64,000 nucleotides of DNA. It comes from Nereocystis luetkeana (taxonomy: Eukaryota > Sar > Phaeophyceae > Laminariales > Laminariaceae). Shown piece by piece: positions 1 to 64,000 of this stretch. Position 1 is the stretch's first letter. Every line of letters starts with the position of its first letter. Both the position numbers and the translations under genes were made by a program. Location of the stretch: contig JARUPZ010000025.1 of NCBI GenBank assembly GCA_031213475.1, positions 7,884,656 through 7,948,655 of the forward strand. The letters run 5' to 3'. The notes under the pieces were generated by a model. The model was not told the DNA's origin. It saw only the letters and a program-made list of their open reading frames with translations, and searched no databases.

Positions 1-2428
1 ACGACCTGACCGTTAATAGTTCACCCGGCTATATCCGGTACTTCCCACAGAAGAAGCAGTTATCGCGGTCGGGACGGCGTCGAAATAGTGGAATAGCGGT
101 GGATGGGCCTTCCCGGATGACAACAACCACCAACGGCTCCTGTATAAATTCTTCTTTGTGACCGCGAGGAAAAACATCAGTTTCCAGCAATAATACAACT
201 AACTGCTACGTCGCGAGTCGCAGCCACTCCACTCTTTCTTAAAGCGCCTGCTCAGACATCATGCTGTATGTCGCTCTATAGTACTGTTGTGTACCCCGAT
301 GTGGTACACCATCAAGTAAGTAAAGTGCTGTGTCGTGGTGCTGTATAATATGGTAGTAGTTAGTTGCTGTTTGTATACATGTCAGGTTGTTTGCGAGTTC
401 GTCTTACGGGTACGTTGCCTTTCTTTGTGGATTATTTTGCACCCTAACACTTCTTGCAGCACTGCGGCAGCAGCAGCAGCAGCGCAATACACTGCAGTGG
501 TACTGTCGGCAACATTGCCTCCCGGCCTTGCACAATAGCCTGTACAGTACTGTACTTGACCAAAAGGCGCAACGAACGACATGACACGCCGGTTCCCCCG
601 GACCTGGTCATTCTGTTATGGGCACACTGCGCCTATATATATGCGGGTGTACTCCTATTATTATTACTATATCGCTGTTTGCCATAATAATGCAGTGGTT
701 CGTACTGTGCATTTGAACTATCCCAACATAAAATGTATTACTCACACGACACCATCAAGAGTAGTTTGATTATTTAACATTTATTTGTTGTTCACCAGTT
801 CTAGTGCCTTTCTCAATCCAACGAGTTGTTATACCGCTTTTAAGGTCTGCCAAAAATCTCGCCCGTTATATTGAAATAACGTGGGTGCTCGTAATAGCAA
901 TAACATACCAGGTAGCAAATTTCGATGACACCATGGGCCACTCTATCGGGACCATTACCTGTACCTTGCTGCTTGTTGTGGCCCCGAGGTTAGCCGAAGC
1001 GCGCAGGCGGCATGTTCACAACTCCAAAAACGGAAGGCACGTACCAAGTCGAGTAGACAATATTATTCGCATTTCCATCAAATACTTGAGGTACCTGCGT
1101 TATATCGTACAGCAACAGAGATGTTTATCATTAACAACCACCACGGAAGTAGCAAAGTTAGAGAGTGTCTGGACTGATGCGGCATGCCGTTTTTCTACTC
1201 TCCTAGTACCCGGTATGTGCTTTCCCACGTAATATATACGGAAATCGCGCAACGACAGCCATCGACGTGAAGTCAACCATATACCAGTATACGTCTTCGC
1301 AGCCGATCGCCGGCAATGAAAACTCCACCGAACCTTTGGCGACGATACCAGAAAAAAATATGAATCCAATCGAAAATGTTTGGATCATAAAAATAAACCA
1401 ATACCAGGTATACACCTGATACCCTACCTTTCGACTTCCATTCTGTTGTTAAACGATGTTTCGTCGTAGCCAGTAGTCACTAGGAGTAGTAGTTGCAGTA
1501 GTGTGGAGGAATTCAGCGTAGACATGGACCACGGCTGGTCCAGGATCACTGCCGCCGTACCATACCGAGAACACATGAATCATGTGATCTCTTTGCGGCA
1601 AACGATGATGATGCTCACAATGTACATACATACATACATACATACATACATGCGAAAGTTGAAGGTGGAGCTGCCTCGATGAGATGACCACAAAAAAGGG
1701 TTGAAGCAACACGCATAGCGAAGGCTGTCCCTTCCTAGGTTTGTTTGTCGGCTACAGCTGCCACCTCCCATCTCAGGCATTATTACCCTGTAACGTACTT
1801 TATGTATTAGAGGGGATTTTTTTTTAGGCGGTAGTCAGCATGGTCTAGTCGCTCCTTGATACCACAAACTTGCCTTGATACATGTAACTCATATACACCC
1901 ATCCAATAGAATCGCTGCCTTCTGTTCGACATCACATTTGAATTTGGTATCGCATTACAGGGTTCCGCTTCTGGATGTGTCATACCTAAACTCCCGGAAT
2001 AGTCGCAAGTTGAAGACGGAGGTCAGCGTCATCGTCTTGCGTCCGTACTTACTAGGAACACTAATACGGCTGCATAGTGGCGTGTGATGGGACGAGGTCA
2101 GACGACTTGACAATTTGCTTGATAAAAAAAACTGTACATGAAAATGTGTATTTTGCTAAATGAACTGTATATATATATCTGGTGCACACTGCAAACCCAT
2201 CCATATATGGACATTGTTGTTGGACTACTACTGTTCTTGTAGCGCGTACTGTTGGTGCGCGGTTGTCTTTGAAAGGCCGAGGAAGTGTGGGATTTCATCT
2301 ATCTTCGTCCTTCCCGCTTCGCAGCATCATAGGGGCTGCACTTTTATTTCGATTGTGTATAAGTATGATGTGTTCATTCCTACTTTCTAGATCGACAAGA
2401 ACCAAAGCCATTCACACGCACACACACA
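1..2428. other. Intergenic DNA without recognisable gene
   Basis: Only short ORFs are present and none resembles a known protein. The longest, 142 codons at 804-1232, contains a TACCAGGTA scar-like motif and shows no domain. A (CATA)n microsatellite lies at 1622-1652. The right end, just before the copia insertion, is a short CA-rich stretch. Confidence 0.6.
1622..1652. repeat. (CATA)n microsatellite
   Basis: About seven tandem CATA units are directly visible. Confidence 0.9.
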
Positions 2429-2433
2429 AGTGT

Positions 2434-2734
2434 TAAGGGATCAATTCGAGCACCGGGTACGCTTGGGTGATGCGTGGGTGGGGCTTGCCATGAGGCGGTG
2501 GGTAGAAGAAGTAGAAAGGTATCAATTATTTTTAGTGTACTGGTGGACTGAGAGCAAGGGGGCCACGTTCCCCTAGACTCTATAAGACCCCTGAAAGCAG
2601 GTCAAACACAATTTTATGCAACTCCTCGGGGAAACACTAATCCCGCCGCAATCTCCGTAGATATATTACATTTACAAGAATCACACAATTCAGTACAATC
2701 AGAAAATCAGACTTTGGTACGAGCAAATCCCACA
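2434..2734 (-). repeat. Copia-1 3' LTR
   Basis: 301 bp, matching 9404-9704 at all but one position. The outer edge abuts the AGTGT target duplication at 2429-2433. The inner edge abuts a purine tract (on the minus strand). Confidence 0.96.
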
Positions 2735-2747
2735 TTCCCCCTGCTCG
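2735..2747 (-). promoter_or_regulatory. Copia-1 polypurine tract (plus-strand primer)
   Basis: Read on the minus strand this is CGAGCAGGGGGAA, immediately before the 3' LTR, where retrotransposons prime plus-strand DNA synthesis. Copia-2 has nearly the same block (CGAGCAGGGGCAG) at the same place, which supports the assignment. Confidence 0.75.
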
Positions 2748-2992
2748 TTTCACAGTCCTGATAACTCTCGTCCGGTCAAAATATCAAAAATAAAACGTAT
2801 GCATCCAACGCCTTTAATGATAACACCCTGAAATCTCAAAATAAAATAACACAGTCCGAAGGAAGGTCACTAAAGTGTCAATCATGGCTAACGATCATCG
2901 ACACCCGTTGGGATTAACACGAATTTTACTAAGGTACTGGCCATGGCTAACGATCACCAGTACCCGATGGAATCAATACCACACCAATAGAG

Positions 2993-4414
2993 TCACCACA
3001 TATTCATCGCAAGGCTTCGGTGGAACTCGAACGATTCTCGCGAGATGGCCTTGGTTAGGAAATCCGCATGCTGAAAAGGGGACGGTACGTGGATGATCGA
3101 TATCTCTTTCCTCCCAACCAGTTCCCTGAGGAAGTGGTGTCGCACGTCGATGTGCTTGGAGTTTGAGTTGGTGATAGGGTTCTGTGCAAGCTGCACCGCA
3201 CCCTGATTATCCTCGAACACCGGTATGCACGGCATGCCTACATCAGGCAACATGAAGCGCCAAACCTGCCTCAAGAACAACACTTCCTTAATGACGTCTG
3301 CAAGTGCCACGTACTCTGCCTCCGTCGTGGAAAGTGTGACGCATTTCTGAGTCCTAGAAAACCAAGACACGCATGCACCCCCACACATCACCAATCCTCC
3401 TGAAACTGACCTTCTGTCAGCCGCCTTGCTTGCATAGTCTGCGTCAGCAAACACCTGCAAGCTCAGCCCCCCGTCCGTACCTCTCTGAAAAGTGACTCCG
3501 AAAGAACTAGTCCTCCTCACATACCCTAAAATACCAAGTGCTGCCCTCCAGTGCACTAACTTGGGAGCAGCGCAGTACCTAGCCACTGCTCTTACTGCGT
3601 TGGAGATGTCTGGCCGAGTCTGAGTTGAAAGCCACATCAGTGAGCCAACCAACTCGCGAAACGGCCAGCTCCCTGGCGCTTCATCCTGGTCAAAGTCCGC
3701 AAGTTTTGTGCCAACAGGGAGCGGAACACTCTTTCCAAACTCTATCCCGTATTCATCCGCCAATTGTTCAGCGAATGTCTGCTGGGAAATCTTCAGCACC
3801 CCCTTTTCCCAATCCCTCTCGTAGAAACACCCCGAATACCAACGCAACTCTCCCAGGTTCTTAACTGGAACCATCTTGTCCAATTCCTTGCCAAACTGGT
3901 CACACCTTGCCTTCTCCCCTACCGCAAAAATATGATCCACATGCACCACTATAGTCATCACTACTCTCCCCTCATCCATCAAACGAAACACGCATGCATC
4001 AGCCAGACACTGCTCAAACCCTAAAGTCAGTAAGCACCTAGTGAGGTGAGCATGCCACTGCCTCGATGCCTGCTTCAAACCGTACAAGCTCTTGTTCAGT
4101 CTTACTATCTTCCCCGACAGTCTACCGCATCCCTGAGGCAAACGCATGAAAACATTTTCCTCAAGATCAGACTGCACGAAAGCCTGCTCAATATCAAAAT
4201 GGCACAAGTCAAGATCCAGCTCGCATGCCATCGCTGTCAACAACCGAACACTCGAGACAGCAACAGTGGGCGCAAACAATTCTCCGAAATCGATGTCAAC
4301 TCTCTGCTCATCCCCCCGTGCTACAAGTCTCGCCTTAGTTTTCGTGGGCCAACCGTACTCATCAGCCTTCCAATCAAAAACCCACATTGCGTTGATGTAG
4401 TTATCCATTGGTTG
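2993..4414 (-). CDS. Copia-1 reverse transcriptase-RNase H (readthrough domain)
   Basis: This frame continues directly from the gag-PR-IN ORF past the UAG at 4415-4417. An AUG lies three codons downstream (4408) and could be an alternative start, but in-frame continuity favours readthrough. The RT begins with the copia hallmarks INAMWVF, KARLVARG and LFAPT, followed by SLYGLKQASRQWH. RNase H follows with ADADYA, STTEAEYVAL and EDNQGA, then SKHIDVRHH. These are the regular copia RT_2 and RNase H blocks and the length is normal. Oddity: the active-site box, YVDD in most copia elements, reads HVDH here, with the codon at 3932-3934 encoding His in place of the second catalytic Asp. The same position in Copia-2 is Asp. 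The enzyme from this copy is therefore probably inactive although the frame is otherwise open. Confidence 0.93.
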   Translation of the reverse strand, partial: QPMDNYINAMWVFDWKADEYGWPTKTKARLVARGDEQRVDIDFGELFAPTVAVSSVRLLTAMACELDLDLCHFDIEQAFVQSDLEENVFMRLPQGCGRLSGKIVRLNKSLYGLKQASRQWHAHLTRCLLTLGFEQCLADACVFRLMDEGRVVMTIVVHVDHIFAVGEKARCDQFGKELDKMVPVKNLGELRWYSGCFYERDWEKGVLKISQQTFAEQLADEYGIEFGKSVPLPVGTKLADFDQDEAPGSWPFRELVGSLMWLSTQTRPDISNAVRAVARYCAAPKLVHWRAALGILGYVRRTSSFGVTFQRGTDGGLSLQVFADADYASKAADRRSVSGGLVMCGGACVSWFSRTQKCVTLSTTEAEYVALADVIKEVLFLRQVWRFMLPDVGMPCIPVFEDNQGAVQLAQNPITNSNSKHIDVRHHFLRELVGRKEISIIHVPSPFQHADFLTKAISRESFEFHRSLAMNMW

Positions 4415-4417
4415 CTA
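4409..4417 (-). promoter_or_regulatory. Leaky stop site TAG-CAA-CCA between IN and RT
   Basis: On the minus strand the gag-PR-IN frame ends GTG TAG CAA CCA ATG and the RT frame continues without a shift. The six bases after the stop fit CAR-YYA, the consensus of tobamovirus-type stop-codon readthrough. Copia-2 has TAG CAA TCA at the homologous place (53305-53313). Function is inferred; the sequence match is direct. Confidence 0.7.
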
Positions 4418-7400
4418 CACCGGCTCAAACGTCCCCGCGTCCAGCAATCCGTAGAACTCCCGCGCCGTCGAATCCTCCCAAAGATGAGCGTGCTCCGACC
4501 GCAAGGCCTCCTTGTGGCTCCGAGGGACCTTGAGGTCAGAGGCGTAGCAGTGAGGCAAGTCCGGAGGCTTGTAGGGCGGTCGCTGATCGCCCAGCGTGGT
4601 GTCGATGTCCTCCCGATTGGCAAGAATCGCCACAAATGCACTAGGTATTCCCCCTCGCCCCCCCTCTTGTGGTGTCTCCTCGCGCCCTCCTTCCGGTGGT
4701 GTCTCCTCGCGCCCTCCTTCCGGTGGTGTCTCCTCGCGCCCTCCTTCCGGTGGTGTCTCCTCGCGCCCTCCTTCCGGTGGTGTCTCCTCGCGCCCTTCTT
4801 CCGGTGGTGTCTCCTCGCGGCTCCAAGAGAAAATGGGCGGCCGCGCGCAACCCCCAACACCCGGCGGCTCCTTGCGGCGACCTACGCCGACGTCCTCACG
4901 CGTAGAGATCAACGATATCAGCGTCGGCTTATCCATCATCCTCAGGAGCCCGGCGTTATGGCGAAGGGCTTGATTGCTGTCCACTGGCAACGAAGGATAC
5001 TCCGGCGTGTCGGTGAACTGGACTGTCCTCGAACGGGTACGGCCGGAAATGCGCTGCGGCTCCGGCAGAGCGGCGGCGACAGGCAGGGGCGGTAGCGGCT
5101 GGGACGGCGGTGCCGGCGACTGGATCGGCGGTGCTGGCGACTGGATCGGCGGTGGCGGCGGCGGCTGGAACGGCGGTGCTGGCGACTGGATCGGCGGTGG
5201 CGGCGGCGGCTGGAACGGCGGTGCTGGCGACTGGATCGGCGGTGGCGGCGGCGGCTGGAACGGCGGTGCTGGCGACTGGATCGGCGGTGGCGGCGGCGGC
5301 TGGAACGGCGATGCTGGCGACTGGATCGGTGGTGGTACGTAGCTGATGTTAAACACCGGCATTGCCGGCGCGGTGTCGTATACTGAACACCCCGCGATCG
5401 CCGGCGCCGGCAAGGGCACCACGGGCCCACGGGGTGCAGTCCACACCACGTCGCTGGTGTAGCAGACGCCGCCCGTTGAAGCCTTGATCACCTTCACGGC
5501 GGACGCGGGGTGGTTGTAGCCGTTGTTCAAAAAGAAACACGGCACCGATTGAACGTCGGATTTAGTGCTGCGGTCCACCCGCATCATGCCTTCCTGGAAG
5601 AACGGCACCACCTGTAGATTCGGCAAACGCGAGAAAAACACCTCGTGCGGCGACCGCCATCCGGTGTTGGCCTTGGTGGCGGAGCGGTTGAAGCAGTCGG
5701 CAGCCCAAAGGACGGCCTCCAACCACAGGCGGTTGCCGTCGACGCCGATCTTGGGGATCCGGGCGAGGTCGACGCCCGGGAACAGCCGCGAAATCTCGCG
5801 GCGAGCCGCATGGCCACCCTTCATCGCTCGCCAGATCGCGCTCTCGACAACTGCGTTCTGTTGCGGCTTACCCGGGGCCGTATACTCACGGCGGATCCCA
5901 GCAGCGTCGCAGAATTCAACGAAGATGCGACCAGTAAATTCCCCACCGTTGTCCGTCCGGAAGCATAGCGGTAGTCCCATGGCGTTCATGTCCGCGATGA
6001 ATTTCTTCACGTACATGGTGGTCTCCGACTTCCTCCTCATGCCGTACGGCCGCATCCACCTCGAGGCGTTGTCGACGAACATGATCAGATAAACTGACCC
6101 GCCCATGGACGCCTCGTAGGGGCCAGCCAGATCGATGTGCACGGTCTCCATAGGCCTCTCCGCGCGCGATGTCGTCCTCTGCGGCACCCCAGCGCGCACG
6201 CCCTTCGCCTCCAAACATCCATCACACGGTTGCATAACTCCCGTAAGGGTGATACCATGCTGCCGAGCGGTTTCCCTCAACAAACGTTCGTTTACGTGGC
6301 CGGAGGAGACGTGAAAGTGGTTAACATCAAGAAACTTGGATGGTTTCCCAACTGTGAATGGACGCCGACCCGGAGCGAGTACAGCTGCAGCAGTCATGCC
6401 TACGTTCTCAACCTTAAGGTCGTTCCAGTCCGTCTCTTCAAGTGCTTGAGCTGCCGCACCACCAAGGGGGGTAGGGAAAAAATCCGTGTACACAGTATCA
6501 TCCTTGCCATCCATAAGCCTAACATCCGTGAACACGCTCATGTCAGTCTCCTGCACTCCGGGGGCAGCAATAAGTGGTTGAATTTCCACTCCATGCTCTA
6601 CTCCGGGGTGCAATACCAACGGTTGTACACCTGGTTCACCTGGAACCGGGGGGAGGGGGAAAGAAGCCGGAGGCACTACACCGCTAACGGTGGGCAGGAA
6701 ACTTGGACTCGAACCGTGAGGTACTACGCCGTTACAGGCGGGCGGGAAACCATCATCCGCAAGCACTACCCCTGCTACACTGTGGTGGGAAAGGGGGTGG
6801 GAATCAAACACCTGGGGCCCTGCCCCACCTACGTCAAACGGGGGAGGGGTTGACAGGGGGGGGGCAAGGGGAACACCAGACAAGGCAGGCACAGCAGTAA
6901 GTCCTGCAGTGGGGGTTGGGGCCATTCTCGTTGCATACAGTGATGATCCGATCTCGTCACGGGGGAAGGTCAGGCGGTTCTCAAACAAGTGCACACCATC
7001 GCGGTCCATAGTAATGCTTTGCCGCGCTTGCGCCTGGTGAAGGGAAAATAGGTTGAACCCAATACCCTCCGTCACGTACACTCCCGTCAACTTTACATTG
7101 AAGTCAGTTTTCGAATGCATTTTCAAGTTGAGACTGCCTACTCCTGTCACCCTCATCCCCTTACCGTCACCAATCAAAACTCTTTCCTTACCAGGGGGGA
7201 TCTCTACCCAGTCATAGACGTTACGAGCATCACTGGTAACGTGGTTTGTGGATCCGTTATCGGAAACCCAATGCTCACTACCTGGTGGTCGCCTGATACA
7301 CTCCCCAACAGTCTCACTATCCTCCTGGCATGCAAGTGCCACACCACTCTGTCCTACTCTATCAACACTCAAATCTGACTCGCCTTGTGGCACTGAACGT

Positions 7401-9346
7401 GCCATCAGTAGATGCAGAGCACTCCGGGGAGATGTAGGTACTCCGGGGGAAGGCGCAGAGGAAGGGGGCGGAACATGGCTGGGGTGATGCTGAAGGTGCT
7501 GGGGCGGCGGCGGTTGCTGATACCCCGGCGCCGGCGGTGGCTGGTACTGGTGCGCAGGCGACGGTTGGTACTGCTGCACAGGCGGCGGTGGGTACTGGTG
7601 CACAGGTGGCGGCGGGTACTGGTGCGCAGGTGGCAGCGGGTACTGGTGCGGAGGTGGCGGCTGGTACTGCTGCAGAGGCGGCGGCTGGTACTCCAGCGGT
7701 TGCTCCTCCTCGTAGTAGAAGTATTCTCCGTAGTCGCCGTCGTAGTAGCTGCCGTTCTCGGCGGCGGCGGCAGCGTCAGGACCATGAGCACTCGATTCGT
7801 CACCATAGGTGACGACGGGGCCGGCGGCGGCGACGGTGGCGGGGGTGGTGCCGGCAATATTTGCTTGACCGTACGAGTGCGGCCACGGCTGCGGGCGACC
7901 AGGTGTCGCATACGGGGGTCGGGGGGCTCCACCTAGGGTGGGACCCCCCGGGCGAGGTGGCGCGGTTCCGTAGCCACCGGAGGGGAGAGGGCAACCTCTC
8001 CCCCTACCCCCACCTGCTTGCGCACGACCACCCCCATACCTTCCTCTGCCTCCCCTGCCGCCAGGTCCTCTGCCTCGATGGCCCCACTGCTGTGATGCCC
8101 CGCTCCAACCACCACCACCACCCCGACCGCTGGGGTGAGGCTGCTGCTGTTGCTGCTGCTGCTGCTGGTACGGCTGCTGCTGGTACGGCTGCTGCTGCTG
8201 CTGTTGCTGATGCTGCTGCTGCTGCTGTTGATGGTGTTGGTACGGCTGCTGCTGCTGCTGCTGATGCTGCTGCTGCTGCTGCTGGTGTCCACCCCTGGCA
8301 TCGCTCCTCCGGGTTCTTCCGCGTCCGCCCCGGTCACCTCTCCCGCCATGACGAGCACCCCCATCGCCCCGACCTCCGTCGGCAGCAACGAGGGCGTTCC
8401 CCGTCCCGTCCCTCTGCTCCTCCTCCCTCGACATCTCCATCTCCCCATACGCGCTGAGCACCACATCTTCAAGGGCTTGGTACGTCAACTCTGCATTGGC
8501 GAGCAAAATGCTCTTTTGGACTCCAAAAGCAGGGGAAAGATTGCGTGCAAAATGTTGGTTAGCGTCGATATCGGAGAAAACCATTCCATGGTTACTCAGT
8601 CTGGTCCTAAGCACACAACCCCTCGAAAAAAACTCGTTGGGGCTTTCCCCGTCCTTCATCCTGAGGCTGTACCATGCTTGCGTAAGTCTGGCCTTCCCTG
8701 CTGCAGCCTGAGGTGCGTAATGCTTCTTAAAAGCAGACCACCCCTCACTAGGGCTACCTGTTGCCGTGACCAGTTCTGCAAGCGCCCTGTGTGATATGCA
8801 ATTTATCAGTATACTCCAAGCCGTGGACGCCTGATCCACCTTCTCCTTACCAAACTCTGCTATTAATGCCGCTTGGCTCAATTCCTTCAGTCCTACCTTG
8901 ATCGGTATCTTACTCTCCACTGCCTCCTGGCAACCCCTCTCCCAAAAATACGAATTCATCTTCGTTACAAAAACCATCACCCTCTGCTGGATGTCCTCTC
9001 CCGGCTTAAAGCAACCATCGAAAACCGGGGGCCTAGTACCGCTATGGCTAGTAAAAACACGTAACGCGCCTGCCTGTAAGGTAGACGCTGCCTGTTGCTG
9101 TTGCTGGAGTACCTCTTGGGCTGCTTTCCTCGCCATCTCTAGCACGGGGTCGGCGGTGGACGAGTGTTCGCTGCTCCTGGATTCCTTCTCCTGGGCTTCT
9201 TGCGTATTCTTCTCTGTCTTCCTCGCTTCCTCTCTTGCAGTCGTGGCGATTGCGTCCTCCTTTGCTTTCAGCTGTTGGGCCACATATTCTTGAATAGCTT
9301 CTTGCTGTTCGTCGATGGTAAGCGTGGCGAATGACGACAAATCCAT
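4415..9346 (-). CDS. Copia-1 Gag-protease-integrase polyprotein
   Basis: About 1,643 residues from the ATG at 9346 (MDLSSFATL). An in-frame ATG at 9388 would add 14 residues. Order: a Gag region with an acidic/basic helical N-terminus (roughly residues 1-330); a long Gln-rich tract and RGG boxes; a Pro/Tyr-rich spacer; a copia protease around residue 700 (WVSDNGST in place of the usual D-S/T-G); a GAG-pre-integrase zinc site (HFH...CDGC, about 1010-1040); and the integrase core with D in HIDLAGP, D in RTDNGGEF and E in VVESAIW, spaced D-59-D-35-E. The C-terminal tail is built of Pro-rich 15-residue and ETPPEGGRE 9-residue repeats. No CCHC zinc knuckle is visible in Gag; the RGG boxes may bind RNA instead. 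The frame has no internal stop before UAG at 4415. Confidence 0.95.
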   Translation of the reverse strand: MDLSSFATLTIDEQQEAIQEYVAQQLKAKEDAIATTAREEARKTEKNTQEAQEKESRSSEHSSTADPVLEMARKAAQEVLQQQQQAASTLQAGALRVFTSHSGTRPPVFDGCFKPGEDIQQRVMVFVTKMNSYFWERGCQEAVESKIPIKVGLKELSQAALIAEFGKEKVDQASTAWSILINCISHRALAELVTATGSPSEGWSAFKKHYAPQAAAGKARLTQAWYSLRMKDGESPNEFFSRGCVLRTRLSNHGMVFSDIDANQHFARNLSPAFGVQKSILLANAELTYQALEDVVLSAYGEMEMSREEEQRDGTGNALVAADGGRGDGGARHGGRGDRGGRGRTRRSDARGGHQQQQQQHQQQQQQPYQHHQQQQQQHQQQQQQQPYQQQPYQQQQQQQQQPHPSGRGGGGGWSGASQQWGHRGRGPGGRGGRGRYGGGRAQAGGGRGRGCPLPSGGYGTAPPRPGGPTLGGAPRPPYATPGRPQPWPHSYGQANIAGTTPATVAAAGPVVTYGDESSAHGPDAAAAAENGSYYDGDYGEYFYYEEEQPLEYQPPPLQQYQPPPPHQYPLPPAHQYPPPPVHQYPPPPVQQYQPSPAHQYQPPPAPGYQQPPPPQHLQHHPSHVPPPSSAPSPGVPTSPRSALHLLMARSVPQGESDLSVDRVGQSGVALACQEDSETVGECIRRPPGSEHWVSDNGSTNHVTSDARNVYDWVEIPPGKERVLIGDGKGMRVTGVGSLNLKMHSKTDFNVKLTGVYVTEGIGFNLFSLHQAQARQSITMDRDGVHLFENRLTFPRDEIGSSLYATRMAPTPTAGLTAVPALSGVPLAPPLSTPPPFDVGGAGPQVFDSHPLSHHSVAGVVLADDGFPPACNGVVPHGSSPSFLPTVSGVVPPASFPLPPVPGEPGVQPLVLHPGVEHGVEIQPLIAAPGVQETDMSVFTDVRLMDGKDDTVYTDFFPTPLGGAAAQALEETDWNDLKVENVGMTAAAVLAPGRRPFTVGKPSKFLDVNHFHVSSGHVNERLLRETARQHGITLTGVMQPCDGCLEAKGVRAGVPQRTTSRAERPMETVHIDLAGPYEASMGGSVYLIMFVDNASRWMRPYGMRRKSETTMYVKKFIADMNAMGLPLCFRTDNGGEFTGRIFVEFCDAAGIRREYTAPGKPQQNAVVESAIWRAMKGGHAARREISRLFPGVDLARIPKIGVDGNRLWLEAVLWAADCFNRSATKANTGWRSPHEVFFSRLPNLQVVPFFQEGMMRVDRSTKSDVQSVPCFFLNNGYNHPASAVKVIKASTGGVCYTSDVVWTAPRGPVVPLPAPAIAGCSVYDTAPAMPVFNISYVPPPIQSPASPFQPPPPPPIQSPAPPFQPPPPPPIQSPAPPFQPPPPPPIQSPAPPFQPPPPPPIQSPAPPIQSPAPPSQPLPPLPVAAALPEPQRISGRTRSRTVQFTDTPEYPSLPVDSNQALRHNAGLLRMMDKPTLISLISTREDVGVGRRKEPPGVGGCARPPIFSWSREETPPEEGREETPPEGGREETPPEGGREETPPEGGREETPPEGGREETPQEGGRGGIPSAFVAILANREDIDTTLGDQRPPYKPPDLPHCYASDLKVPRSHKEALRSEHAHLWEDSTAREFYGLLDAGTFEPV
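4667..4817. repeat. 27-bp minisatellite in copia tail
   Basis: Five to six tandem 27-bp units encode the nonapeptide ETPPEGGRE on the minus strand and keep the polyprotein in frame. Confidence 0.9.
5108..5336. repeat. 45-bp minisatellite in copia tail
   Basis: About five tandem 45-bp units encode a 15-residue Pro-rich repeat (PFQPPPPPPIQSPAP) between the integrase core and the 27-bp repeat array. Units are nearly identical. Confidence 0.9.
8130..8290. repeat. CTG/CAG repeat tract encoding polyglutamine in Gag
   Basis: An imperfect CTG run on the plus strand is read as Gln (interrupted by His, Pro and Tyr) in Gag. It is flanked by Gly/Arg-rich sequence. Confidence 0.9.
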
Positions 9347-9403
9347 GGTGCTGCACCCTGTGCCCGAGCGACCGTGACTATATGTCAATGTCTAACGCTA
9401 GCG

Positions 9404-9704
9404 TAAGGGATCAATTCGAGCACCGGGTACGCTTGGGTGATGCGTGGGTGGGGCTTGCCATGAGGCGGTGGGTAGAAGAAGTAGAAAGGTATCAATTTTT
9501 TTTAGTGTACTGGTGGACTGAGAGCAAGGGGGCCACGTTCCCCTAGACTCTATAAGACCCCTGAAAGCAGGTCAAACACAATTTTATGCAACTCCTCGGG
9601 GAAACACTAATCCCGCCGCAATCTCCGTAGATATATTACATTTACAAGAATCACACAATTCAGTACAATCAGAAAATCAGACTTTGGTACGAGCAAATCC
9701 CACA
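9404..9704 (-). repeat. Copia-1 5' LTR
   Basis: 301 bp, paired with 2434-2734. The outer edge abuts AGTGT at 9705-9709. The LTR should carry the element promoter; TATA-like A/T stretches are present but none is certain. Confidence 0.95.
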
Positions 9705-9709
9705 AGTGT

Positions 9710-10143
9710 ACCTTCTGTGGCCGTTACCATCCGGTAGAGGAGCTTGATGTTTGACTGTTGTTGCTCCATGGCTGCTCCAGTGTATGCGCGGGAAGTCGAC
9801 GAAGCATTCCTGGCTGTACGCGTGCCCCCTTACATTACCTTTAAAATCTTGTTATACACCTACTACTACCACCTGGTTTAAGCTACTATTACGGGGGACC
9901 CTAGTAAATAGGACTAAATATAGTTGATAAACATAGATAGGTAAATGTATACATAGGTTTTTATTTTTACCATAGGCCCCATCTATTTATGGTCCCCCAA
10001 AATTTATTTTAGCTAAACATCGGAACCGTTGTCAACCATACATAATGGTGCTTATAACATTAACCACTGGAATGTGACGTATTTGATATCATGCTGTCCG
10101 CGATGAACAGCAAAAAAAGTGGCTGGCATTGCCCTTTTATTGA
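9710..10143. other. Non-coding stretch with a degenerate MITE
   Basis: No gene seen. It holds a decayed copy of the GGGGGACC inverted-repeat family (9887-10006), listed separately. Confidence 0.5.
9887..10006. mobile_element. GGGGGACC-family MITE, copy M1
   Basis: Begins ATTACGGGGGACC and ends with an inverted partner (ATGGTCCCCC), with an A/T-rich middle. It resembles the perfect copy at 50280-50392 but both ends have diverged. Confidence 0.6.
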
Positions 10144-10241
10144 TTAACCCCTTTTAGAACCACAGCCCCGTTTGGGGGACAAACCCGTCAAACTCTAGTT
10201 GATTTGTCCCATAAACAGGACTGCGGTCCTAAAAGGGTTAA
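10144..10241. mobile_element. Foldback element P90, copy 1
   Basis: A roughly 95-bp near-palindrome. The outer arms are TTAACCC..TTTTAG and CTAAAAGGGTTAA, the middle arms pair CAG..CCCGTTT with an AAACGGG-type block, and the inner arms are GGGGACAAA and TTTGTCCC. Five more full or partial copies occur in the window. It may be a foldback MITE. Confidence 0.7.
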
Positions 10242-10298
10242 AGTCGTAGTGCTGGCGCTATCGGCGAAGATGTATGTGTTCCGACAAGCCACGGGGCT

Positions 10299-10393
10299 AG
10301 CCCTTTTAGGACCGCAGTCCCGATCTGGGGACAAAGTACTTAGAATTTGACTGGTTTGTCCCCAAAATGGGATTGCGGTTCAAAAGGGGTTAA
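10299..10393. mobile_element. Foldback element P90, copy 2
   Basis: Same nested inverted-repeat plan as 10144-10241, lying only about 60 bp away. Arms: CCCTTTTAGGACCGCAGTCC with CAAAAGGGGTTAA, and GGGGACAAA with TTTGTCCCC. Confidence 0.7.
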
Positions 10394-11730
10394 ATGAGTC
10401 AGTCGTTTCCGTACAACAAAGGAATAATTTTGTTTTCCTTTTTGATTCTAGACGAACGAGTTTTACGCACTCTATGTGTCACCTTTGTAAAATGGTTCAC
10501 GTTGTATGTTCTCGGTCGTAGGCATCAATGCCATCGAGAAAGGCGCCAGGACGTCACCGGGGGTGTTGACCCACCGTGAATATGACAAGGCAAGACGAAT
10601 CAACTCCTACACGCGGTTTCGATTTGCAACGAAACCCTAGTTCGTTTTTTCCCTCTTGTTTCGTCCGAATCAATTTTGATTGTACCACGTAAACCGCAAA
10701 CTCTGGTTTATTTAGTGATTGATGCGTATCAAGACCAACAAGGGTCGATCTTAACGAGGGCTGTTTTTCAGTTTTTTTTCGGTATTGTCTCGAAATTTCG
10801 GTATTTCTTGGTTTCTTCCTATAATAGGAAAATACCGAAAATTCGGGAACATACTGAAAACAACTGAGAAACACTCTTTGTTAAGATCGACCCTAAAAGA
10901 AAATTAGATTCATCATTTTATGCGTGATATCTCCTCCTCACTATAATTGCTACACAACGCAGTACCTGGTATTGGTTTCTGGTGCAAGCAAGCGTTGTAT
11001 TGTATATTATCAGACGCATGCCACCATAGAGAGGCAGCACGTTTTGACCCAAAATAGTTCGGACTAACGGAGTTTCTCATGCCCAGGAGGTACGAACCAA
11101 TTGTGATTTTACGCGCAGGCTCGTGTCCTGCCGACAATGCCGGATGTCATGGTATTTCATGATGAGCTACGTGGTATAGGGGCAACATGTCGATCGTCCA
11201 GCCCCGAGGTTAGTCCTTATCCCCGCAATATAGTTACGAGTAAGTCCTTCTCGGTTTCGATCATTCTTCGAACATTATCATTCTTCGAACATTACTTGCA
11301 ACATCTGAGTCGGGAGAGATACAAGGTTCCTCAAGTAGCCTCAGAGATGATAGGTGGTGTGAAGTACAGCAGTATCACTACCACCGAGTAGCACACGTCA
11401 TCAGACGTGTACTGCAGTACCGAAAAGTAAAACCCAGTACCCGGGTATCATACTCTTTGTGTACCACAGGAAACACTCAACACCACACACCTCGCCGGAC
11501 AATCTTTCTTCGCCATTTCGCCAAGAACAGTGACACCGCACAACCTCGAGGGACGCGTGTAGCTACGAGAATATAAATACAAGTATAAACTCGTTTGCTC
11601 TGGACGGTCGTTGTGAGGGCGTTTCCGTAGCCTTTCGCAAGATTGTCAACTAAGATTCGCGAGAACTTTGGACTTTTCGCGAGTAGACGGATTTCATTTA
11701 TTTTTTTCCGGAATTGTTTCAACAGGACTG
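10394..11730. other. Intergenic, no gene seen
   Basis: Short ORFs only. It contains one TACCTGGTA motif at 10963-10971 and a small direct repeat (CATTCTTCGAACATTA) near 11265-11294. No domain or RNA gene was recognised. Confidence 0.5.
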
Positions 11731-12624
11731 TCAGTTTTCTGGCCAATTGAACCTTGATCTAAGTTGCTTTGGCGTGAAGAGACCGGCTATGAGACGGTAT
11801 ACGATGCGGCGGGTCATTGGATTATTTGCGTGCTTGGACACATGTAGACAGCATACGACGCGCGTCACGCTGGTGTTGCCTCTTCGTATACCGCTGGGCC
11901 TCCTGCTGGCGTTGCTCCTGCTCGTGCCGCTCCTGCTCGTGTCGCTCCTTCTGGTGCCGCTCCTGCTGGTGCTGCTTTTGCTTTCGCTGCTTCTGGTGGT
12001 ACCGGGTTCTCCTCCCGCTTGTGCTGCTTCCGCCTGGTAGACGGCTTCGCCTGCTCCTGGTGGTGCTGCTTCTTCTGAGTGAACTGCACGTTTTCCTGCT
12101 GCCGCTATCAATGGTGCTGCCTTCAATACACCTACGAAAACTCCCCAAGGCTCCTCTGCCTCGCCCTCTTCTGGCGGATCTTGAAAGCCCGTTTCGAACA
12201 GAACCCCCCCGTCCAAGCCAGTGCTCAATCCCGCTGTAAAGGGCAACCGCTGCATCTCCCAGCTATGGAGACGGGACTTTGGAGGCAAGGTCGATTTTAC
12301 GACCTGCGAGCGCGACACCTGCCCCGGCAGCGGGATACTCTTGAAATGGCCCAAATACTGTGAAATCTGCGCCATGCCTATCGACGTCTGCACCGTGTCC
12401 TTCACGCTCGAGACAGGAGGTGGCGGTGAGTTGTGTTCTGTACTTCTCTGTTGCTGTTGCTGTTTGCTCCCTATGTCCACCGCCGCGGCTGCTGTTGTTG
12501 TTTGTCGCCAATGTCTACCGCCGCCGCTGCTGTTGTTGAGTTGTTTCCACACTACTTGCAATTTTTGTTTGTATTTATACATGAACACGACTTGGTGGCG
12601 CAGCCCATTCATTGTTGCTGCCAC
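11731..12624 (-). other. Uncharacterised 297-codon ORF, possibly decayed coding sequence
   Basis: No stop codon for 297 codons. The N-terminal third is Gln/Ala/Thr-rich from CAG/CAA-type repeats. The middle (about residues 75-175) is mixed sequence without low complexity. The C-terminal part is Ser/Arg/Thr-rich because a 15-bp CTCCTGCTGGTGCTG-like repeat lies at 11900-12070. Another frame of the same stretch gives a Gln/Glu/Arg-rich chain, so the true frame is uncertain. I recognise no family. It may be a Q-rich protein exon or simply repeat-derived. Confidence 0.2.
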
Positions 12625-13855
12625 TGCTGCTGCTGCTGCACCTTTTCCTGCTGTTGTTACCCTGCGAGCCTACCGCCCCTGATGCTGCTTTTCTCGTTTC
12701 AGGTTGGTTTAGGTAGTCCTCGTTCGCGTTGTTGCTGTTGTAGGGACCTTTGAGTCAGTGTCTGCCGCCACTGCTGCTGTTGTTTATGCTGTTGTTGTTG
12801 ACATTGTTGCTGTTCCCGCACGTTGTCGATCTCCGGCACTGAATTTGCAACCAAGATGTTTTTGCCCTTGTGTTTTTTTTTACGAGCTCAAACCGAGATA
12901 TGGGTATGGTACGCGTATTCCCTGCTGCTGCCGCTGCTGTTGTTGTTGTTGTTGTCCTGTACAGCCTGCATTCCTCTTCACACCGAAGCAGGTGTCTACC
13001 TTCGTTGTTGCTGCTGTTGTTTACCTGGTATGCTGTTGGTGGTGGTGTTGTTGCTGTTCCGGCACGTAGTCGACCTTTAGCACTAAATCCAAGACGAAAC
13101 ACGTATTAATTTCCTCAGTGCCATTCGTTTATGTGCTACTGCGCCTACTGCCATTTGCTTTTGTGCTGCTGCTGCCGCTGCTACTGCCGTGGTTGTTTAC
13201 AGCCTGCGTTCGTTTCCGCAACAGTGTCTACTGCCGCTGCTGCTGTTGTTGTTTATGCTGTTGTTGTCGTCGTTGTTGCTGTTCCCACACGCGAGAACAC
13301 GACTTGGTGCCGCAGCCCGTTCCTGCTGCTGCTCCTGCTGTTGATGCTCATTCTCCTGCAGCATGCTGCTGAAACCCCGCGCGCCTATCGCCCCTGATTG
13401 ATGTCGATTTTGTTGTGTGCGCAGACGTCCTTCGCGTTCTTGCTGTTGTAGGCAGCTTTGAGTCAGTGTCTGCCGCCGCTGCTGCAGTTGTTGTCTATGT
13501 TGCCGTTGTTGGCGTTGTTGTTGCTGTTCCCGCGTGTTGTCGACCTTCAGCACTAAGTATAAGACACGAATACATACCAGTACCAGGTACTAATTTCGAG
13601 ACTTTTTTTCCACACTATAACCCAAAATTTTTTACTCTTTCGTTTTGTTTGATACGAGCTCACACCGAGACAGGGGTATGGTACGCGTACTGCTATTTGT
13701 ATATGCGCTGCTGCAACCGTTGTTGTTTTTTTGCACACCATATCCAAGTTTTTTGTTTCCGGACAGTTGCCGTTATCGTTCACAGCCTACGTTTCTTTTC
13801 ACACCGAGACAGTTGTCCACCGCCGCTGCTGCTGTTGTTGTTCAGACTTGATAGC
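12590..13855. repeat. Tandem duplication of about 710 bp, rich in CTG/TTG triplets
   Basis: CTTGGTG(G/C)CGCAGCCC recurs at about 12591 and 13303, and GAGTCAGTGTCTGCCGCC at about 12752 and 13460. A segment with ACGAGCTCA, ACCGAGA and TATGGTACGCGTA follows in both. The units are full of imperfect TTG/CTG triplets (Gln codons on the minus strand) and have diverged by substitutions and indels. Confidence 0.8.
13022..13030. repeat. TACCTGGTA scar-like insertion
   Basis: The context GTTGTTTA-CCTGGTA-TGCTGTTG compares with uninterrupted GTTGTTTATGCTGTTG at about 12780 and about 13248 in the same tandem family. The only local difference is the 7-bp addition. Confidence 0.85.
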
Positions 13856-13980
13856 AGACAGGCGTTGAGTACACTAACACGTTCCCATGAGTTGTGCTGC
13901 TGCTCTTTGCGTATGCTTTTGATAGTTTGCTCATAGAAGTTTACTGCAACGATTTGTTTATGATACCAGTACTGCCTCTA

Positions 13981-13982
13981 CA

Positions 13983-14014
<32 letters not shown>

Positions 14015-14070
14015 CACTTACGTTTGCCGCCGCCATTGCCGTTGTTGTTGTTGTTGTTGTTGTTGTTCCT
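13981..14070. repeat. (CTA)n and (TTG)n microsatellites
   Basis: A CTACTA run at about 13981-14012 and a GTTGTT run at about 14041-14066. Confidence 0.9.
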
Positions 14071-14084
14071 TCCCTCCAATAATT

Positions 14085-14345
14085 CCTATTTACCCTGAAT
14101 GTTTTCTTCCTGTACAGCGCACGCCAACACCCATTTTGGAACTGTCTTAAGGACGTTGTCTCGGGCTGCCCCTCCCACTCTGCCATCGCCGTCTCTGCCG
14201 CGAAAAAAACGTAAGGGTTTGCCAACATCATTCACCGCATCCCATTCCTATTCATTTACCTTTCGTGTTTCCTGCCTGTACAGCGCACACCAACGCGTAT
14301 TTTCTAAACTGTTTTTAAAGTCTTCGTCAACTAAACTCATACCAC
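14085..14345. repeat. Diverged tandem duplication of about 166 bp
   Basis: TGTACAGCGCAC at 14111 and 14277 lies within longer similar blocks (TATTTACC...TTTCTTCC and ATTTACC...TTTCCTGCC upstream; CCAACxCxxATTTT downstream). Confidence 0.65.
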
Positions 14346-14373
14346 TGAAACCTTGTGCATTCAACACGTCTTA

Positions 14374-14611
14374 GGGTCATTCTTATCGGAGAGCTCTTTT
14401 TCAATTTTTCGACATTTGTTTCGCGCAATTTTTCAATCTCCCATATTTTCCATTTTTTTTCCAAATATTGGAATGTTAACGAACTCGATATTTTCGCTCT
14501 GGAGAAATTCACGAAGAGTGACAGAACGCCTCCTCCGTATATCGATACATTTCTCCAATTATTTCCAAACTTTGGAAAATATGGAAAAAACGCTTTCCGA
14601 TAATAACGAAC
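14374..14611. mobile_element. MITE family T, copy 1
   Basis: Left end GGGTCATTCTTATCGGAGAG; the right end is a degraded inverted version (GCTTTCCGATAATAACGAAC). It is homologous over its length to 30035-30345 (shared GGAATGTTAACGAACT and GACAGAACGCCTCC). It may be flanked by TTAG on both sides. Confidence 0.75.
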
Positions 14612-14661
14612 TTTAGATGTCTCTTTTATGCTGTCGGTTTGTTGTCTATGATCTATTTTTG

Positions 14662-14839
14662 CAGGTCAGGAAGGATTGTGTCTACTGCAAAGAAACTACC
14701 AGGTATCAAGGATAACGACATCTTGGTCACCCTGTGCAAGCCTAACCTGCACTTCTCGTCCTCCAAGCACTCCAGGAAGCTCTTCATCGCCCACATCGAG
14801 CAAGTTCAGAGCGAACGCCACGGGATATTCGGCGAGTAG
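14662..14839 (+). CDS. Possible terminal exon, unknown protein
   Basis: After a pyrimidine-rich TTTTTGCAG acceptor-like site at about 14655-14663, an open frame runs to TAG at 14837-14839 (ending HIEQVQSERHGIFGE). Nearly all third positions from 14709 onward are C or G, unlike the A/T-rich surroundings, which hints at coding. The opposite strand is also open over this stretch but shows less third-position bias. No upstream exon was found and no family recognised. Confidence 0.25.
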
Positions 14840-15269
14840 GCTCGGGTAGAACTGGAGACAAGCGTCGCCAAGCGGGAAGGCTGTGTCGGTGGATCTCCTC
14901 GGTTCGGACTCAGAATAGATCTTCGTACTTTGAGAGTCTGTTCTCGTTTCTATCATGATCTTCCGGTACAGCACCATACACAGTTGATCTGCCTTTGGTC
15001 TGCACCTGGGATCTGAATATAGAGGTGCTCGCGGGCGTTTCCTTGCAGCGTGCGCCTTCGTCTAAAACATTTCAATACTTTCAGCAAACATCCGTTGTGC
15101 GTGTACCTGCACGCCTGCCGGGGGTTACTTTGTTTTCAAGCGTGGGGAGCGGACTGGTTCATTTTTTTTCGGGGGTGGTTTCTTCATCTAAGAAGAGTGT
15201 CAGGTTTTGCATCGCTTTCATCACGCTAGTGCCTTGGCGGGCGCCAAGGTCTAACTGACTTTTTTGCAT

Positions 15270-16704
15270 GAGGAATGGCCAAAAACGGGTATACCCGACG
15301 GGTTTGCAGACATTACCGGGTACCATAGTATTAGAGTGACCGCGACGACCCCAGGGCGCCGTCTCATTGGCCAGCGCCGGCCACCACCCGACCCTGGCCA
15401 CATACCCACCGGGTCTACCCGGTTTAGGCTACTCAACCCCCAAGAGGTACCCGATGCAAACACCCACCTACCCGAAAATGTCCGGGCTGTTCGACCACAA
15501 CGGCCCAACGGCACACCACGCACGAGCCGACGTATTGACGTATCAGCCGAGTTCCACAAAGTTCTGCCGTTTTGACCGACAGAACAATCTGGTTGTATAT
15601 ATATCCATGATGTGGTTAATTCGCGCTCCCATTCCCTCCCAACCAAAAGCCACCATATATATCATGGCACAGCATTCGAGGTTGTGGTTGGCTCACGGCG
15701 CTTTCGTCGGGGCCTTGAATTTTTTCAAGAAATCTCTCGTCTCGGAAACCAAAATGAGAAAAACCAAAATAAGAAAGCGCACACCATAATAATAAGATAC
15801 TGTGCTTGCGCCCTGAATAAGAAAGTCAACCTGAACCAGATTTCCGGTTTCTTGTGAGGGTACTGCTACTACTCTGTACTCGTATTGCATGCTGTGATGA
15901 GGCTTTTGGTTCGGAAAAGGAGAGAGAACGCTCGCAATCAGCTAGAACTACTGCTGTGCTTGTGGCTCGGAGAGGAGGGAGAATGCGAGCGATGTTTTTT
16001 GGGTGGGAGAGGGAGCGAATAAGCTACTTCTGTTGTGCCGTGAAAGGGTGGCTTTTGGTTGGGAGAAGGAGAGGTAGAAAGAGAGCTGTGAATCAGCTCC
16101 TACTGCTGTGCCGAGGTGGATGGTGGGTTGTGGTTCGGAGAGGAGGGAGAGAGAGAAAGCGGAGTTTTTGGGGTGGGGAGAGGGAGCGAATCAACTGCTA
16201 CTACGGCTGTGCCGTGATGAGGTGGTTTTTGGTCGGTAGAGAGAGAGAGCGCTGTGCACCAACCACTACTGTACTCCTGTGAACCAACCACTACTGCTGC
16301 TGTGCCGTGGCGAGTCTTTTGGTTGGGCGGAAGAGGCAGCGCGAATCAACCAAATCATGGATATCTATCACGCAGGATATACACCAAGCAGATGATTCCG
16401 TCGGTATCACGTCAGAAACTGAGTGAACTTGGCTGGTGCGTCGGCTGGTGCGTGGTGGGTCGTTGGGCCGTTGTGGTCGAACAGCCCGGACATTTTCGGG
16501 TAGGTGGTGGGTGTTTGCATCGGGCACCTCTTGGGGGTTGAGTAGCCTAAACCGGGTAGACCCGGTGGGTATGTGGCCAGGGTCGGGTGGTGGCCGGCGC
16601 TGGCCAATGAGACGGCGCCCTGGGGTCGTCGCAGTCACTCTAATACTATCGTACCCGGGAATGTCCACAAACCCGTCGGGTATACCCGTTTTTGGCAATT
16701 CCTC
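15270..16704. mobile_element. Mutator-like non-autonomous element with long TIRs
   Basis: A 1,435-bp element with terminal inverted repeats of about 385 bp (15270-15655 and 16317-16704). Both start GAGGAAT(G/T)GCCAAAAACGGG. It is flanked by 9-bp direct repeats, TTTTTGCAT at 15261-15269 and TTTTTGCGT at 16705-16713 (8 of 9 match). Long TIRs with a 9-bp duplication are typical of Mutator-like elements. No transposase ORF is present, so it would need one in trans. The middle is filled with degenerate tandem repeats. Confidence 0.85.
15850..16316. repeat. Degenerate tandem repeats inside the Mutator-like element
   Basis: Repeated blocks of the type CTACTxCTGTGCCGTGA, GGTGGxTTTTGGTxGG and GAGAGGGAGCGAAT recur about every 100 bp, with purine-rich GAGAG runs. 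Confidence 0.7.
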
Positions 16705-16713
16705 TTTTTGCGT

Positions 16714-17705
16714 CCTCTTTGGGTGCTGTGGACAGCGAAGGATCCTTTTTTTCATCTACCTTGGGTGTTCGCCAGGGTGCTGATTCCGTTGTTTGTAGTG
16801 ACATCCGCGTTTGCGAGGTAATTAATTTTTGCTGCTACTCCCGTCGCTTCGAGTTTTTTGCGTTTCGCGCCGGCCCCGGGGCCACTGCTACGCTTCGTTG
16901 AAGAAGTTTTTTCTTGAGGAACTACTGTCGTACTGGTAGTTGGTTTGGGCGTCCGACAAAGGTTTCGTTCGTTGTCCAACCGTTGTTAGGTGTCGCGGGA
17001 CATGTGTCTACTGGCGCTGCGGTTCGTCTAACAAGTGCTTACTGTCGTAGTTGAATACCACGCTCATCATGTCGCCTTCATATACATCGTATAACAACAA
17101 CAGCTGTAATACCAATTACTACCTGCCTTTTCGGTCATTCATTAGAACTAACTGCTCTATTGCGTCACCCTCATCTGCATGTTCCACTACGATTTCCCAT
17201 CAAATTAATACATATTTGGCTGTTAACAGGTTAGGTACATTTGAGCTACTACCCCAACTAACTGCAATACATAAATAAATGCAATTGGTGGAATAGTTCA
17301 AACCTACCTACCAAATTCGTATTAAATGAATTTCGGCAAGAAAGACTTGAGAGTCTTTTTACACGCTACGCTCATCATGCCACACCGAAGGGAGGACTTG
17401 TAATCGTGATGTTGCTCAGGCCACCACATCTTACTTTTTGAGTGTGTGGTCCCTCCGGTGTAAAGAAAGCTGGTCCTGCACGCAATGCCATGTTGCGTGT
17501 TGTCTTGCGCATCACAGCAGTAGCACGTGCATAATATGGCAACCGAAATATTAGGAAATAAAGTGGGCTCGGTTTTTTTGTCATGGTGGCCTATTTATGG
17601 TGCACAGTTAGTTTTAGTAGTGCACATTTATTTGTCCTTTCCAAGAAGTTTCTATTGGCAATGGAGTATACGGGTTTATCGGAATTAAAAGTCATATCTT
17701 ATTCT
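16714..17705. other. Intergenic, no gene supported
   Basis: A minus-strand ORF at 16752-16979 has a basic KRSS...AKRKKLEA stretch but no family match. Otherwise only short ORFs. Confidence 0.4.
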
Positions 17706-17786
17706 CTGAGGACCGCAGTGCCGTGTTGGGGACAAACTAGTACTTGAAACGTGGTGGCTTGTCCGACAAAGAGACTGCGGTCTAGT
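17706..17786. mobile_element. Foldback element P90, copy 3 (diverged)
   Basis: GAGGACCGCAGTxCCG...GGGGACAAACTAGTACTT...GCTTGTCC...GAGACTGCGGTC keeps the nested arms of the 10.1-kb copies with several mismatches. Confidence 0.6.
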
Positions 17787-18324
17787 ATCCAGCTTGTCGG
17801 GCTAGGGCCAGGCCGTGAGCACGGCTCCCATAAATCACAACCATGGAATTTTGGAGTGCGCGCGACGTCGATGGGAGTAAATGGTAGGTAGACATCACCG
17901 GTGTATATAGAGTACGTTGAGTGGCCAAGACAAAACAAAAGTTTATTAGCCAAAAATAGGTACACCTCCGCCTTTTGTGCCATTGGAAGGTATACCCCGG
18001 AAAAAGCTTTCTGGCGCCGCCTGATATTTGGCGTGCGCTCCATCGTATCTCAGGCCTACGAATGGCTTAAAAAGCCGACGTACACCTACTATCTGCTATT
18101 ATTGAACTTCCGTGCCACCTACCTTCTTTGGCTTCGATTGCATCTGTAAATGGCTCGAAATATCACTTTTTCGTTTCTGAAATAAATAGAGACGAAAGAC
18201 TGCCGAAACAGTGGGAGAAGTTTTCGGTATATACGTGTAGGTAGAGCACACGGGTAAGGGGGTCTGAGTTACACAGCCGTTAGCGCAGTCCGGAAAAAAT
18301 TCCACGCCAAACCTGTGGGAGTAG
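17787..18324. other. Intergenic, nothing recognised
   Basis: Only short ORFs in all frames. Confidence 0.4.
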
Positions 18325-18515
18325 ATGTGCGTGTTTGTTCTTTTTATTGGTCGACATCCGGCACAAACAACCAGTGTGCGTGACGATGCTTCAATCTTAC
18401 TAGTAGAGAGATACAAGTTCTGTGGTCCCAAAACTACGCCACATACATGAGAGTAAGCACAGTGTACTATGCAATTTCATGTTCATCATACTGGATACGA
18501 CAGGTACAACACACA
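18325..18515 (-). mobile_element. LINE 3'-end fragment (minus strand)
   Basis: Read on the minus strand it aligns with the LINE 3' region at 41090-41300: ATACGACAGG, the CCACAGAACTTGTATCTCT block, GAAGCAT and ACACTGGTTG, then GTCGAC. It is strongly decayed. Confidence 0.55.
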
Positions 18516-18528
18516 CACATTCGATTCA

Positions 18529-18778
18529 TGAGCCATCCCACGGTAGGGGTGCAAAAAAAACTACTGAGCCCCTCACATTAGGGGCTCAAGATGTCACTCG
18601 ATACAATGCTTTGAAGAATTCTGTTCGCGCCACTCGAGACCGGCGCTTGTATGAGCTAGTTCCTAAAATAGAATCTGCGAGTAACCCTTAGTTCCAAACT
18701 GCTGGTTCTCACTTGGGTAACTCAATCGGCCAGAAAGCTTTGGGTTCAAAAGCGCAACCCCTACCGTGGGGTGACTCA
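18529..18778. mobile_element. 250-bp MITE with 24-bp TIRs
   Basis: The left end TGAGCCATCCCACGGTAGGG and the inverted right end TGAGTCACCCCACGGTAGGG match at all but two of the first 20 bases. An inner hairpin, GAGCCCCTC...AGGGGCTC, lies at 18568-18591. There is no transposase and no clear target duplication. Confidence 0.75.
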
Positions 18779-19389
18779 AATACGCGATGATGATTACGGC
18801 TTCACACACTAACTTCGCAGAGTCTTCTATTTATGGTATTACACTACACGTAAATGCGAGCCGCCCCTAGCTGTTAAGAACTACTACTGTAGATCGCCCT
18901 AATACCACGAGACAAGCTAAGCCTCTCGAATATATGTATGTGGTTCGGATGCGTGGATTGGTATGAAGTTCAGAAGAATGGGTGACCTGTGTTGTTTCCG
19001 GCGTCACCTGCGTTCGTGATGTTTCCGCAGTCTTTCGTCACCATTTCAGTAGCGAAAAAGGGATCGTTCGATCTATTTATAGGTACGGTTGAAGCCAAAA
19101 GTGGGTAATACCGACGATAAATAGCTGATAGTAGATCCGCCTTGGCCTTTTGAGCCATTCGCAGGTACGATGGGGATCGCAGGCGAAGCACCAGCCGGCG
19201 CCAGGAAGCCTTTTCCTGGGCATGATGCGCAGTGTACCCTCTAATGGCCCAAAAAGCGTAGGTATACCTATTTCTGGCTATTTGTACCCTATAATGGTCT
19301 TTTTTAGAATGGCTATTATTCGTATCACAATTTTTTTTTATTTTTATAGAGATTTCCTCCCTAGAATGCACACTCCCGCTTTGGTGATA
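18779..19389. other. Intergenic, nothing recognised
   Basis: Only short ORFs; an A/T-rich tract at about 19320-19345. Confidence 0.4.
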
Positions 19390-19507
19390 AACTACTTGGA
19401 GTTTATTGAGTGGTTTGCCCCTATTATGGCACTGCAGTCCTGGAATAGAACTACTTGGAGTTTATTGAGTGGTTTGCCCCTATTATGGCACTGCAGTCCT
19501 GGAATAG
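19390..19507. repeat. Perfect 59-bp tandem duplication of a P90 half
   Basis: Two identical 59-bp units (19390-19448, 19449-19507) start AACTACTTGGAGTTTATTG and end CTGCAGTCCTGGAATAG. The unit resembles the inner-to-right arm of the P90 foldback family (compare ACAAACTACTCGGAGTTTGA at about 25585). Confidence 0.9.
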
Positions 19508-22392
19508 GTAAGGGTGGGTAGGTTTTTGGCCTTGCACACCCGTCTTCCAGCAGAACTTACTTGGAACTAGAGAGTGGAACACAACTTCCAGGAAAATACC
19601 TCTACCTCCGACCCCGAAAAGGCGAGAATATTTCTTCGGGATTATATGGTAGTGTACGTAACGGCCAGGCCATTCGATGGGTCGACCCCACTTTGTATAT
19701 ATATATATATATCTTATATATGCATACTACTACAACTAGCAGTGGGTACCTCGACGTAATATAGGGCACGCTAAGGAAATACCCGGTAGCATAGCAAGCA
19801 GTCAAGAGAAGCCACTTCGGCGGGAAGCGCCTTTTCTGAAGTCAAGGCGGCAATATGTACTTCGCACTACACATGTTGCAGAAGAAGAGAAAGGTCTGCC
19901 AGCCAAGAGGTTTTAGTTCGTCCTGTATCACACCTCACGTAAGTCGGGGTGCCAACTACTACTGCTACTGTACTGTGTCGACATCAAGTCAGCGCATCAG
20001 TTGAAGAGGAAGATCCAGCCAGAGACCAGGTATGTTTTGCTCCAAATTGAACCGACGCCGTTGTGTTCGATCGTTTACGTCTCTCGGGTGAACTCGACAA
20101 TGGATCACGTGAAACATTTGTTTTTCGTTGGCGTAGTGTCGTACACCGGGTAGGCTCGTTTGTGGAAGACCTAGTTTGGAAGGAATAAGGTGCCCACTCA
20201 TTTACTCGGTTCTAAATTGTGCACTTACTACGCGGGTGTTACACCGCAGGTTAGATTGTAGACTACGAATTTCGCGTCGTGGGGTACTGTGCGATTCCCT
20301 GGCGTACCGCTTGCATAAAAAACCGTGTCGGCAGTTGAATTCCTGTGGAGTTGTTCACAACAACAGGCTGATTGTTGCAGGTTCTACGAGTTGCATGAGA
20401 TAGTCGGGGTGTTTGGACGCAGCTCATCTTGTCACTTCGTGCGGAATAGCTCTAGAGATCAGTGGGCAGGGATACCATGAAGGCCGCCGGATGCTTCACA
20501 CGTGATTTTTCATTCTGCTCCGTGTTATACTTCTAATCTGGTGGACTGTTATTTCATTATACCCTGCAGTGAGCGCATAAGACAGCTAGCTGCTACGTCT
20601 TGCGTAACCACAACCTGTCCTGTGGAATTGTCGAGGTTGCTTGCGGGTTTCGGGTTATTGGCGATTTCCTTTTGAAGTTCGGCAACGCAGATGCATCTCT
20701 GTCTCCTTGCGATTGTTCATGTGCACGTGTGACACCGTGTCGCGTGATGATTGCCGTGCCTCGTGGGCTAATGTTTTGAGGTTGTATGTTGCGAGGTTTT
20801 CGCGATGGTCCCACATACCCCCCTCTTACGATTGGTGGTTGGCTGCATACGTAAGGCATTACGGGATCCGGGATCACTGAACACATACATGCAATATACT
20901 CTAAACTATGTCCTGGGTAGGTCCTAATGGTGCCTGTACTCACAAGTTCGAATGAAAACAAAGCGAGACGCAATGATCGAGATATATATGTTACTGGTGT
21001 GGTTGGGCTAAACGTCAACGACCGTTCATATATCTGCGATCCCACTATCCAGAGTCTGCCTTTTTTTCTCACTCTAAAATCGCCCCTCTCCATGTACACG
21101 TCCGCGCGCTTCTTCATCGTCCACCGTTCGAGATGAGGCCAATACTAGGCATATACTACCGCGATAAAGATCGTAGTAGGGCGAAACGGTTTAGACTCGT
21201 GACCCAACGACCACCGCTGTAGACGCACCTACCTATCAAATGAAAGCGGTACGATGCTACCTATTCCTCCGATGTTATTCCCGACCACTTGTTTTTTATA
21301 CTCCAATTATGTGTCGTTCTTGTCACCGTTTGTTCTTCTTCCGCTTTAATGGTTACATCGGGAAGGTTCATTGTAATATTTGTCCTACGGTTCCTAGCCC
21401 CAGCCCGGTTGTGAATTCGGAATCGATTTCTCAAACGAACATACATACACGGTGCTTATCAGGCGACACCGGCGGATGGATGTGTGCTTCAGCTTGATCA
21501 TCCAGGATATGAACACACCAGACGCGATTATTTCCACTCTTTCTTGGTCGCTGCAACACTGTCATTCATTGGTCGCCTGGAACATCTACCCCGTGCCATG
21601 TTGATTTGCGAAAGCACCTGGTTTGTGCATTACCCCCTTTGTTGCAACACAATCTCCTACACTGTTGACTGCATCATCAGGCATATATATGGTTATATGT
21701 GGTAGGTGTCAAATAAATTTCGGACAAGTAACCATGTTCTGGGATATTTCGAAACTATCGCCTTTTCCCCGGTATGTATGTGCACAACGAGTAATACCTC
21801 ACCACGCCCTGTGATTCGATACTTGACAATCTATTTCGCTCGAAATCAGGTTAAATTGGGTGAAAATGGGCGTGCGTCCGGATAAATCCAATCGTTGCAC
21901 GTACGCTCTCTCCCATACCCCGCCCGCCAATCGTCTTCTTCTGCCACAACGCTGAACAAACATCGTGTGGACTCCGCGCTGTTACGCTTCCTCCCTGCCG
22001 TGAATGCTACGTGAAGTGCAATACGACACAATATCGACGATTGATCGCTTAATCGTTTTTGTAATGCCCGACAACCCAACGTAGCAGGGTCTGGAAGAAA
22101 TCACGGCATCCTTTCCTTGCAATGGTGACGATCAGACAACACTTACTTAGACTAAGTGTGAAAAAGCGAGTGGATTGTGGGGGAGTTATTGGAAAAAACC
22201 CCACTATTAATAATAGTAGTGCCTAAAGGACTGACGTCAGTACCAAACGCAGCGCCAAAGCCTTTCAGCACGTACGTGTCTCTTCGCGGCGTTGACGCAC
22301 CACGAGTACGCGTTCGCATGTCTCGAGAAGCGCATGGATTACCTCTAACACCGCAGCTGAAGTAGTGTGACGGTTGTGCTACAATAGGGGGG
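19508..22392. other. Intergenic, no gene supported
   Basis: ORFs up to 196 codons (22152-22742, minus) show no recognisable domain or codon bias. A (TA)n run lies at about 19696-19714. No MITE or RNA gene was recognised. Confidence 0.4.
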
Positions 22393-22410
22393 GCATGATA
22401 ATAATAATGT

Positions 22411-22441
22411 AATATATATATATTATATATATATATATTGT
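22411..22441. repeat. AT-rich palindromic (TA)n tract
   Basis: ATATATAT with short TTAT interruptions. Confidence 0.85.
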
Positions 22442-22888
22442 AGAATGCCCGTGAATCGACCATACATAGCATAGGCCAATACTTTAGAGTCTGACACTTT
22501 CTAACACCCAGTTGCTGCGTCGAAGCACCGTCACCGTGATGAGCTTTATCACAAAAAATGGTGCTGCGTTCATCTACCATAATATTTAAGTAAGTGCGCG
22601 TATTATATATAGCTAGCTGTTGGTCAGCTTGACATTCATTTCTGCTGGTTCTCCGCAAGAAGATCGCTTGACCTTGCCGCGTCTGGAAAAACAGCATGCT
22701 GCAACCGAGAGCGACCGGAAGAGTATTTGGTTGACACCTCACCTGAAATAACGTCAGAATGGCAAACGCGCCCGCCCTCTGTATGTAGTAACATGACGAT
22801 TTTGGGGGGAAAACTTCTGCTCTTTTTTTTATGTCGTATGTATGACGTTATATCTTGGTTTGAAAGACCCCTGTCCCGCCTTTTGGGC

Positions 22889-22890
<2 letters not shown>

Positions 22891-22941
<51 letters not shown>
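22891..22941. repeat. (TA)n microsatellite
   Basis: About 25 TA units. Confidence 0.95.
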
Positions 22942-22944
<3 letters not shown>

Positions 22945-22967
22945 TGTGTTCACAGCGCTCGGGTTCG

Positions 22968-23245
22968 GTTCCGTTTTGATATTTTCTTTTAGGTTGTACT
23001 CTAAATCAGGTATATCTGATCCAATATGGGCCAAAGCAAAGTGAACAGCACACACACACGCCAGAAGCCCTGTCATTGGCCAGCCTCACATTGTACATGT
23101 TTTCACGTGTTTACTTTTTGAAATTTGCCAGTTACAAGTTAGTTGCCAGTTACACCTCGACTTGTCTAGTTTTGCTTTTGACTATTATTGTTACTGCCGG
23201 ATTTTCGACCAATCAGAGAGGCCACACGTGCAATATGTCTTCTCT
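22968..23245 (+). repeat. Unknown 1-kb repeat 'RepA', diverged partial copy
   Basis: Shares in order with 41690-41890: CAGGTATA, GGCCAAA, ACACACACxCCAG(A/G)AGCCCTG, TTGGCCAG(C/G)CTC and AACCAATCAGAG-type GGCCA(C/T)ACGT blocks. Heavily diverged. Confidence 0.5.
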
Positions 23246-23768
23246 GCATATATTATATATCAGAGAGGCGGTCTCCGGTCTCTCCGTTGCCATTCTTCCT
23301 GGTGCCCCTATTTTTTCTGTAATATATATATATGTCAAAACTCGACTGCTCCGGTCGCGCCACCTTCCCCTTACAAAGACGTTTCATATAGAGCATCCCA
23401 CCCGGCAAACTTCATCAATCAGCAATAATAGAGGCCTACATACACCGAGAACATAATAATAACTGGTTAACCTCACGCACGCACACTCATGTGTTTCCGA
23501 CGGCGGAAAAAACACGTTCGCGGGCGATGAGGGATGTCTCCCGCGCGTTCTCCCGTCTTTTTTTCTACGTCAGAGTTGCATAAGCCGAGAAAATACTGTG
23601 GACATAGAAGTACCTTGCTGTCAGCAAGCAGCAGAACAGCTGCGGCAGCCTCGGCCTCGCGGTTCTAGAGAGAAGAGTACCCCAGTGGCGTCATATATCT
23701 GCTTCACGTATTTCAAGTCTTCTTCAAGACTAAGTGTCTGTTCGTCACGTCAGACCGTTGTTCCCCAC
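23246..23768. other. Intergenic, nothing recognised
   Basis: No supported ORF or repeat. Confidence 0.4.
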
Positions 23769-24122
23769 GGTCGCCCCGGTGGTTCAAGTGGTGAACCTCG
23801 AATTCTACTTGTTTGAGTCCTGGGTTCGAGCCCCAGGAGGGTCGGACATTTTACTTTATTTGCAAAAATAAAAGTAAAAAAGGATTCAATTGTTGAGAGC
23901 GCCTTGCAGCGTGGGTAGGCACAATTCGATGCGAGTCGACAAGGAAGGGAAGAAAAAGCTGAAATCTTCTCGCGATGAAAATGAAGGCACGTGCCGTAGC
24001 GGGAAGGAGGTAGAAGAGCCTGCTATGTGACCCCGGATCTGAGTTACGAGTTGGAAGGAGAGAGAGAGAAGAGGATGTGCGAAGATAATAAATGGGATGA
24101 GCGAAAAAAAACAAAAAAAAAA
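23769..24122 (+). mobile_element. tRNA-headed SINE, copy S1
   Basis: The head GGTCGCCCCGGTGGTTCAAG contains an A-box-like GGTGGTTCAAGTGGT and a B box GGTTCGAGCCC about 40 bp on, the two internal RNA polymerase III promoter elements. A body of about 250 bp follows and then an A-rich tail. Full-length compared with the other copies. SINEs of this plan rely on a LINE for mobility. Confidence 0.9.
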
Positions 24123-24196
24123 CAATACGACACCCAGTATCAAACAGTGTGCCCGCCGATTCATCAATCTTCTAGAGTGTCGAGCTCTGTGGTCAC

Positions 24197-24305
24197 AAAA
24201 CTATCATCGTAAATAGGACTAAATGCTGCGAAGGATAATAATAGCGGAATATATCGCGTTTTTGTTATACCGGAAGTCTTATTTACTACGTGGTCCCCTG
24301 TAATA
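24197..24305. mobile_element. GGGGGACC-family MITE, copy M2 (decayed)
   Basis: GTAAATAGGACTAAAT near the left end and CTTATTTACTACGTGGTCCCC at the right end fit the family; the left GGGGG end is lost. Confidence 0.45.
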
Positions 24306-25557
24306 CGGCACAGACGTAAAATAGATTTTGAAGCTGAAGGCGGAGTAGACAGTTCAATGTCATCCCGTCGTACGTGGTATTGGGTGCAACAGGGACGGCG
24401 TAGTAAGCATTTCTACAGAAAAACGGGTAAATTGAAGAATCCAAACAATAGAAGAAGAGAGGAAAAAATATTCGGAAAATGATGGAGATGTTGTGCTGCA
24501 TGAACTATGCCATACTTTGTGTTGGGTGTTGGGCATTCAACCTCTAGCAGAAACAGCCTATTCCCCGAAACAACTGAAAGCTTGCTGTCTCGTCATGCCG
24601 AAGAGATAAGGCGTGAGTGGGAACACACAGGCAGCAGAAAATACTGGTGTGACTGCCGTTCGCCACACTTGGTGCCGGCTTTGCTGCCTGATGATGGCTC
24701 CGTTCTCCTCTGTTGCTCCTCGCCTAGGTAGTTGTTGTGTTCTCCGTTTGCAATACATCATTTATTTGTAGCAGCAATAACACAAGCTAGTGGTCCACAG
24801 GTTCAAGATAGGCTTCAGCAAAATCGTCACCAGCATATTAGTCGGCTCGACCTGTATGCGCAGTAACGGACTCTACCAAACTGTGTGCAACCCTAACTCT
24901 GAGCCCTGCGGATCTTATTGATCGAGGCGGGTCTTTCGGCCGCCCAGAATGTGTTCCGGAAAGACGCCACCCAACCACGCGGCGGTGCCGTGTCACTGCC
25001 CCGGCTGACCTCCAGCAACCCGTAGAGTAGTGAGACTTGAAAGGGGTCGCAAAAAGGGAGTTCGGCAAAAGTCTGCACCAACACTGCTTGCTGTGAGAGA
25101 GACCCCTGCTGCTGCTCCTGTATGCATGGCACGGTCAGGACTACAAGTAAGTAGAGCTGGGGTGATGGTGAGGCCCGGGGTCGGTCGTGTTGGTCTGGAC
25201 GGATGTGCACAGTTGAAATTGACAACACAAGTAAGGTCCTGTACAAAAGTTTTGTGCAGACAGCTTTTGCGCATCGTGGGCGCGTGTAGCGCGGAAAGAA
25301 AAGCAAGAAGTACAACATGCTGCACGACTACGCTATGTATACAGAAACGCGCCACTAAAGATGTGAGTCCAATTGCAACTCTGTCTCTGAATGTAAATAC
25401 CGTTTTGTTGGGAAAAATAAGAGTATCGAAATCCTTATACTTGAGAACAGAGAGTTAGAGATAGGTGTTTAGACCCCACAATGGTAACGGACTCCTTCTA
25501 ATGGAGAGGTCAAGGAAAAGGAACTGATGTATGTGCAATCCACAACATCCACCCTGT
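24306..25557. other. Intergenic, no supported gene
   Basis: Around 24880-25460 both strands have 140-codon ORFs and a donor-like CAAGTAAG, but no family, codon bias or exon chain could be established. Confidence 0.35.
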
Positions 25558-25644
25558 CAGAACTGCAGTCCCGTTTCGCGGACAAACTACTCGGAGTTTG
25601 AGTGGATTGTCCCGAACACGGGACTGCAGCTCTAAGAGGGTTAA
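25558..25644. mobile_element. Foldback element P90, copy 4
   Basis: AGAACTGCAGTCCCGTTTCG pairs with CGAACACGGGACTGCAGCTCT, and GGACAAACT pairs with GGATTGTCC; it ends AGAGGGTTAA. Confidence 0.7.
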
Positions 25645-25919
25645 AATATCAATCAACCACGAGTGAGTATGAATAATAAATGTTCAATAAGAAAGTAATT
25701 TCAGGAAATCTCGGAAACCGCGTCCTTTGTCGGTGACGTCAAAAAAAGCTACCTGGTACAGCTGTGAAAACTCGCATTCGCTTGAGATACGATAACATCC
25801 TGTTTCGGCAAATAAGCCTCCTGGAAATTATTGTATTATTTTATTATTTCCTATCTGGCAGCAGTGCATACATTCCAGTTTTCAATACCTGGTATGAAGT
25901 ATTCATACTCGTATATGTC

Positions 25920-26262
25920 GGTCGCCCCGGTGGTTCAAGTGGTTAACCTCGAATTCTACTTGTTTGAGTCCTCCTGGGTTCGAGCCCTAGGAGGGTCGGA
26001 CTTTGACTTTATTTATTTGCAAAAATAAAAAAAAGGGATTCAATTGTTGAGAGCGCCTTGCAGCGTGGGTAGGCACAATAATTAATTCGATGCGAGTCGA
26101 CGAGGGAAGAAAAGGCTGAAATCTTCTCGCGATAAAAATGAAGGCACGTACCGTAGCGGGAAGGAGGGAGAAGAGCCTGCTATGTGACCCCGGATCTGAG
26201 TTACGAGTTGAAAGGAGAGAGAGAAGAAGATGTGCGAAGATAATGAATGGGATGGAAAAATA
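25920..26262 (+). mobile_element. tRNA-headed SINE, copy S2
   Basis: Same head and body as the 23.8-kb copy, with a 3-base insertion after GAGTCC before the B box. The tail runs into an A/T-rich tract. TATATGTCG before and TATATGACG after may be a target duplication, but the A/T richness makes this uncertain. Confidence 0.9.
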
Positions 26263-26340
26263 TATATATTTATATTTATATATATATATGACGCTCGAAG
26301 TGTTGTCGAACACGAAAATTCTTGAATGTTCGTAATAATA

Positions 26341-26436
26341 CGGGCGACCATCGTAAATAAGACCGAGTATTTCGTTATTAAATAGTAAAAAAAGCGAAAT
26401 ACATAATCTCCGTCTTCACCGTAGGTCCTACCAGGT
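26341..26436. mobile_element. GGGGGACC-family MITE, copy M3 (decayed)
   Basis: Contains TAGTAAAAAAAGCGAAAT and GTAGGTCCTA matching the 27.2-kb copy; its right part holds a TACCAGGTA insertion. Confidence 0.55.
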
Positions 26437-26437
26437 A
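26429..26437. repeat. TACCAGGTA scar-like insertion
   Basis: CACCGTAGGTCCTA-CCAGGTA-TTTATTAC compares with CACCGCAGGTCCTATTTACTAT at about 27266-27287: 7 bp added, flanks otherwise 19 of 22 identical. Confidence 0.85.
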
Positions 26438-26556
26438 TTTATTACGGGGGACCATAGTTAGTAGAACCTGTGGTATACATAAAAACTTAGATATTTAACC
26501 ATTTTTACTATTTAATAAGAATATTTGGTCCTATTAACTATGGCCCCTCGTAACAG
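26438..26556. mobile_element. GGGGGACC-family MITE, copy M4
   Basis: Starts TTACGGGGGACCATAGTTAG and ends with the inverted GGTCCTATTAACTATGGCCC. It is directly adjacent to M3. Confidence 0.75.
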
Positions 26557-27182
26557 TATGGCCTCTCGTGATAGTGGATTTCGTTTTCATGAAGGTGTGT
26601 ACTGCATCACTTTTGTTTCTCGAACGGATGTAAAAAAGGGCATTGACTGTGTTCGCCACATGTGGCATCATGCCCATTGAGTTAAACGAGCATCAACTTT
26701 GATATGGAGTAACGACAACACGTGAATCATCGTAAGCTAAAGCAAAGAGGGAAGTAAGCATATACATACCTGGTACAGTAGAAGGTAGATGTACTTTTTT
26801 TTGTGCGTAGGTGTCCTTTGTTTTCGGGTGTTTCCTCTCTCAGGAATGTTTGGGGTGATCAACGCTTCAGAATATCCATCATGCCGCACACTGTGGGATG
26901 GCAAGCATAGGAATAATACTGACAATACTCCAGGAAAGTAAGTAAATGTGATGCTCTTCCGGGCTGTAGACATCATAGACACCATCATCTACCACCTCCG
27001 AAGAACCCGGTACCACTGCTCACATAGCACAACCAGAACTATAGTACTGTAGTATGTATTTGCATCGATTTGTACACGTTTTCAGTATAGAGGCAGTTAG
27101 TTCGTCTGCACAAATAAGCAATACGATGGTACGCGGGGGGATGACCCCATTCTTTTTTTTTACGAGTTTTCAAACGAAGTAT
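26557..27182. other. Intergenic, nothing recognised
   Basis: Short ORFs only; one TACCTGGTA motif at 26767-26775. Confidence 0.4.
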
Positions 27183-27300
27183 CACGGGGGACCATATTAA
27201 ACGGGACCAAATATTGTTAGTAAAAATAGCGAAATATATACCCTGGTATATACTTGATTGAGTGCACCGCAGGTCCTATTTACTATGCCCCCCCGCAACG
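27183..27300. mobile_element. GGGGGACC-family MITE, copy M5
   Basis: CACGGGGGACCATATTAAAC at the left; GGTCCTATTTACTATGCCCC at the right. A variant insertion TACCCTGGTA lies in the middle. Confidence 0.7.
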
Positions 27301-28019
27301 GGAGTAGTATAGTGCAGTGGTCAGAGTCCTGCTAAGGTTGTGAAACCGATCGAAATCAAAATCCCCGCACAAGACGAACCGAAATTGAGGCGGGAATTTG
27401 GAAGGTGACTTAGGGGGAGAAACCGGATTTTTGGGCCGCGGAGGCAAGGGCACATGTTTGTGTTCTTCTTGCCAATACTCCGATGGCTCTGCTATAGGTA
27501 CCAGTCGACTGCCCAGCACTCCCACAGCGCCCATGCCGAGTGGAGTACAAATCTTGAAAAAATACGAGCTCTATGGTTGAATCACTAATAGTTACTATAC
27601 GTAGGCGCCTGGCGCGACGGTTTTCACAATCACTGTTTGGCAGTAAAACGAGATGAAAATTAGTCGGGGTGCCTGCGTTACCTACCTGGCATTCGCTCGA
27701 GGGATCATCAGTGTGCCGGTACAGTGTTATCACACAATGCCTACTCGCATCGGGGTTTGTCGTTTTTTCTATGAATAGGTGATGGAATCAACCAAAGTTT
27801 GCGTTGTCTCTGTTTTTGTTTTGCCTTTCTCTTTAAATTTTTTCGGTAGATCGATGTGGTTGGTGTGTTTTTATTTTGTGCTTGTCGTACCAGTGTGGTC
27901 CCCACATTCCACCATTTTTCATGCTCCCCGACATAAACACAACCAGTGTACGTGCAGATTCTTCAAATCCTATTGCGAGGGTCCTGCGGTATGTGTGTGT
28001 GTGTTCTTCACATTTTTTA
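27301..28019. other. Mostly unannotated; possible LINE-end fragment at its right
   Basis: No supported gene. ACAACCAGTGTACGTGCAG and ATTCTTCAAATCC at about 27939-27970 match the minus strand of the LINE 3' end (CGGCACGGACACTGGTTG). Confidence 0.4.
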
Positions 28020-28832
28020 TTTTTTTTTTCTCTTTCTTGCGCTGACTCTCCGTGATTTTCATGTTATTTTTTTCTCTTCCTCTTCCTTTTCTGATTGATA
28101 AGCCGTACTGAAGGAGCCGTGTGGCGTGGTTGGAAGACGAACCTGCTCTGCTCGTTTCGTATTGTCTGACGCCAAGGGGCTGGGCATAGTTGACGAACGC
28201 AGGGCGCCACACAGGGCGGAGACGGCAGTCTGGGTAGCAAGGTACCAGGCGGATTAGCAAGGAGAACCTGGCTATACTACTCGTACCACAAGCTGCTGCC
28301 GTCACCTGGAAGGTGCTTTGGGCTTTGGTCTGCCTGTTATTTCCCCTTTGTTATTTTTCCTTGTTACTTTTTCCCTTGGTTCTTTGTCTTACTCTGTTCA
28401 CAAGCAGTGGTGTTTTTTCATATTTAATTTTATTTTCCTTCTTTTCTCAAGCTCGTTCTTTTTCAAGTGTTGGCCACCTCGCCTGCGGGGGGGGGGCACG
28501 GCAGATTGTTTCTCTTAGATTTTGCTTTCATTTTTCTTCTTTTTCTCTTTCAATTTGTCTACATTGTTTTTGTTTTCTCTTTGATTGTTTCTTTTCGTTT
28601 CACTATTTCATAGATTGCGTATGTCGTGCCTGTCGTATCTAGTATGATGACATTGCTTTGCATTGCCCACTGCAGTGCACACTGCACACGTGGCAACGTG
28701 GTATCTCTGTGGCGTAGCTTTGTGACCACAGAACTTGTATCTCTTCTAGGATTGAAGAATCGGCACGGACACTGGTTGTGCTGGATGTCGACGGGTAGAA
28801 AGAACGGTTTAATGTGAAGAACACACACACAT
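28020..28832 (+). mobile_element. 5'-truncated LINE copy (3' UTR only)
   Basis: Nearly identical over some 800 bp to 40505-41300, the region after the LINE ORF: same TTGCGCTGAxTCTCCGTGAT start, TCTGACGCCAAGGGGCT, CCACCTCGCCTGCGGGGGGG and GAAGAACACACACAC end. A dead-on-arrival, 5'-truncated copy is the usual product of target-primed reverse transcription. Confidence 0.85.
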
Positions 28833-28874
28833 ACATATATATGTCATTAAACCGTTCTTTCTACCCGTCGACAT
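28785..28874. repeat. Perfect 30-bp inverted repeat with 30-bp loop
   Basis: 28785-28814 is the exact reverse complement of 28845-28874 (ATGTCGACGGGTAGAAAGAA...). The left arm is the 3' end of the LINE copy; the right arm is the same segment inverted, so two LINE ends sit head to head across an (AC)n/(AT)n spacer. Confidence 0.95.
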
Positions 28875-28890
28875 GCGGTACAGACATACA

Positions 28891-28906
28891 TACCTGGTAC
28901 CTGGTA
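28891..28906. repeat. Double scar-like motif TACCTGGTACCTGGTA
   Basis: Two TACCTGGTA units share a TA, as if the second insertion used the TA made by the first. Confidence 0.7.
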
Positions 28907-28916
28907 TATATATATA

Positions 28917-29005
28917 TATATCTGGTAGGACCTACCGTACACACAAAACCTTCATATTCACCATTTTTTCCAATAATTTTCGTTCCTATTTTCTATGGTG
29001 CCCCC
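28917..29005. mobile_element. GGGGGACC-family MITE, copy M6 (decayed)
   Basis: TAGGACCTACCGTACACA, ATTCACCATTTTTTCCAATA and TTCCTATTTTCTATGGTG follow the family order; the GGGGG ends are damaged. Confidence 0.45.
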
Positions 29006-29173
29006 CAATATCGAGATACAAATAACGTGGCCGCAAACGTACACGCTGCACACAGCCATGCTGATTACTCTTGGTATACTTTTGACTAGCACAACAAGCA
29101 GAGTAGACGATGAACTATAATAATAACTGCCATATATATATCCTACTGGATACGACATGCACGGCATTTATTT

Positions 29174-29367
29174 ATTTATTTTTTTGCTCATCCCATTTAT
29201 TATCTTCGCACATCCTCTTCTCTCTTTCCTTCCAACTCGTAACTCAGATCCGGGGTCACATAGCAGGCTCTTCTACCCCCCTTCCCGCTACGGTACGTGC
29301 CTTCAATTTTATCGCGAGAAGATTTCAGCGTTTTCTTCTCTCGTCAACTCGCATCGAATTGTGCCTA
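29174..29367 (-). mobile_element. 5'-truncated tRNA SINE, copy S5
   Basis: The minus strand carries only the body, from AGGCACAATTCGATGCGAG to CGAAGATAATAAATGGGATG, followed by an A-rich tail. The tRNA-like head is missing. Confidence 0.85.
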
Positions 29368-29498
29368 ATACATTGTACTAAAGAATAAAAACAAAAGAAA
29401 GAACAAAACAAAACCAAAGAAGAAGAGTACGACGGCATGGCATGGAATTCTCGACTATTATTAATACACGTGTTCTGCATGCATTATTGTGTATTGGA

Positions 29499-29760
29499 CC
29501 GGCGTCCCCGGTGGCTTGGTAGGTGGTCCGCGTGCCTATCAAACCCAAGTTCGTCGGTTCGAGTATCACCGAGTACATACATGTAGGAGGGACTTTTGTT
29601 CTTCGAATGAAGATGGGGTTAGATTATTAGCGGAAAGTGATTATTAATAGCGGCAGCATTCAATCAAAATAGACGAGCGGTAGTGAGAATGCCGAACCCT
29701 AAATGTGCGAGATAAAAATGAAGATACGCGCCGGCGGGGAGAAAGGAGAATACATATATA
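29499..29760 (+). mobile_element. Second SINE family with a different tRNA-like head
   Basis: CGGCGTCCCCGGTGGCTTGG is followed by an A-box-like TGGCTTGGTAGGTGG and B box GGTTCGAGTATC, and differs from the S1-S4 head. Yet 29703-29753 (CGAGATAAAAATGAAG, CGCCGG, GGGGAGAAAGGAGAA) follows the S-family body. It reads as a new tRNA head on a shared body. Confidence 0.6.
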
Positions 29761-30034
29761 TGGCACCCACGTTCTGTAGGTAGGTACCTATGAACACGGC
29801 TTGGCCAGAAGGTCGCTGCGGTGAAAAACCTCCACAGTGCAAAGTAAAAAGAGTGATGATGGCGAAAAAACAAGAAAAAACAGTGCTGCTACTACTACTG
29901 CTGCTGATGTGTCGTGGTTTTGTGATCGCTTATTATCCCTGGGATCTCTCAAGGATGAACAACCAGCACGGATACTGCTGCGCGGGATTCTTAGAGTGGT
30001 GCAATAGACGTCGACAGCAGACATAACCTTCTAA

Positions 30035-30345
30035 GGGTCATTCTTATCGGAGAGCATTTTTGTTTACAAATTTGAGACATTTTTTTCGCCCAATTTCTCA
30101 ATCTTCCAGAGCATTTTTTCCAACATTTATTTACGACATTTTTTTCGCGCAATTTTTCAATCTTCTTCCATATTTTCCTGCATTTTTTTTCCCAAAAATG
30201 GGAATGTTAACGAACTTGATATTTTTGCATCTTCTGGAGAATTTCACGAATAGTGACAGAACGCCTCCGTATATTGATACATATCTCCAACTATTTCCAA
30301 ACTTTGGAAATTATGGAAAAAAACGCTCTCCGATAAGAATGAATC
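30035..30345. mobile_element. MITE family T, copy 2
   Basis: The TIRs TCATTCTTATCGGAGAGC (30038-30055) and GCTCTCCGATAAGAATGA (30325-30342) are perfect 18-bp inverted repeats. Longer than copy 1 through an internal duplication around ACATTTTTTTCGC. Confidence 0.88.
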
Positions 30346-32040
30346 CAAGATCGCTTCACGTGAACGAAGAATAGGCACACAAGGAAAAAAACCTGGGAAT
30401 TGTAATGCGCGCAGAAATTTGCGAACATTCTTGCGGCCGCAGGACGTACCAGGTACAATTCAATAGCTCTGACGGTGACGACAGGTTTGTTGTTGGCTTG
30501 GAGAGTCAACTATAATAATAACACGGAGTTCGAACGATCGTCAATGCGCAGACACAATACTTTTTTACGGCGTGCTTGCTTTTGGTTCGTATTCCAGAGG
30601 CAACGGAGTAAACCAGCCTGATGAACGACTGGCGAGGGCCTGGAGCAAGCGCAAAGTGGTGGTGACAGTGGGCGGTTCGAGAAAGCTCAGGCGGGAGCTA
30701 CGTAAGAATTTAGTTAAGGCCGGGACTGCTTTACTTGTTTGTGTGCCTTAAGGTGCTTCTCCAAACCTCAACCACAAGAAAATACCGAAGGTCCCTCGCC
30801 GCCTTGTGAGGGAACCTTGGAACTTGAGCAATCAATTCCCTGGCGAGGCGTGAGCCCACCGGGGGGGGGTGTCCAAAACAAACGGCGTCTATGTGAAAGC
30901 GACACGTGACACGGACTTGTGTGGAAAGGCCTCGGGAATTGAAGAAGACCGACTTCAGGAGACCGACGTCGTAGATCACGAAAAAGGCCTACCGTGTTGG
31001 ACTCTGGTGCGACTCGAATCCTGAATCCTGAGCGTTCGTCGCATACAATCATTGGCGTCTCTACCGATTGTTGGTGAGTTCTTGCAGGGGACAAGAGCAT
31101 CATGCAGAGTCGTTTTACAACAGCAGTGCTTATACTCGTACTACGTATAGAATTAATGGTATGATGTACCGACGTGGAGTCCACCTCAAATGAAAGTATG
31201 ACGTGTGGCGGGCGGGCCCTCTCCGTCTTGCCAGTGGGGGATAGCGACGCTCCACTCCACTGGCAAGCGTTTCACGCTGCGTACAAGCTGCTATAAGAGT
31301 CCATGCCTACGGTACAGTTCGTAGTTAGTTGCTGCCGTACGTACTACGGGCAACCGTACAAGCAATGTCGCCTCCAGTTGCTTGTGTAGCGGTGGAAAAG
31401 GGAGTGAATCATTACCCAATGCACCTTCTTTGAGTCGAGGGTATCTGGGTATTGCTCCGAACGACGTAACTTCGATTGCTCTGTTCTGACGGTTTTTAGC
31501 ACTGCTGTTGGCCCGATGTGACTGCTGAAGCTTCCAAGAATTCCTGTTTGTGAATGCCATTTCACGGGTAGCAGTACACGCGAAATCAATACCACCAGCA
31601 GTCGACCGAGAAAGCCCAAGTCGGGTTCGCCGCAAATCGAAAGAAATGTCGAAATACGGAAAATAGGCGCCTAACTGATCGATCGCTGGCAAGCGGCTGC
31701 GATATTGTTGTGAGAGTTAGGTTCGGCTTCTTCTGCCAACCTGACACGTTATTATTGCTCGGTTGCTGTGCAGTGGACGGCGGCAGTGAAGAAACATTGT
31801 GTTGCGAAAATTGGTTCAAGATCGGCACGAACAACACGAAAATTTGGGTCAAGAAAAACCCCTCAATTATCAACATAGTAATATAGTGGGATCAACTCCA
31901 AAACAGTCCTATTAGTACTACCACGGTATATACAATAGGGTTATAGATCACTGTCGGAAAATTGAGACATCGGGTCTAGACACGAAATTAACGATTCTTT
32001 AATTATTTTATATATGTGGGGGCAAAGCACTCAAAATATA
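30346..32040. other. Intergenic, no gene supported
   Basis: Short ORFs without domains. One TACCAGGTA at 30447-30455. Confidence 0.4.
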
Positions 32041-32088
32041 GGTAGTTTGCACCCAAAACGGGACTGGGCAGGTCCTAAAAGGGTTAAC
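32041..32088. mobile_element. P90 half copy (copy 5)
   Basis: AAAACGGGACTGGGCAGGTC followed by CTAAAAGGGTTAA is the right arm of the foldback family; the left arm is absent. Confidence 0.55.
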
Positions 32089-33984
32089 ATGGGCCTGTCT
32101 ATAGAAAGTACAAGCTGAAGGTGTAAGGCCGAACCGTAGATGCTGCTGTTTGTTTCGTTGGAAACTAAAAACATACCGGTATTTATTTTTAGTTCGCATA
32201 CACTCTCGTACGAAAGGGGCGCCTGCTGTGCTTGGGAAGATACGTCGATCTGATGCCGGGATTCGACTTCTGATGTGGCTAGGAACAATGACTAAGCGTC
32301 GGTCACTCTTCGCTCGTCCAGTCAGCTGCTACAACCGAGCGAGTACTTGGGTGAAATGACCGAGATCAAAAACCGAGCTATTTTCCGGTCGAGTATTCGG
32401 TCGGTTATATATTACGTTCTCAAGCAAAAAACGAAACCCAAACTCTGAGGCATAGGCCGGATTTCGTATTTAAAAAAGGGTGCATCCACCATCACTTCGT
32501 CCAGTGTTATGCCCGCACCCCGCTTTCCTACTTGTCACTGCTACTTGCTGCTGTTGACCTCAGGCTGACCCTTTGATCAACCTCTCCCGGATTTTTCATT
32601 TTTCACTCTTCTTACTATTCATAAATAAATGTAGAACTGGTATAAAATCTCACCCTGTTTATATTTCTTTTCACGTACTATGTATTGATACCGAATAAAA
32701 GTGTTACTGTCTTCCCCTCTATGTTTTTATGTATGTATGTGTGTGTCCTATAGGGGTGTATATACAGATAGATGTAGATGCTTAACATGGGACAGGGGAT
32801 AGGGGATGCAAACGCCGATCCATTCATATATATCCGGTCTGCACTCTAATGAGATAAGCGAATATATTATATCCGTATGTGAAATGTTCGGATTCGGTTT
32901 ATCGCCACCGGATTTCGACTCCCAACTAAATAACCGACCATCGGTCTCGGTGCCCGACTCTGGCGAAGTACTTCTAGACAATTTTCGATTTCGATACAAA
33001 TATCCCGACATTTGAACGTTGGGCACCTGACCCTCAGATCAGTTTCTTTGCCTAACGAGAATACAAGGCTCATATTCTTACGACAGAAGAAGCTTCCACT
33101 GACGACCACCCATGCGATACTGCCATATATATACGTTATTCCCCATGCCTTTTTTTTTCTGAGAATACGTCGGTATCGAGGAGTTCCTCTTCTTGCACCC
33201 TCAATCAAGCGCGCTGGTTGACAGAGTTTCCCTTTGTTACTATCAGGTATGAAATATGAATAGTGGTTTCATCCAAAGTCAACCAGGCTCGTTGAAAACC
33301 GTTGCTCGCTGCTACCAGGTATACCAGTAAATTTCCCTCCCGCGTCACACGTGGCGGGTGGCATCAATTTCCTGTAACATTTCGGCGAGATCTGCTCGCG
33401 AGTTCTTTCTCTGGTCAACCGCGACGACTATTATCTGCTCGCGAGTTCTCTGGTCAACCGCGACGACTATTTAGAGGGGCAGTGCTGGCCTGCTTATGCC
33501 GCAGCTAGATAAGAGATGTCAGAGAGTGGGCAACGTCTCAGAATCGGTTTGGTAGACGAACGGTAGTCAATCTTACCATTCCTGCCTTAAGTACGACTTT
33601 CTTCTGCACTCTCTCTTCTCTCGTCTTTTACTTGTTTGTTCCCTTGGTTCTTTCTACCTTTCCCTCCCTCGCCGTGCTTTTGCCGGCATCTCCATCTTCT
33701 TCGTGTTGCTTCGCGCCTGCCTGCAGCAGTTATCTGTTCCCGCGAGCACGTACGTAGGTTTACCTTTGCGACAACAAGTAAGTGGCCTTATTTTATGACT
33801 ACTTTACTTGTACGTCTCGTTTGATTATGTTCCATTCCGAAAGTGTTTAGTTTCTTGTTTCTACCCGTGTATTGTTCTTGTTCATAATTTCCGGTCTGGC
33901 TTCTGCTGTCTTCGCGTACTCAGTATCTTAATTGGGAAATCACTTGGCTTACCCATTATGTCTCAACGTTTTTTGTTTCTGGGG
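32089..33984. other. Intergenic with a 43-bp direct repeat
   Basis: No gene supported. Two near-identical units at about 33391-33433 and 33434-33473 share CTGCTCGCGAGTTCT and CTGGTCAACCGCGACGACTA; they differ by a 4-base indel. Confidence 0.6.
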
Positions 33985-34429
33985 TTTTCGTCGAAAAATA
34001 AACCTGACCACTTTTGGCCGAAAATCAGTGGGCATGCTATCAAAAAAGTACAAAACACACCCCAGGAGCCCTGCTTTTGGCAAGGCTGAAATAATAGTAA
34101 ATGATTTTGGCTCGAAAAGGCGAAGGTTAACATGTTTCTTTTCTCCTCTGTCGATATAGCTTTCGACTGATTTTGTTAAACGTTGAACCAAGCAGAGAGC
34201 CTACAAGTACCGTTTCTTCATTCCGTATGCGCCTGCCCTCCCTCGGTTGGAATACTTCTGTATTATTAACGTATAAACTCTGTGCTCGTACATCGCATGT
34301 CAAATTACGTATTTATACATGCATGCGCTGGTTTCAATTTTTCTTCTTTGTGTTGCGTGACGTGGTGCAGTTATTAAATAGTTGTTGTGATGTGTACTCT
34401 GTTGTTTTATATGGTCACAACAGTCCATA

Positions 34430-34767
34430 GCCCCGGTGGTTCAAGTGGTTAACCTCGAATTCTACTTGTTTGAGTCCTGGGTTCGAGCCCCAGGAGGGTC
34501 GGACTTTGACTTTATTTGCAAAAATAAAAAAAAGGATTCAATTGTTGAGAGCGCCTTGCAGCGTGGGTAGGCACAATTCGATGCGAGTCGACAAGGGAAG
34601 AAAATGCTGAAATCTTCTCGCGATAAAAATGAAGGCACGTACCGTAGCGGGAAGGGGGGAGAAGAGCCTGCTATGTGACCCCGGATCTGAGTTACGAGTT
34701 GGAAGGAGAGAGAGAAGATGATGTGCGAAGATAATGAATGGGATGAGAAAAAAAAAAAAAAAAAAAA
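34430..34767 (+). mobile_element. tRNA-headed SINE, copy S3, with empty-site counterpart
   Basis: Same family as S1, lacking the first bases (starts GCCCCGG) and ending in a long A tail. The matching empty site is in RepA copy 2 (CAGTCTATACAGCAC at about 42116). Here CAGTCCATA is followed by the SINE and then ATACAGCAT, so any target duplication is only about 3 bp. Confidence 0.93.
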
Positions 34768-35008
34768 TACAGCATATATATCGTGGTCTTTGTCTGCACC
34801 ACCCCCCGACAAGGTGGTCTCAGGTTTGGGTACTGCAATAAAATTTCGTGCCGAGCAGGCAGTTCCGCGTGGACGGTCTATGTCAACGGGGGGTGGGCGC
34901 CGGAGTAAACATTCTTGGCGCCCCCGCCGTGCCGAAACAAACAAAGCCTATTCATACTCGTAGTGACTCTCTGCAGATCCCAGTGGAGCCCGTGGTATGT
35001 ACACCCTA

Positions 35009-35302
<294 letters not shown>

Positions 35303-35330
35303 GAGATTTTGGAGTGGCACATCGTTTTTT

Positions 35331-36195
35331 CAGGGCTTTTCGCGGGTCACTTGATGTTCAAAATGTCACGGGTCGGGTCGGGTCAGGAAGTAAGTGTTCA
35401 AAATCTCACGGATCGGGTCGGGTCGGGTCAAGAGGTTTTCAAATCTCACGGGTCGGGTCGGGTCGGGTCGGGGCAGGAGGTGATGAAAAGCTTACTGGTC
35501 GGGTCAGGTCATGACCCGCGATAAGTGGGTCACTCGCGGGTCGGGCCATCATGACCCGCGAGTTGTTTTTCGCTGACCCGCGGGTCGGACCCGCGCATTC
35601 GGCTCGCGGACCCGACATTTGAATAACTTCCCGCTCTCTTACCGAAAGGCTTCTCTCGTACCAATACTCCATACCACCCCTTTGGTATCATATTCAGACA
35701 TTAAAACACCGCCATATTCATATACGCATGCCCGCACCCATTCATCATACCCACGACAGCCAGCAGGTAATATATCGATCGCTTCGGGGCACTAAAATGT
35801 ACATTAAATTGTTTTTGAAGTGCCCACCTACGGGCCAGATCCGCGGGTCGAACCTTCGGGTCACGATAAATGGTCTCGCGTGTCAAGGTGACCTGACCCG
35901 CATGAAACCGGTGTCTCACGGGTCAGTCGGAAAGTGGCCGGTCGGGTCGGGTCGGGTCAGGAGGTTTCGAAATTTCGCGGGTCGGGTCGGGTCGGGTCAA
36001 GAGATATTCAAATCTCACGGGCCGGATCGGGTCGGGTCGGGTCAAGAGACTTTCAAAATCTCGCGGGTCGGGTCGGGTCAAGTCAACATACCTAAAAAAC
36101 TCGCGGGTCGGGTCGGGTCAGCTGACCCGTCCCGACCCGACCCGATCCGACCCGATCCGACCCGTGAGGTTTGACCTGACCCGCGAAAAGCCCTG
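35331..36195. mobile_element. hAT-like MITE packed with GGGTC repeats
   Basis: Perfect 19-bp terminal inverted repeats starting CAGGGCTTTTCGCGGGTCA lie at 35331-35349 and 36177-36195. A CAGGG start is usual for hAT ends. An 8-bp duplication cannot be proven because the flanks are T runs (CGTTTTTT before, TTTTTTTT after). Inside are arrays of GGGTC, with orientation reversing at about 35510-35620 and again near the right end. There is no transposase ORF. Confidence 0.82.
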
Positions 36196-36340
36196 TTTTT
36201 TTTGCCTGGCTTTCATGGACAGAGCACCGCTCGTGGTGCGCGTTTCACCTGGTTTTAGTGTTCACCTGAGTTTGTCTAAAGCGTATCAGGTATACCTTAT
36301 TTTGGCATTGCCTCTTTTTTTCTTTCTCACAGCAGTTTGT

Positions 36341-36864
36341 GTGGCCACATTACTACCAGGTATCTCTCCAGCATACCGGTTTAGCAGGCCGTCGAGTGGA
36401 AAGGACGGCAATACAACATAACAAGAACTCAAGACAGCAAAACATCTAACCACGGGTTTCGGTGTCGTTGCTTGCTTCGTACGGACATCCTCATCATCTC
36501 GGTAGCCCTTTTTTCTTGACGGATTGTCGTATACCTGGGATATAGTATGCCTGGATTTGTCGCCATGACCATATATATATAGTCAAGTGGCGTATGCCCG
36601 TCATTGAACATCTATCTATGCATAAATATGTATTTTTGTGTATGGGCGAAAATGGGATCTCATTTTGATTTGGCGTTGAAGATAAGATATATATATGCCC
36701 AAGGTTCACGAAAAAACACCAGCGAAAGCATGCATTTATTTCTGGTTCCACGTCACGTGAACGCTGTATTTCCATATTTTAGAATAATACCTGTATGATA
36801 GGAACGACATGTATGTGAGCGCTCGGGGGATCGTGAGATCGTCAAACTTTGCGACTGGGCTTCT
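36341..36864. other. Non-coding, nothing recognised
   Basis: No domain-bearing ORF; a TACCAGGTA motif at 36354-36362 and short TA runs. Confidence 0.4.
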
Positions 36865-37245
36865 TTTAGGGAAAATTCCAAGATAAGGTGTATCTGATTC
36901 GTTCGAGATAAACTAAGGTACATGCAAAAACCAATTATAAACGCGCGCCACGAGCGGTGTTGTGTCCATGAAAATTCGGAAAAAAAACGAATACGCCTAC
37001 GACGTAGTAAGTCATTTGAGCGTGCCACATGGCCTCCAAAATCTAAATTGTACCAGGTATTGTTTTCAATAGGACTTTTGTAGGCACTACGTGCCCCACT
37101 TGGTCCTGCGGAGAGTCACTATTAATAGGCTTCGCATTCCGCCACGGCGGGACCGCCAAGAGTATTTACTCTGGCGCCTCCCCCCCGATGGCACCAAATA
37201 CTGCTCCCACCCAGCAACCACAGCTGTTTGTGGTACGACCAGCAC
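36865..37245 (-). repeat. RepA, partial copy 3 (inverted)
   Basis: On the minus strand it matches 42250-42540: GGCGCCAGAGTAAATAC, GCCTATTAATAGTGACTCTC, TTGGAGGCCATGTGGCACGC, ACACCGCTCGTGGCGCGCGT. Confidence 0.85.
37051..37059. repeat. TACCAGGTA scar-like insertion
   Basis: On the minus strand GAAAACAATA-CCTGGTA-CAATTTAGAT compares with GAAAACAAAACAATTCAGAT in RepA copy 2 at about 42367: exactly 7 bp added. Confidence 0.85.
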
Positions 37246-37582
37246 AGACGGGATCTACGTATGAAATCTGTATGAATAGTCACCCTGATCCCTTGCTTCC
37301 CTGCCTGCTGGCACCTCATTGCTTCCGGCAACCATGCCCTGCCGCCGGCGCGGATGCGTCAGCGTCAGAAAATACGAAAACACGGAAACCATGGCATCCA
37401 CCGACCATCATAGAATGTGTATGTCGTGTCTGTCGTATTTAATTCCAGGTACCAAGTCCGACTCGGTGGTCATTTTGCGCCCAACAGACAAATACGTAGA
37501 CCGACGAAACGCCGAGAGTTCGACAGGCAGCTTTTTATGTCCGATGGGAATTGTCGTGAACGAGTAGTCTCCAGAGTAAGCC
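37246..37582. other. Non-coding, nothing supported
   Basis: A short fragment GTATGTCGTGTCTGTCGTAT at about 37419 resembles the LINE 3' region. No gene seen. Confidence 0.4.
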
Positions 37583-37932
37583 GGTCGCCCCGGTGGTTCA
37601 AGTGGTTAACCTCGAATTCTACTTGTTTGAGTCCTGGGTTCGAGCCCCAGGAGGGTCAGACTTTGACTTTATTTGCAAAAATAAAAAAAGGGATTCAATT
37701 GTTGAGAGCGCCTTGCAGCGTGGGTAGGCACAATTCGATGCGAGTCGACGAGGGAAGAAAACGCTTAAATCTTCTCGCGATAAAAATGAAGGCACGTACC
37801 GTAGCGGGAAGGGGGGAGAAGAGCCTGCTATGTGACCCCGGATCTGAGTTACGAGTTGGAAGGAGAGAGAGAAGAAGATGTGCGAAGATAATGAATGGGA
37901 TGAGAAAAAAAAAAAGAAAAGAAAAAAAAAAA
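37583..37932 (+). mobile_element. tRNA-headed SINE, copy S4, fused to LINE
   Basis: Full-length head, A and B boxes and body as in S1. The A-rich tail (with G interruptions) leads straight into LINE coding sequence at 37933. Confidence 0.93.
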
Positions 37933-37977
37933 GTCATCTCCACTCTCAACCAGCCTATCCAGCCCCGTAATACGTCT

Positions 37978-40409
37978 GGTATGGTTGAGATTTTCACTAC
38001 GGCTGTTATTGATGCGGTCGAAAAAGAGGTACCAACCCCTGCACGTCGCCACCGCAGACATGGATGGTGTGAGTCTGGCGAAACCTTGGCCGCATTCATG
38101 CCAGCATGGACAGCGAGGGAGGATGCACGACAATTCTTGCGTGCCCACCCCCGGGACAGAACCGCGTGGAAGACCCTGAGATCTGCGTGTGCGAACCTGC
38201 AGAAGGTGATTGCCGCAGGACTGCATGCGTACTTCGAAGCGTACCTTGCCGAAACCGAACGACTCCTAGCGAACAACGACCAAAGAGGCTTTTACAAGCA
38301 CCTCAAGAGTACGGTAGGATTGGAAGGGACTAAAGCGAGGAGCGAACAGTTCATTAGCGACGAGGATGGCACGATCCTACGGGATAAGGTGCGAATTCGT
38401 GAACGATGGGCGGTGTTTAACACAAACTGTTGAACACGAAGTCGCTGAAACTCGATCCCACGATCATCGACCTCTTGCCACCGCGACCGCCTAAACTGTC
38501 GCTTGAAGATGAACAATCCATAGACGAGATGACAGAAGCACTGAAGGGGATGTCGAATTGGAAAGCTGTCGGGCCAGATGGTCTCCTGGTCGAACTCCTA
38601 AAAATCGACCACCCGGCATTCGCCCAGCGCTTTCACAACATCCTTGTCAATGTTTGGTTAACAGGAGAAGCCCCTCAGCAATGGAAAGATGCGACCATCA
38701 AGGTCCTTCACAAAAAGAAGGATCGAACTGACTGCAACAACTATAGAGGGATTTCGCTTGTTGCCCACGGAGGCAAAGTGTTGTTGAAAATCGTCGCGTC
38801 CCGCCTCAGCAACTACTGCGAGACCGAGGAACTACTCCCCGAGGAACAGTCAGTGCGGCTTCCGCCCCGCACGATCAACGATTGATATGTTGTTCGTCGT
38901 GCGCCGGCTGCAAGAGCTCGGACGACAGAGGAAAATCCCCTTATACGTGTGCTTCATCGATCTGCAGAAAGCGTACGACTCTGTCGACCGAGAGCTGTTA
39001 TGGAAGGTACTCACACGCTTTGGCGTACCAACCAAGATGCTGAGAATTATCCGTAATTTCCAGGATGGCATGCGGGCTCGCGTGCGTACTGATGACGGCG
39101 AGCTCTCGGAATGGTTTGATGTCTCGCAGGGGCTGCGACAAGGCTGTGTACTATCATCGCTACTGTTCAACGTGTTCTTCGCTGCTGCGTTACACGTCGT
39201 ATTAGTACGCTTCAGCCAAGACGAAGCCATTGTAAGGGATTTGGCCAACTCTGTGAAGCTGGAGTAGTTCGAACAGGGAAGGAGGAGCCATTGGCGTGCG
39301 TGCGAAGGTCTGTATGGGGCATGTTGTACGCCGATGATACAGGAATTGTCTCGAAGTAGGCTGAAGGGCTCGCAAAAATGATGACAGTCATCGTGACTGT
39401 CTTTGAAGCAGCAGGCCTCACGGTGTCGGAAAAGAAGACTGAGACAATGGTCCTACAAACACCAGACCAGACAACCCTCGCACCACCGCTCGTCATCGAA
39501 GCGGCAGGTCAGAGGTATAAGCAGACGATCCAGTTCTTATACCTAGGCGGCGGTATCCACGAAAACGCTGCGCTCTCGCTCGAAATCGACCGACGGATCC
39601 GCCTCATGCGAGCATGCCTCAAACGGTTCGGCCCGGAGTTGTATGATAGGACGACCGCCCCCCTTAGCCTTAAAGTCCGAATGCTGAAGGCCGAGGTGAT
39701 TGAGACCCTGCTGTACGGGTGTGTGACGTGGACCCTCAGAGCGGAACACTTTGCCAAGCTTCGAACGGCTCACCACCAAGTCCTGCTGCGAGTCATTGGC
39801 TTCCAGCGCCGACTTCATACTGACCATGCCACCCTCTCGTACGCGAAGGCCCTCAAGGTGACACGTTGCGAGAGCATCGAAACGACCATTCGTAAACGTC
39901 GGCTCTTCTTTGCGGGGGGCGTGGCCCGGCGAAGCAAGGAGCGATTACCCAGTCGGGTAATGTTCGGGACGATAACTGGTGGGGAGAACCCGAGACCAGG
40001 CGGACAGTGTAAGACTTGCCATAGATGCATAGTCGAAGACCTTAGGGAGTTCCGAGCCACCGAAGGGTCAACGGAAGTTGCCCCCTTGGTGTTTGGAGTC
40101 GAGACCGCGTTGTGGTCCACTGCAGCCAAAAAGGCGGGGAAGTGGTACCGGGGGATCCTTGAAGCAGCCGAACGGTTCATGGTGAGGTGGCACGAGGCTG
40201 AGGCTGAGATGAGTAGGCAGCGCCGTGCATCCGCCGTGGATGGTGCCCAAGGGAACGGGGGGGGAAGGGGCAACAACAGGAGAAGTGGCAGAAAGCCCGA
40301 ACGAGGGAATGCGGAGAGGGGGGGGAACAGGAGGGGTAGAAGGGAAACGGCGGTAGACGAAAGTAGGAAGGAGATGGCAGACAGGGTAGCAAGGCACCAA
40401 GTCGACTAG
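37978..40409 (+). pseudogene. LINE reverse transcriptase ORF, frameshifted
   Basis: Pieces in order: an N-terminal region (to about 38420); RT fingers and palm with [19 protein letters not shown] and [30 protein letters not shown]; catalytic YADD at 39327-39338; thumb (LYLGGGIHE, LLYGCVTWTL); and a C-terminal Cys cluster (CKTCHRC). Breaks: a small insertion near 38420-38432; a 4-bp CAGT duplication at 38847-38854; a frameshift between about 39180 and 39300; and TAG at 39357-39359 just after YADD. The RT belongs to the non-LTR class, but I do not assign a clade. Not functional as it stands. Confidence 0.9.
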
Positions 40410-41305
40410 ACAGTAGAACATGACCATACAACTAGTGCTACCAACCGGTGCAGCTGGTTCGAACGTGGTCTTCCCTTGTCTTCTTGTTTTTGTTTTTATT
40501 TTTTATTTTTCTTTCTTGCGCTGATTCTCCGTGATTTTCATGTTTTTTTTCTCTTCCTCTTCCTTTTCTGATTGATAAGCCGTACTGAAGGACCCGTGTG
40601 GCGTGGTTGGGAGACGAACCTGCTCTGCTCGTTTCGTATTGTCTGACGCCAAGGGGCTTGGCATAGTTGACGAACGCAGGGCGGAGACGGCAGTCTGGGT
40701 AGCAAGGCACCAGGCGGATTAGCAAGGAGAACCTGGCTATACTACTCGTACCACAAGCTGCTGCCGTCACCTGGAAGGTGCTTTGGGCTTTGGTCTGCCT
40801 GTTATTTCCCCTTTGTTATTTTTCCTTGTTACTTTTTTCCTTGGTTCTTTGTCTTACTCTGTTTACAAGCAGTGGTGTTTTTTTTCCTATTTTATTTTAT
40901 TTTCCTTCTTTTCTCCAGCTCGTTCTTTTTCAAGTGTTGGCCACCTCGCCTGCGGGGGGGGGGCACGACAGATTGTTTCTCTTAGATTTTGCTTTCATTT
41001 TTCTTCTTTTTCTCTTTCGATTTGTCTACCTTGTTTTTGTTTTCTCTTTGATTGTTTCTTTTCGTTTCACTATTTCATAGATTGCGTATGTCGTGCCTGT
41101 CGTATCTAGTATGATGACATGGCTTTGCATTGCCCACTGCAGTGCACACTGCACACGTGGCAACGTAGTATCTCTGTGGCGTAGCTTTGTGACCACAGAA
41201 CTTGTATCTCTTCTAGGATTGAAGAATCGGCACGGACACTGGTTGCGCTGGCTGGATGTCGACGGGTAGACAGAACGGTTTAATGTGAAGAACACACACA
41301 CACCA
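40410..41305 (+). mobile_element. LINE 3' UTR
   Basis: Pyrimidine-rich region repeated at 28020-28832 and, decayed, after the second LINE at 60430-60720. It ends in an (AC)n tail. Confidence 0.8.
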
Positions 41306-41407
41306 GGGTATTTATTATTTCTCTTGCCATCCGACAATGTGCAGCATGATCTTCAACATGGATCCCTCATAACTTTCCCGAAATTATGACGTGGCATTGC
41401 ATTACCC

Positions 41408-41634
41408 ACATAGAATGTAGGTGTCGTGCCTGTCGTACCTAGCTAGTATGATGCCATGGCATGGCATGGCATGGCATCGCCAACTGCTGTGCTTACTGCA
41501 TACATACCTGGTACGTGGCAACGCGGTATATCTGTGGCGTATCTCTTCTAGGATTGAAGAATCGGCACGGACACTGGTTGTGCTGGATGTCGACGGGTAG
41601 AAAAAACGGTTTAATGTGAAGAACACACACAGCA
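41408..41634 (+). mobile_element. 5'-truncated LINE 3'-end copy
   Basis: Same last 200 bp as the LINE (TGTCGTGCCTGTCGTA...GTGAAGAACACACACA), directly behind the first copy. It contains TACCTGGTA at 41515-41523 and a local ATGGC repeat. Confidence 0.85.
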
Positions 41635-41669
41635 AGTCTTACTGCATGCATATACGTGGCTACGAATTT

Positions 41670-42545
41670 AAAAGGGTTTTAGCCAAAATCAGGTATACCT
41701 GGCGATTTTTCGGCCAAAATCAGTTACATGCTAAAAACAAGTACAAAACACACACCAGGAGCCCTGCTATTGGCCAGGCTCGCAGTGTCTCTTTGGCACG
41801 AAAAGGCCAAGGTATACCTGTTTTGTTCTACTTTGTCTACCTTTCAACTGATTTTGGCCAAATTTGAACCAACCAGAGCGGCCATACGTACACTGTTTTT
41901 TTCTCTCCGTGTGCCTCTGCCCTCCCTTGGTTGGAATTCTTCTGTATTACCGTATAAACTCTACTTGTACGATGTACGTAAATGTACGTATTTACACATG
42001 CATTGACCCGTACGCTGGTTTCACTTTTTTCTTCCTAAGGGTGTGCGACGTGCTTCATGTATTTAATAGTTGTTGTGATGTGTGGTCTGCTGCTTTCTAC
42101 CTGGTATGGCCACAGCAGTCTATACAGCACCATGGTCTTTGTCTGCACCACCCCGCGTCGAGGTGGTCGCAGGTTTGGTACGGCAAGATAATTTCGTGCG
42201 GAGCAGGTGGTTCCGCGAGGACGGTCTAGACGATTTTAAGCTGTCAACGGTGGGGGGGCGCCAGAGTAAATACACTTGGCGCCCCGCGGTGGCGATACAA
42301 ACGCAGCCTATTAATAGTGACTCTCTGCAGGTCCAAGTAGTGGAGCCCGTGATATTTGCACCCTAAAGAAAACAAAACAATTCAGATCTTGGAGGCCATG
42401 TGCATGTGGCACGCTTCATGCTTTAGGCGCTGTATTGATTTTTATGGATTTTCATAGACATAACACCGCTCGTGGCGCGCGTTTTTCACTTGGATTTAGT
42501 ATATACCTGATTCTGGCTCGAACGGATCAGGTGTACGTGTAGTCT
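41670..42545 (+). repeat. RepA copy 2 (uninterrupted)
   Basis: Reference copy for 33985-36340 (plus) and 36865-37245 (minus). It shows no ORF with a known domain. It contains several self-complementary stretches (AGGTATACCTG). Confidence 0.8.
42098..42106. repeat. TACCTGGTA scar-like insertion
   Basis: GCTGCTTTCTA-CCTGGTA-TGGCCAC compares with GTTGTTTTATATGGTCAC in RepA copy 1 at about 34402-34419. Removing 7 bp gives a gap-free 18-base alignment. Confidence 0.85.
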
Positions 42546-44445
42546 GCGACGTTGAATCGGCCCTTTAGTTGACCGTAGCTGAAGTGATGGCTAGTGCCAT
42601 GTTTGCTCCCCAGCTGTTGAACGATGTACGCACTATTGACGTGTGGATTCGTCCGGTGCAGGTTACACAAAGAGTGCTTGTGTGCAAAGAAAAGTGATTT
42701 CCTCATCTAGTTCATGCATGCAGAGCAATTTTGAACTCGATGACCTGGCTTTGTGCAGGGTGAGCAGATCACTTCTGCTACTCGTACATGCATGCGTAGT
42801 AGACGCCCTTTCGCTATGAGCGAAAACCCGTTACGCAGGAGTATTGTTCGAGTAATATTTCCGAGTCTAAATTCGTGCCCCCCGCTTGGAGCGTGAAAGC
42901 CGTTGCTGGAAATGGATACCCCGTATAGGCGTGAAAGCCCCGTATAATAGGCAGGAGGTGGTTCTCCCGATACTACGCTGAGTAGCTGATTCGTCAAAGA
43001 CCTGGCTGCGTGTATTACAGCGCGTGTAGGTCTTGAACAATGCACTTGAAGAAGTGGCTTTACCGTACTTCGCGCTCGATGGCGTGAAAACTGGCTTGAA
43101 ACTAACTTTGCTTGTGATGGCGTAGAAACAGTCTTGTAACGTTCTTCGTACTTTACAGCGTGGAAGCAGTGTGAAAACTAGCTTCGGATGTGATGAGCAG
43201 AAATAGTTGTGTGACGTGTTCCACGTTTACACCTCCAAAGCAGCATTGAAAACAAAGTTTTGTGTGTGATGGCACAAAAATGGTCGCGTGACCTATTTTA
43301 ACAGACAAAACGGAAAAATGGGAACGAAACAAAAAATGGGAACGGACGTTTTTTTTTAGAAAGCAAACCAATTGTGTACAACTCGAAAAAAAAAGTTGAC
43401 AGTCCTGTGGGGCTGTACAGCAGGCTTCGAATGAGCTGTCGCTCAGGCTGGAAGTCCTCGGCATCGCCGCGGTAGCCAGCTGTTAGAGAAATCACAATAG
43501 AGCCAGCGTATATCGCTTTTTGCGCCCACCCGAAGGCATGAGATGGAGCATGACCGTTCTGACGAGCTCCTCTCACAGGGCTGGCCAAGGGGTTTCGCAG
43601 GATCATTTTGGTTCTCTGATACACCACATGGTTCTGGAGATACGGCTTGGTTCTCATTTTAGGCTTCGTTCCCATTTTTCCGATTTGTCTGTTTTTTGCG
43701 CTTACAGCGTGAAAACAATGTTGTACGTACGAATACGAGTTTCGCGCGATAAAGCGTGAAACCGGACTCCTTACTCGTACGTGCTGCGCGCGTGAATGCG
43801 CACCAGTAGTCCCCCTACCTGCTTCGCGCATGGGAGCGTGAAAGCAGTCCTCCTTGAGGTAACCCTGTAGAACACACTTGACGAATCAATAAAAATTGCC
43901 TGGATAGTAGAGTGCGATGCCTTTCAACTAATTGGAATTAGGGACCACAATAGACAGTCAATTGCAATAGGAATCTAATTTTAGACTATTGGAGTGTTTT
44001 GTCTATTGTCCGGGGTGTGGTCAAAGATATACGGGTCGGTGCGAAGAACACACACAACCAAAAAATACTTATTTTAGACCAGGTACAAGCTACTACAGTA
44101 GTAGGATGAATTTATAAAGGAAGTAACAGAACACTAAGAAGATAACGGAGGATCAAAACCGCAGAAGCAAGAAAAAGGAAGATCACCTTCGAACCAGCTA
44201 AGGCAGCTAGGATAGATAGGCAATTTCAGCGATAATCCCACAACGGAGGGTGTCGGCCCTTGTAGACAAATATACAACAAAATCGGTTTTGAAAAAACAA
44301 CTGGCAGACATAAAAACACTCTGTTTGTTCGCCTTCTTTCGCTCGAAATAAACACTGGGCGCTTTTGTTTCGCTTTTCTCTGATTGAGTATGCATACAAT
44401 CGCTGCTGAATACCATAACTCGGGTTGTTCAATCAGAAATGAGCT
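42546..44445. other. Non-coding, with degenerate GCGTGAAAGC-type repeats
   Basis: From about 42890 to 43290, and again near 43700-43850, blocks like GCGTGAAAxC(A/C)GT and TGTGATGGCxxAGAAA recur every 60-80 bp. No gene supported. Confidence 0.45.
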
Positions 44446-44449
44446 TTCC

Positions 44450-44965
44450 ATGTGGAGTCACGCTGGTTCGGCGTGCATTATCAGCACAGTGCTGCCCACA
44501 TCGCTCGGTATGCGTGACATGTTTGTAACGCAGCGCCCTATTGAAGTATATATATAGGTAGGCTTAAACAAAATGACATAAACAGGCGTAATTGTACGTG
44601 GGACGAGCAAAGAATGTCGAACGCGCCCCTGAGCGCTGCCCATATCGTCCATGAAACTCGGCTCACTCAAACGGAAATGAAATGAGGTATTGATTTATTG
44701 GGATCACGCTCGGTCGGCGTGCATCAGCATCAGGTCTCTGCCCACAGTGTCCGGTACTAGGCGTCAGAGAGCCATAACACAGCTCCGAAAAAAGTATATG
44801 TCAATGTTTCGTCACAAAAAAAGCGGTATTATGCCTTACCGTGCGGGGAACGTGTAGATAAGTTTTAGAGCAGAATACGGCCCGCGAGCTCTGCCCACAT
44901 CGCCCAGTAGGCGTGGTAGATCTGCAACGCACATTATATATATATATTTACATATATATATTTCG
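44450..44965. repeat. Degenerate repeats around CTGCCCACATCG
   Basis: The core recurs at about 44492, 44635, 44735 and 44889, often with CACGCT(G/C)G(T/G)TCGGCGTGCAT before it and a (TA)n tract after it. Confidence 0.6.
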
Positions 44966-47155
44966 TTACGTTAAGATAATAGTTCAAGGCTTTAGTGTAC
45001 AGTGGGCGAGTAATGAAGTTTTTGGTTGAAAATGCGGCCACCGGGATTGAGGGTCGTTGCTGAATATCGGCCCTCTCCGCTCAAAGTCGTCCCAGGGGAT
45101 GAAAAAACGGGCATGTAAACCCCGGAAACGGCTTTTTCTCTCATGTTAGGCGCAGGCACAGCCTCGCTGTGCTTCATGCTCGAGCCACTTTGCCTTGTGT
45201 GCAGCCTAATGGGAAATCACCGAACGTTTGCCATATATACAACACGACTCCGATGAAATACATGCTTGTTTGTAGATCGCAGACTGTCTTTGTCATGAGC
45301 GGACGTTTGACATTCATAGATGTCTTGTACTGCAATGTATCTGCGACAGACCCCCGAAAGAAGACAGGTCGGACCACCCTATACGATGGTGCATACTACA
45401 CCCCCGATCAAAACGCTCGGGTCTCCAAAAAACTGACGACCCGGTACGAAATTGAGGGCTTATCGACACCTTGTGCGTTTCGCTATTCCTACTATCAGTG
45501 TCTCAACAACAACGTAGCAACGCTATTAGGTGTCGACAACCTCTCAACCCAATACGTTGCGTGCCGCTTTATTCGAGGACCCCAAATAATGTTGTGCTAC
45601 GCCCGTATCTGTGGAAGGAGAGGGGTGCAACGGCCACTTGTGTGACACGAAAGACTCGCGAGTGCAGGAACACGTTCCAATACCAGTCTTGGTCGGTGCC
45701 CGAGGAGACGTCAATAGCACAGAGTGGATTATTTTTCACAAGAATAATATCGAGTTCCGCTAGCAATTATTATGGAAACAAGTAAGTGTATTGGTCGGTC
45801 AGTACAGTGACCCTGTACGGTGTCTAACTTTATCCTCATTGGGTCTGACTTCTATTAGATTAGTTGGTGGTTCCTGCGAACGTTTTTCGTGTGACCAACT
45901 CATTTAATAGAAGCTGTCGAGTGCCGGAGATTGGAGTATGACCATGAGTCCGTTCTACAACAACAGCAACAACCCGCCTTTCGCTCGTTCTTGCTGACGA
46001 CTTGCTCAATTTTGGCACACCCCCACCCACGCTCATTTACTTCTTCATGTCTGGGCCGAGATCAATTGTAGCGAAACAAACTTGCCCTATTAATATTATA
46101 AACTGAGAATAAAAACCGAGCGTGGCTACCGACAACCCAGGCGGTTTGATCGGGGCTATCAGCATTAGCCACCTGCACACAACATACGTGTATTCATGAC
46201 GCACTTCGTGTATGAAGGCAAAAACGCCAGGTCCGTCGCCACTGCAACGGCGAGGCCGTGCCGAGGTACATAGTGTGTCGCGGTCCTAGAAATTAGGAGC
46301 TTTTAGCTCACTCATAGACCAGGATTGCGGAGCGTTTAAGGCGGAGCGCACCTCCGGAAACGACGGCAATGTCTGCGTACAGTTTAGGCCCGCCAATAAG
46401 AAAGGGCCCAAAACAAAATTGAGTCAAGACAAATTGCTCAGGGGTGAACTACTATAGACTAAATCCTACAAAATAGCCTATGCTCAAGGTTGTTTGTAGA
46501 TGGAGCCCCAGTAGGAATCTAAGACTTGCGCAAATTAAGTGTTTCTTGTTGTCGGGCCTTCACTGTATATCACAAAAGCATGAATTCTCTAAAAACCGGG
46601 GTGGCAATTACTCCGGGAGCTCCCTCATTTGCACCCCCCCCATCTGTCGGGCATTTTCGGGCACACACGGCCTACCTCTTCTGCCACCATATGACGCGTG
46701 TGACTTGGGGGCAGAGTAGCGAAACATCACAGACCCGCACTGGAGTGGAGTTATGAAGCGATGCTCCTGGTTTGCACGCCCGTACGGCATAGGCCTGGAC
46801 AGTGTAGCCATGCCCAACCTCTGGAGCCGATCCCATCCCTTGTTTTGTCTCCCGCTACGACTTGAGGCTGGCGTAGGGTTTTGTATTTCTCGGACATAGG
46901 CTGAGCTGGGAACACAGCTTATAGTAGTAGCGGGGTCCAAGGCGAAGTGTCAACATCGTAAGCATCGCAGGTGCACATGGTAAAACATTGGTAACGCCCT
47001 ACGTATACCAACCCGATATTGTTCATGTACCACATATCGATTGCTCACTCGTCGTCATTGTATCTAACGCACTCTCCCTGAACCGGTTTGCCGTTTCATC
47101 CCCGATTCGCCCGCAATTAATTTGACATCATGCAGTTGGTGGTCCCACCTGTACC
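44966..47155. other. Intergenic, no gene supported
   Basis: A 158-codon ORF at 45169-45645 shows no domain or helix pattern. No repeat family was recognised. Confidence 0.4.
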
Positions 47156-48121
47156 ATGAAGACTTCATGGATAACAAAAACGACTTCGGGAAGTGAGCCG
47201 GAGTCTGGATTCGGAACGAGTCCTGCTTCGCCTGCCTGTGATCAGAATATCGTCCTGCCTGCCGATTGTGTGCACCGTGCATCCAATTGTGTTGTCCACG
47301 CGAAGATCGAACGTGGACAAAGTGGGAATTCCATGAGTTCGAAGCTACGGCCAGATCACTGGGGCATGTTCGCTGGCGGGCACCTTATTTCGGGCGCCGT
47401 GATCGTCTCCGTGATGTCGCAGCTGCTATTCGTGTGTTTTTACGACTACGCCGGGGACGATGTCAGCGGTGCCACTCAAAATGTCGACGGCAAGGTCCAA
47501 GGCAGCACCACGATACCTACCAAGGACACGGTGATGTTCACTCTGACGTTTGGCCTGATTGTTGACGTACTGTTTGCGGTCCTCCTTTCCGTCGTATACC
47601 GGGTGCCTTTGGACATTAAGTCCGTGCACCACATCCCGCTTGAAGCCCTGTTGTCCTGCGGAGAATATTTTACTGTTTTCGTTCTAGCGCCTTTTTCGTG
47701 GGCGTCGATCTATCTGCTCGGTGGCACTGCCTCCCGATACTTATCTTTGGATTTACGGTGCGAAGAGCAGGGGGGATCGGGGCTCGGGCTTTACCTGACA
47801 ATCTCGGGCATGTCGATGACGCTCGTAGGGGTGATCTTGCTTGGAATATCTTTGATGGGCTTGTGCTCGTCGTTGGGCTCGCCGGTTAAGCGCAAAGATG
47901 GATTCGGGGCCTCGGTTTGCACGATAATTAGCCAACACATGTTGTCGACAGGTGTAGTCCTCGATATTGGTTGGCAGCTGCAAGCAGTCATATGGTCGTA
48001 TCGAACAGGAGGCTTCGGGTTGGCAATGGTGTTTTTAGTAGGCACGTGTAGTATGCTCGGGGCGCTTTTGCCCTCGATTGGTTTTCTGCTGCCAGATGAG
48101 CAGGACGCCGTCACTGCCTGA
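47156..48121 (+). CDS. Putative six-helix membrane protein, unknown function
   Basis: 321 codons ending in TGA. The first about 75 residues are polar. A second in-frame ATG at codon 60 (47333, MSSKLRPDHWGMF) may be the true start, since the membrane core begins soon after. Hydrophobic segments lie at about residues 77-97, 125-148, 165-188, 211-236, 251-280 and 286-313, separated by short charged loops (KRKDG before the fifth). I recognise no family. It is the only ORF in the window combining length, evenly spaced membrane helices and no repeat content. It could be a single-exon gene or one exon of a larger gene; upstream splice sites were not resolved. No close neighbours suggest a pathway. 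Confidence 0.55.
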   Translation: MKTSWITKTTSGSEPESGFGTSPASPACDQNIVLPADCVHRASNCVVHAKIERGQSGNSMSSKLRPDHWGMFAGGHLISGAVIVSVMSQLLFVCFYDYAGDDVSGATQNVDGKVQGSTTIPTKDTVMFTLTFGLIVDVLFAVLLSVVYRVPLDIKSVHHIPLEALLSCGEYFTVFVLAPFSWASIYLLGGTASRYLSLDLRCEEQGGSGLGLYLTISGMSMTLVGVILLGISLMGLCSSLGSPVKRKDGFGASVCTIISQHMLSTGVVLDIGWQLQAVIWSYRTGGFGLAMVFLVGTCSMLGALLPSIGFLLPDEQDAVTA

Positions 48122-48997
48122 CTGTATGTTTAAGGTCGCCATTAGCAGCTGGGCGCCGTCGAGAGGTTCAAACTGTCGCTTTTTAAGGTTAAGCATCGTT
48201 TTCACGTGTTGTGTGTGCTGCGAATACTGAGTGGTTAAATGATCCACCTTGAAACTTCTGCAGGGAACGGTTTAGTTCACTTTCGGCTGATACGTATTAC
48301 ATGTGGTTTATTCTGTCGTCTTTCGACTGGCGTGATATTTACGCGAATTGTATATATACGAGGGCGTTTATGTTATATTGAGCATCTGTAGGCTGTGTGT
48401 CTGTCTCTAGATGCAATCAGATGCTGAAATGCTTGCACTCAAATAGATGTGATACAGCGTACCGGACACTCGTTCCATGTTGAGTGTTTCAATAGTGATT
48501 GTAAATCGGGACCAGCCCAACAATAGTATAGAATTCAGCGTCAAATAAGCGTGCTAGCCACACAGGTTTCGACGTTCTGTTTGGTGCTGATATAATGAAA
48601 GTCCGACACGAGACGTTTCGCCACCCCTCCGCAAAGTCAGAGGTTCGTCACGACCTTCAACACATATTGTTATTCCTTGGTACGCCTGGTAGGCATTGCG
48701 ACGTAATTCGTTCAACACTTTACCATCCGCATTTGTGGTACAAACAACAACCGGTGTTGTTGTATGTTTCGTTGCACTACCCCTAATTTCGTAAGTGGAG
48801 GTACCGTGACCAGAGTTGAGCAACCAGCAGGGCGTGTTCCACACGTGGAGCCGCCTTGCCTCCGAGAAGGTTGCTACCGGCGGGTTGTTGCTAATAGAGC
48901 GAGCGGCCACTTGGGGGGTATGTAAGGTTTGTGGAACTTGAGGGCGATGTGGTACGAAAATATGCTATAACCGATATCCAGCAAGATCCAGGCATTT
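48122..48997. other. Downstream intergenic
   Basis: No gene or repeat recognised. Confidence 0.4.
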
Positions 48998-49441
48998 CAT
49001 AGAGAGCGAAGGTTTGAATCACGGTTGAGATATTTGTGTTTGGGTCCGAGCAATGGTCCTGTTTGTTTGATGATTCAAGGGTTGATCGCAGCTTTACGTG
49101 GTCCTATGGAAAGCTGCCCCGAGGGAGTTTAACTGGGGGGACGGGGGAGGGAGCGAGTGGAGCGGCCAACACCGTGAGATCTCGATCAAAACCGAAAGCG
49201 CGAACCTGCTCGTCGGATTCCATAGAGAGCGAAGGTTTGAATCATGGTTGAGAGATTTGTGTCAGCGTCCGACCAATGGTCGTATTTGGCCGATGATTTA
49301 AGTGTTGATCGGATCATTACGTTGTCCTACAGAAAGCTGGCCTGCAGGAGTTTAGCTGGGCGGACGGGGGAGGGAGCAAGTGAAGCGGCTAACACCGTGA
49401 GATCTCGAGAAAAACAAAACGCGCGAGCCTGCTCGTCTTTA
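48998..49441. repeat. 223-bp tandem duplication
   Basis: Units 48998-49220 and 49221-49441 both start CATAGAGAGCGAAGGTTTGA and end with CGCGA(A/G)CCTGCTCGTC. They share ACACCGTGAGATCTCGA. They differ by scattered substitutions. Confidence 0.93.
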
Positions 49442-50279
49442 TGACTCTAGAAGACCACAGTCACTTTAGACGGTCCAGACTGGGACTTGGCAAGAAGGTG
49501 TCGCTGCGGTAACGCCGCCGCCATTTGAGGACAGCACAGGTTGTGTTACCGGGTCACGTCGCGACGAAATACGTAGCGTAACGAATTATCGAAGAGGGGG
49601 TAGGGCGGATTTGACGGTCGCCCTACGATGCAAAGGGTATTCTATATAGCTGTATGCGATACGTACTAATGTACAGGTAACGAACGTAGGGCGGAGATAA
49701 ACCTGGGGCGGGCGGTAGTAACCGAGTACCAGGTACCGCTTATTCCTTCTGAGTTCTCTCGGCGGGGATGTATGTACCTGGTGAGGCGTTCTACGATAGA
49801 GGTTCACCCTAATTTTCATGAGGCTCCTCACTTGAGGAGCTCCGTGTCTCATCCAAAAACTGATTTCAGCAAAAATAAAATGCATCACGGCGAATAATCC
49901 CATGGCCCGAGTCTACAAGACGTATTTGTTTTCGACATCAAGATTGACATTCCGACGATTTAGGGTCAAGGAACCCCGTCTTTCAGAAACAAAATAGCGG
50001 AAATGTGCCACCTCTATCGTAGAACGGGTCTGGTGCGTCACGCATGTGAGGTAACTGGTGTTCGGAGCATAAATCACATTCAATGGAGACGTCTGGCAGT
50101 ACATACGTCAAGACAAATCGATACCGTAGGGGTCCAGCCGGTACACCAGAAGCAAATATACGATTACCATATGTAGTCGCGGGACTGCCGTCCGATGTTA
50201 GCAGTGGAATCCGTATTGTGCTCCGTCCTGCCGTCATTACGTACTACCAGGTACGGTTTTTGATATAGCACCCGGTGGT
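49442..50279. other. Intergenic, nothing recognised
   Basis: Short ORFs only; TACCAGGTA at 49727-49735 and 50245-50253. Confidence 0.4.
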
Positions 50280-50392
50280 GCTATTACGGGGGACCATAGT
50301 TAATAGGACCTATGGTATACATAAAATCCTATATATTTAACCATTTTTACTAACAATATTTGGTCCTATTAACTATGGTCCCCCGTAATAGC
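50280..50392. mobile_element. GGGGGACC-family MITE, intact copy M7
   Basis: Perfect 31-bp inverted repeats at 50280-50310 and 50362-50392 (starting GCTATTACGGGGGACCATAG) flank a 51-bp A/T-rich centre. Best-preserved member of the family, so probably the youngest here. Confidence 0.92.
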
Positions 50393-50687
50393 TGCTACTC
50401 GTTCGAACGATTCCTCATTCCCAACTTGTGGCCGCTCGGCCCCAATGACGGGGCGATCACTTCTAGTCCCTAGTATTCTATGACACGTAGGACGACACAA
50501 CCCCTAACAACAGACTAGGAGGCGCCCTTATCAAAGACAAGCGTGCCGGAAAAAAACAGGCATGCTATCGTCTGACGACACCTACATTTTTCTGAGTGCG
50601 TCCACTTGAGGAGCTCTGCACCGTACCCAACAGCTAAATTTGTGTTGTAAAGTGACGAACGAACTACAATAATACTCGATGACCGAT

Positions 50688-51054
50688 TAATAGGTAAATC
50701 ATGAATGGTGCTGTCGGCCCAGTTGACGGGGCTCTCAGAATGAAGGCAGGCGGCCTAGATCGGCCTGTTAGTTAATAATGTGTATTATCGTGCACGTGGG
50801 GGAAAAGAAGAAGTAGTTCCCGAAGTAGTTGCGGAAGTGGAAGGGGGCTCGGCGCGAGCCCATACCAATACGAAAAGGGAACCACCTTGGTCAAGTGAAA
50901 CCATAACTCAAAGCCAAATTCCCACTCGTATCTCCCAATATTCCCGCATTGTCCCGCCAGATCTCCGTACCAGATCCAAATATCCGTGCCAAATCTCCGG
51001 AGAACTACTATTACAGCTGTCACAAGGATAGTGATGTCATGAGTACATATTTCA
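50688..51054 (-). repeat. Copia-2 3' LTR
   Basis: 367 bp; pair of 57344-57708; the outer edge abuts CCGAT. Confidence 0.94.
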
Positions 51055-51067
51055 CTGCCCCTGCTCG
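51055..51067 (-). promoter_or_regulatory. Copia-2 polypurine tract
   Basis: On the minus strand CGAGCAGGGGCAG, directly before the 3' LTR and almost the same as the Copia-1 tract. Confidence 0.75.
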
Positions 51068-51944
51068 TGCCATCATTTTCCGCTATATCAATGCAATAAC
51101 AGGAAAAAGTCCATAATATATCCTCCTTTCTTTCAATACTCTTGATAAAATCATGCATTCTCACAACCATAGTCAACAGGCTAGATAAACCACAAAGTAC
51201 AATAGTCCGTAGATTAGATAATTGTGAACTCAAACCATAGCCTCAGCTAGATCCCGATCACTTTTAATACGATGTCAAACTTCTCAACACAACCTGTCTC
51301 TATCATATCGGTCATCCTCAAATTAATCACAAACAACTCAATTCGAATTGACTATAATGTCGCCAAATAATGGGTGATCAATCCATTATCGTCTCCATCA
51401 GTCTCAATTTCGAACACAAATGATTGCTCAATCATCAAACACACCCACAAAGTAACGCCAAGTTATCATACAGAGAAAATGTCCTGTCCAACACTCCTGT
51501 ATACCAGGTATGTCTTTCTTTCTCTGTGCTCTCTTAATTCCTCCCCATAAAATCCACTATCGAGCACATGCTACTGCAGTGTCCTCGATACAAGTTTTCC
51601 TCCTCACGAATCCAAGTCAAATATTAAACATATAATTCCTCCTCACAAATATCATCACATAAAAATTGAAAACAAGAAACCCCCAAGACTCTGAAAACCA
51701 AACACGTCAGATACGGTGGCGAATACCGCACCAGCAATAATCCAATCATCACACAATTAAGTCGGAATCCAAAACGACATGGCACTACTTGCAATTAGAT
51801 ACCACAATTTTAAGCCTCCTCATGATCCAAAATATCACTACAAAAACACGTTCAACCAGTCTTCCAACACACGGTTCTTTCCAAACCCAACACAGAAAAC
51901 ACTATCCCTCACTCCAAATATTCATGGCAATGCTCCTGTGGAAT

Positions 51945-52473
51945 TCAAACGCCTCCCTGGTTAGTGCCTTTGTGAGAAAATCGGCATGCTGATACGCCGA
52001 CGGCACATGAATCACCTTGATCTCGGCGCTCTCCACCAATTAATTCCCTAATAAGAGAGTGGTGGCGCACATCGATATGCTTCGAGTTCGAGTTTGTGAT
52101 AGGGTTGCTAGCAAGAAAAATAGCCCCCTCGTTGTCCTCAACAACCGGAATTAACGGCATGCTAGCATCCGGCAGAAAGAAACGCCAAACCTGCCTGAGG
52201 AATAACGCTTCCTTTCACTACATCGCCCAACGCGACATATTCTGCATCTGTGGTTGAGGTCGTCACACACTTTTGAGTCCTGGACAACCAAGCAACAGGT
52301 CCACCGCAACACATCACAACACCTCCGCTCACACTGCGGCGATCCGCGGCCTTACCCGCAAAGTCAGCATCCGCAAACGCCTCCATACTCAACCCCATTG
52401 CTCTCCCCTTCTCAAACGAAATAGCCCAACACATCTCGCGCTGCTTCCTAATGCCTAAGCTTCGGGTGGGCAC
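51945..52473 (-). pseudogene. Copia-2 RNase H, frameshifted
   Basis: Blocks ADADFAGKAADRRSVSGG, STTDAEYVALGDVV, then in another frame EDNEGAIFLASNPITNSNSK and IDVRHH. STTEAEY of Copia-1 reads STTDAEY here. Frameshifts lie near 52162 and after the LIGGE region. Confidence 0.88.
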
Positions 52474-53310
52474 AGTACCTCGCTATTGCACGCACTGCAT
52501 TTGCTATGTCCGGCCTCGTCATCGTCGCCAGCCACATCAGCGATCCAATCAGTTCATGAAAAGGCTCACGCACACCCTCCTCATCTACATCGAACTCCCC
52601 CAAGTAAGTCTCACTCCAACTCCAATACCAAGCGGCACACTCTTTCCCCACTCAATATTATGCCTCTCCGCTAGTTCCAACGCGTAGTTCTCCTGGGAAA
52701 TAGTCAAACGTCCCGACTCCCAATCTCTCTCATAAAAACAACCAGAATACCAGCTGAGCGGGCCCAAGTCTTTAACAGGCACCATCTCCCCCAGATCCCT
52801 GCAAAACTGCTCATATCTCTCCTTCTTCCCGACAGAAAGTACGTCGTCTACGTGTACTACCAACGTCAGAGCGACAATACCATCCTCAATCAGTCTAAAG
52901 ACACAAGCATCAGCCAAACACTGCTCACATCCTAAAAGCAACAAGCACCTCTTCAGATGTGCATGCCACTGCCGACTAGGTTGCTTCAAGCCGTAAAGAC
53001 TCTTAGCCAGCTTCACTACCAAGCCAGACATCATACCACATCCCTTCGGCAGTCGCACCTTGAGTTCACAAAAAAAATCTTGCTCTACGTCCAAATGATA
53101 TATCTCGAGGTCCTGTTCGCAAGCGAAAGCGGCCACCAAACGCACACACGACACCGCAACAGTGGGGGCGAAAACCTCTCCAAAGTCTATATACTGCGTC
53201 TGCTGATCACCCCTAGCTACCAACCTTGCCCTGACCTTTGTCGGCCAACCCTACTGATCACACTTACAGTCGTACACCCACTGAGCATTAATCCACCTCT
53301 CGACTGATTG
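52474..53310 (-). pseudogene. Copia-2 reverse transcriptase, degraded
   Basis: Continues in the integrase frame across TAG at 53311-53313. Recognisable: INAQWVYD, RARLVARGDQQ, EVFAPTVAVS, SLYGLKQPSRQWH and the catalytic HVDDVLSVG (both Asp retained). A second in-frame TAG at 53251-53253 replaces the Tyr seen in Copia-1 (DEY-GWP), a plain nonsense mutation. A frameshift near 52600 separates the thumb region. Confidence 0.9.
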
Positions 53311-53313
53311 CTA
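53305..53313 (-). promoter_or_regulatory. Leaky stop site TAG-CAA-TCA, homologous to Copia-1
   Basis: At the same junction as in Copia-1: integrase tail, UAG, CAA UCA, then INAQWVYD in the same frame. It fits CAR-YYA. Its conservation in a different family suggests selection rather than chance decay. Confidence 0.68.
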
Positions 53314-54810
53314 GTTGGCCATGGTAAAGGTCCCAGCGCTGAGCAGTCCGTGAAACTCCCGGCACGTGGCGTCCTCGAAGAGATGGCGGTACTGGTAGGG
53401 CGGTGAGGTCGCCTCGGCGAAGGTCTTCGGCACGCGCAGGTCGCTGCCGTGGCCCAGCAGTGGCAGTTCCGGACGGTCGTGAGGGGTGCGGTGCTCCATA
53501 ATAATGGCGATGTCGATGTCCTCTCGACGCGCAAAGTGAGTCACAAGGGCGACCGGCACGCTTCCCCCACCATGCTGCTCCCCCTGACCCGGCATCCCTC
53601 CTCCGGGCTCCGCGCGAAGCGTGTTGATCAGGTCCTGCGTGGCAAGAGCAGACAGAAAAACATCCCTTCCCGAGATGGACAGAAGACCGTGGTTGTGGCG
53701 GGTGGCATCACCGCCGCCTCGCGTCCCCCCTGATCTGGTACGGCTCGCGATGCGGGCGTCGGCCATACCTCCCGTGCGACCCGGCCGAAGTTCGGTGATC
53801 GCCCTACGGGAAAGGGGCGGCATCGCCGACGCAGGACGCGGTAGCGGTGTCTCCTCCGGTGGCGGCCCACTCGCGGACGGCCCGGTGGCCCCAGGCAACT
53901 GCGCGAGCGGTTGCGGGGGCGCGGGTGGCGGCGATGTGAGTGGCGGCGTCGCAAGGGGCAGCCCGGTCCCAGACAGCCAAGGCTGTGGGGGCGGGAGAAG
54001 CGGCGCAGGGGTAGGTGGCGAAGATGATGGCGGCAGGGGCTGCTGCGTGGCGGGGATTCCAACCACTCCCCCGTCCCCGGCAGACGCGGCAGGCCTCGCA
54101 GACCAAAAAGGGTGGCGGTACGCCCGAGGCCGGAACCGAGGCTGGACAGTCGGCGGCTGCGGCGGGGCAGCGGCCAGTGGCGTTGGTAGCGAAGCGGCAG
54201 ACCTCGAAATGCACACGATGTCCCTGGTGTGGCACACCTGGCCGGTAGAGGCCTTGAGCACCCGCACCGTGGAACGCCCGTGTTGGTAGCCGTGGCCGAG
54301 GAAGTAGCACTTGGCGGACTGGTCGTCCAACTTGGTCTTCCGTATAACGCGCATCATTCCCGGCTGGAAAAACGGGAGGGAGGACGATGGCGTCGGGCTT
54401 GACGCCCGTGAAGGCCTCGTACGGGGAGATATTGCCGGGGTTGGCCTTGGTGCTGCAGCGGTTGAGGCAACCCGCGATGTACCGCACCGACTCCAACCAC
54501 AAGCAGTCCCCGCGAAGGTCAAGACCAGGGATCACGGAAAAATCGGGGATGCCGAGCTGCTCCGCCGCGCTGCGGCGGCAGACGGTACCGTCCTTCATCA
54601 AACGCCAGATAGCGCTCTCGACGGGCGCGTTCTGCTGCGGCGTGTCGGGGGCGGTGAACTCGAGACGAATGCCGGCGTCGGCGCAGAAAGAACGAAACTC
54701 TGCGTTGGTCCACTCGGTGCCCATGTCGACGCGAAAGCATTCGATGTTGGCACGGCGGTACTTGTAGAGGTCGGTGATGGCCACCTTCACTCCAGCAAGG
54801 GCAAAGTCCT
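53311..54810 (-). pseudogene. Copia-2 integrase, 5' deleted and frameshifted
   Basis: Core ITDLYKYRRANIECFRVDMG, with the second Asp in VDMGTEW and Glu in PVESAIW 35 residues apart as in other integrases. A frameshift near 54380 divides the core from the C-terminal domain (LPFFQPGMMRV, KCYFLGHGY) and its Pro/Ala-rich tail. The zinc-binding N-terminus and the first catalytic Asp are missing: protease sequence joins core sequence at about 54810, a deletion of some 300 residues relative to Copia-1. Confidence 0.88.
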
Positions 54811-55528
54811 ACAAAAGTCGTCAAAGCAGTCTTAATCGCAAACACATTCGCACGCGTCGCAAACAAAGATGACCCAGATTGGTTGCGAGGGAAAGTCAAA
54901 CAAAGGGGGGGCAGGTGCACACCTTTCACATCAATCATCAGAGGCATGTGCGCGGAGAGTTCATGGAGCGAAATAAGATTAAAGTTCAATCCCTCAACGG
55001 CTGACACGTTCGGCAAAAACACTCTAACATCTTCTCCCACACCGGCAGCCTTCCATTGGTGAAAGTCAAAAATCAAGCTTCCACGCGCGGAAACACAAGG
55101 CATTTGGCCACTACCAACCTGCACATATCTCTGGTTAGTAGGGATGTCGTTGCCGCGGAGAGTGTCAAACATATGCGCGTCACCATTGATGTAGGTACCG
55201 CTAGCACCGGAATCGGCAAGTACCTCCTCGCTACCAGGCGGCTGGCATAAGCCCAACTTGTTGGCCTGTGCCAAAAGCGCATTTCCAACTCTGCCATTTT
55301 CTACGTCACCCTCATCCCCGTCATTCAAACCATTACCAATACCAGGCACACCAAACTCGCCTACTGGCACAAAGTGCATGACGAGGGCGTGCAGTCCTGA
55401 CGGCGCGGGATCCGATCCAGGAGAAAAGGGAGAGTAAGCTGCAGAAGGGGGCGCGGGGCTGCCGATGTATGGAACCATTTGCTGCTGGTGGGGCTGTTGG
55501 GGCTGACGTTGAATCTGGGGCGGGGGCA

Positions 55529-55563
<35 letters not shown>

Positions 55564-57331
55564 CCGACGGCGGCGGTGTCAATATTTGCATTGCTCACCA
55601 TGGCTGGGTCGGGAGTGTAGGGCCCTGCGCCTCCATTACCCCAGGACCCGCCTGTGCCTCCGTACTCGTACTGATGCTGCTGGTAGTAGGTGTCGTCGTA
55701 AAAGAGGCTGCCGTACTCGTCGAACAGGAGCGGGGGGAAACATCTTGCGCGATGCATGCGCGGGCGTCCTGCGTGCGAGGCTGGCTTTGATGAGGGTAGT
55801 GACCATCGTAAGCCGAACACCTCCCCCCAGCCCCCGCCGCGCCCATCTTCCCCCGCCCCCGTCTCCACGGCCTCCGAGAGATGCACGTCCACCGGGACCT
55901 CCACCGCCGCCGGGACTACCACGGCCGCCGCCGCGACCTGAATGGCCACAAACCGCGGCCCTGCTGGGGTACAGGCGCGTAGCTCCAAGCAGCTGATCCT
56001 CCGGCGTTTGGCGGCCGCTGTTCTCCGCGCGGTAGGCCGCCGTCGAACCCAAGGTTGTGCTGACGTTGTCGGTAGGCCTCGTGGTGCCTGCGCTCGGCCT
56101 CGCTGTTGTTCCACTCTCGCTGGCGCTGCTGCTCGTGGCACTCGCTGTCGTCGTGGTTGCAATGCCCGTGTTGACGGCGCCATTTGCCTCCTCCACCAGC
56201 GTCAGCGGGATGGCGCTGCCGCGATCTCGATCCTCCGCCGCCCCTGGCACCGTTCCCTCGCCTAGGTCCGGCAGCCATGAATGCCACGCCCCCGTACTCG
56301 ATCTCCTTCTCCCTTCTCTTCATCTCCCGGCGGTCTCGAGCGGACCGCACCACCTCGCGCATTTGAGCTAACGATAAAGAAGGAGTGGCAAGCAAAATGC
56401 TGGTCTCAACTTCATAGAGAGATGAGACACCAGCAGCAATATGATCATTAGCTTCAACATCGTCCAGGGGGGTTTCGTACGATTCAAGTTTTGGACGAAT
56501 TACAGACGCCCTTGCCAGGTACTCTCTGGGCATTTCACCCTCTACCTGCTTTACATTACTCCAGCCTCTACGGAGTTTTGCTTTCTCTATCCCAGCACGC
56601 GTTTCGTAGTACTTCCTAAAACAAGCCCACCCTTCCTGAGGGCTACGAGCGGACAAAATCATCCTCATTGTAGGGACGTACGTAATCTTCTGGATGAGCA
56701 TGCCCCACAGTTCATATAACTTTCTCACTGTCTCCTCCGAATGTTCGGCTACTAATGCAGCACTGTCAGCATGCTGAAGTCCAACCTTCACTGCTTTTTC
56801 TGCTCCAACACAGACAAAGTGCCGTTCTGGCCACACACAGCAATCATCATGCTCGAACAACCCTGTACTTATGTCTGTTCGTCATCTATCTCCTACCCCT
56901 ATATTTCCGTCCCATGGCTTCATGGAAGCATATGTTAACGTGCCTGCGTTGGCCCCGAGCGTTATTGCTCGGGCCAGCTGGTGTGCCAAATCTTGGCCAC
57001 CGGATGTCAGCTGCGGTTCATCTCGTGCATGCACTGCCGATGACTCTCCTCGCATGCCCGCCCCGGTTGGTAATTCTGGCTCAGGAATGTCGGACCGCGC
57101 TGACGCGGCTGCCTCCACCTGCTTTTCTTGTTCCTTTTCTCGTTGTACCTGGAGAAGCTTCGCCTCCGCTTCTTCCCTGGCGAGGTGCGCCTCTCTGATC
57201 TTCTGCTGTGCCGATGAGGGAATGGCGTCCCATCCCTCATACTCAGCGGAGAAGTGGTATGTAGAAGACATGTATGACTGCCAACCGCCAAACTCAGTCT
57301 GTGGTTTCGCACAACACTCACCCACGATCAC
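54811..57331 (-). pseudogene. Copia-2 Gag and protease, frameshifted
   Basis: Gag N-terminus from about 57331 with a coiled-coil-like run (REEAEAKLLQVQREKEQEKQ), a stop near 56882, Gag core 56860-56300 (ARSPQEGWACFRKYYE, LDDVEANDHIAAGVSSLYEV), an Arg/Gly-rich stretch with a possible Cys/His cluster (CNHDDSECH), a Gln tract from CTG repeats at about 55530-55562, and a protease with the canonical DSGASG near 55190. Frames change near 56880 and 56000. Confidence 0.85.
55530..55563. repeat. (CTG)n tract in Copia-2 Gag
   Basis: Eleven pure CTG units, read as polyglutamine on the minus strand. Confidence 0.95.
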
Positions 57332-57343
57332 GAGACACTAGTT

Positions 57344-57708
57344 TAATAGGTAAATAAATCATGAATGGTGCTGTCGGCCCAGTTGACGGGGCTCTCAGAA
57401 TGAAGGCAGGCGGCCTAGATCGGCCTGTTAGTTCATGTGTATTATCGTGCACGTGGGGGAGAAGAATAAGTAGTTCCCGAAGTAGTTGGGGAAGTGGAAG
57501 GGGTCTCGGCGCGAGCCCATACCAACACGAAAAGGGAACCACCTTGGTCAAGTGAAACCATAACTCAAAGCCAAATTCTCACTCGTATCTTCCAATATTC
57601 CCGCATTGTCCCGCCAGATCTCCGTACCAGATCCAAATCTCCGTACCAAATCTCCGAATAACTATTACTGCTGTCACAAGCATAGTGATGTCATGAGTAC
57701 ATCTTTCA
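57344..57708 (-). repeat. Copia-2 5' LTR
   Basis: 365 bp; pair of 50688-51054; the outer edge abuts CCGAT at 57709-57713. Confidence 0.94.
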
Positions 57709-57713
57709 CCGAT

Positions 57714-59552
57714 TGTACGGCCTATGGGCATGTACCGGACAATGCTGCAAACGAACCGGCCTTGAATAGTTCTTCGGACGCGTGGTACCGCAGTCGAGGC
57801 AACCCTCTTTTCTTGGAGCTCCTCCCTCGAGCTCTATATTTGACCTAAGACCTGATGCTGGGAAAACGCTAGTCCAACGATATTTTGGGTTAAGGAGCCC
57901 GGTCAGTCCTAGTGACGTGTTTCGTCCCAAATATGTCACTCCTGTCGTGCGTCAACACCAGAAACGAGTGTGTGGGAACATCTCGTTAACACGTTTGTCT
58001 CGAGACACGTCGCTCGGTGTATGCACCCGGGCTCAATATCCGTCAAAGGGGGGTGTGCTCTCTTGCGTGATATACAGTATGTACCGAAGGGTGTTTGATA
58101 TACCACCTTAACCATATAGGGCTTCACTCACCGGTCCAATCGACCGATGTCGGTGATATCGTTTTTTAAAACAATGCTGTTCATTGCCGTACACGTGTGG
58201 GAGTGTAGCGCACGTACTCCCAACTTGCGAGGTCCGTTTCGACTAAGTAAGTAATACAAGGCGCTTACCTCCGCGGGTGGCCTACGCCTCCCTCTATGCT
58301 CGCTCAGGAAGGACAAGTGTATCAAATTACTCTGCGAAGCGGACAGAGATTCATGACTAAATATAGTTATTTTTAATATGATCGTAGTAGCACACTGACG
58401 ACTTGATATTGCCTAGAGTCCCGCCGCCATGCTTCAGGAGAAAACAGCTCGGACGCCAGATACTTTTCGCATCGCGGGTGGTTGCCGCGCGTACGTACAT
58501 ACCCCACGTAGGGTACCTAATTTAATATTTTGATATGCTCCATTATTTATCAAAAAGGAGAGAGCACAGCACGGCACAGCAGCACAACAGCACCGCAAAA
58601 ACGATGTAAAATGAAAACGAAAATTCGGGAAGAAAAAACACCCGTCCCTCTCCTGACGTAATTTTCTGCCTGATTTCAACCCTTCGCACCGGTCAAAAAA
58701 AGAAAAAAAGAATGAACAGTAGAGCTTCTCTCTCAGCCTCGCACGCCGCCCGCCCCTCTCGCGACCACCTCGCCACCGATTCGGTCCGGGTAAAGATTTC
58801 CTCACTCCCTGCCATAGTCAGCCCCGTCGCCCGCCTCGCGTGAAGGCCGGTGCTCACCGTGGCCGTCAGTCGCCGGCTCGGCAGCATTGGTACTCAGACT
58901 GGGAGCTCCCTCTCAACGTGGTTACTTAAATATATATGAACAGCTTGAACATTATATTGCATTTTCCAACGATCCTTACATCTCGTACATACTCTATCCC
59001 AAATCGCAATTTGAGGCCAGACAGAGCCCGTGCATGCATCCCTCGTGTCTCGAGGCACACGCGACGCCTAGGTAAGCGGCGACCTCGCTCCTTGCAGCCC
59101 CCCCTCTACCCATCAGCATCCGCTGACACCGGCGACGGCGCCGGGCTCCCCCGCCGTTCCGTGCTCGGAGTACACGCACGCACACGAAACGGAAGAATAA
59201 CAAAGGAAGAAAGGACCGAGAGTGCTAAGGAATATGGGGGAAACGAAGAACGGCTGGAAAGGCCCGCCAAGTAATAAAAGGAGGTGGTTTCGAAGTGGGA
59301 GCTCTGAGAGGTCAGAGATGTACGAACCGAGCACGTTCAGGGGTTTAGATCTACGTAAAAGTGTCTCTATTGAAAGGGGGCGTTCTCGGGACAAAACAAG
59401 AATGAAAAACCGTGGAGTGACGAGAGGGGACGTATGTAGGGTGACGAGATCCCAGCAACTAATTAAGGAAGACGGAACGCTATACGGACATACATGTACA
59501 GTAGTGTTCATAGTGCCGGTCGACTTCTAGCACCGGTTTTTGTCGCGACCAC
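57714..59552. other. Intergenic, no gene supported
   Basis: A GC-rich patch at 58730-58880 has open frames on the minus strand but no family match. The rest is unremarkable. Confidence 0.4.
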
Positions 59553-60720
59553 GCTGACCTCTGGCTTGAAACCAACCGACAGATCCGCCTCCTGAGGTCG
59601 TGACTCAAACGGTTCGGCCCGACATTGTTTAATATATTATATGGTAGCACTACTGTCCCGCTTAGCCTAGAAGCTCAAATGGATGATGATGCTGGACGAG
59701 GTGTGGGTGTACGACGTGGACCCTCAGAGCGAAACCTTTTGCCAAGCCTATTTTTGGATCACAACCAAGTCCTCGTATTATACGTTATAAGCTATCAACG
59801 CTGAATTTCGTACCTACCACTCCACCCTCTCGTACGCGAAGGCTCTCAAGATGACACGTTGCGACGGCGTCGTAACGGACATCCATATATGTGGCGGCTC
59901 TTTTGTGTGTACAGCACGGCAAGGTAAAGCAAGGAGCAATTACACATTGATTGGGGTAAAATTCGAGACGGTTGCTTGTGAGGAGAACCCGAGATCAGAG
60001 GGCCAGTTGAAGAGTTGGTATATACATAGTCGAATGCCTTCGAGATTGCCAAACTACCGAAATATCAACGCAACACTCCCAACTAAACTGGAGTTTGGAG
60101 TAGTTGAGAATCCGCTGTAGTAGCCCACTGCAGCGTAAATATCGGGAAGGGGTATCAAGGGGTCCTCATCAGCAACCAACCGCTTCATTGTGAAGTGGCA
60201 CGAGTGTGAGTAGGCCGCGCCGCGTATCCTCCTTAGTTAGGGTGGTGCTCAAGAGAATGTTAGGAGCAGGGCGCAACAACAGGAGGAAGGAGTGGAAGGA
60301 AACTCGACCACTGGGATGGCGGTAGGGGGGGGCACAGGCGGAGTAGATGGGAAACCAAGGTGATATCATACAGTAGAAAGGAGACCGCGGATGGGGTAGG
60401 AAGGCGCGAGGCTGACCAGCAAGGACGTGTCTGGCTGCAGCTCGTCGTTCGAACGTCATATTTTCTTTTTTCCTTCTTCTTTTTGCGACTGATCCTCTGT
60501 GGTTGTCATATTTGTGGCTTTTTTTCACTCTTCCTTTTTGTCCTTATGGCAGGAGTCTTGTGGCGTGGGTGGACGACGAGCCTTTTTTGCTTGTTTCGTA
60601 TCGACTGGCGCATCTAGTTGTCTCTCGCTGAACGCGTTCTGTATTTTATGCCGTTTCTCTTCCGCGGGGGGTATGACTCCTCTCTCTGTGTGTTTATTTC
60701 CCGAGTTGCATTTTTGGTTG
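59553..60720 (+). mobile_element. Heavily decayed LINE copy (C-terminus and 3' UTR)
   Basis: Nucleotide similarity to 39580-40700: CGACxGATCCGCCTC, CAAACGGTTCGGCCCG, CTCTCGTACGCGAAGGC, ACACGTTGCGA, GTGGCACGAG, then CTGATxCTCxGTG and TGTGGCGTGG. It carries many indels and stops. Confidence 0.8.
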
Positions 60721-63009
60721 TTTGTTTCTCCCTTTCATATAATAATGTGTATATTAGATATATACTCGGTGTCTCTAATGATCATCGTAACTAATACACA
60801 ACAGAGCCGAGAATAGACTAACTAACAACCAAAACACGGAACAAGCCAACCAAAAAAAAAGGGAAAAAAAACGTGTGTTCTTCGCTTAAACTCTCAACTG
60901 TCATTTGTACCCGTCAAAAATGAGCACGCACACCACGTAGTCAGTGTCCGTGCCGATCGTTCACGGTTGCCCCAAAATAATGGCGTTTAGCCCTTGCCGC
61001 GGTAACGCAGTAGTAGGCAGAGTAAATCACGCAAGCCCATGTCATCGTATTACGTTCCGTTTTGGGGACAGACCACTCAAATAAATATAGAATACTATTA
61101 TAGGTGTCGTCACGAAAGTAGTGGGGCTGCAGCACTCGAGAGTCTGAGGTAAAAAATAGAAGCAAAGGCCGTAGAAACGGAGAAAAAGGCGATGAAAAAT
61201 CCTGGAACAACATGGGAAAGAAAGAAAGAGAAAGGTCCCCGCCACCCCTATGATGTGGCAGACAACACAAAGCACACGAAAGGGTAAATTATAATGTATG
61301 TATGTGGGTAATAATGTTGGATTTCGAAACCCAACCGGTCATCGGTACGACAAGGTAAAACATTTACCAGGTAGGTAGTCGATATCGGTGTTGATAACGT
61401 TAATAATTATCGCTGCAGAACCAAACACTCCGAACCGTCGATAAGGTAGACGATAACGGGGGCGACAAAACCGGCGTAAAAATCACCCAAAACCCACCCG
61501 CCCATTTCGCTCTTCTTGCTTTTAGCGGGATGCACGCGATACGCTCGATGATACGAGACTCGAACCTACACGTCTCCACCATGTACGAACTGCATAGGTT
61601 CTGCGGCTCTTCAGCGTACACTGTGGGTGCTATGCTGCCATACCACCTGTAATGTTCCATGCGTGTTCATGCCTAATGTTTTCATTACACATCTCTGCCG
61701 GGAACAGTCTCGGCCGTGCTCGCGTCGTGTCCCGGGAGGCGTGCTGTTTCTGTATTATTATTGTTTTGCATGCTTTCAGGTCAAATCTTCTTGATTGATA
61801 CTATACTAGTATTATTAGTACGTATACTATCACTACTAGTATTGTTGTAGAGGTTGAGGTGCGGATCGCCTGTGATTTTCCCAAGTTGAGGCGGTTCTGC
61901 TCCCGGCGGTAGTAGACACGTGTTCTGGGCATGCTAGGTCCATCAGTTGCTAGGTACACCTAGCGCCATTTTTTACGGGAGGTGCTCATCCCCTAGCGAG
62001 ATTAAACAATACTCCGTACTGTGCCAGATACTACTAGCAGCAATATGTTCTTCAGCGATATCAGTGAACATAATGTTCATCAGTTAGGGCTGCTGAGGGA
62101 AACGCTAATCCCCAAGCGACCCCAGCTCCCCCGGTGACCGGCGACTCACATCTCTGAGGGTTTTATCGAAACACACAAACGTCGCTATCTTACACGCTGC
62201 GTTTAGACCTTCGGCTGGTTAGTATTTACCCAAGAGCGACGATGCCTTGTTACAGTTACATCGCAGCGGCTTGTGTTTCACTCGAAATCGAGCCCCTGTA
62301 GGCTCTCAACAGAGAGAGGCCTACAACTCGATTAGAGGTGCCGCAGAGAGAGGTCGAAAATGGTTGAAATTCGAGGTGCACAAAATTTGACAAAAACCAC
62401 CCCCATCTATCTGAACGTCTGCACTTTACTCTTCCCTCGCGGACAGCCTCAGCTCCCCATACATAGGAAGTTCCAGCCGGCAAAATTGGAGGAAGCTTAT
62501 GATAGGGTCTGTGAGGGCGTTGGTTGCACCAGGCGGCTGTCGTGGGCAGCGAGAAACGACTCACGAGGTGTTTGCGCGAGTGTAATGTTGCGAGCGAGTG
62601 ATGATACAAAAAAAATCGCTTACACGATACCAATTTAAATTTCACGCAACGAACGGAGTATATCACAATGACTACATTAATTATCGATGAAGAAATGACT
62701 TTCACTAGAAGATTGCTCTTCTTCAGTCGGACAGTATATCGTTTATGGAGTCGTCGTTAAAGATTCTGCTGGACACACAACTAACTGCGTTCTCGTCATG
62801 GGTGGGAAGTTATTGAGTCCACAAATAATTGTGCAAAGGTGGGCGAAAACACTCAGGATTATCGTATACCTGGTATATGATATAATATGTGCGCCAACCA
62901 TTCCAAAACCGAGAAATACCCATCTTGGTTGCAAGCCCCTCAATCTTGTTCCAAGTCGTACGTATTTGTTTGCCGAAATGCCTACGCGCGGGTACTTGAC
63001 GCATTGCTG
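60721..63009. other. Intergenic; one LINE-end remnant
   Basis: At about 60870-60960, GTGTGTTCTTC and AGTGTCCGTGCCGAT match the minus strand of the LINE 3' end. No gene supported. Two TACCWGGTA motifs at 61365 and 62867. Confidence 0.45.
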
Positions 63010-63551
63010 AGCGTGCCAGCATCCTCTTAAGCCACTTCTTGTGCAGTCGGATAATATTATGCAGTCAGTTGAAAATGATGCTATCGGCACGTTCACACGT
63101 GATTTTGCCCCGAAAATGTGCGAAGTTGCTGTTTCTCGCCTCAGAATGACCTGGACTTTCCTCCAAGACAAATCTAGAGCTGTTCCCCGCTTCTCTAGGT
63201 GCCCAGTTGCACGAAATCACCTCCGGTACTTTTCCGATCCAACTGGGTCAAAAAATACGATTACAAACCCCGATTGGATCGAAAAATATGTTTTTTTCCG
63301 ATCCGATCCCTGATCGTAATCGTATTTGACCAAGTTGGATCGGAAACGTAACGGAGATGATTTCGTGCAACTGGGCCCCTGGAGAAGCGGGAAGTACCTC
63401 TAGATAGGTCTTGGAGAATAGTCTAAGTCATTCTGAGCTAAGAAACAGCAGTTTCACACATTATCGGCGTAAAAGCTCGTGCGAACGTGCTGATAGCACC
63501 ATCTTCAACTGACTGCAAATCCGACTGCATAAGAAGTGGCCTCAGTACAGC
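63010..63551. mobile_element. 540-bp foldback palindrome
   Basis: Arms of about 255 bp (63012-63268 and 63295-63551) are inverted copies, roughly four-fifths identical: GCCACTTCTTGTGCAGTCGG against CCGACTGCATAAGAAGTGGC, and CAGTTGCACGAAATCA against TGATTTCGTGCAACTG. A short A/T-rich loop lies in the middle. No ORF; no clear target duplication. Confidence 0.88.
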
Positions 63552-64000
63552 ACGTTCCGTAGTGCTTCCAATTGAAAGAGTCTAGGTGCATATAGCGGAC
63601 CCATTAAGTTTCAACTCAAATTCCGTGCCTTTCCAAGCACAGTGTCGGACTGCTCGTCCTATTAGTACGCGCGATGTATTCTTCCTATCTCGTTAGGTCC
63701 ATGTCCCTCTTTCTCTATAATTGGTGCAGCTTTTGACGGCATGTGCTGCGCACGCTTCCCAGTCTTGGCGTGTGACGTGCCTTTCCAACTCAATATATAT
63801 GTGCAACACAGCCAACTCCCCCCCCCTGTGGATTCGCTCGAGGTAGACCGCAAATAAAAATATCACGGTTTACAACTGGGGGCACCACATCAGCACGAGA
63901 AAGAAAAAAACAAGGCCAGCGTTATATTTCACCCCCTACCGCCGGGTTGCCTAGGCTGGGCTGCACCGCGTATCTATCATACAACCCACACCTTCCAGAC
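63552..64000. other. Intergenic, nothing recognised
   Basis: No supported feature up to the window edge. Confidence 0.4.

Follow-up and report, generated by a model that had tools for sequence, protein, structure and literature searches.

The question raised by this locus is why the 9-bp word TACCWGGTA recurs so often in the analyzed stretch of the Nereocystis luetkeana genome (64 kb, here called the window), and which process could have left it there. The first-pass annotation had listed 23 copies and read them as excision scars of a transposon; the copies are called scars here for brevity.

Frequency of the motif in the window

All 23 copies are present, 13 with A and 10 with T in the centre on the plus strand, and the listed starts are right except for 41515, where the true start is 41505. 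Enrichment over chance was confirmed by dinucleotide shuffles of the window, which contain 0.34 copies on average and three at most, none reaching 23. The order-3 Markov expectation is 0.62 and, like all motif expectations given here, was derived from sequence with the scars still included. The 48 one-mismatch neighbours of the motif are near background in the window (15 versus 12.5 expected). The balance of A and T centres had been taken as evidence for mismatch repair. This argument is void: TACCAGGTA on one strand reads TACCTGGTA on the other, so strand symmetry alone gives a ratio of about 1:1. TA or TACA runs lie beside some of the sites. The features of the window are listed below. None is assigned to a strand, and entries without further comment rest on the exact match and the shuffles.

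906..914, scar, A centre
1402..1410, scar, A centre
10963..10971, scar, T centre
12772..12844, empty paralogous site of 13022 (paralogue alignment)
13022..13030, scar, T centre; exact 7-bp insertion versus paralogues 12772 and 13198
13198..13291, empty paralogous site of 13022 (paralogue alignment)
13581..13589, scar, A centre; TACCAG at 13575 immediately before, L142 paralogue not clean
14697..14705, scar, A centre
25750..25758, scar, T centre
25886..25894, scar, T centre
26429..26437, scar, A centre; within MITE-like sequence, empty counterpart by eye at about 27262-27286
26767..26775, scar, T centre
28891..28906, two overlapping scars, 28891 and 28898, TACCTGGTACCTGGTA (exact match)
30447..30455, scar, A centre
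33313..33321, scar, A centre; adjoins TACCAGTA at 33322
36354..36362, scar, A centre
37051..37059, scar, A centre; 7-bp insertion versus 42317-42402 (minus strand; empty copy TT)
41505..41513, scar, T centre; 11-bp gap versus 28647-28771 and 41114-41238
42098..42106, scar, T centre; 7-bp insertion versus 34359-34429
49727..49735, scar, A centre
50245..50253, scar, A centre; close to but outside the MITE-like repeat 50281-50391
51502..51510, scar, A centre
61365..61373, scar, A centre
62867..62875, scar, T centre

Enrichment elsewhere in the assembly

A check named by the first-pass annotation was the motif count beyond the window. Thirty stretches of 10 kb each from the same assembly (300 kb; six contigs, 22 of the 30 stretches from one contig, round coordinates) contain 76 copies, 39 with A and 37 with T in the centre, against 1.96 expected under the order-3 model. 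The motif occurs in 26 of the 30 stretches, none of which overlaps the window (no match of at least 98%). Among 372 classes of free-centre 9-base palindromes observed in this sample, the TACCW class leads with 76 copies and the next class has 15. The spacing is about one copy per 3-4 kb overall and close to 4 kb in the stretches beyond the window. Since about two copies were expected in these 300 kb, the abundance of the motif is a property of the genome, and extrapolation from the sample gives tens of thousands of scars in total.

Comparison of filled and empty paralogous sites

Paralogues were sought within the window plus the first 24 stretches. 79 of 82 sites were queried, three near stretch edges being dropped, and 22 have a paralogue aligned across the motif. 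At nine of these the copies differ by exactly 7 bp at the motif (TA versus TACCWGGTA), as had been claimed: L131:9881, L134:8154, L135:7563, L137:1556, L140:4322, L149:9637 and, in the window, 13022, 37051 and 42098. Four further sites are empty in the paralogue with a larger gap (a tandem scar, or a scar plus 4 bp), four are filled in both copies and five are not clean (L129:7650, L132:2254, L132:5266, L143:388 and window 13581). Four of the nine exact sites have two or three empty copies each, and for some of the nine, additional copies give a less clean alignment. At L149:9637, the three empty copies are short (44 columns, 82-84%) and are inverted arms of a MITE-like repeat; this scar lies at the same kind of site as the MITE-like 26429. 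Presence or absence of a scar was seen between copies that are 90-92% identical.

Four window sites fall within BLAST alignments, three of them in an exact 7-bp gap and one in an 11-bp gap. As a control, only 35 of 14508 aligned window positions (0.24%, scar sites counted in) lie in a 7-bp gap. All clean gaps of the form TA-X-TA between paralogues were also scanned and include ten 7-bp events, six with a CCWGG core, one of which (L132:5269) has only a 71% alignment and was unclear in the paralogue search.

The four filled and empty pairs proposed initially hold to different degrees. 42098 is exact, and so is 13022 when compared with 12772-12844 and 13198-13291; alignments to further members of the 13022 repeat are less clean. 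37051 agrees in length, but its empty copy has TT and not TA. For 26429 and about 27275, visual comparison shows 18 bases spanning the junction that agree save for one difference, but two local alignments missed this pair. The scar at 41505 differs from two empty copies by 11 bp, that is, 7 bp and four more. Double scars with a shared TA occur at 28891 and at L131:9674/9681; the paralogue of the latter lacks 15 columns. Overlap as at 28891/28898 would result from a second event at a TA belonging to the first scar. The comparison thus agrees with TA as the target, as in Tc1/mariner/IS630 integration: TA-CCWGG-TA stands against an empty TA (TT at 37051), and the duplicated and the inserted TA are indistinguishable.

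Target-site preference in the flanks

The flanks of the scars show a target preference, a new result beyond the earlier claims that was confirmed on held-out stretches. They are symmetric, with T at position +6, A or T at +7 and little A at +1. A or T at position 7 was found in 39 of 44 window flanks (familywise p < 1/5000), and the window flank signal has a leave-one-out z of 5.6. A matrix trained on the window scored 109 flanks from 24 other stretches at z 10.0 over the TA background, against z 1.4 for six C/G-centred controls. For 137 flanks from all 30 stretches it reached z 11.0, near-identical flanks being collapsed and the tandem-repeat stretch L147 removed from the background. The scarcity of A at position 1 does not reach familywise significance in the window (p 0.18); outside, A was counted in 12 of 137 flanks versus 21%. 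A palindromic preference around TA is found in Tc1/mariner/IS630 elements as well. Passages in the literature describe it as usual for DDE/D enzymes in general (PMC5481204) and, for Passer, give a palindromic target around TA, AAGTACTT (PMC9976928).

Variants and decay of the motif

In the wider sample, one-mismatch neighbours are in excess (62 versus 42.5 expected). A subset of 33 carries the flank signature (z 5.5), and decayed scars seem to exist. Scars are also common to both copies of the 91-94% identical duplication L136/L137. The element had been called unusually precise. This agrees with most TACCAGTA-type words, which have no flank signature, but not with TACCAG at L137:7755, a 6-bp variant located at an empty/filled difference.

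Search for a donor element

An element with CCWGG ends and a transposase had also been proposed; no donor, terminal inverted repeats or transposase were found in the data searched. Among 363 inverted-repeat pairs with CCWGG ends at most 8 kb apart in 364 kb, none was accepted as an element: one pair is strong and the remaining scores are at chance level. The strong pair, L143:388-440, spans 53 bp, forms a perfect inverted repeat and ends in CCAGG/CCTGG. It was rejected and read as a fold-back duplication, because its 29-bp stem passes each TA by four bases and its arm resembles native sequence of the paralogue L142. The third-ranked pair, L154:4800-7776 (TACCAGG...CCAGGTA, 14 of 19 inner bases matching), shows no recognisable element structure and has a chance-level score, of a type expected 1.8 times per 363 pairs, a figure raised by duplicated segments. 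On inspection, its open reading frames have no likeness to a transposase.

TACCWGG half-sites are slightly above expectation in the 364 kb (104 versus 82) and share no common inner sequence acting as an element end. Clusters such as TACCTGG-GTTCTGGCACTGGGATCG (five copies) were rejected as ends, since homology extends upstream as well and half-sites homologous on both sides of the TA are internal to repeats. No Pfam transposase domain was found in six frames of window positions 10001-52000 and 57001-64000 (49 kb), nor a transposase among selected open reading frames of the remainder. The tandem scar pattern was counted in at least 127 loci (nine stretches of viral_contigs, at least 118 of genome_contigs); the six loci at which the sites were read are 7-base tandem repeats and were set aside. 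A Copia reverse transcriptase and two exact repeat patterns found no relative in viral_contigs.

Origin of the scars

The pattern looks like integration at TA by a DDE transposase followed by excision with a 5-nt overhang. We put at roughly 75% the probability that a cut-and-paste element inserted and left again once at every TACCWGGTA, the motif being its footprint, and the best reading of the source is a very active element targeting TA. Such an element would pick TA in a weakly palindromic target (T six out and A/T seven out on both sides, little A beside the TA) and duplicate the TA. On exit, one strand would be cut five nucleotides inside the ends, leaving 5-nt overhangs in which CC could pair with GG, four positions out of five, around a central A:A or T:T mismatch. 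With such pairing, end joining would seal the gap nearly always alike and yield one product, TA-CCWGG-TA. The former presence of the element, its termini, the 5-nt stagger, the joining pathway and the relation to Tc1/mariner/IS630 are what we infer from this pattern; with no donor, terminal inverted repeats or transposase found, the attribution to Tc1/mariner concerns mechanism and not membership. Scars far outnumber the donors seen (none), an imbalance that would be uncommon in a cut-and-paste family. A more tentative idea, which we would not favour at present, is that a TA-targeting element or domesticated transposase is almost purely conservative, nearly all insertions being later removed, so that uniform CCWGG scars accumulate by the tens of thousands and elements are nearly absent. 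In that case the nearly self-complementary 5-nt overhang would be an inherent aid to clean end joining and might be favoured by the haploid stage, in which an excision gap has no homologous chromosome as template.

The main alternative is a selected palindromic binding site for a transcription factor, an origin or a chromatin protein, with the flanks as part of the site. The near-perfect palindrome, its symmetric outer positions and the few one-mismatch neighbours in the window, as under selection, would suit it. We consider it unlikely, since nine sites differ from their paralogues by a 7-bp gap and not by substitutions, and the motif occurs about once per 4 kb outside the window, even within MITE-like repeats (26429, L149:9637). 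The excess of neighbours in the wider sample, a subset with the flank signature, is what unconstrained decay would give.

It is also rather improbable that no large element ever sat at these sites and that a transposase, integrase or polymerase acting at TA added just the 7 bp. The very uniform product and 364 kb without a donor or element end speak for it, but the known chemistry of excision footprints gives the same product and we know of no enzyme that adds a fixed TA plus CCWGG. Programmed removal, in which a domesticated transposase would excise TA-bounded elements in the sequenced tissue or life stage, as in ciliates, and leave CCWGG scars, could account for uniform joints and scars without a visible element. 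It is very unlikely: inheritance is the simpler explanation for scars common to L136/L137, there seem to be decayed scars, and excision in Paramecium is described as precise in passages of PMC3464196. Chance, low complexity, membership in a single longer repeat consensus or an artefact of assembly is refuted at the level tested, the artefact less fully: some sites do adjoin TA or TACA runs, but 76 copies stand against 1.96 expected, the motif is present in 26 of 30 stretches drawn from six contigs, and the flanks are unrelated, save duplicated segments and tandem scars.

If footprints of a cut-and-paste element are the right reading, a word of nine letters would suffice to trace the history of transposition, with one polarised event per scar. 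Target-site logos for the whole genome could then be drawn without experiment, the scars could serve as markers in population genetics of brown algae, and the frequency with which excision outpaces retention could be measured directly. The scars would indicate an active, precise element in brown algae, whose transposon biology is called underexplored in PMC12477816, and would add a longer footprint to those known from TA elements.

Comparison with known systems

Full-text searches for TACCAGGTA, TACCTGGTA, TACCWGGTA and CCWGGTA gave no title on a transposon or genome-wide motif, in a collection with few subscription papers and preprints. No such motif appeared in titles and abstract beginnings of related literature, and searches for brown-alga excision footprints or a genome-wide footprint census found none. 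Excision footprints of Minos and Sleeping Beauty consist of a few terminal bases between two TAs. Tc1/mariner/IS630 elements (Sleeping Beauty, mariner, ISY100, Minos) share with the alga the TA target and, on the proposed reading, the duplicated TA and this arrangement; the alga differs by its five-base core, tens of thousands of scars by extrapolation and no element, inverted repeats or transposase found in the data searched. Sleeping Beauty and mariner are described with a three-nucleotide stagger and an end-joined footprint (PMC7827188) and ISY100 with a two-nucleotide stagger (PMC2170065). Footprints are given as 2-3 bp for Tc1/mariner (PMC3464196), 1-4 bp for Ppmar2/Osmar5 (PMC1925063, PMC9632168) and 0-4 bp for Passer (PMC9976928). 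The 5 bp between the TAs in the alga are longer, its element ends being hypothetical, and Stowaway footprints join fragments of both ends, so that their total may be larger (PMC1925063, PMC9632168). Stowaway, Osmar5 and Ppmar2 leave short terminal-repeat fragments between two TAs, visible as phylogenetic scars, but these are varied (1-4 base fragments), whereas the alga has essentially one product (PMC1925063, PMC9632168). In Ectocarpus, Tc1/mariner elements are reported as abundant, with 17 families and almost 12,000 copies (PMC12477816).

HIP1 of cyanobacteria is also a short palindrome iterated through the genome (PMC4390886). It is discussed there with DNA methyltransferases, whereas the algal motif appears as 7 bp inserted at TA and shows a target preference; a HIP1-type origin, which we assumed to involve no insertion, disagrees with the 7 bp seen against paralogues. 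The internal eliminated sequences of Paramecium are TA-bounded and some derive from Tc1/mariner, but their excision is precise, whereas the alga keeps 7 bp (PMC3464196).

Enrichment of the motif

All 23 exact copies of TACCWGGTA claimed in the first-pass annotation were found in the window, one of them ten bases away from its reported position (41505 instead of 41515). Dinucleotide-preserving shuffles of the window contained a mean of 0.34 copies and never more than 3, and an order-3 model predicts 0.62. Among the 926 words of the form TA-X-TA seen in the window, the runner-up by probability was TAATAATA (14 occurrences, 2.55 expected). Words ranked below it occurred 2-4 times each, and several are pieces of scars or of a MITE-like family. 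The edges of the motif are sharp within the window, since its 48 one-mismatch relatives total 15 (12.5 expected) and 17 half-sites, in which one TA is lacking (TACCWGG or CCWGGTA), were counted, as an order-2 model predicts (about 17).

Stretches of 10 kb were sampled from contigs C1 (21.87 Mb), C2 (21.15 Mb), C3 (17.25 Mb), C5 (13.57 Mb), C12 (11.67 Mb) and C25 (9.65 Mb) of the same assembly. The first 24 of them (L128-L151, 240 kb) contain 59 copies (31 A-centred, 28 T-centred) against 1.5 expected, and C/G-centred counterparts occur 6 times against 2.0. All 30 stretches taken together (300 kb) contain 76 copies (39 A, 37 T) against 1.96 expected. The motif is present in 26 of the 30, is less frequent in G+C-rich stretches (r = -0.48) and is five times as frequent as the next commonest 9-base palindrome class. 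It is therefore real and present across the genome sample. Extrapolated from 76 per 300 kb, the whole assembly would carry about 75,000 copies, provided that it measures at least about 295 Mb, which in turn is conditional on contigs numbered in size order.

Filled and empty paralogues

In paralogue alignments within the window (E 1e-6), four of the 23 sites were covered; three coincide with gaps of exactly 7 bp, the fourth with one of 11 bp. As a control, only 35 of 14508 aligned positions (0.24%, counting these sites) belong to 7-bp gaps. An extended search of the window and the first 24 stretches queried 79 of 82 sites, and a paralogue aligned across 22 of them. At nine of the 22 the motif coincides with a 7-bp gap, and four of these nine have more than one empty copy.

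Sites with informative paralogues
L135:7563, empty in L151 and L138 (86-87% identity), 7-bp gap
L137:1556, empty in a neighbour (92%) and in L138 (91%), 7-bp gap
Window 13022, empty in two paralogues, 7-bp gap
L149:9637, empty in three copies, all of them inverted arms of a MITE-like repeat aligned over 44 columns at 82-84% (one lies at window 50282), 7-bp gap
L131:9674/9681, two of the 22 sites forming a tandem scar, 15 columns missing in the paralogue
L133:9564 and window 41505, 11-bp gaps

Four further sites are filled in both copies of the L136/L137 duplication (91-94% identical), and at five the alignment is not clean. Further copies of 13022, L134:8154 and L137:1556, all among the nine, align less cleanly. 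The filled/empty pair proposed for 26429 was matched by eye to about 27262-27286, but alignment failed to recover it. A motif-blind scan of all clean gaps for TA-X-TA gave ten 7-bp events, six of them with the core CCWGG (one, L132:5269, doubtful); a seventh CCWGG event, 37050, appears under a shifted core. At sites with several empty copies, parsimony favours insertion over loss.

Target-site preference and age

The sequence flanking the nine bases shows a symmetric pattern common to the window sites. Counted outward from the outer TA with both sides pooled, T stands at position 6 in 24 of 44 flanks and A/T at position 7 in 39 of 44 (familywise p against TA background 0.01 and <1/5000). A at position 1 is rare (2/44; p 0.18, not significant). 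Both sides carry A/T at position 7 in 17 of 22 window sites, compared with 30% of TA dinucleotides. Leave-one-out scoring within the window gave z 5.6. The window-trained matrix gave z 10.0 on 109 flanks from the 24 independent stretches and z 11.0 on 137 flanks from all 30, the latter after merging near-identical flanks and removing L147, a tandem-repeat stretch, from the background. Of these 137 flanks, 112 have A/T at position 7 (expected 51%), 66 have T at position 6 (expected 22%) and 12 have A at position 1 (expected 21%). Control words in the 240 kb scored z 1.4 (C/G-centred, 6 sites) and -0.95 (TA(CCAG/CTGG)TA, 40 sites), and the 41 sites with TACGAGTA-type words scored 3.7. One-mismatch words reached z 5.5 (33 sites), so part of them look like decayed scars. 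Counted from one TA of a scar, the scar's own outer TA on the far side occupies positions 6-7, in agreement with the tandem scars. For DDE/D recombinases, a passage of PMC5481204 describes a palindromic target preference as usual, and that of Passer is given as AAGTACTT in a passage of PMC9976928.

The 240 kb contain about 20 more one-mismatch words than expected (62 against 42.5), beside the 59 exact copies. By our own rough arithmetic on this ratio, assuming steady scar formation over a limited time, the oldest scars would lie near 9% neutral divergence. This agrees with scars that differ between 90-92% identical copies and with those common to the 91-94% identical duplication.

Other repeats

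Repeats in the window and sampled stretches
Window 2434-9704, minus strand, Copia-type element whose 301-bp LTRs share 99.7% identity and whose gag region is rich in glutamine
Window 23768-24125, 25919-26260, 29166-29367 (minus), 34430-34767, 37582-37928 and L150:5138-5500, family of repeats about 340 bp long that share about 89-98% identity
Window 9886-9998, 26440-26556, 27180-27298, 50281-50391, also L149 and L150, family of MITE-like inverted repeats whose ends resemble ATTACGGGGGACCATAG
Window 63031-63540, 510-bp imperfect inverted repeat that aligns to its reverse complement at 80% identity, with 18 gap positions

The Copia-type element contains no TACCWGGTA (1.7-2.6 expected), nor do the two LINE-like ORF regions; the first-pass annotation had noticed the absence from the young Copia-1 and the LINE ORF. 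A second Copia in the window also has none. The Copia reverse transcriptase (window 2993-4414) is at most 81% identical to proteins of Ectocarpus sp. CCAP 1310/34 and 86-87% to two near-full-length unnamed proteins, which makes a brown-algal source very probable.

The family of about 340 bp, possibly a SINE, carries the tRNA-like promoter motif GGTTCGAGCCCC, which we take to be box B; ARAGORN found no tRNA gene. In a MITE-like copy, TATTTAATA at window 26509 is a 7-bp insertion at TA relative to the paralogue at 50282.

TACGAGTA/TACTCGTA is a possible second scar class and resembles the Minos footprint. TACTCGTA at window 34955 is a 6-bp insertion relative to two paralogues, and nine other sites bring the window to 10 against 1.9 expected (9 against 2.4 after collapsing paralogues). 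The 240 kb contain 69 against 13 expected, 28 of them in L147 alone. The flank signature is weaker there and absent in the window (z -1.2). In bacterial loci of Acidimicrobiia and Chitinophaga MAGs (L018, L038, L041, L044 and L063), TACCTGG-type tandem repeats with a 7-base unit occur in degenerate form.

Search for a donor element

TACCWGG...CCWGGTA pairs with matching inner sequence, at most 8 kb apart, were collected (292 in 304 kb, 363 in 364 kb). No donor was found among them in 364 kb, a search that longer or rare donors would escape. The sole strong match, a perfect 53-bp hairpin adjoining TACCAGG (L143:388-440), was interpreted as a fold-back duplication and rejected. In the pair L154:4800-7776, 14 of the 19 inner bases agree, but 1.8 such scores are expected among 363 pairs, and no transposase was recognised in ORFs between its ends. 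Half sites in the 364 kb number 104, somewhat above the 82 expected; clustering of the sequence inside these and 195 full sites yielded only duplicated segments, tandem scars and internal repeat parts. Pfam scans in six frames, covering 49 kb of the window, detected reverse transcriptase (RVT_1) near 38.8-39.5 kb as the only domain; window 1-10000 and 52001-57000 were searched through selected ORFs.

Mechanism and comparison with known elements

The scars are best explained as excision footprints of a TA-targeting cut-and-paste element, itself not found in the sample. According to passages of PMC2170065 and PMC7827188, the non-transferred strand is cut two bases inside the end by ISY100 and three by Sleeping Beauty and mariner, and repair leaves those bases between two TAs. 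A 5-base stagger at CCWGG ends would give overhangs pairing at 4 of 5 bases and would thereby account for the uniformity of the product. The equal numbers of A and T centres, previously taken as support, carry no weight because an A centre on one strand is a T centre on the complementary one.

In Ectocarpus, 17 Mariner-Tc1 families with almost 12,000 mostly non-autonomous copies are described in PMC12477816, which makes such machinery plausible in brown algae; the word 'excision' does not occur in the main text of this paper. The source of the scars resembles Tc1/mariner in its way of working, with membership not established. The five-base core exceeds the footprint lengths given in most of the passages on comparable TA elements; in passages on Stowaway, combined footprint fragments can match this length.
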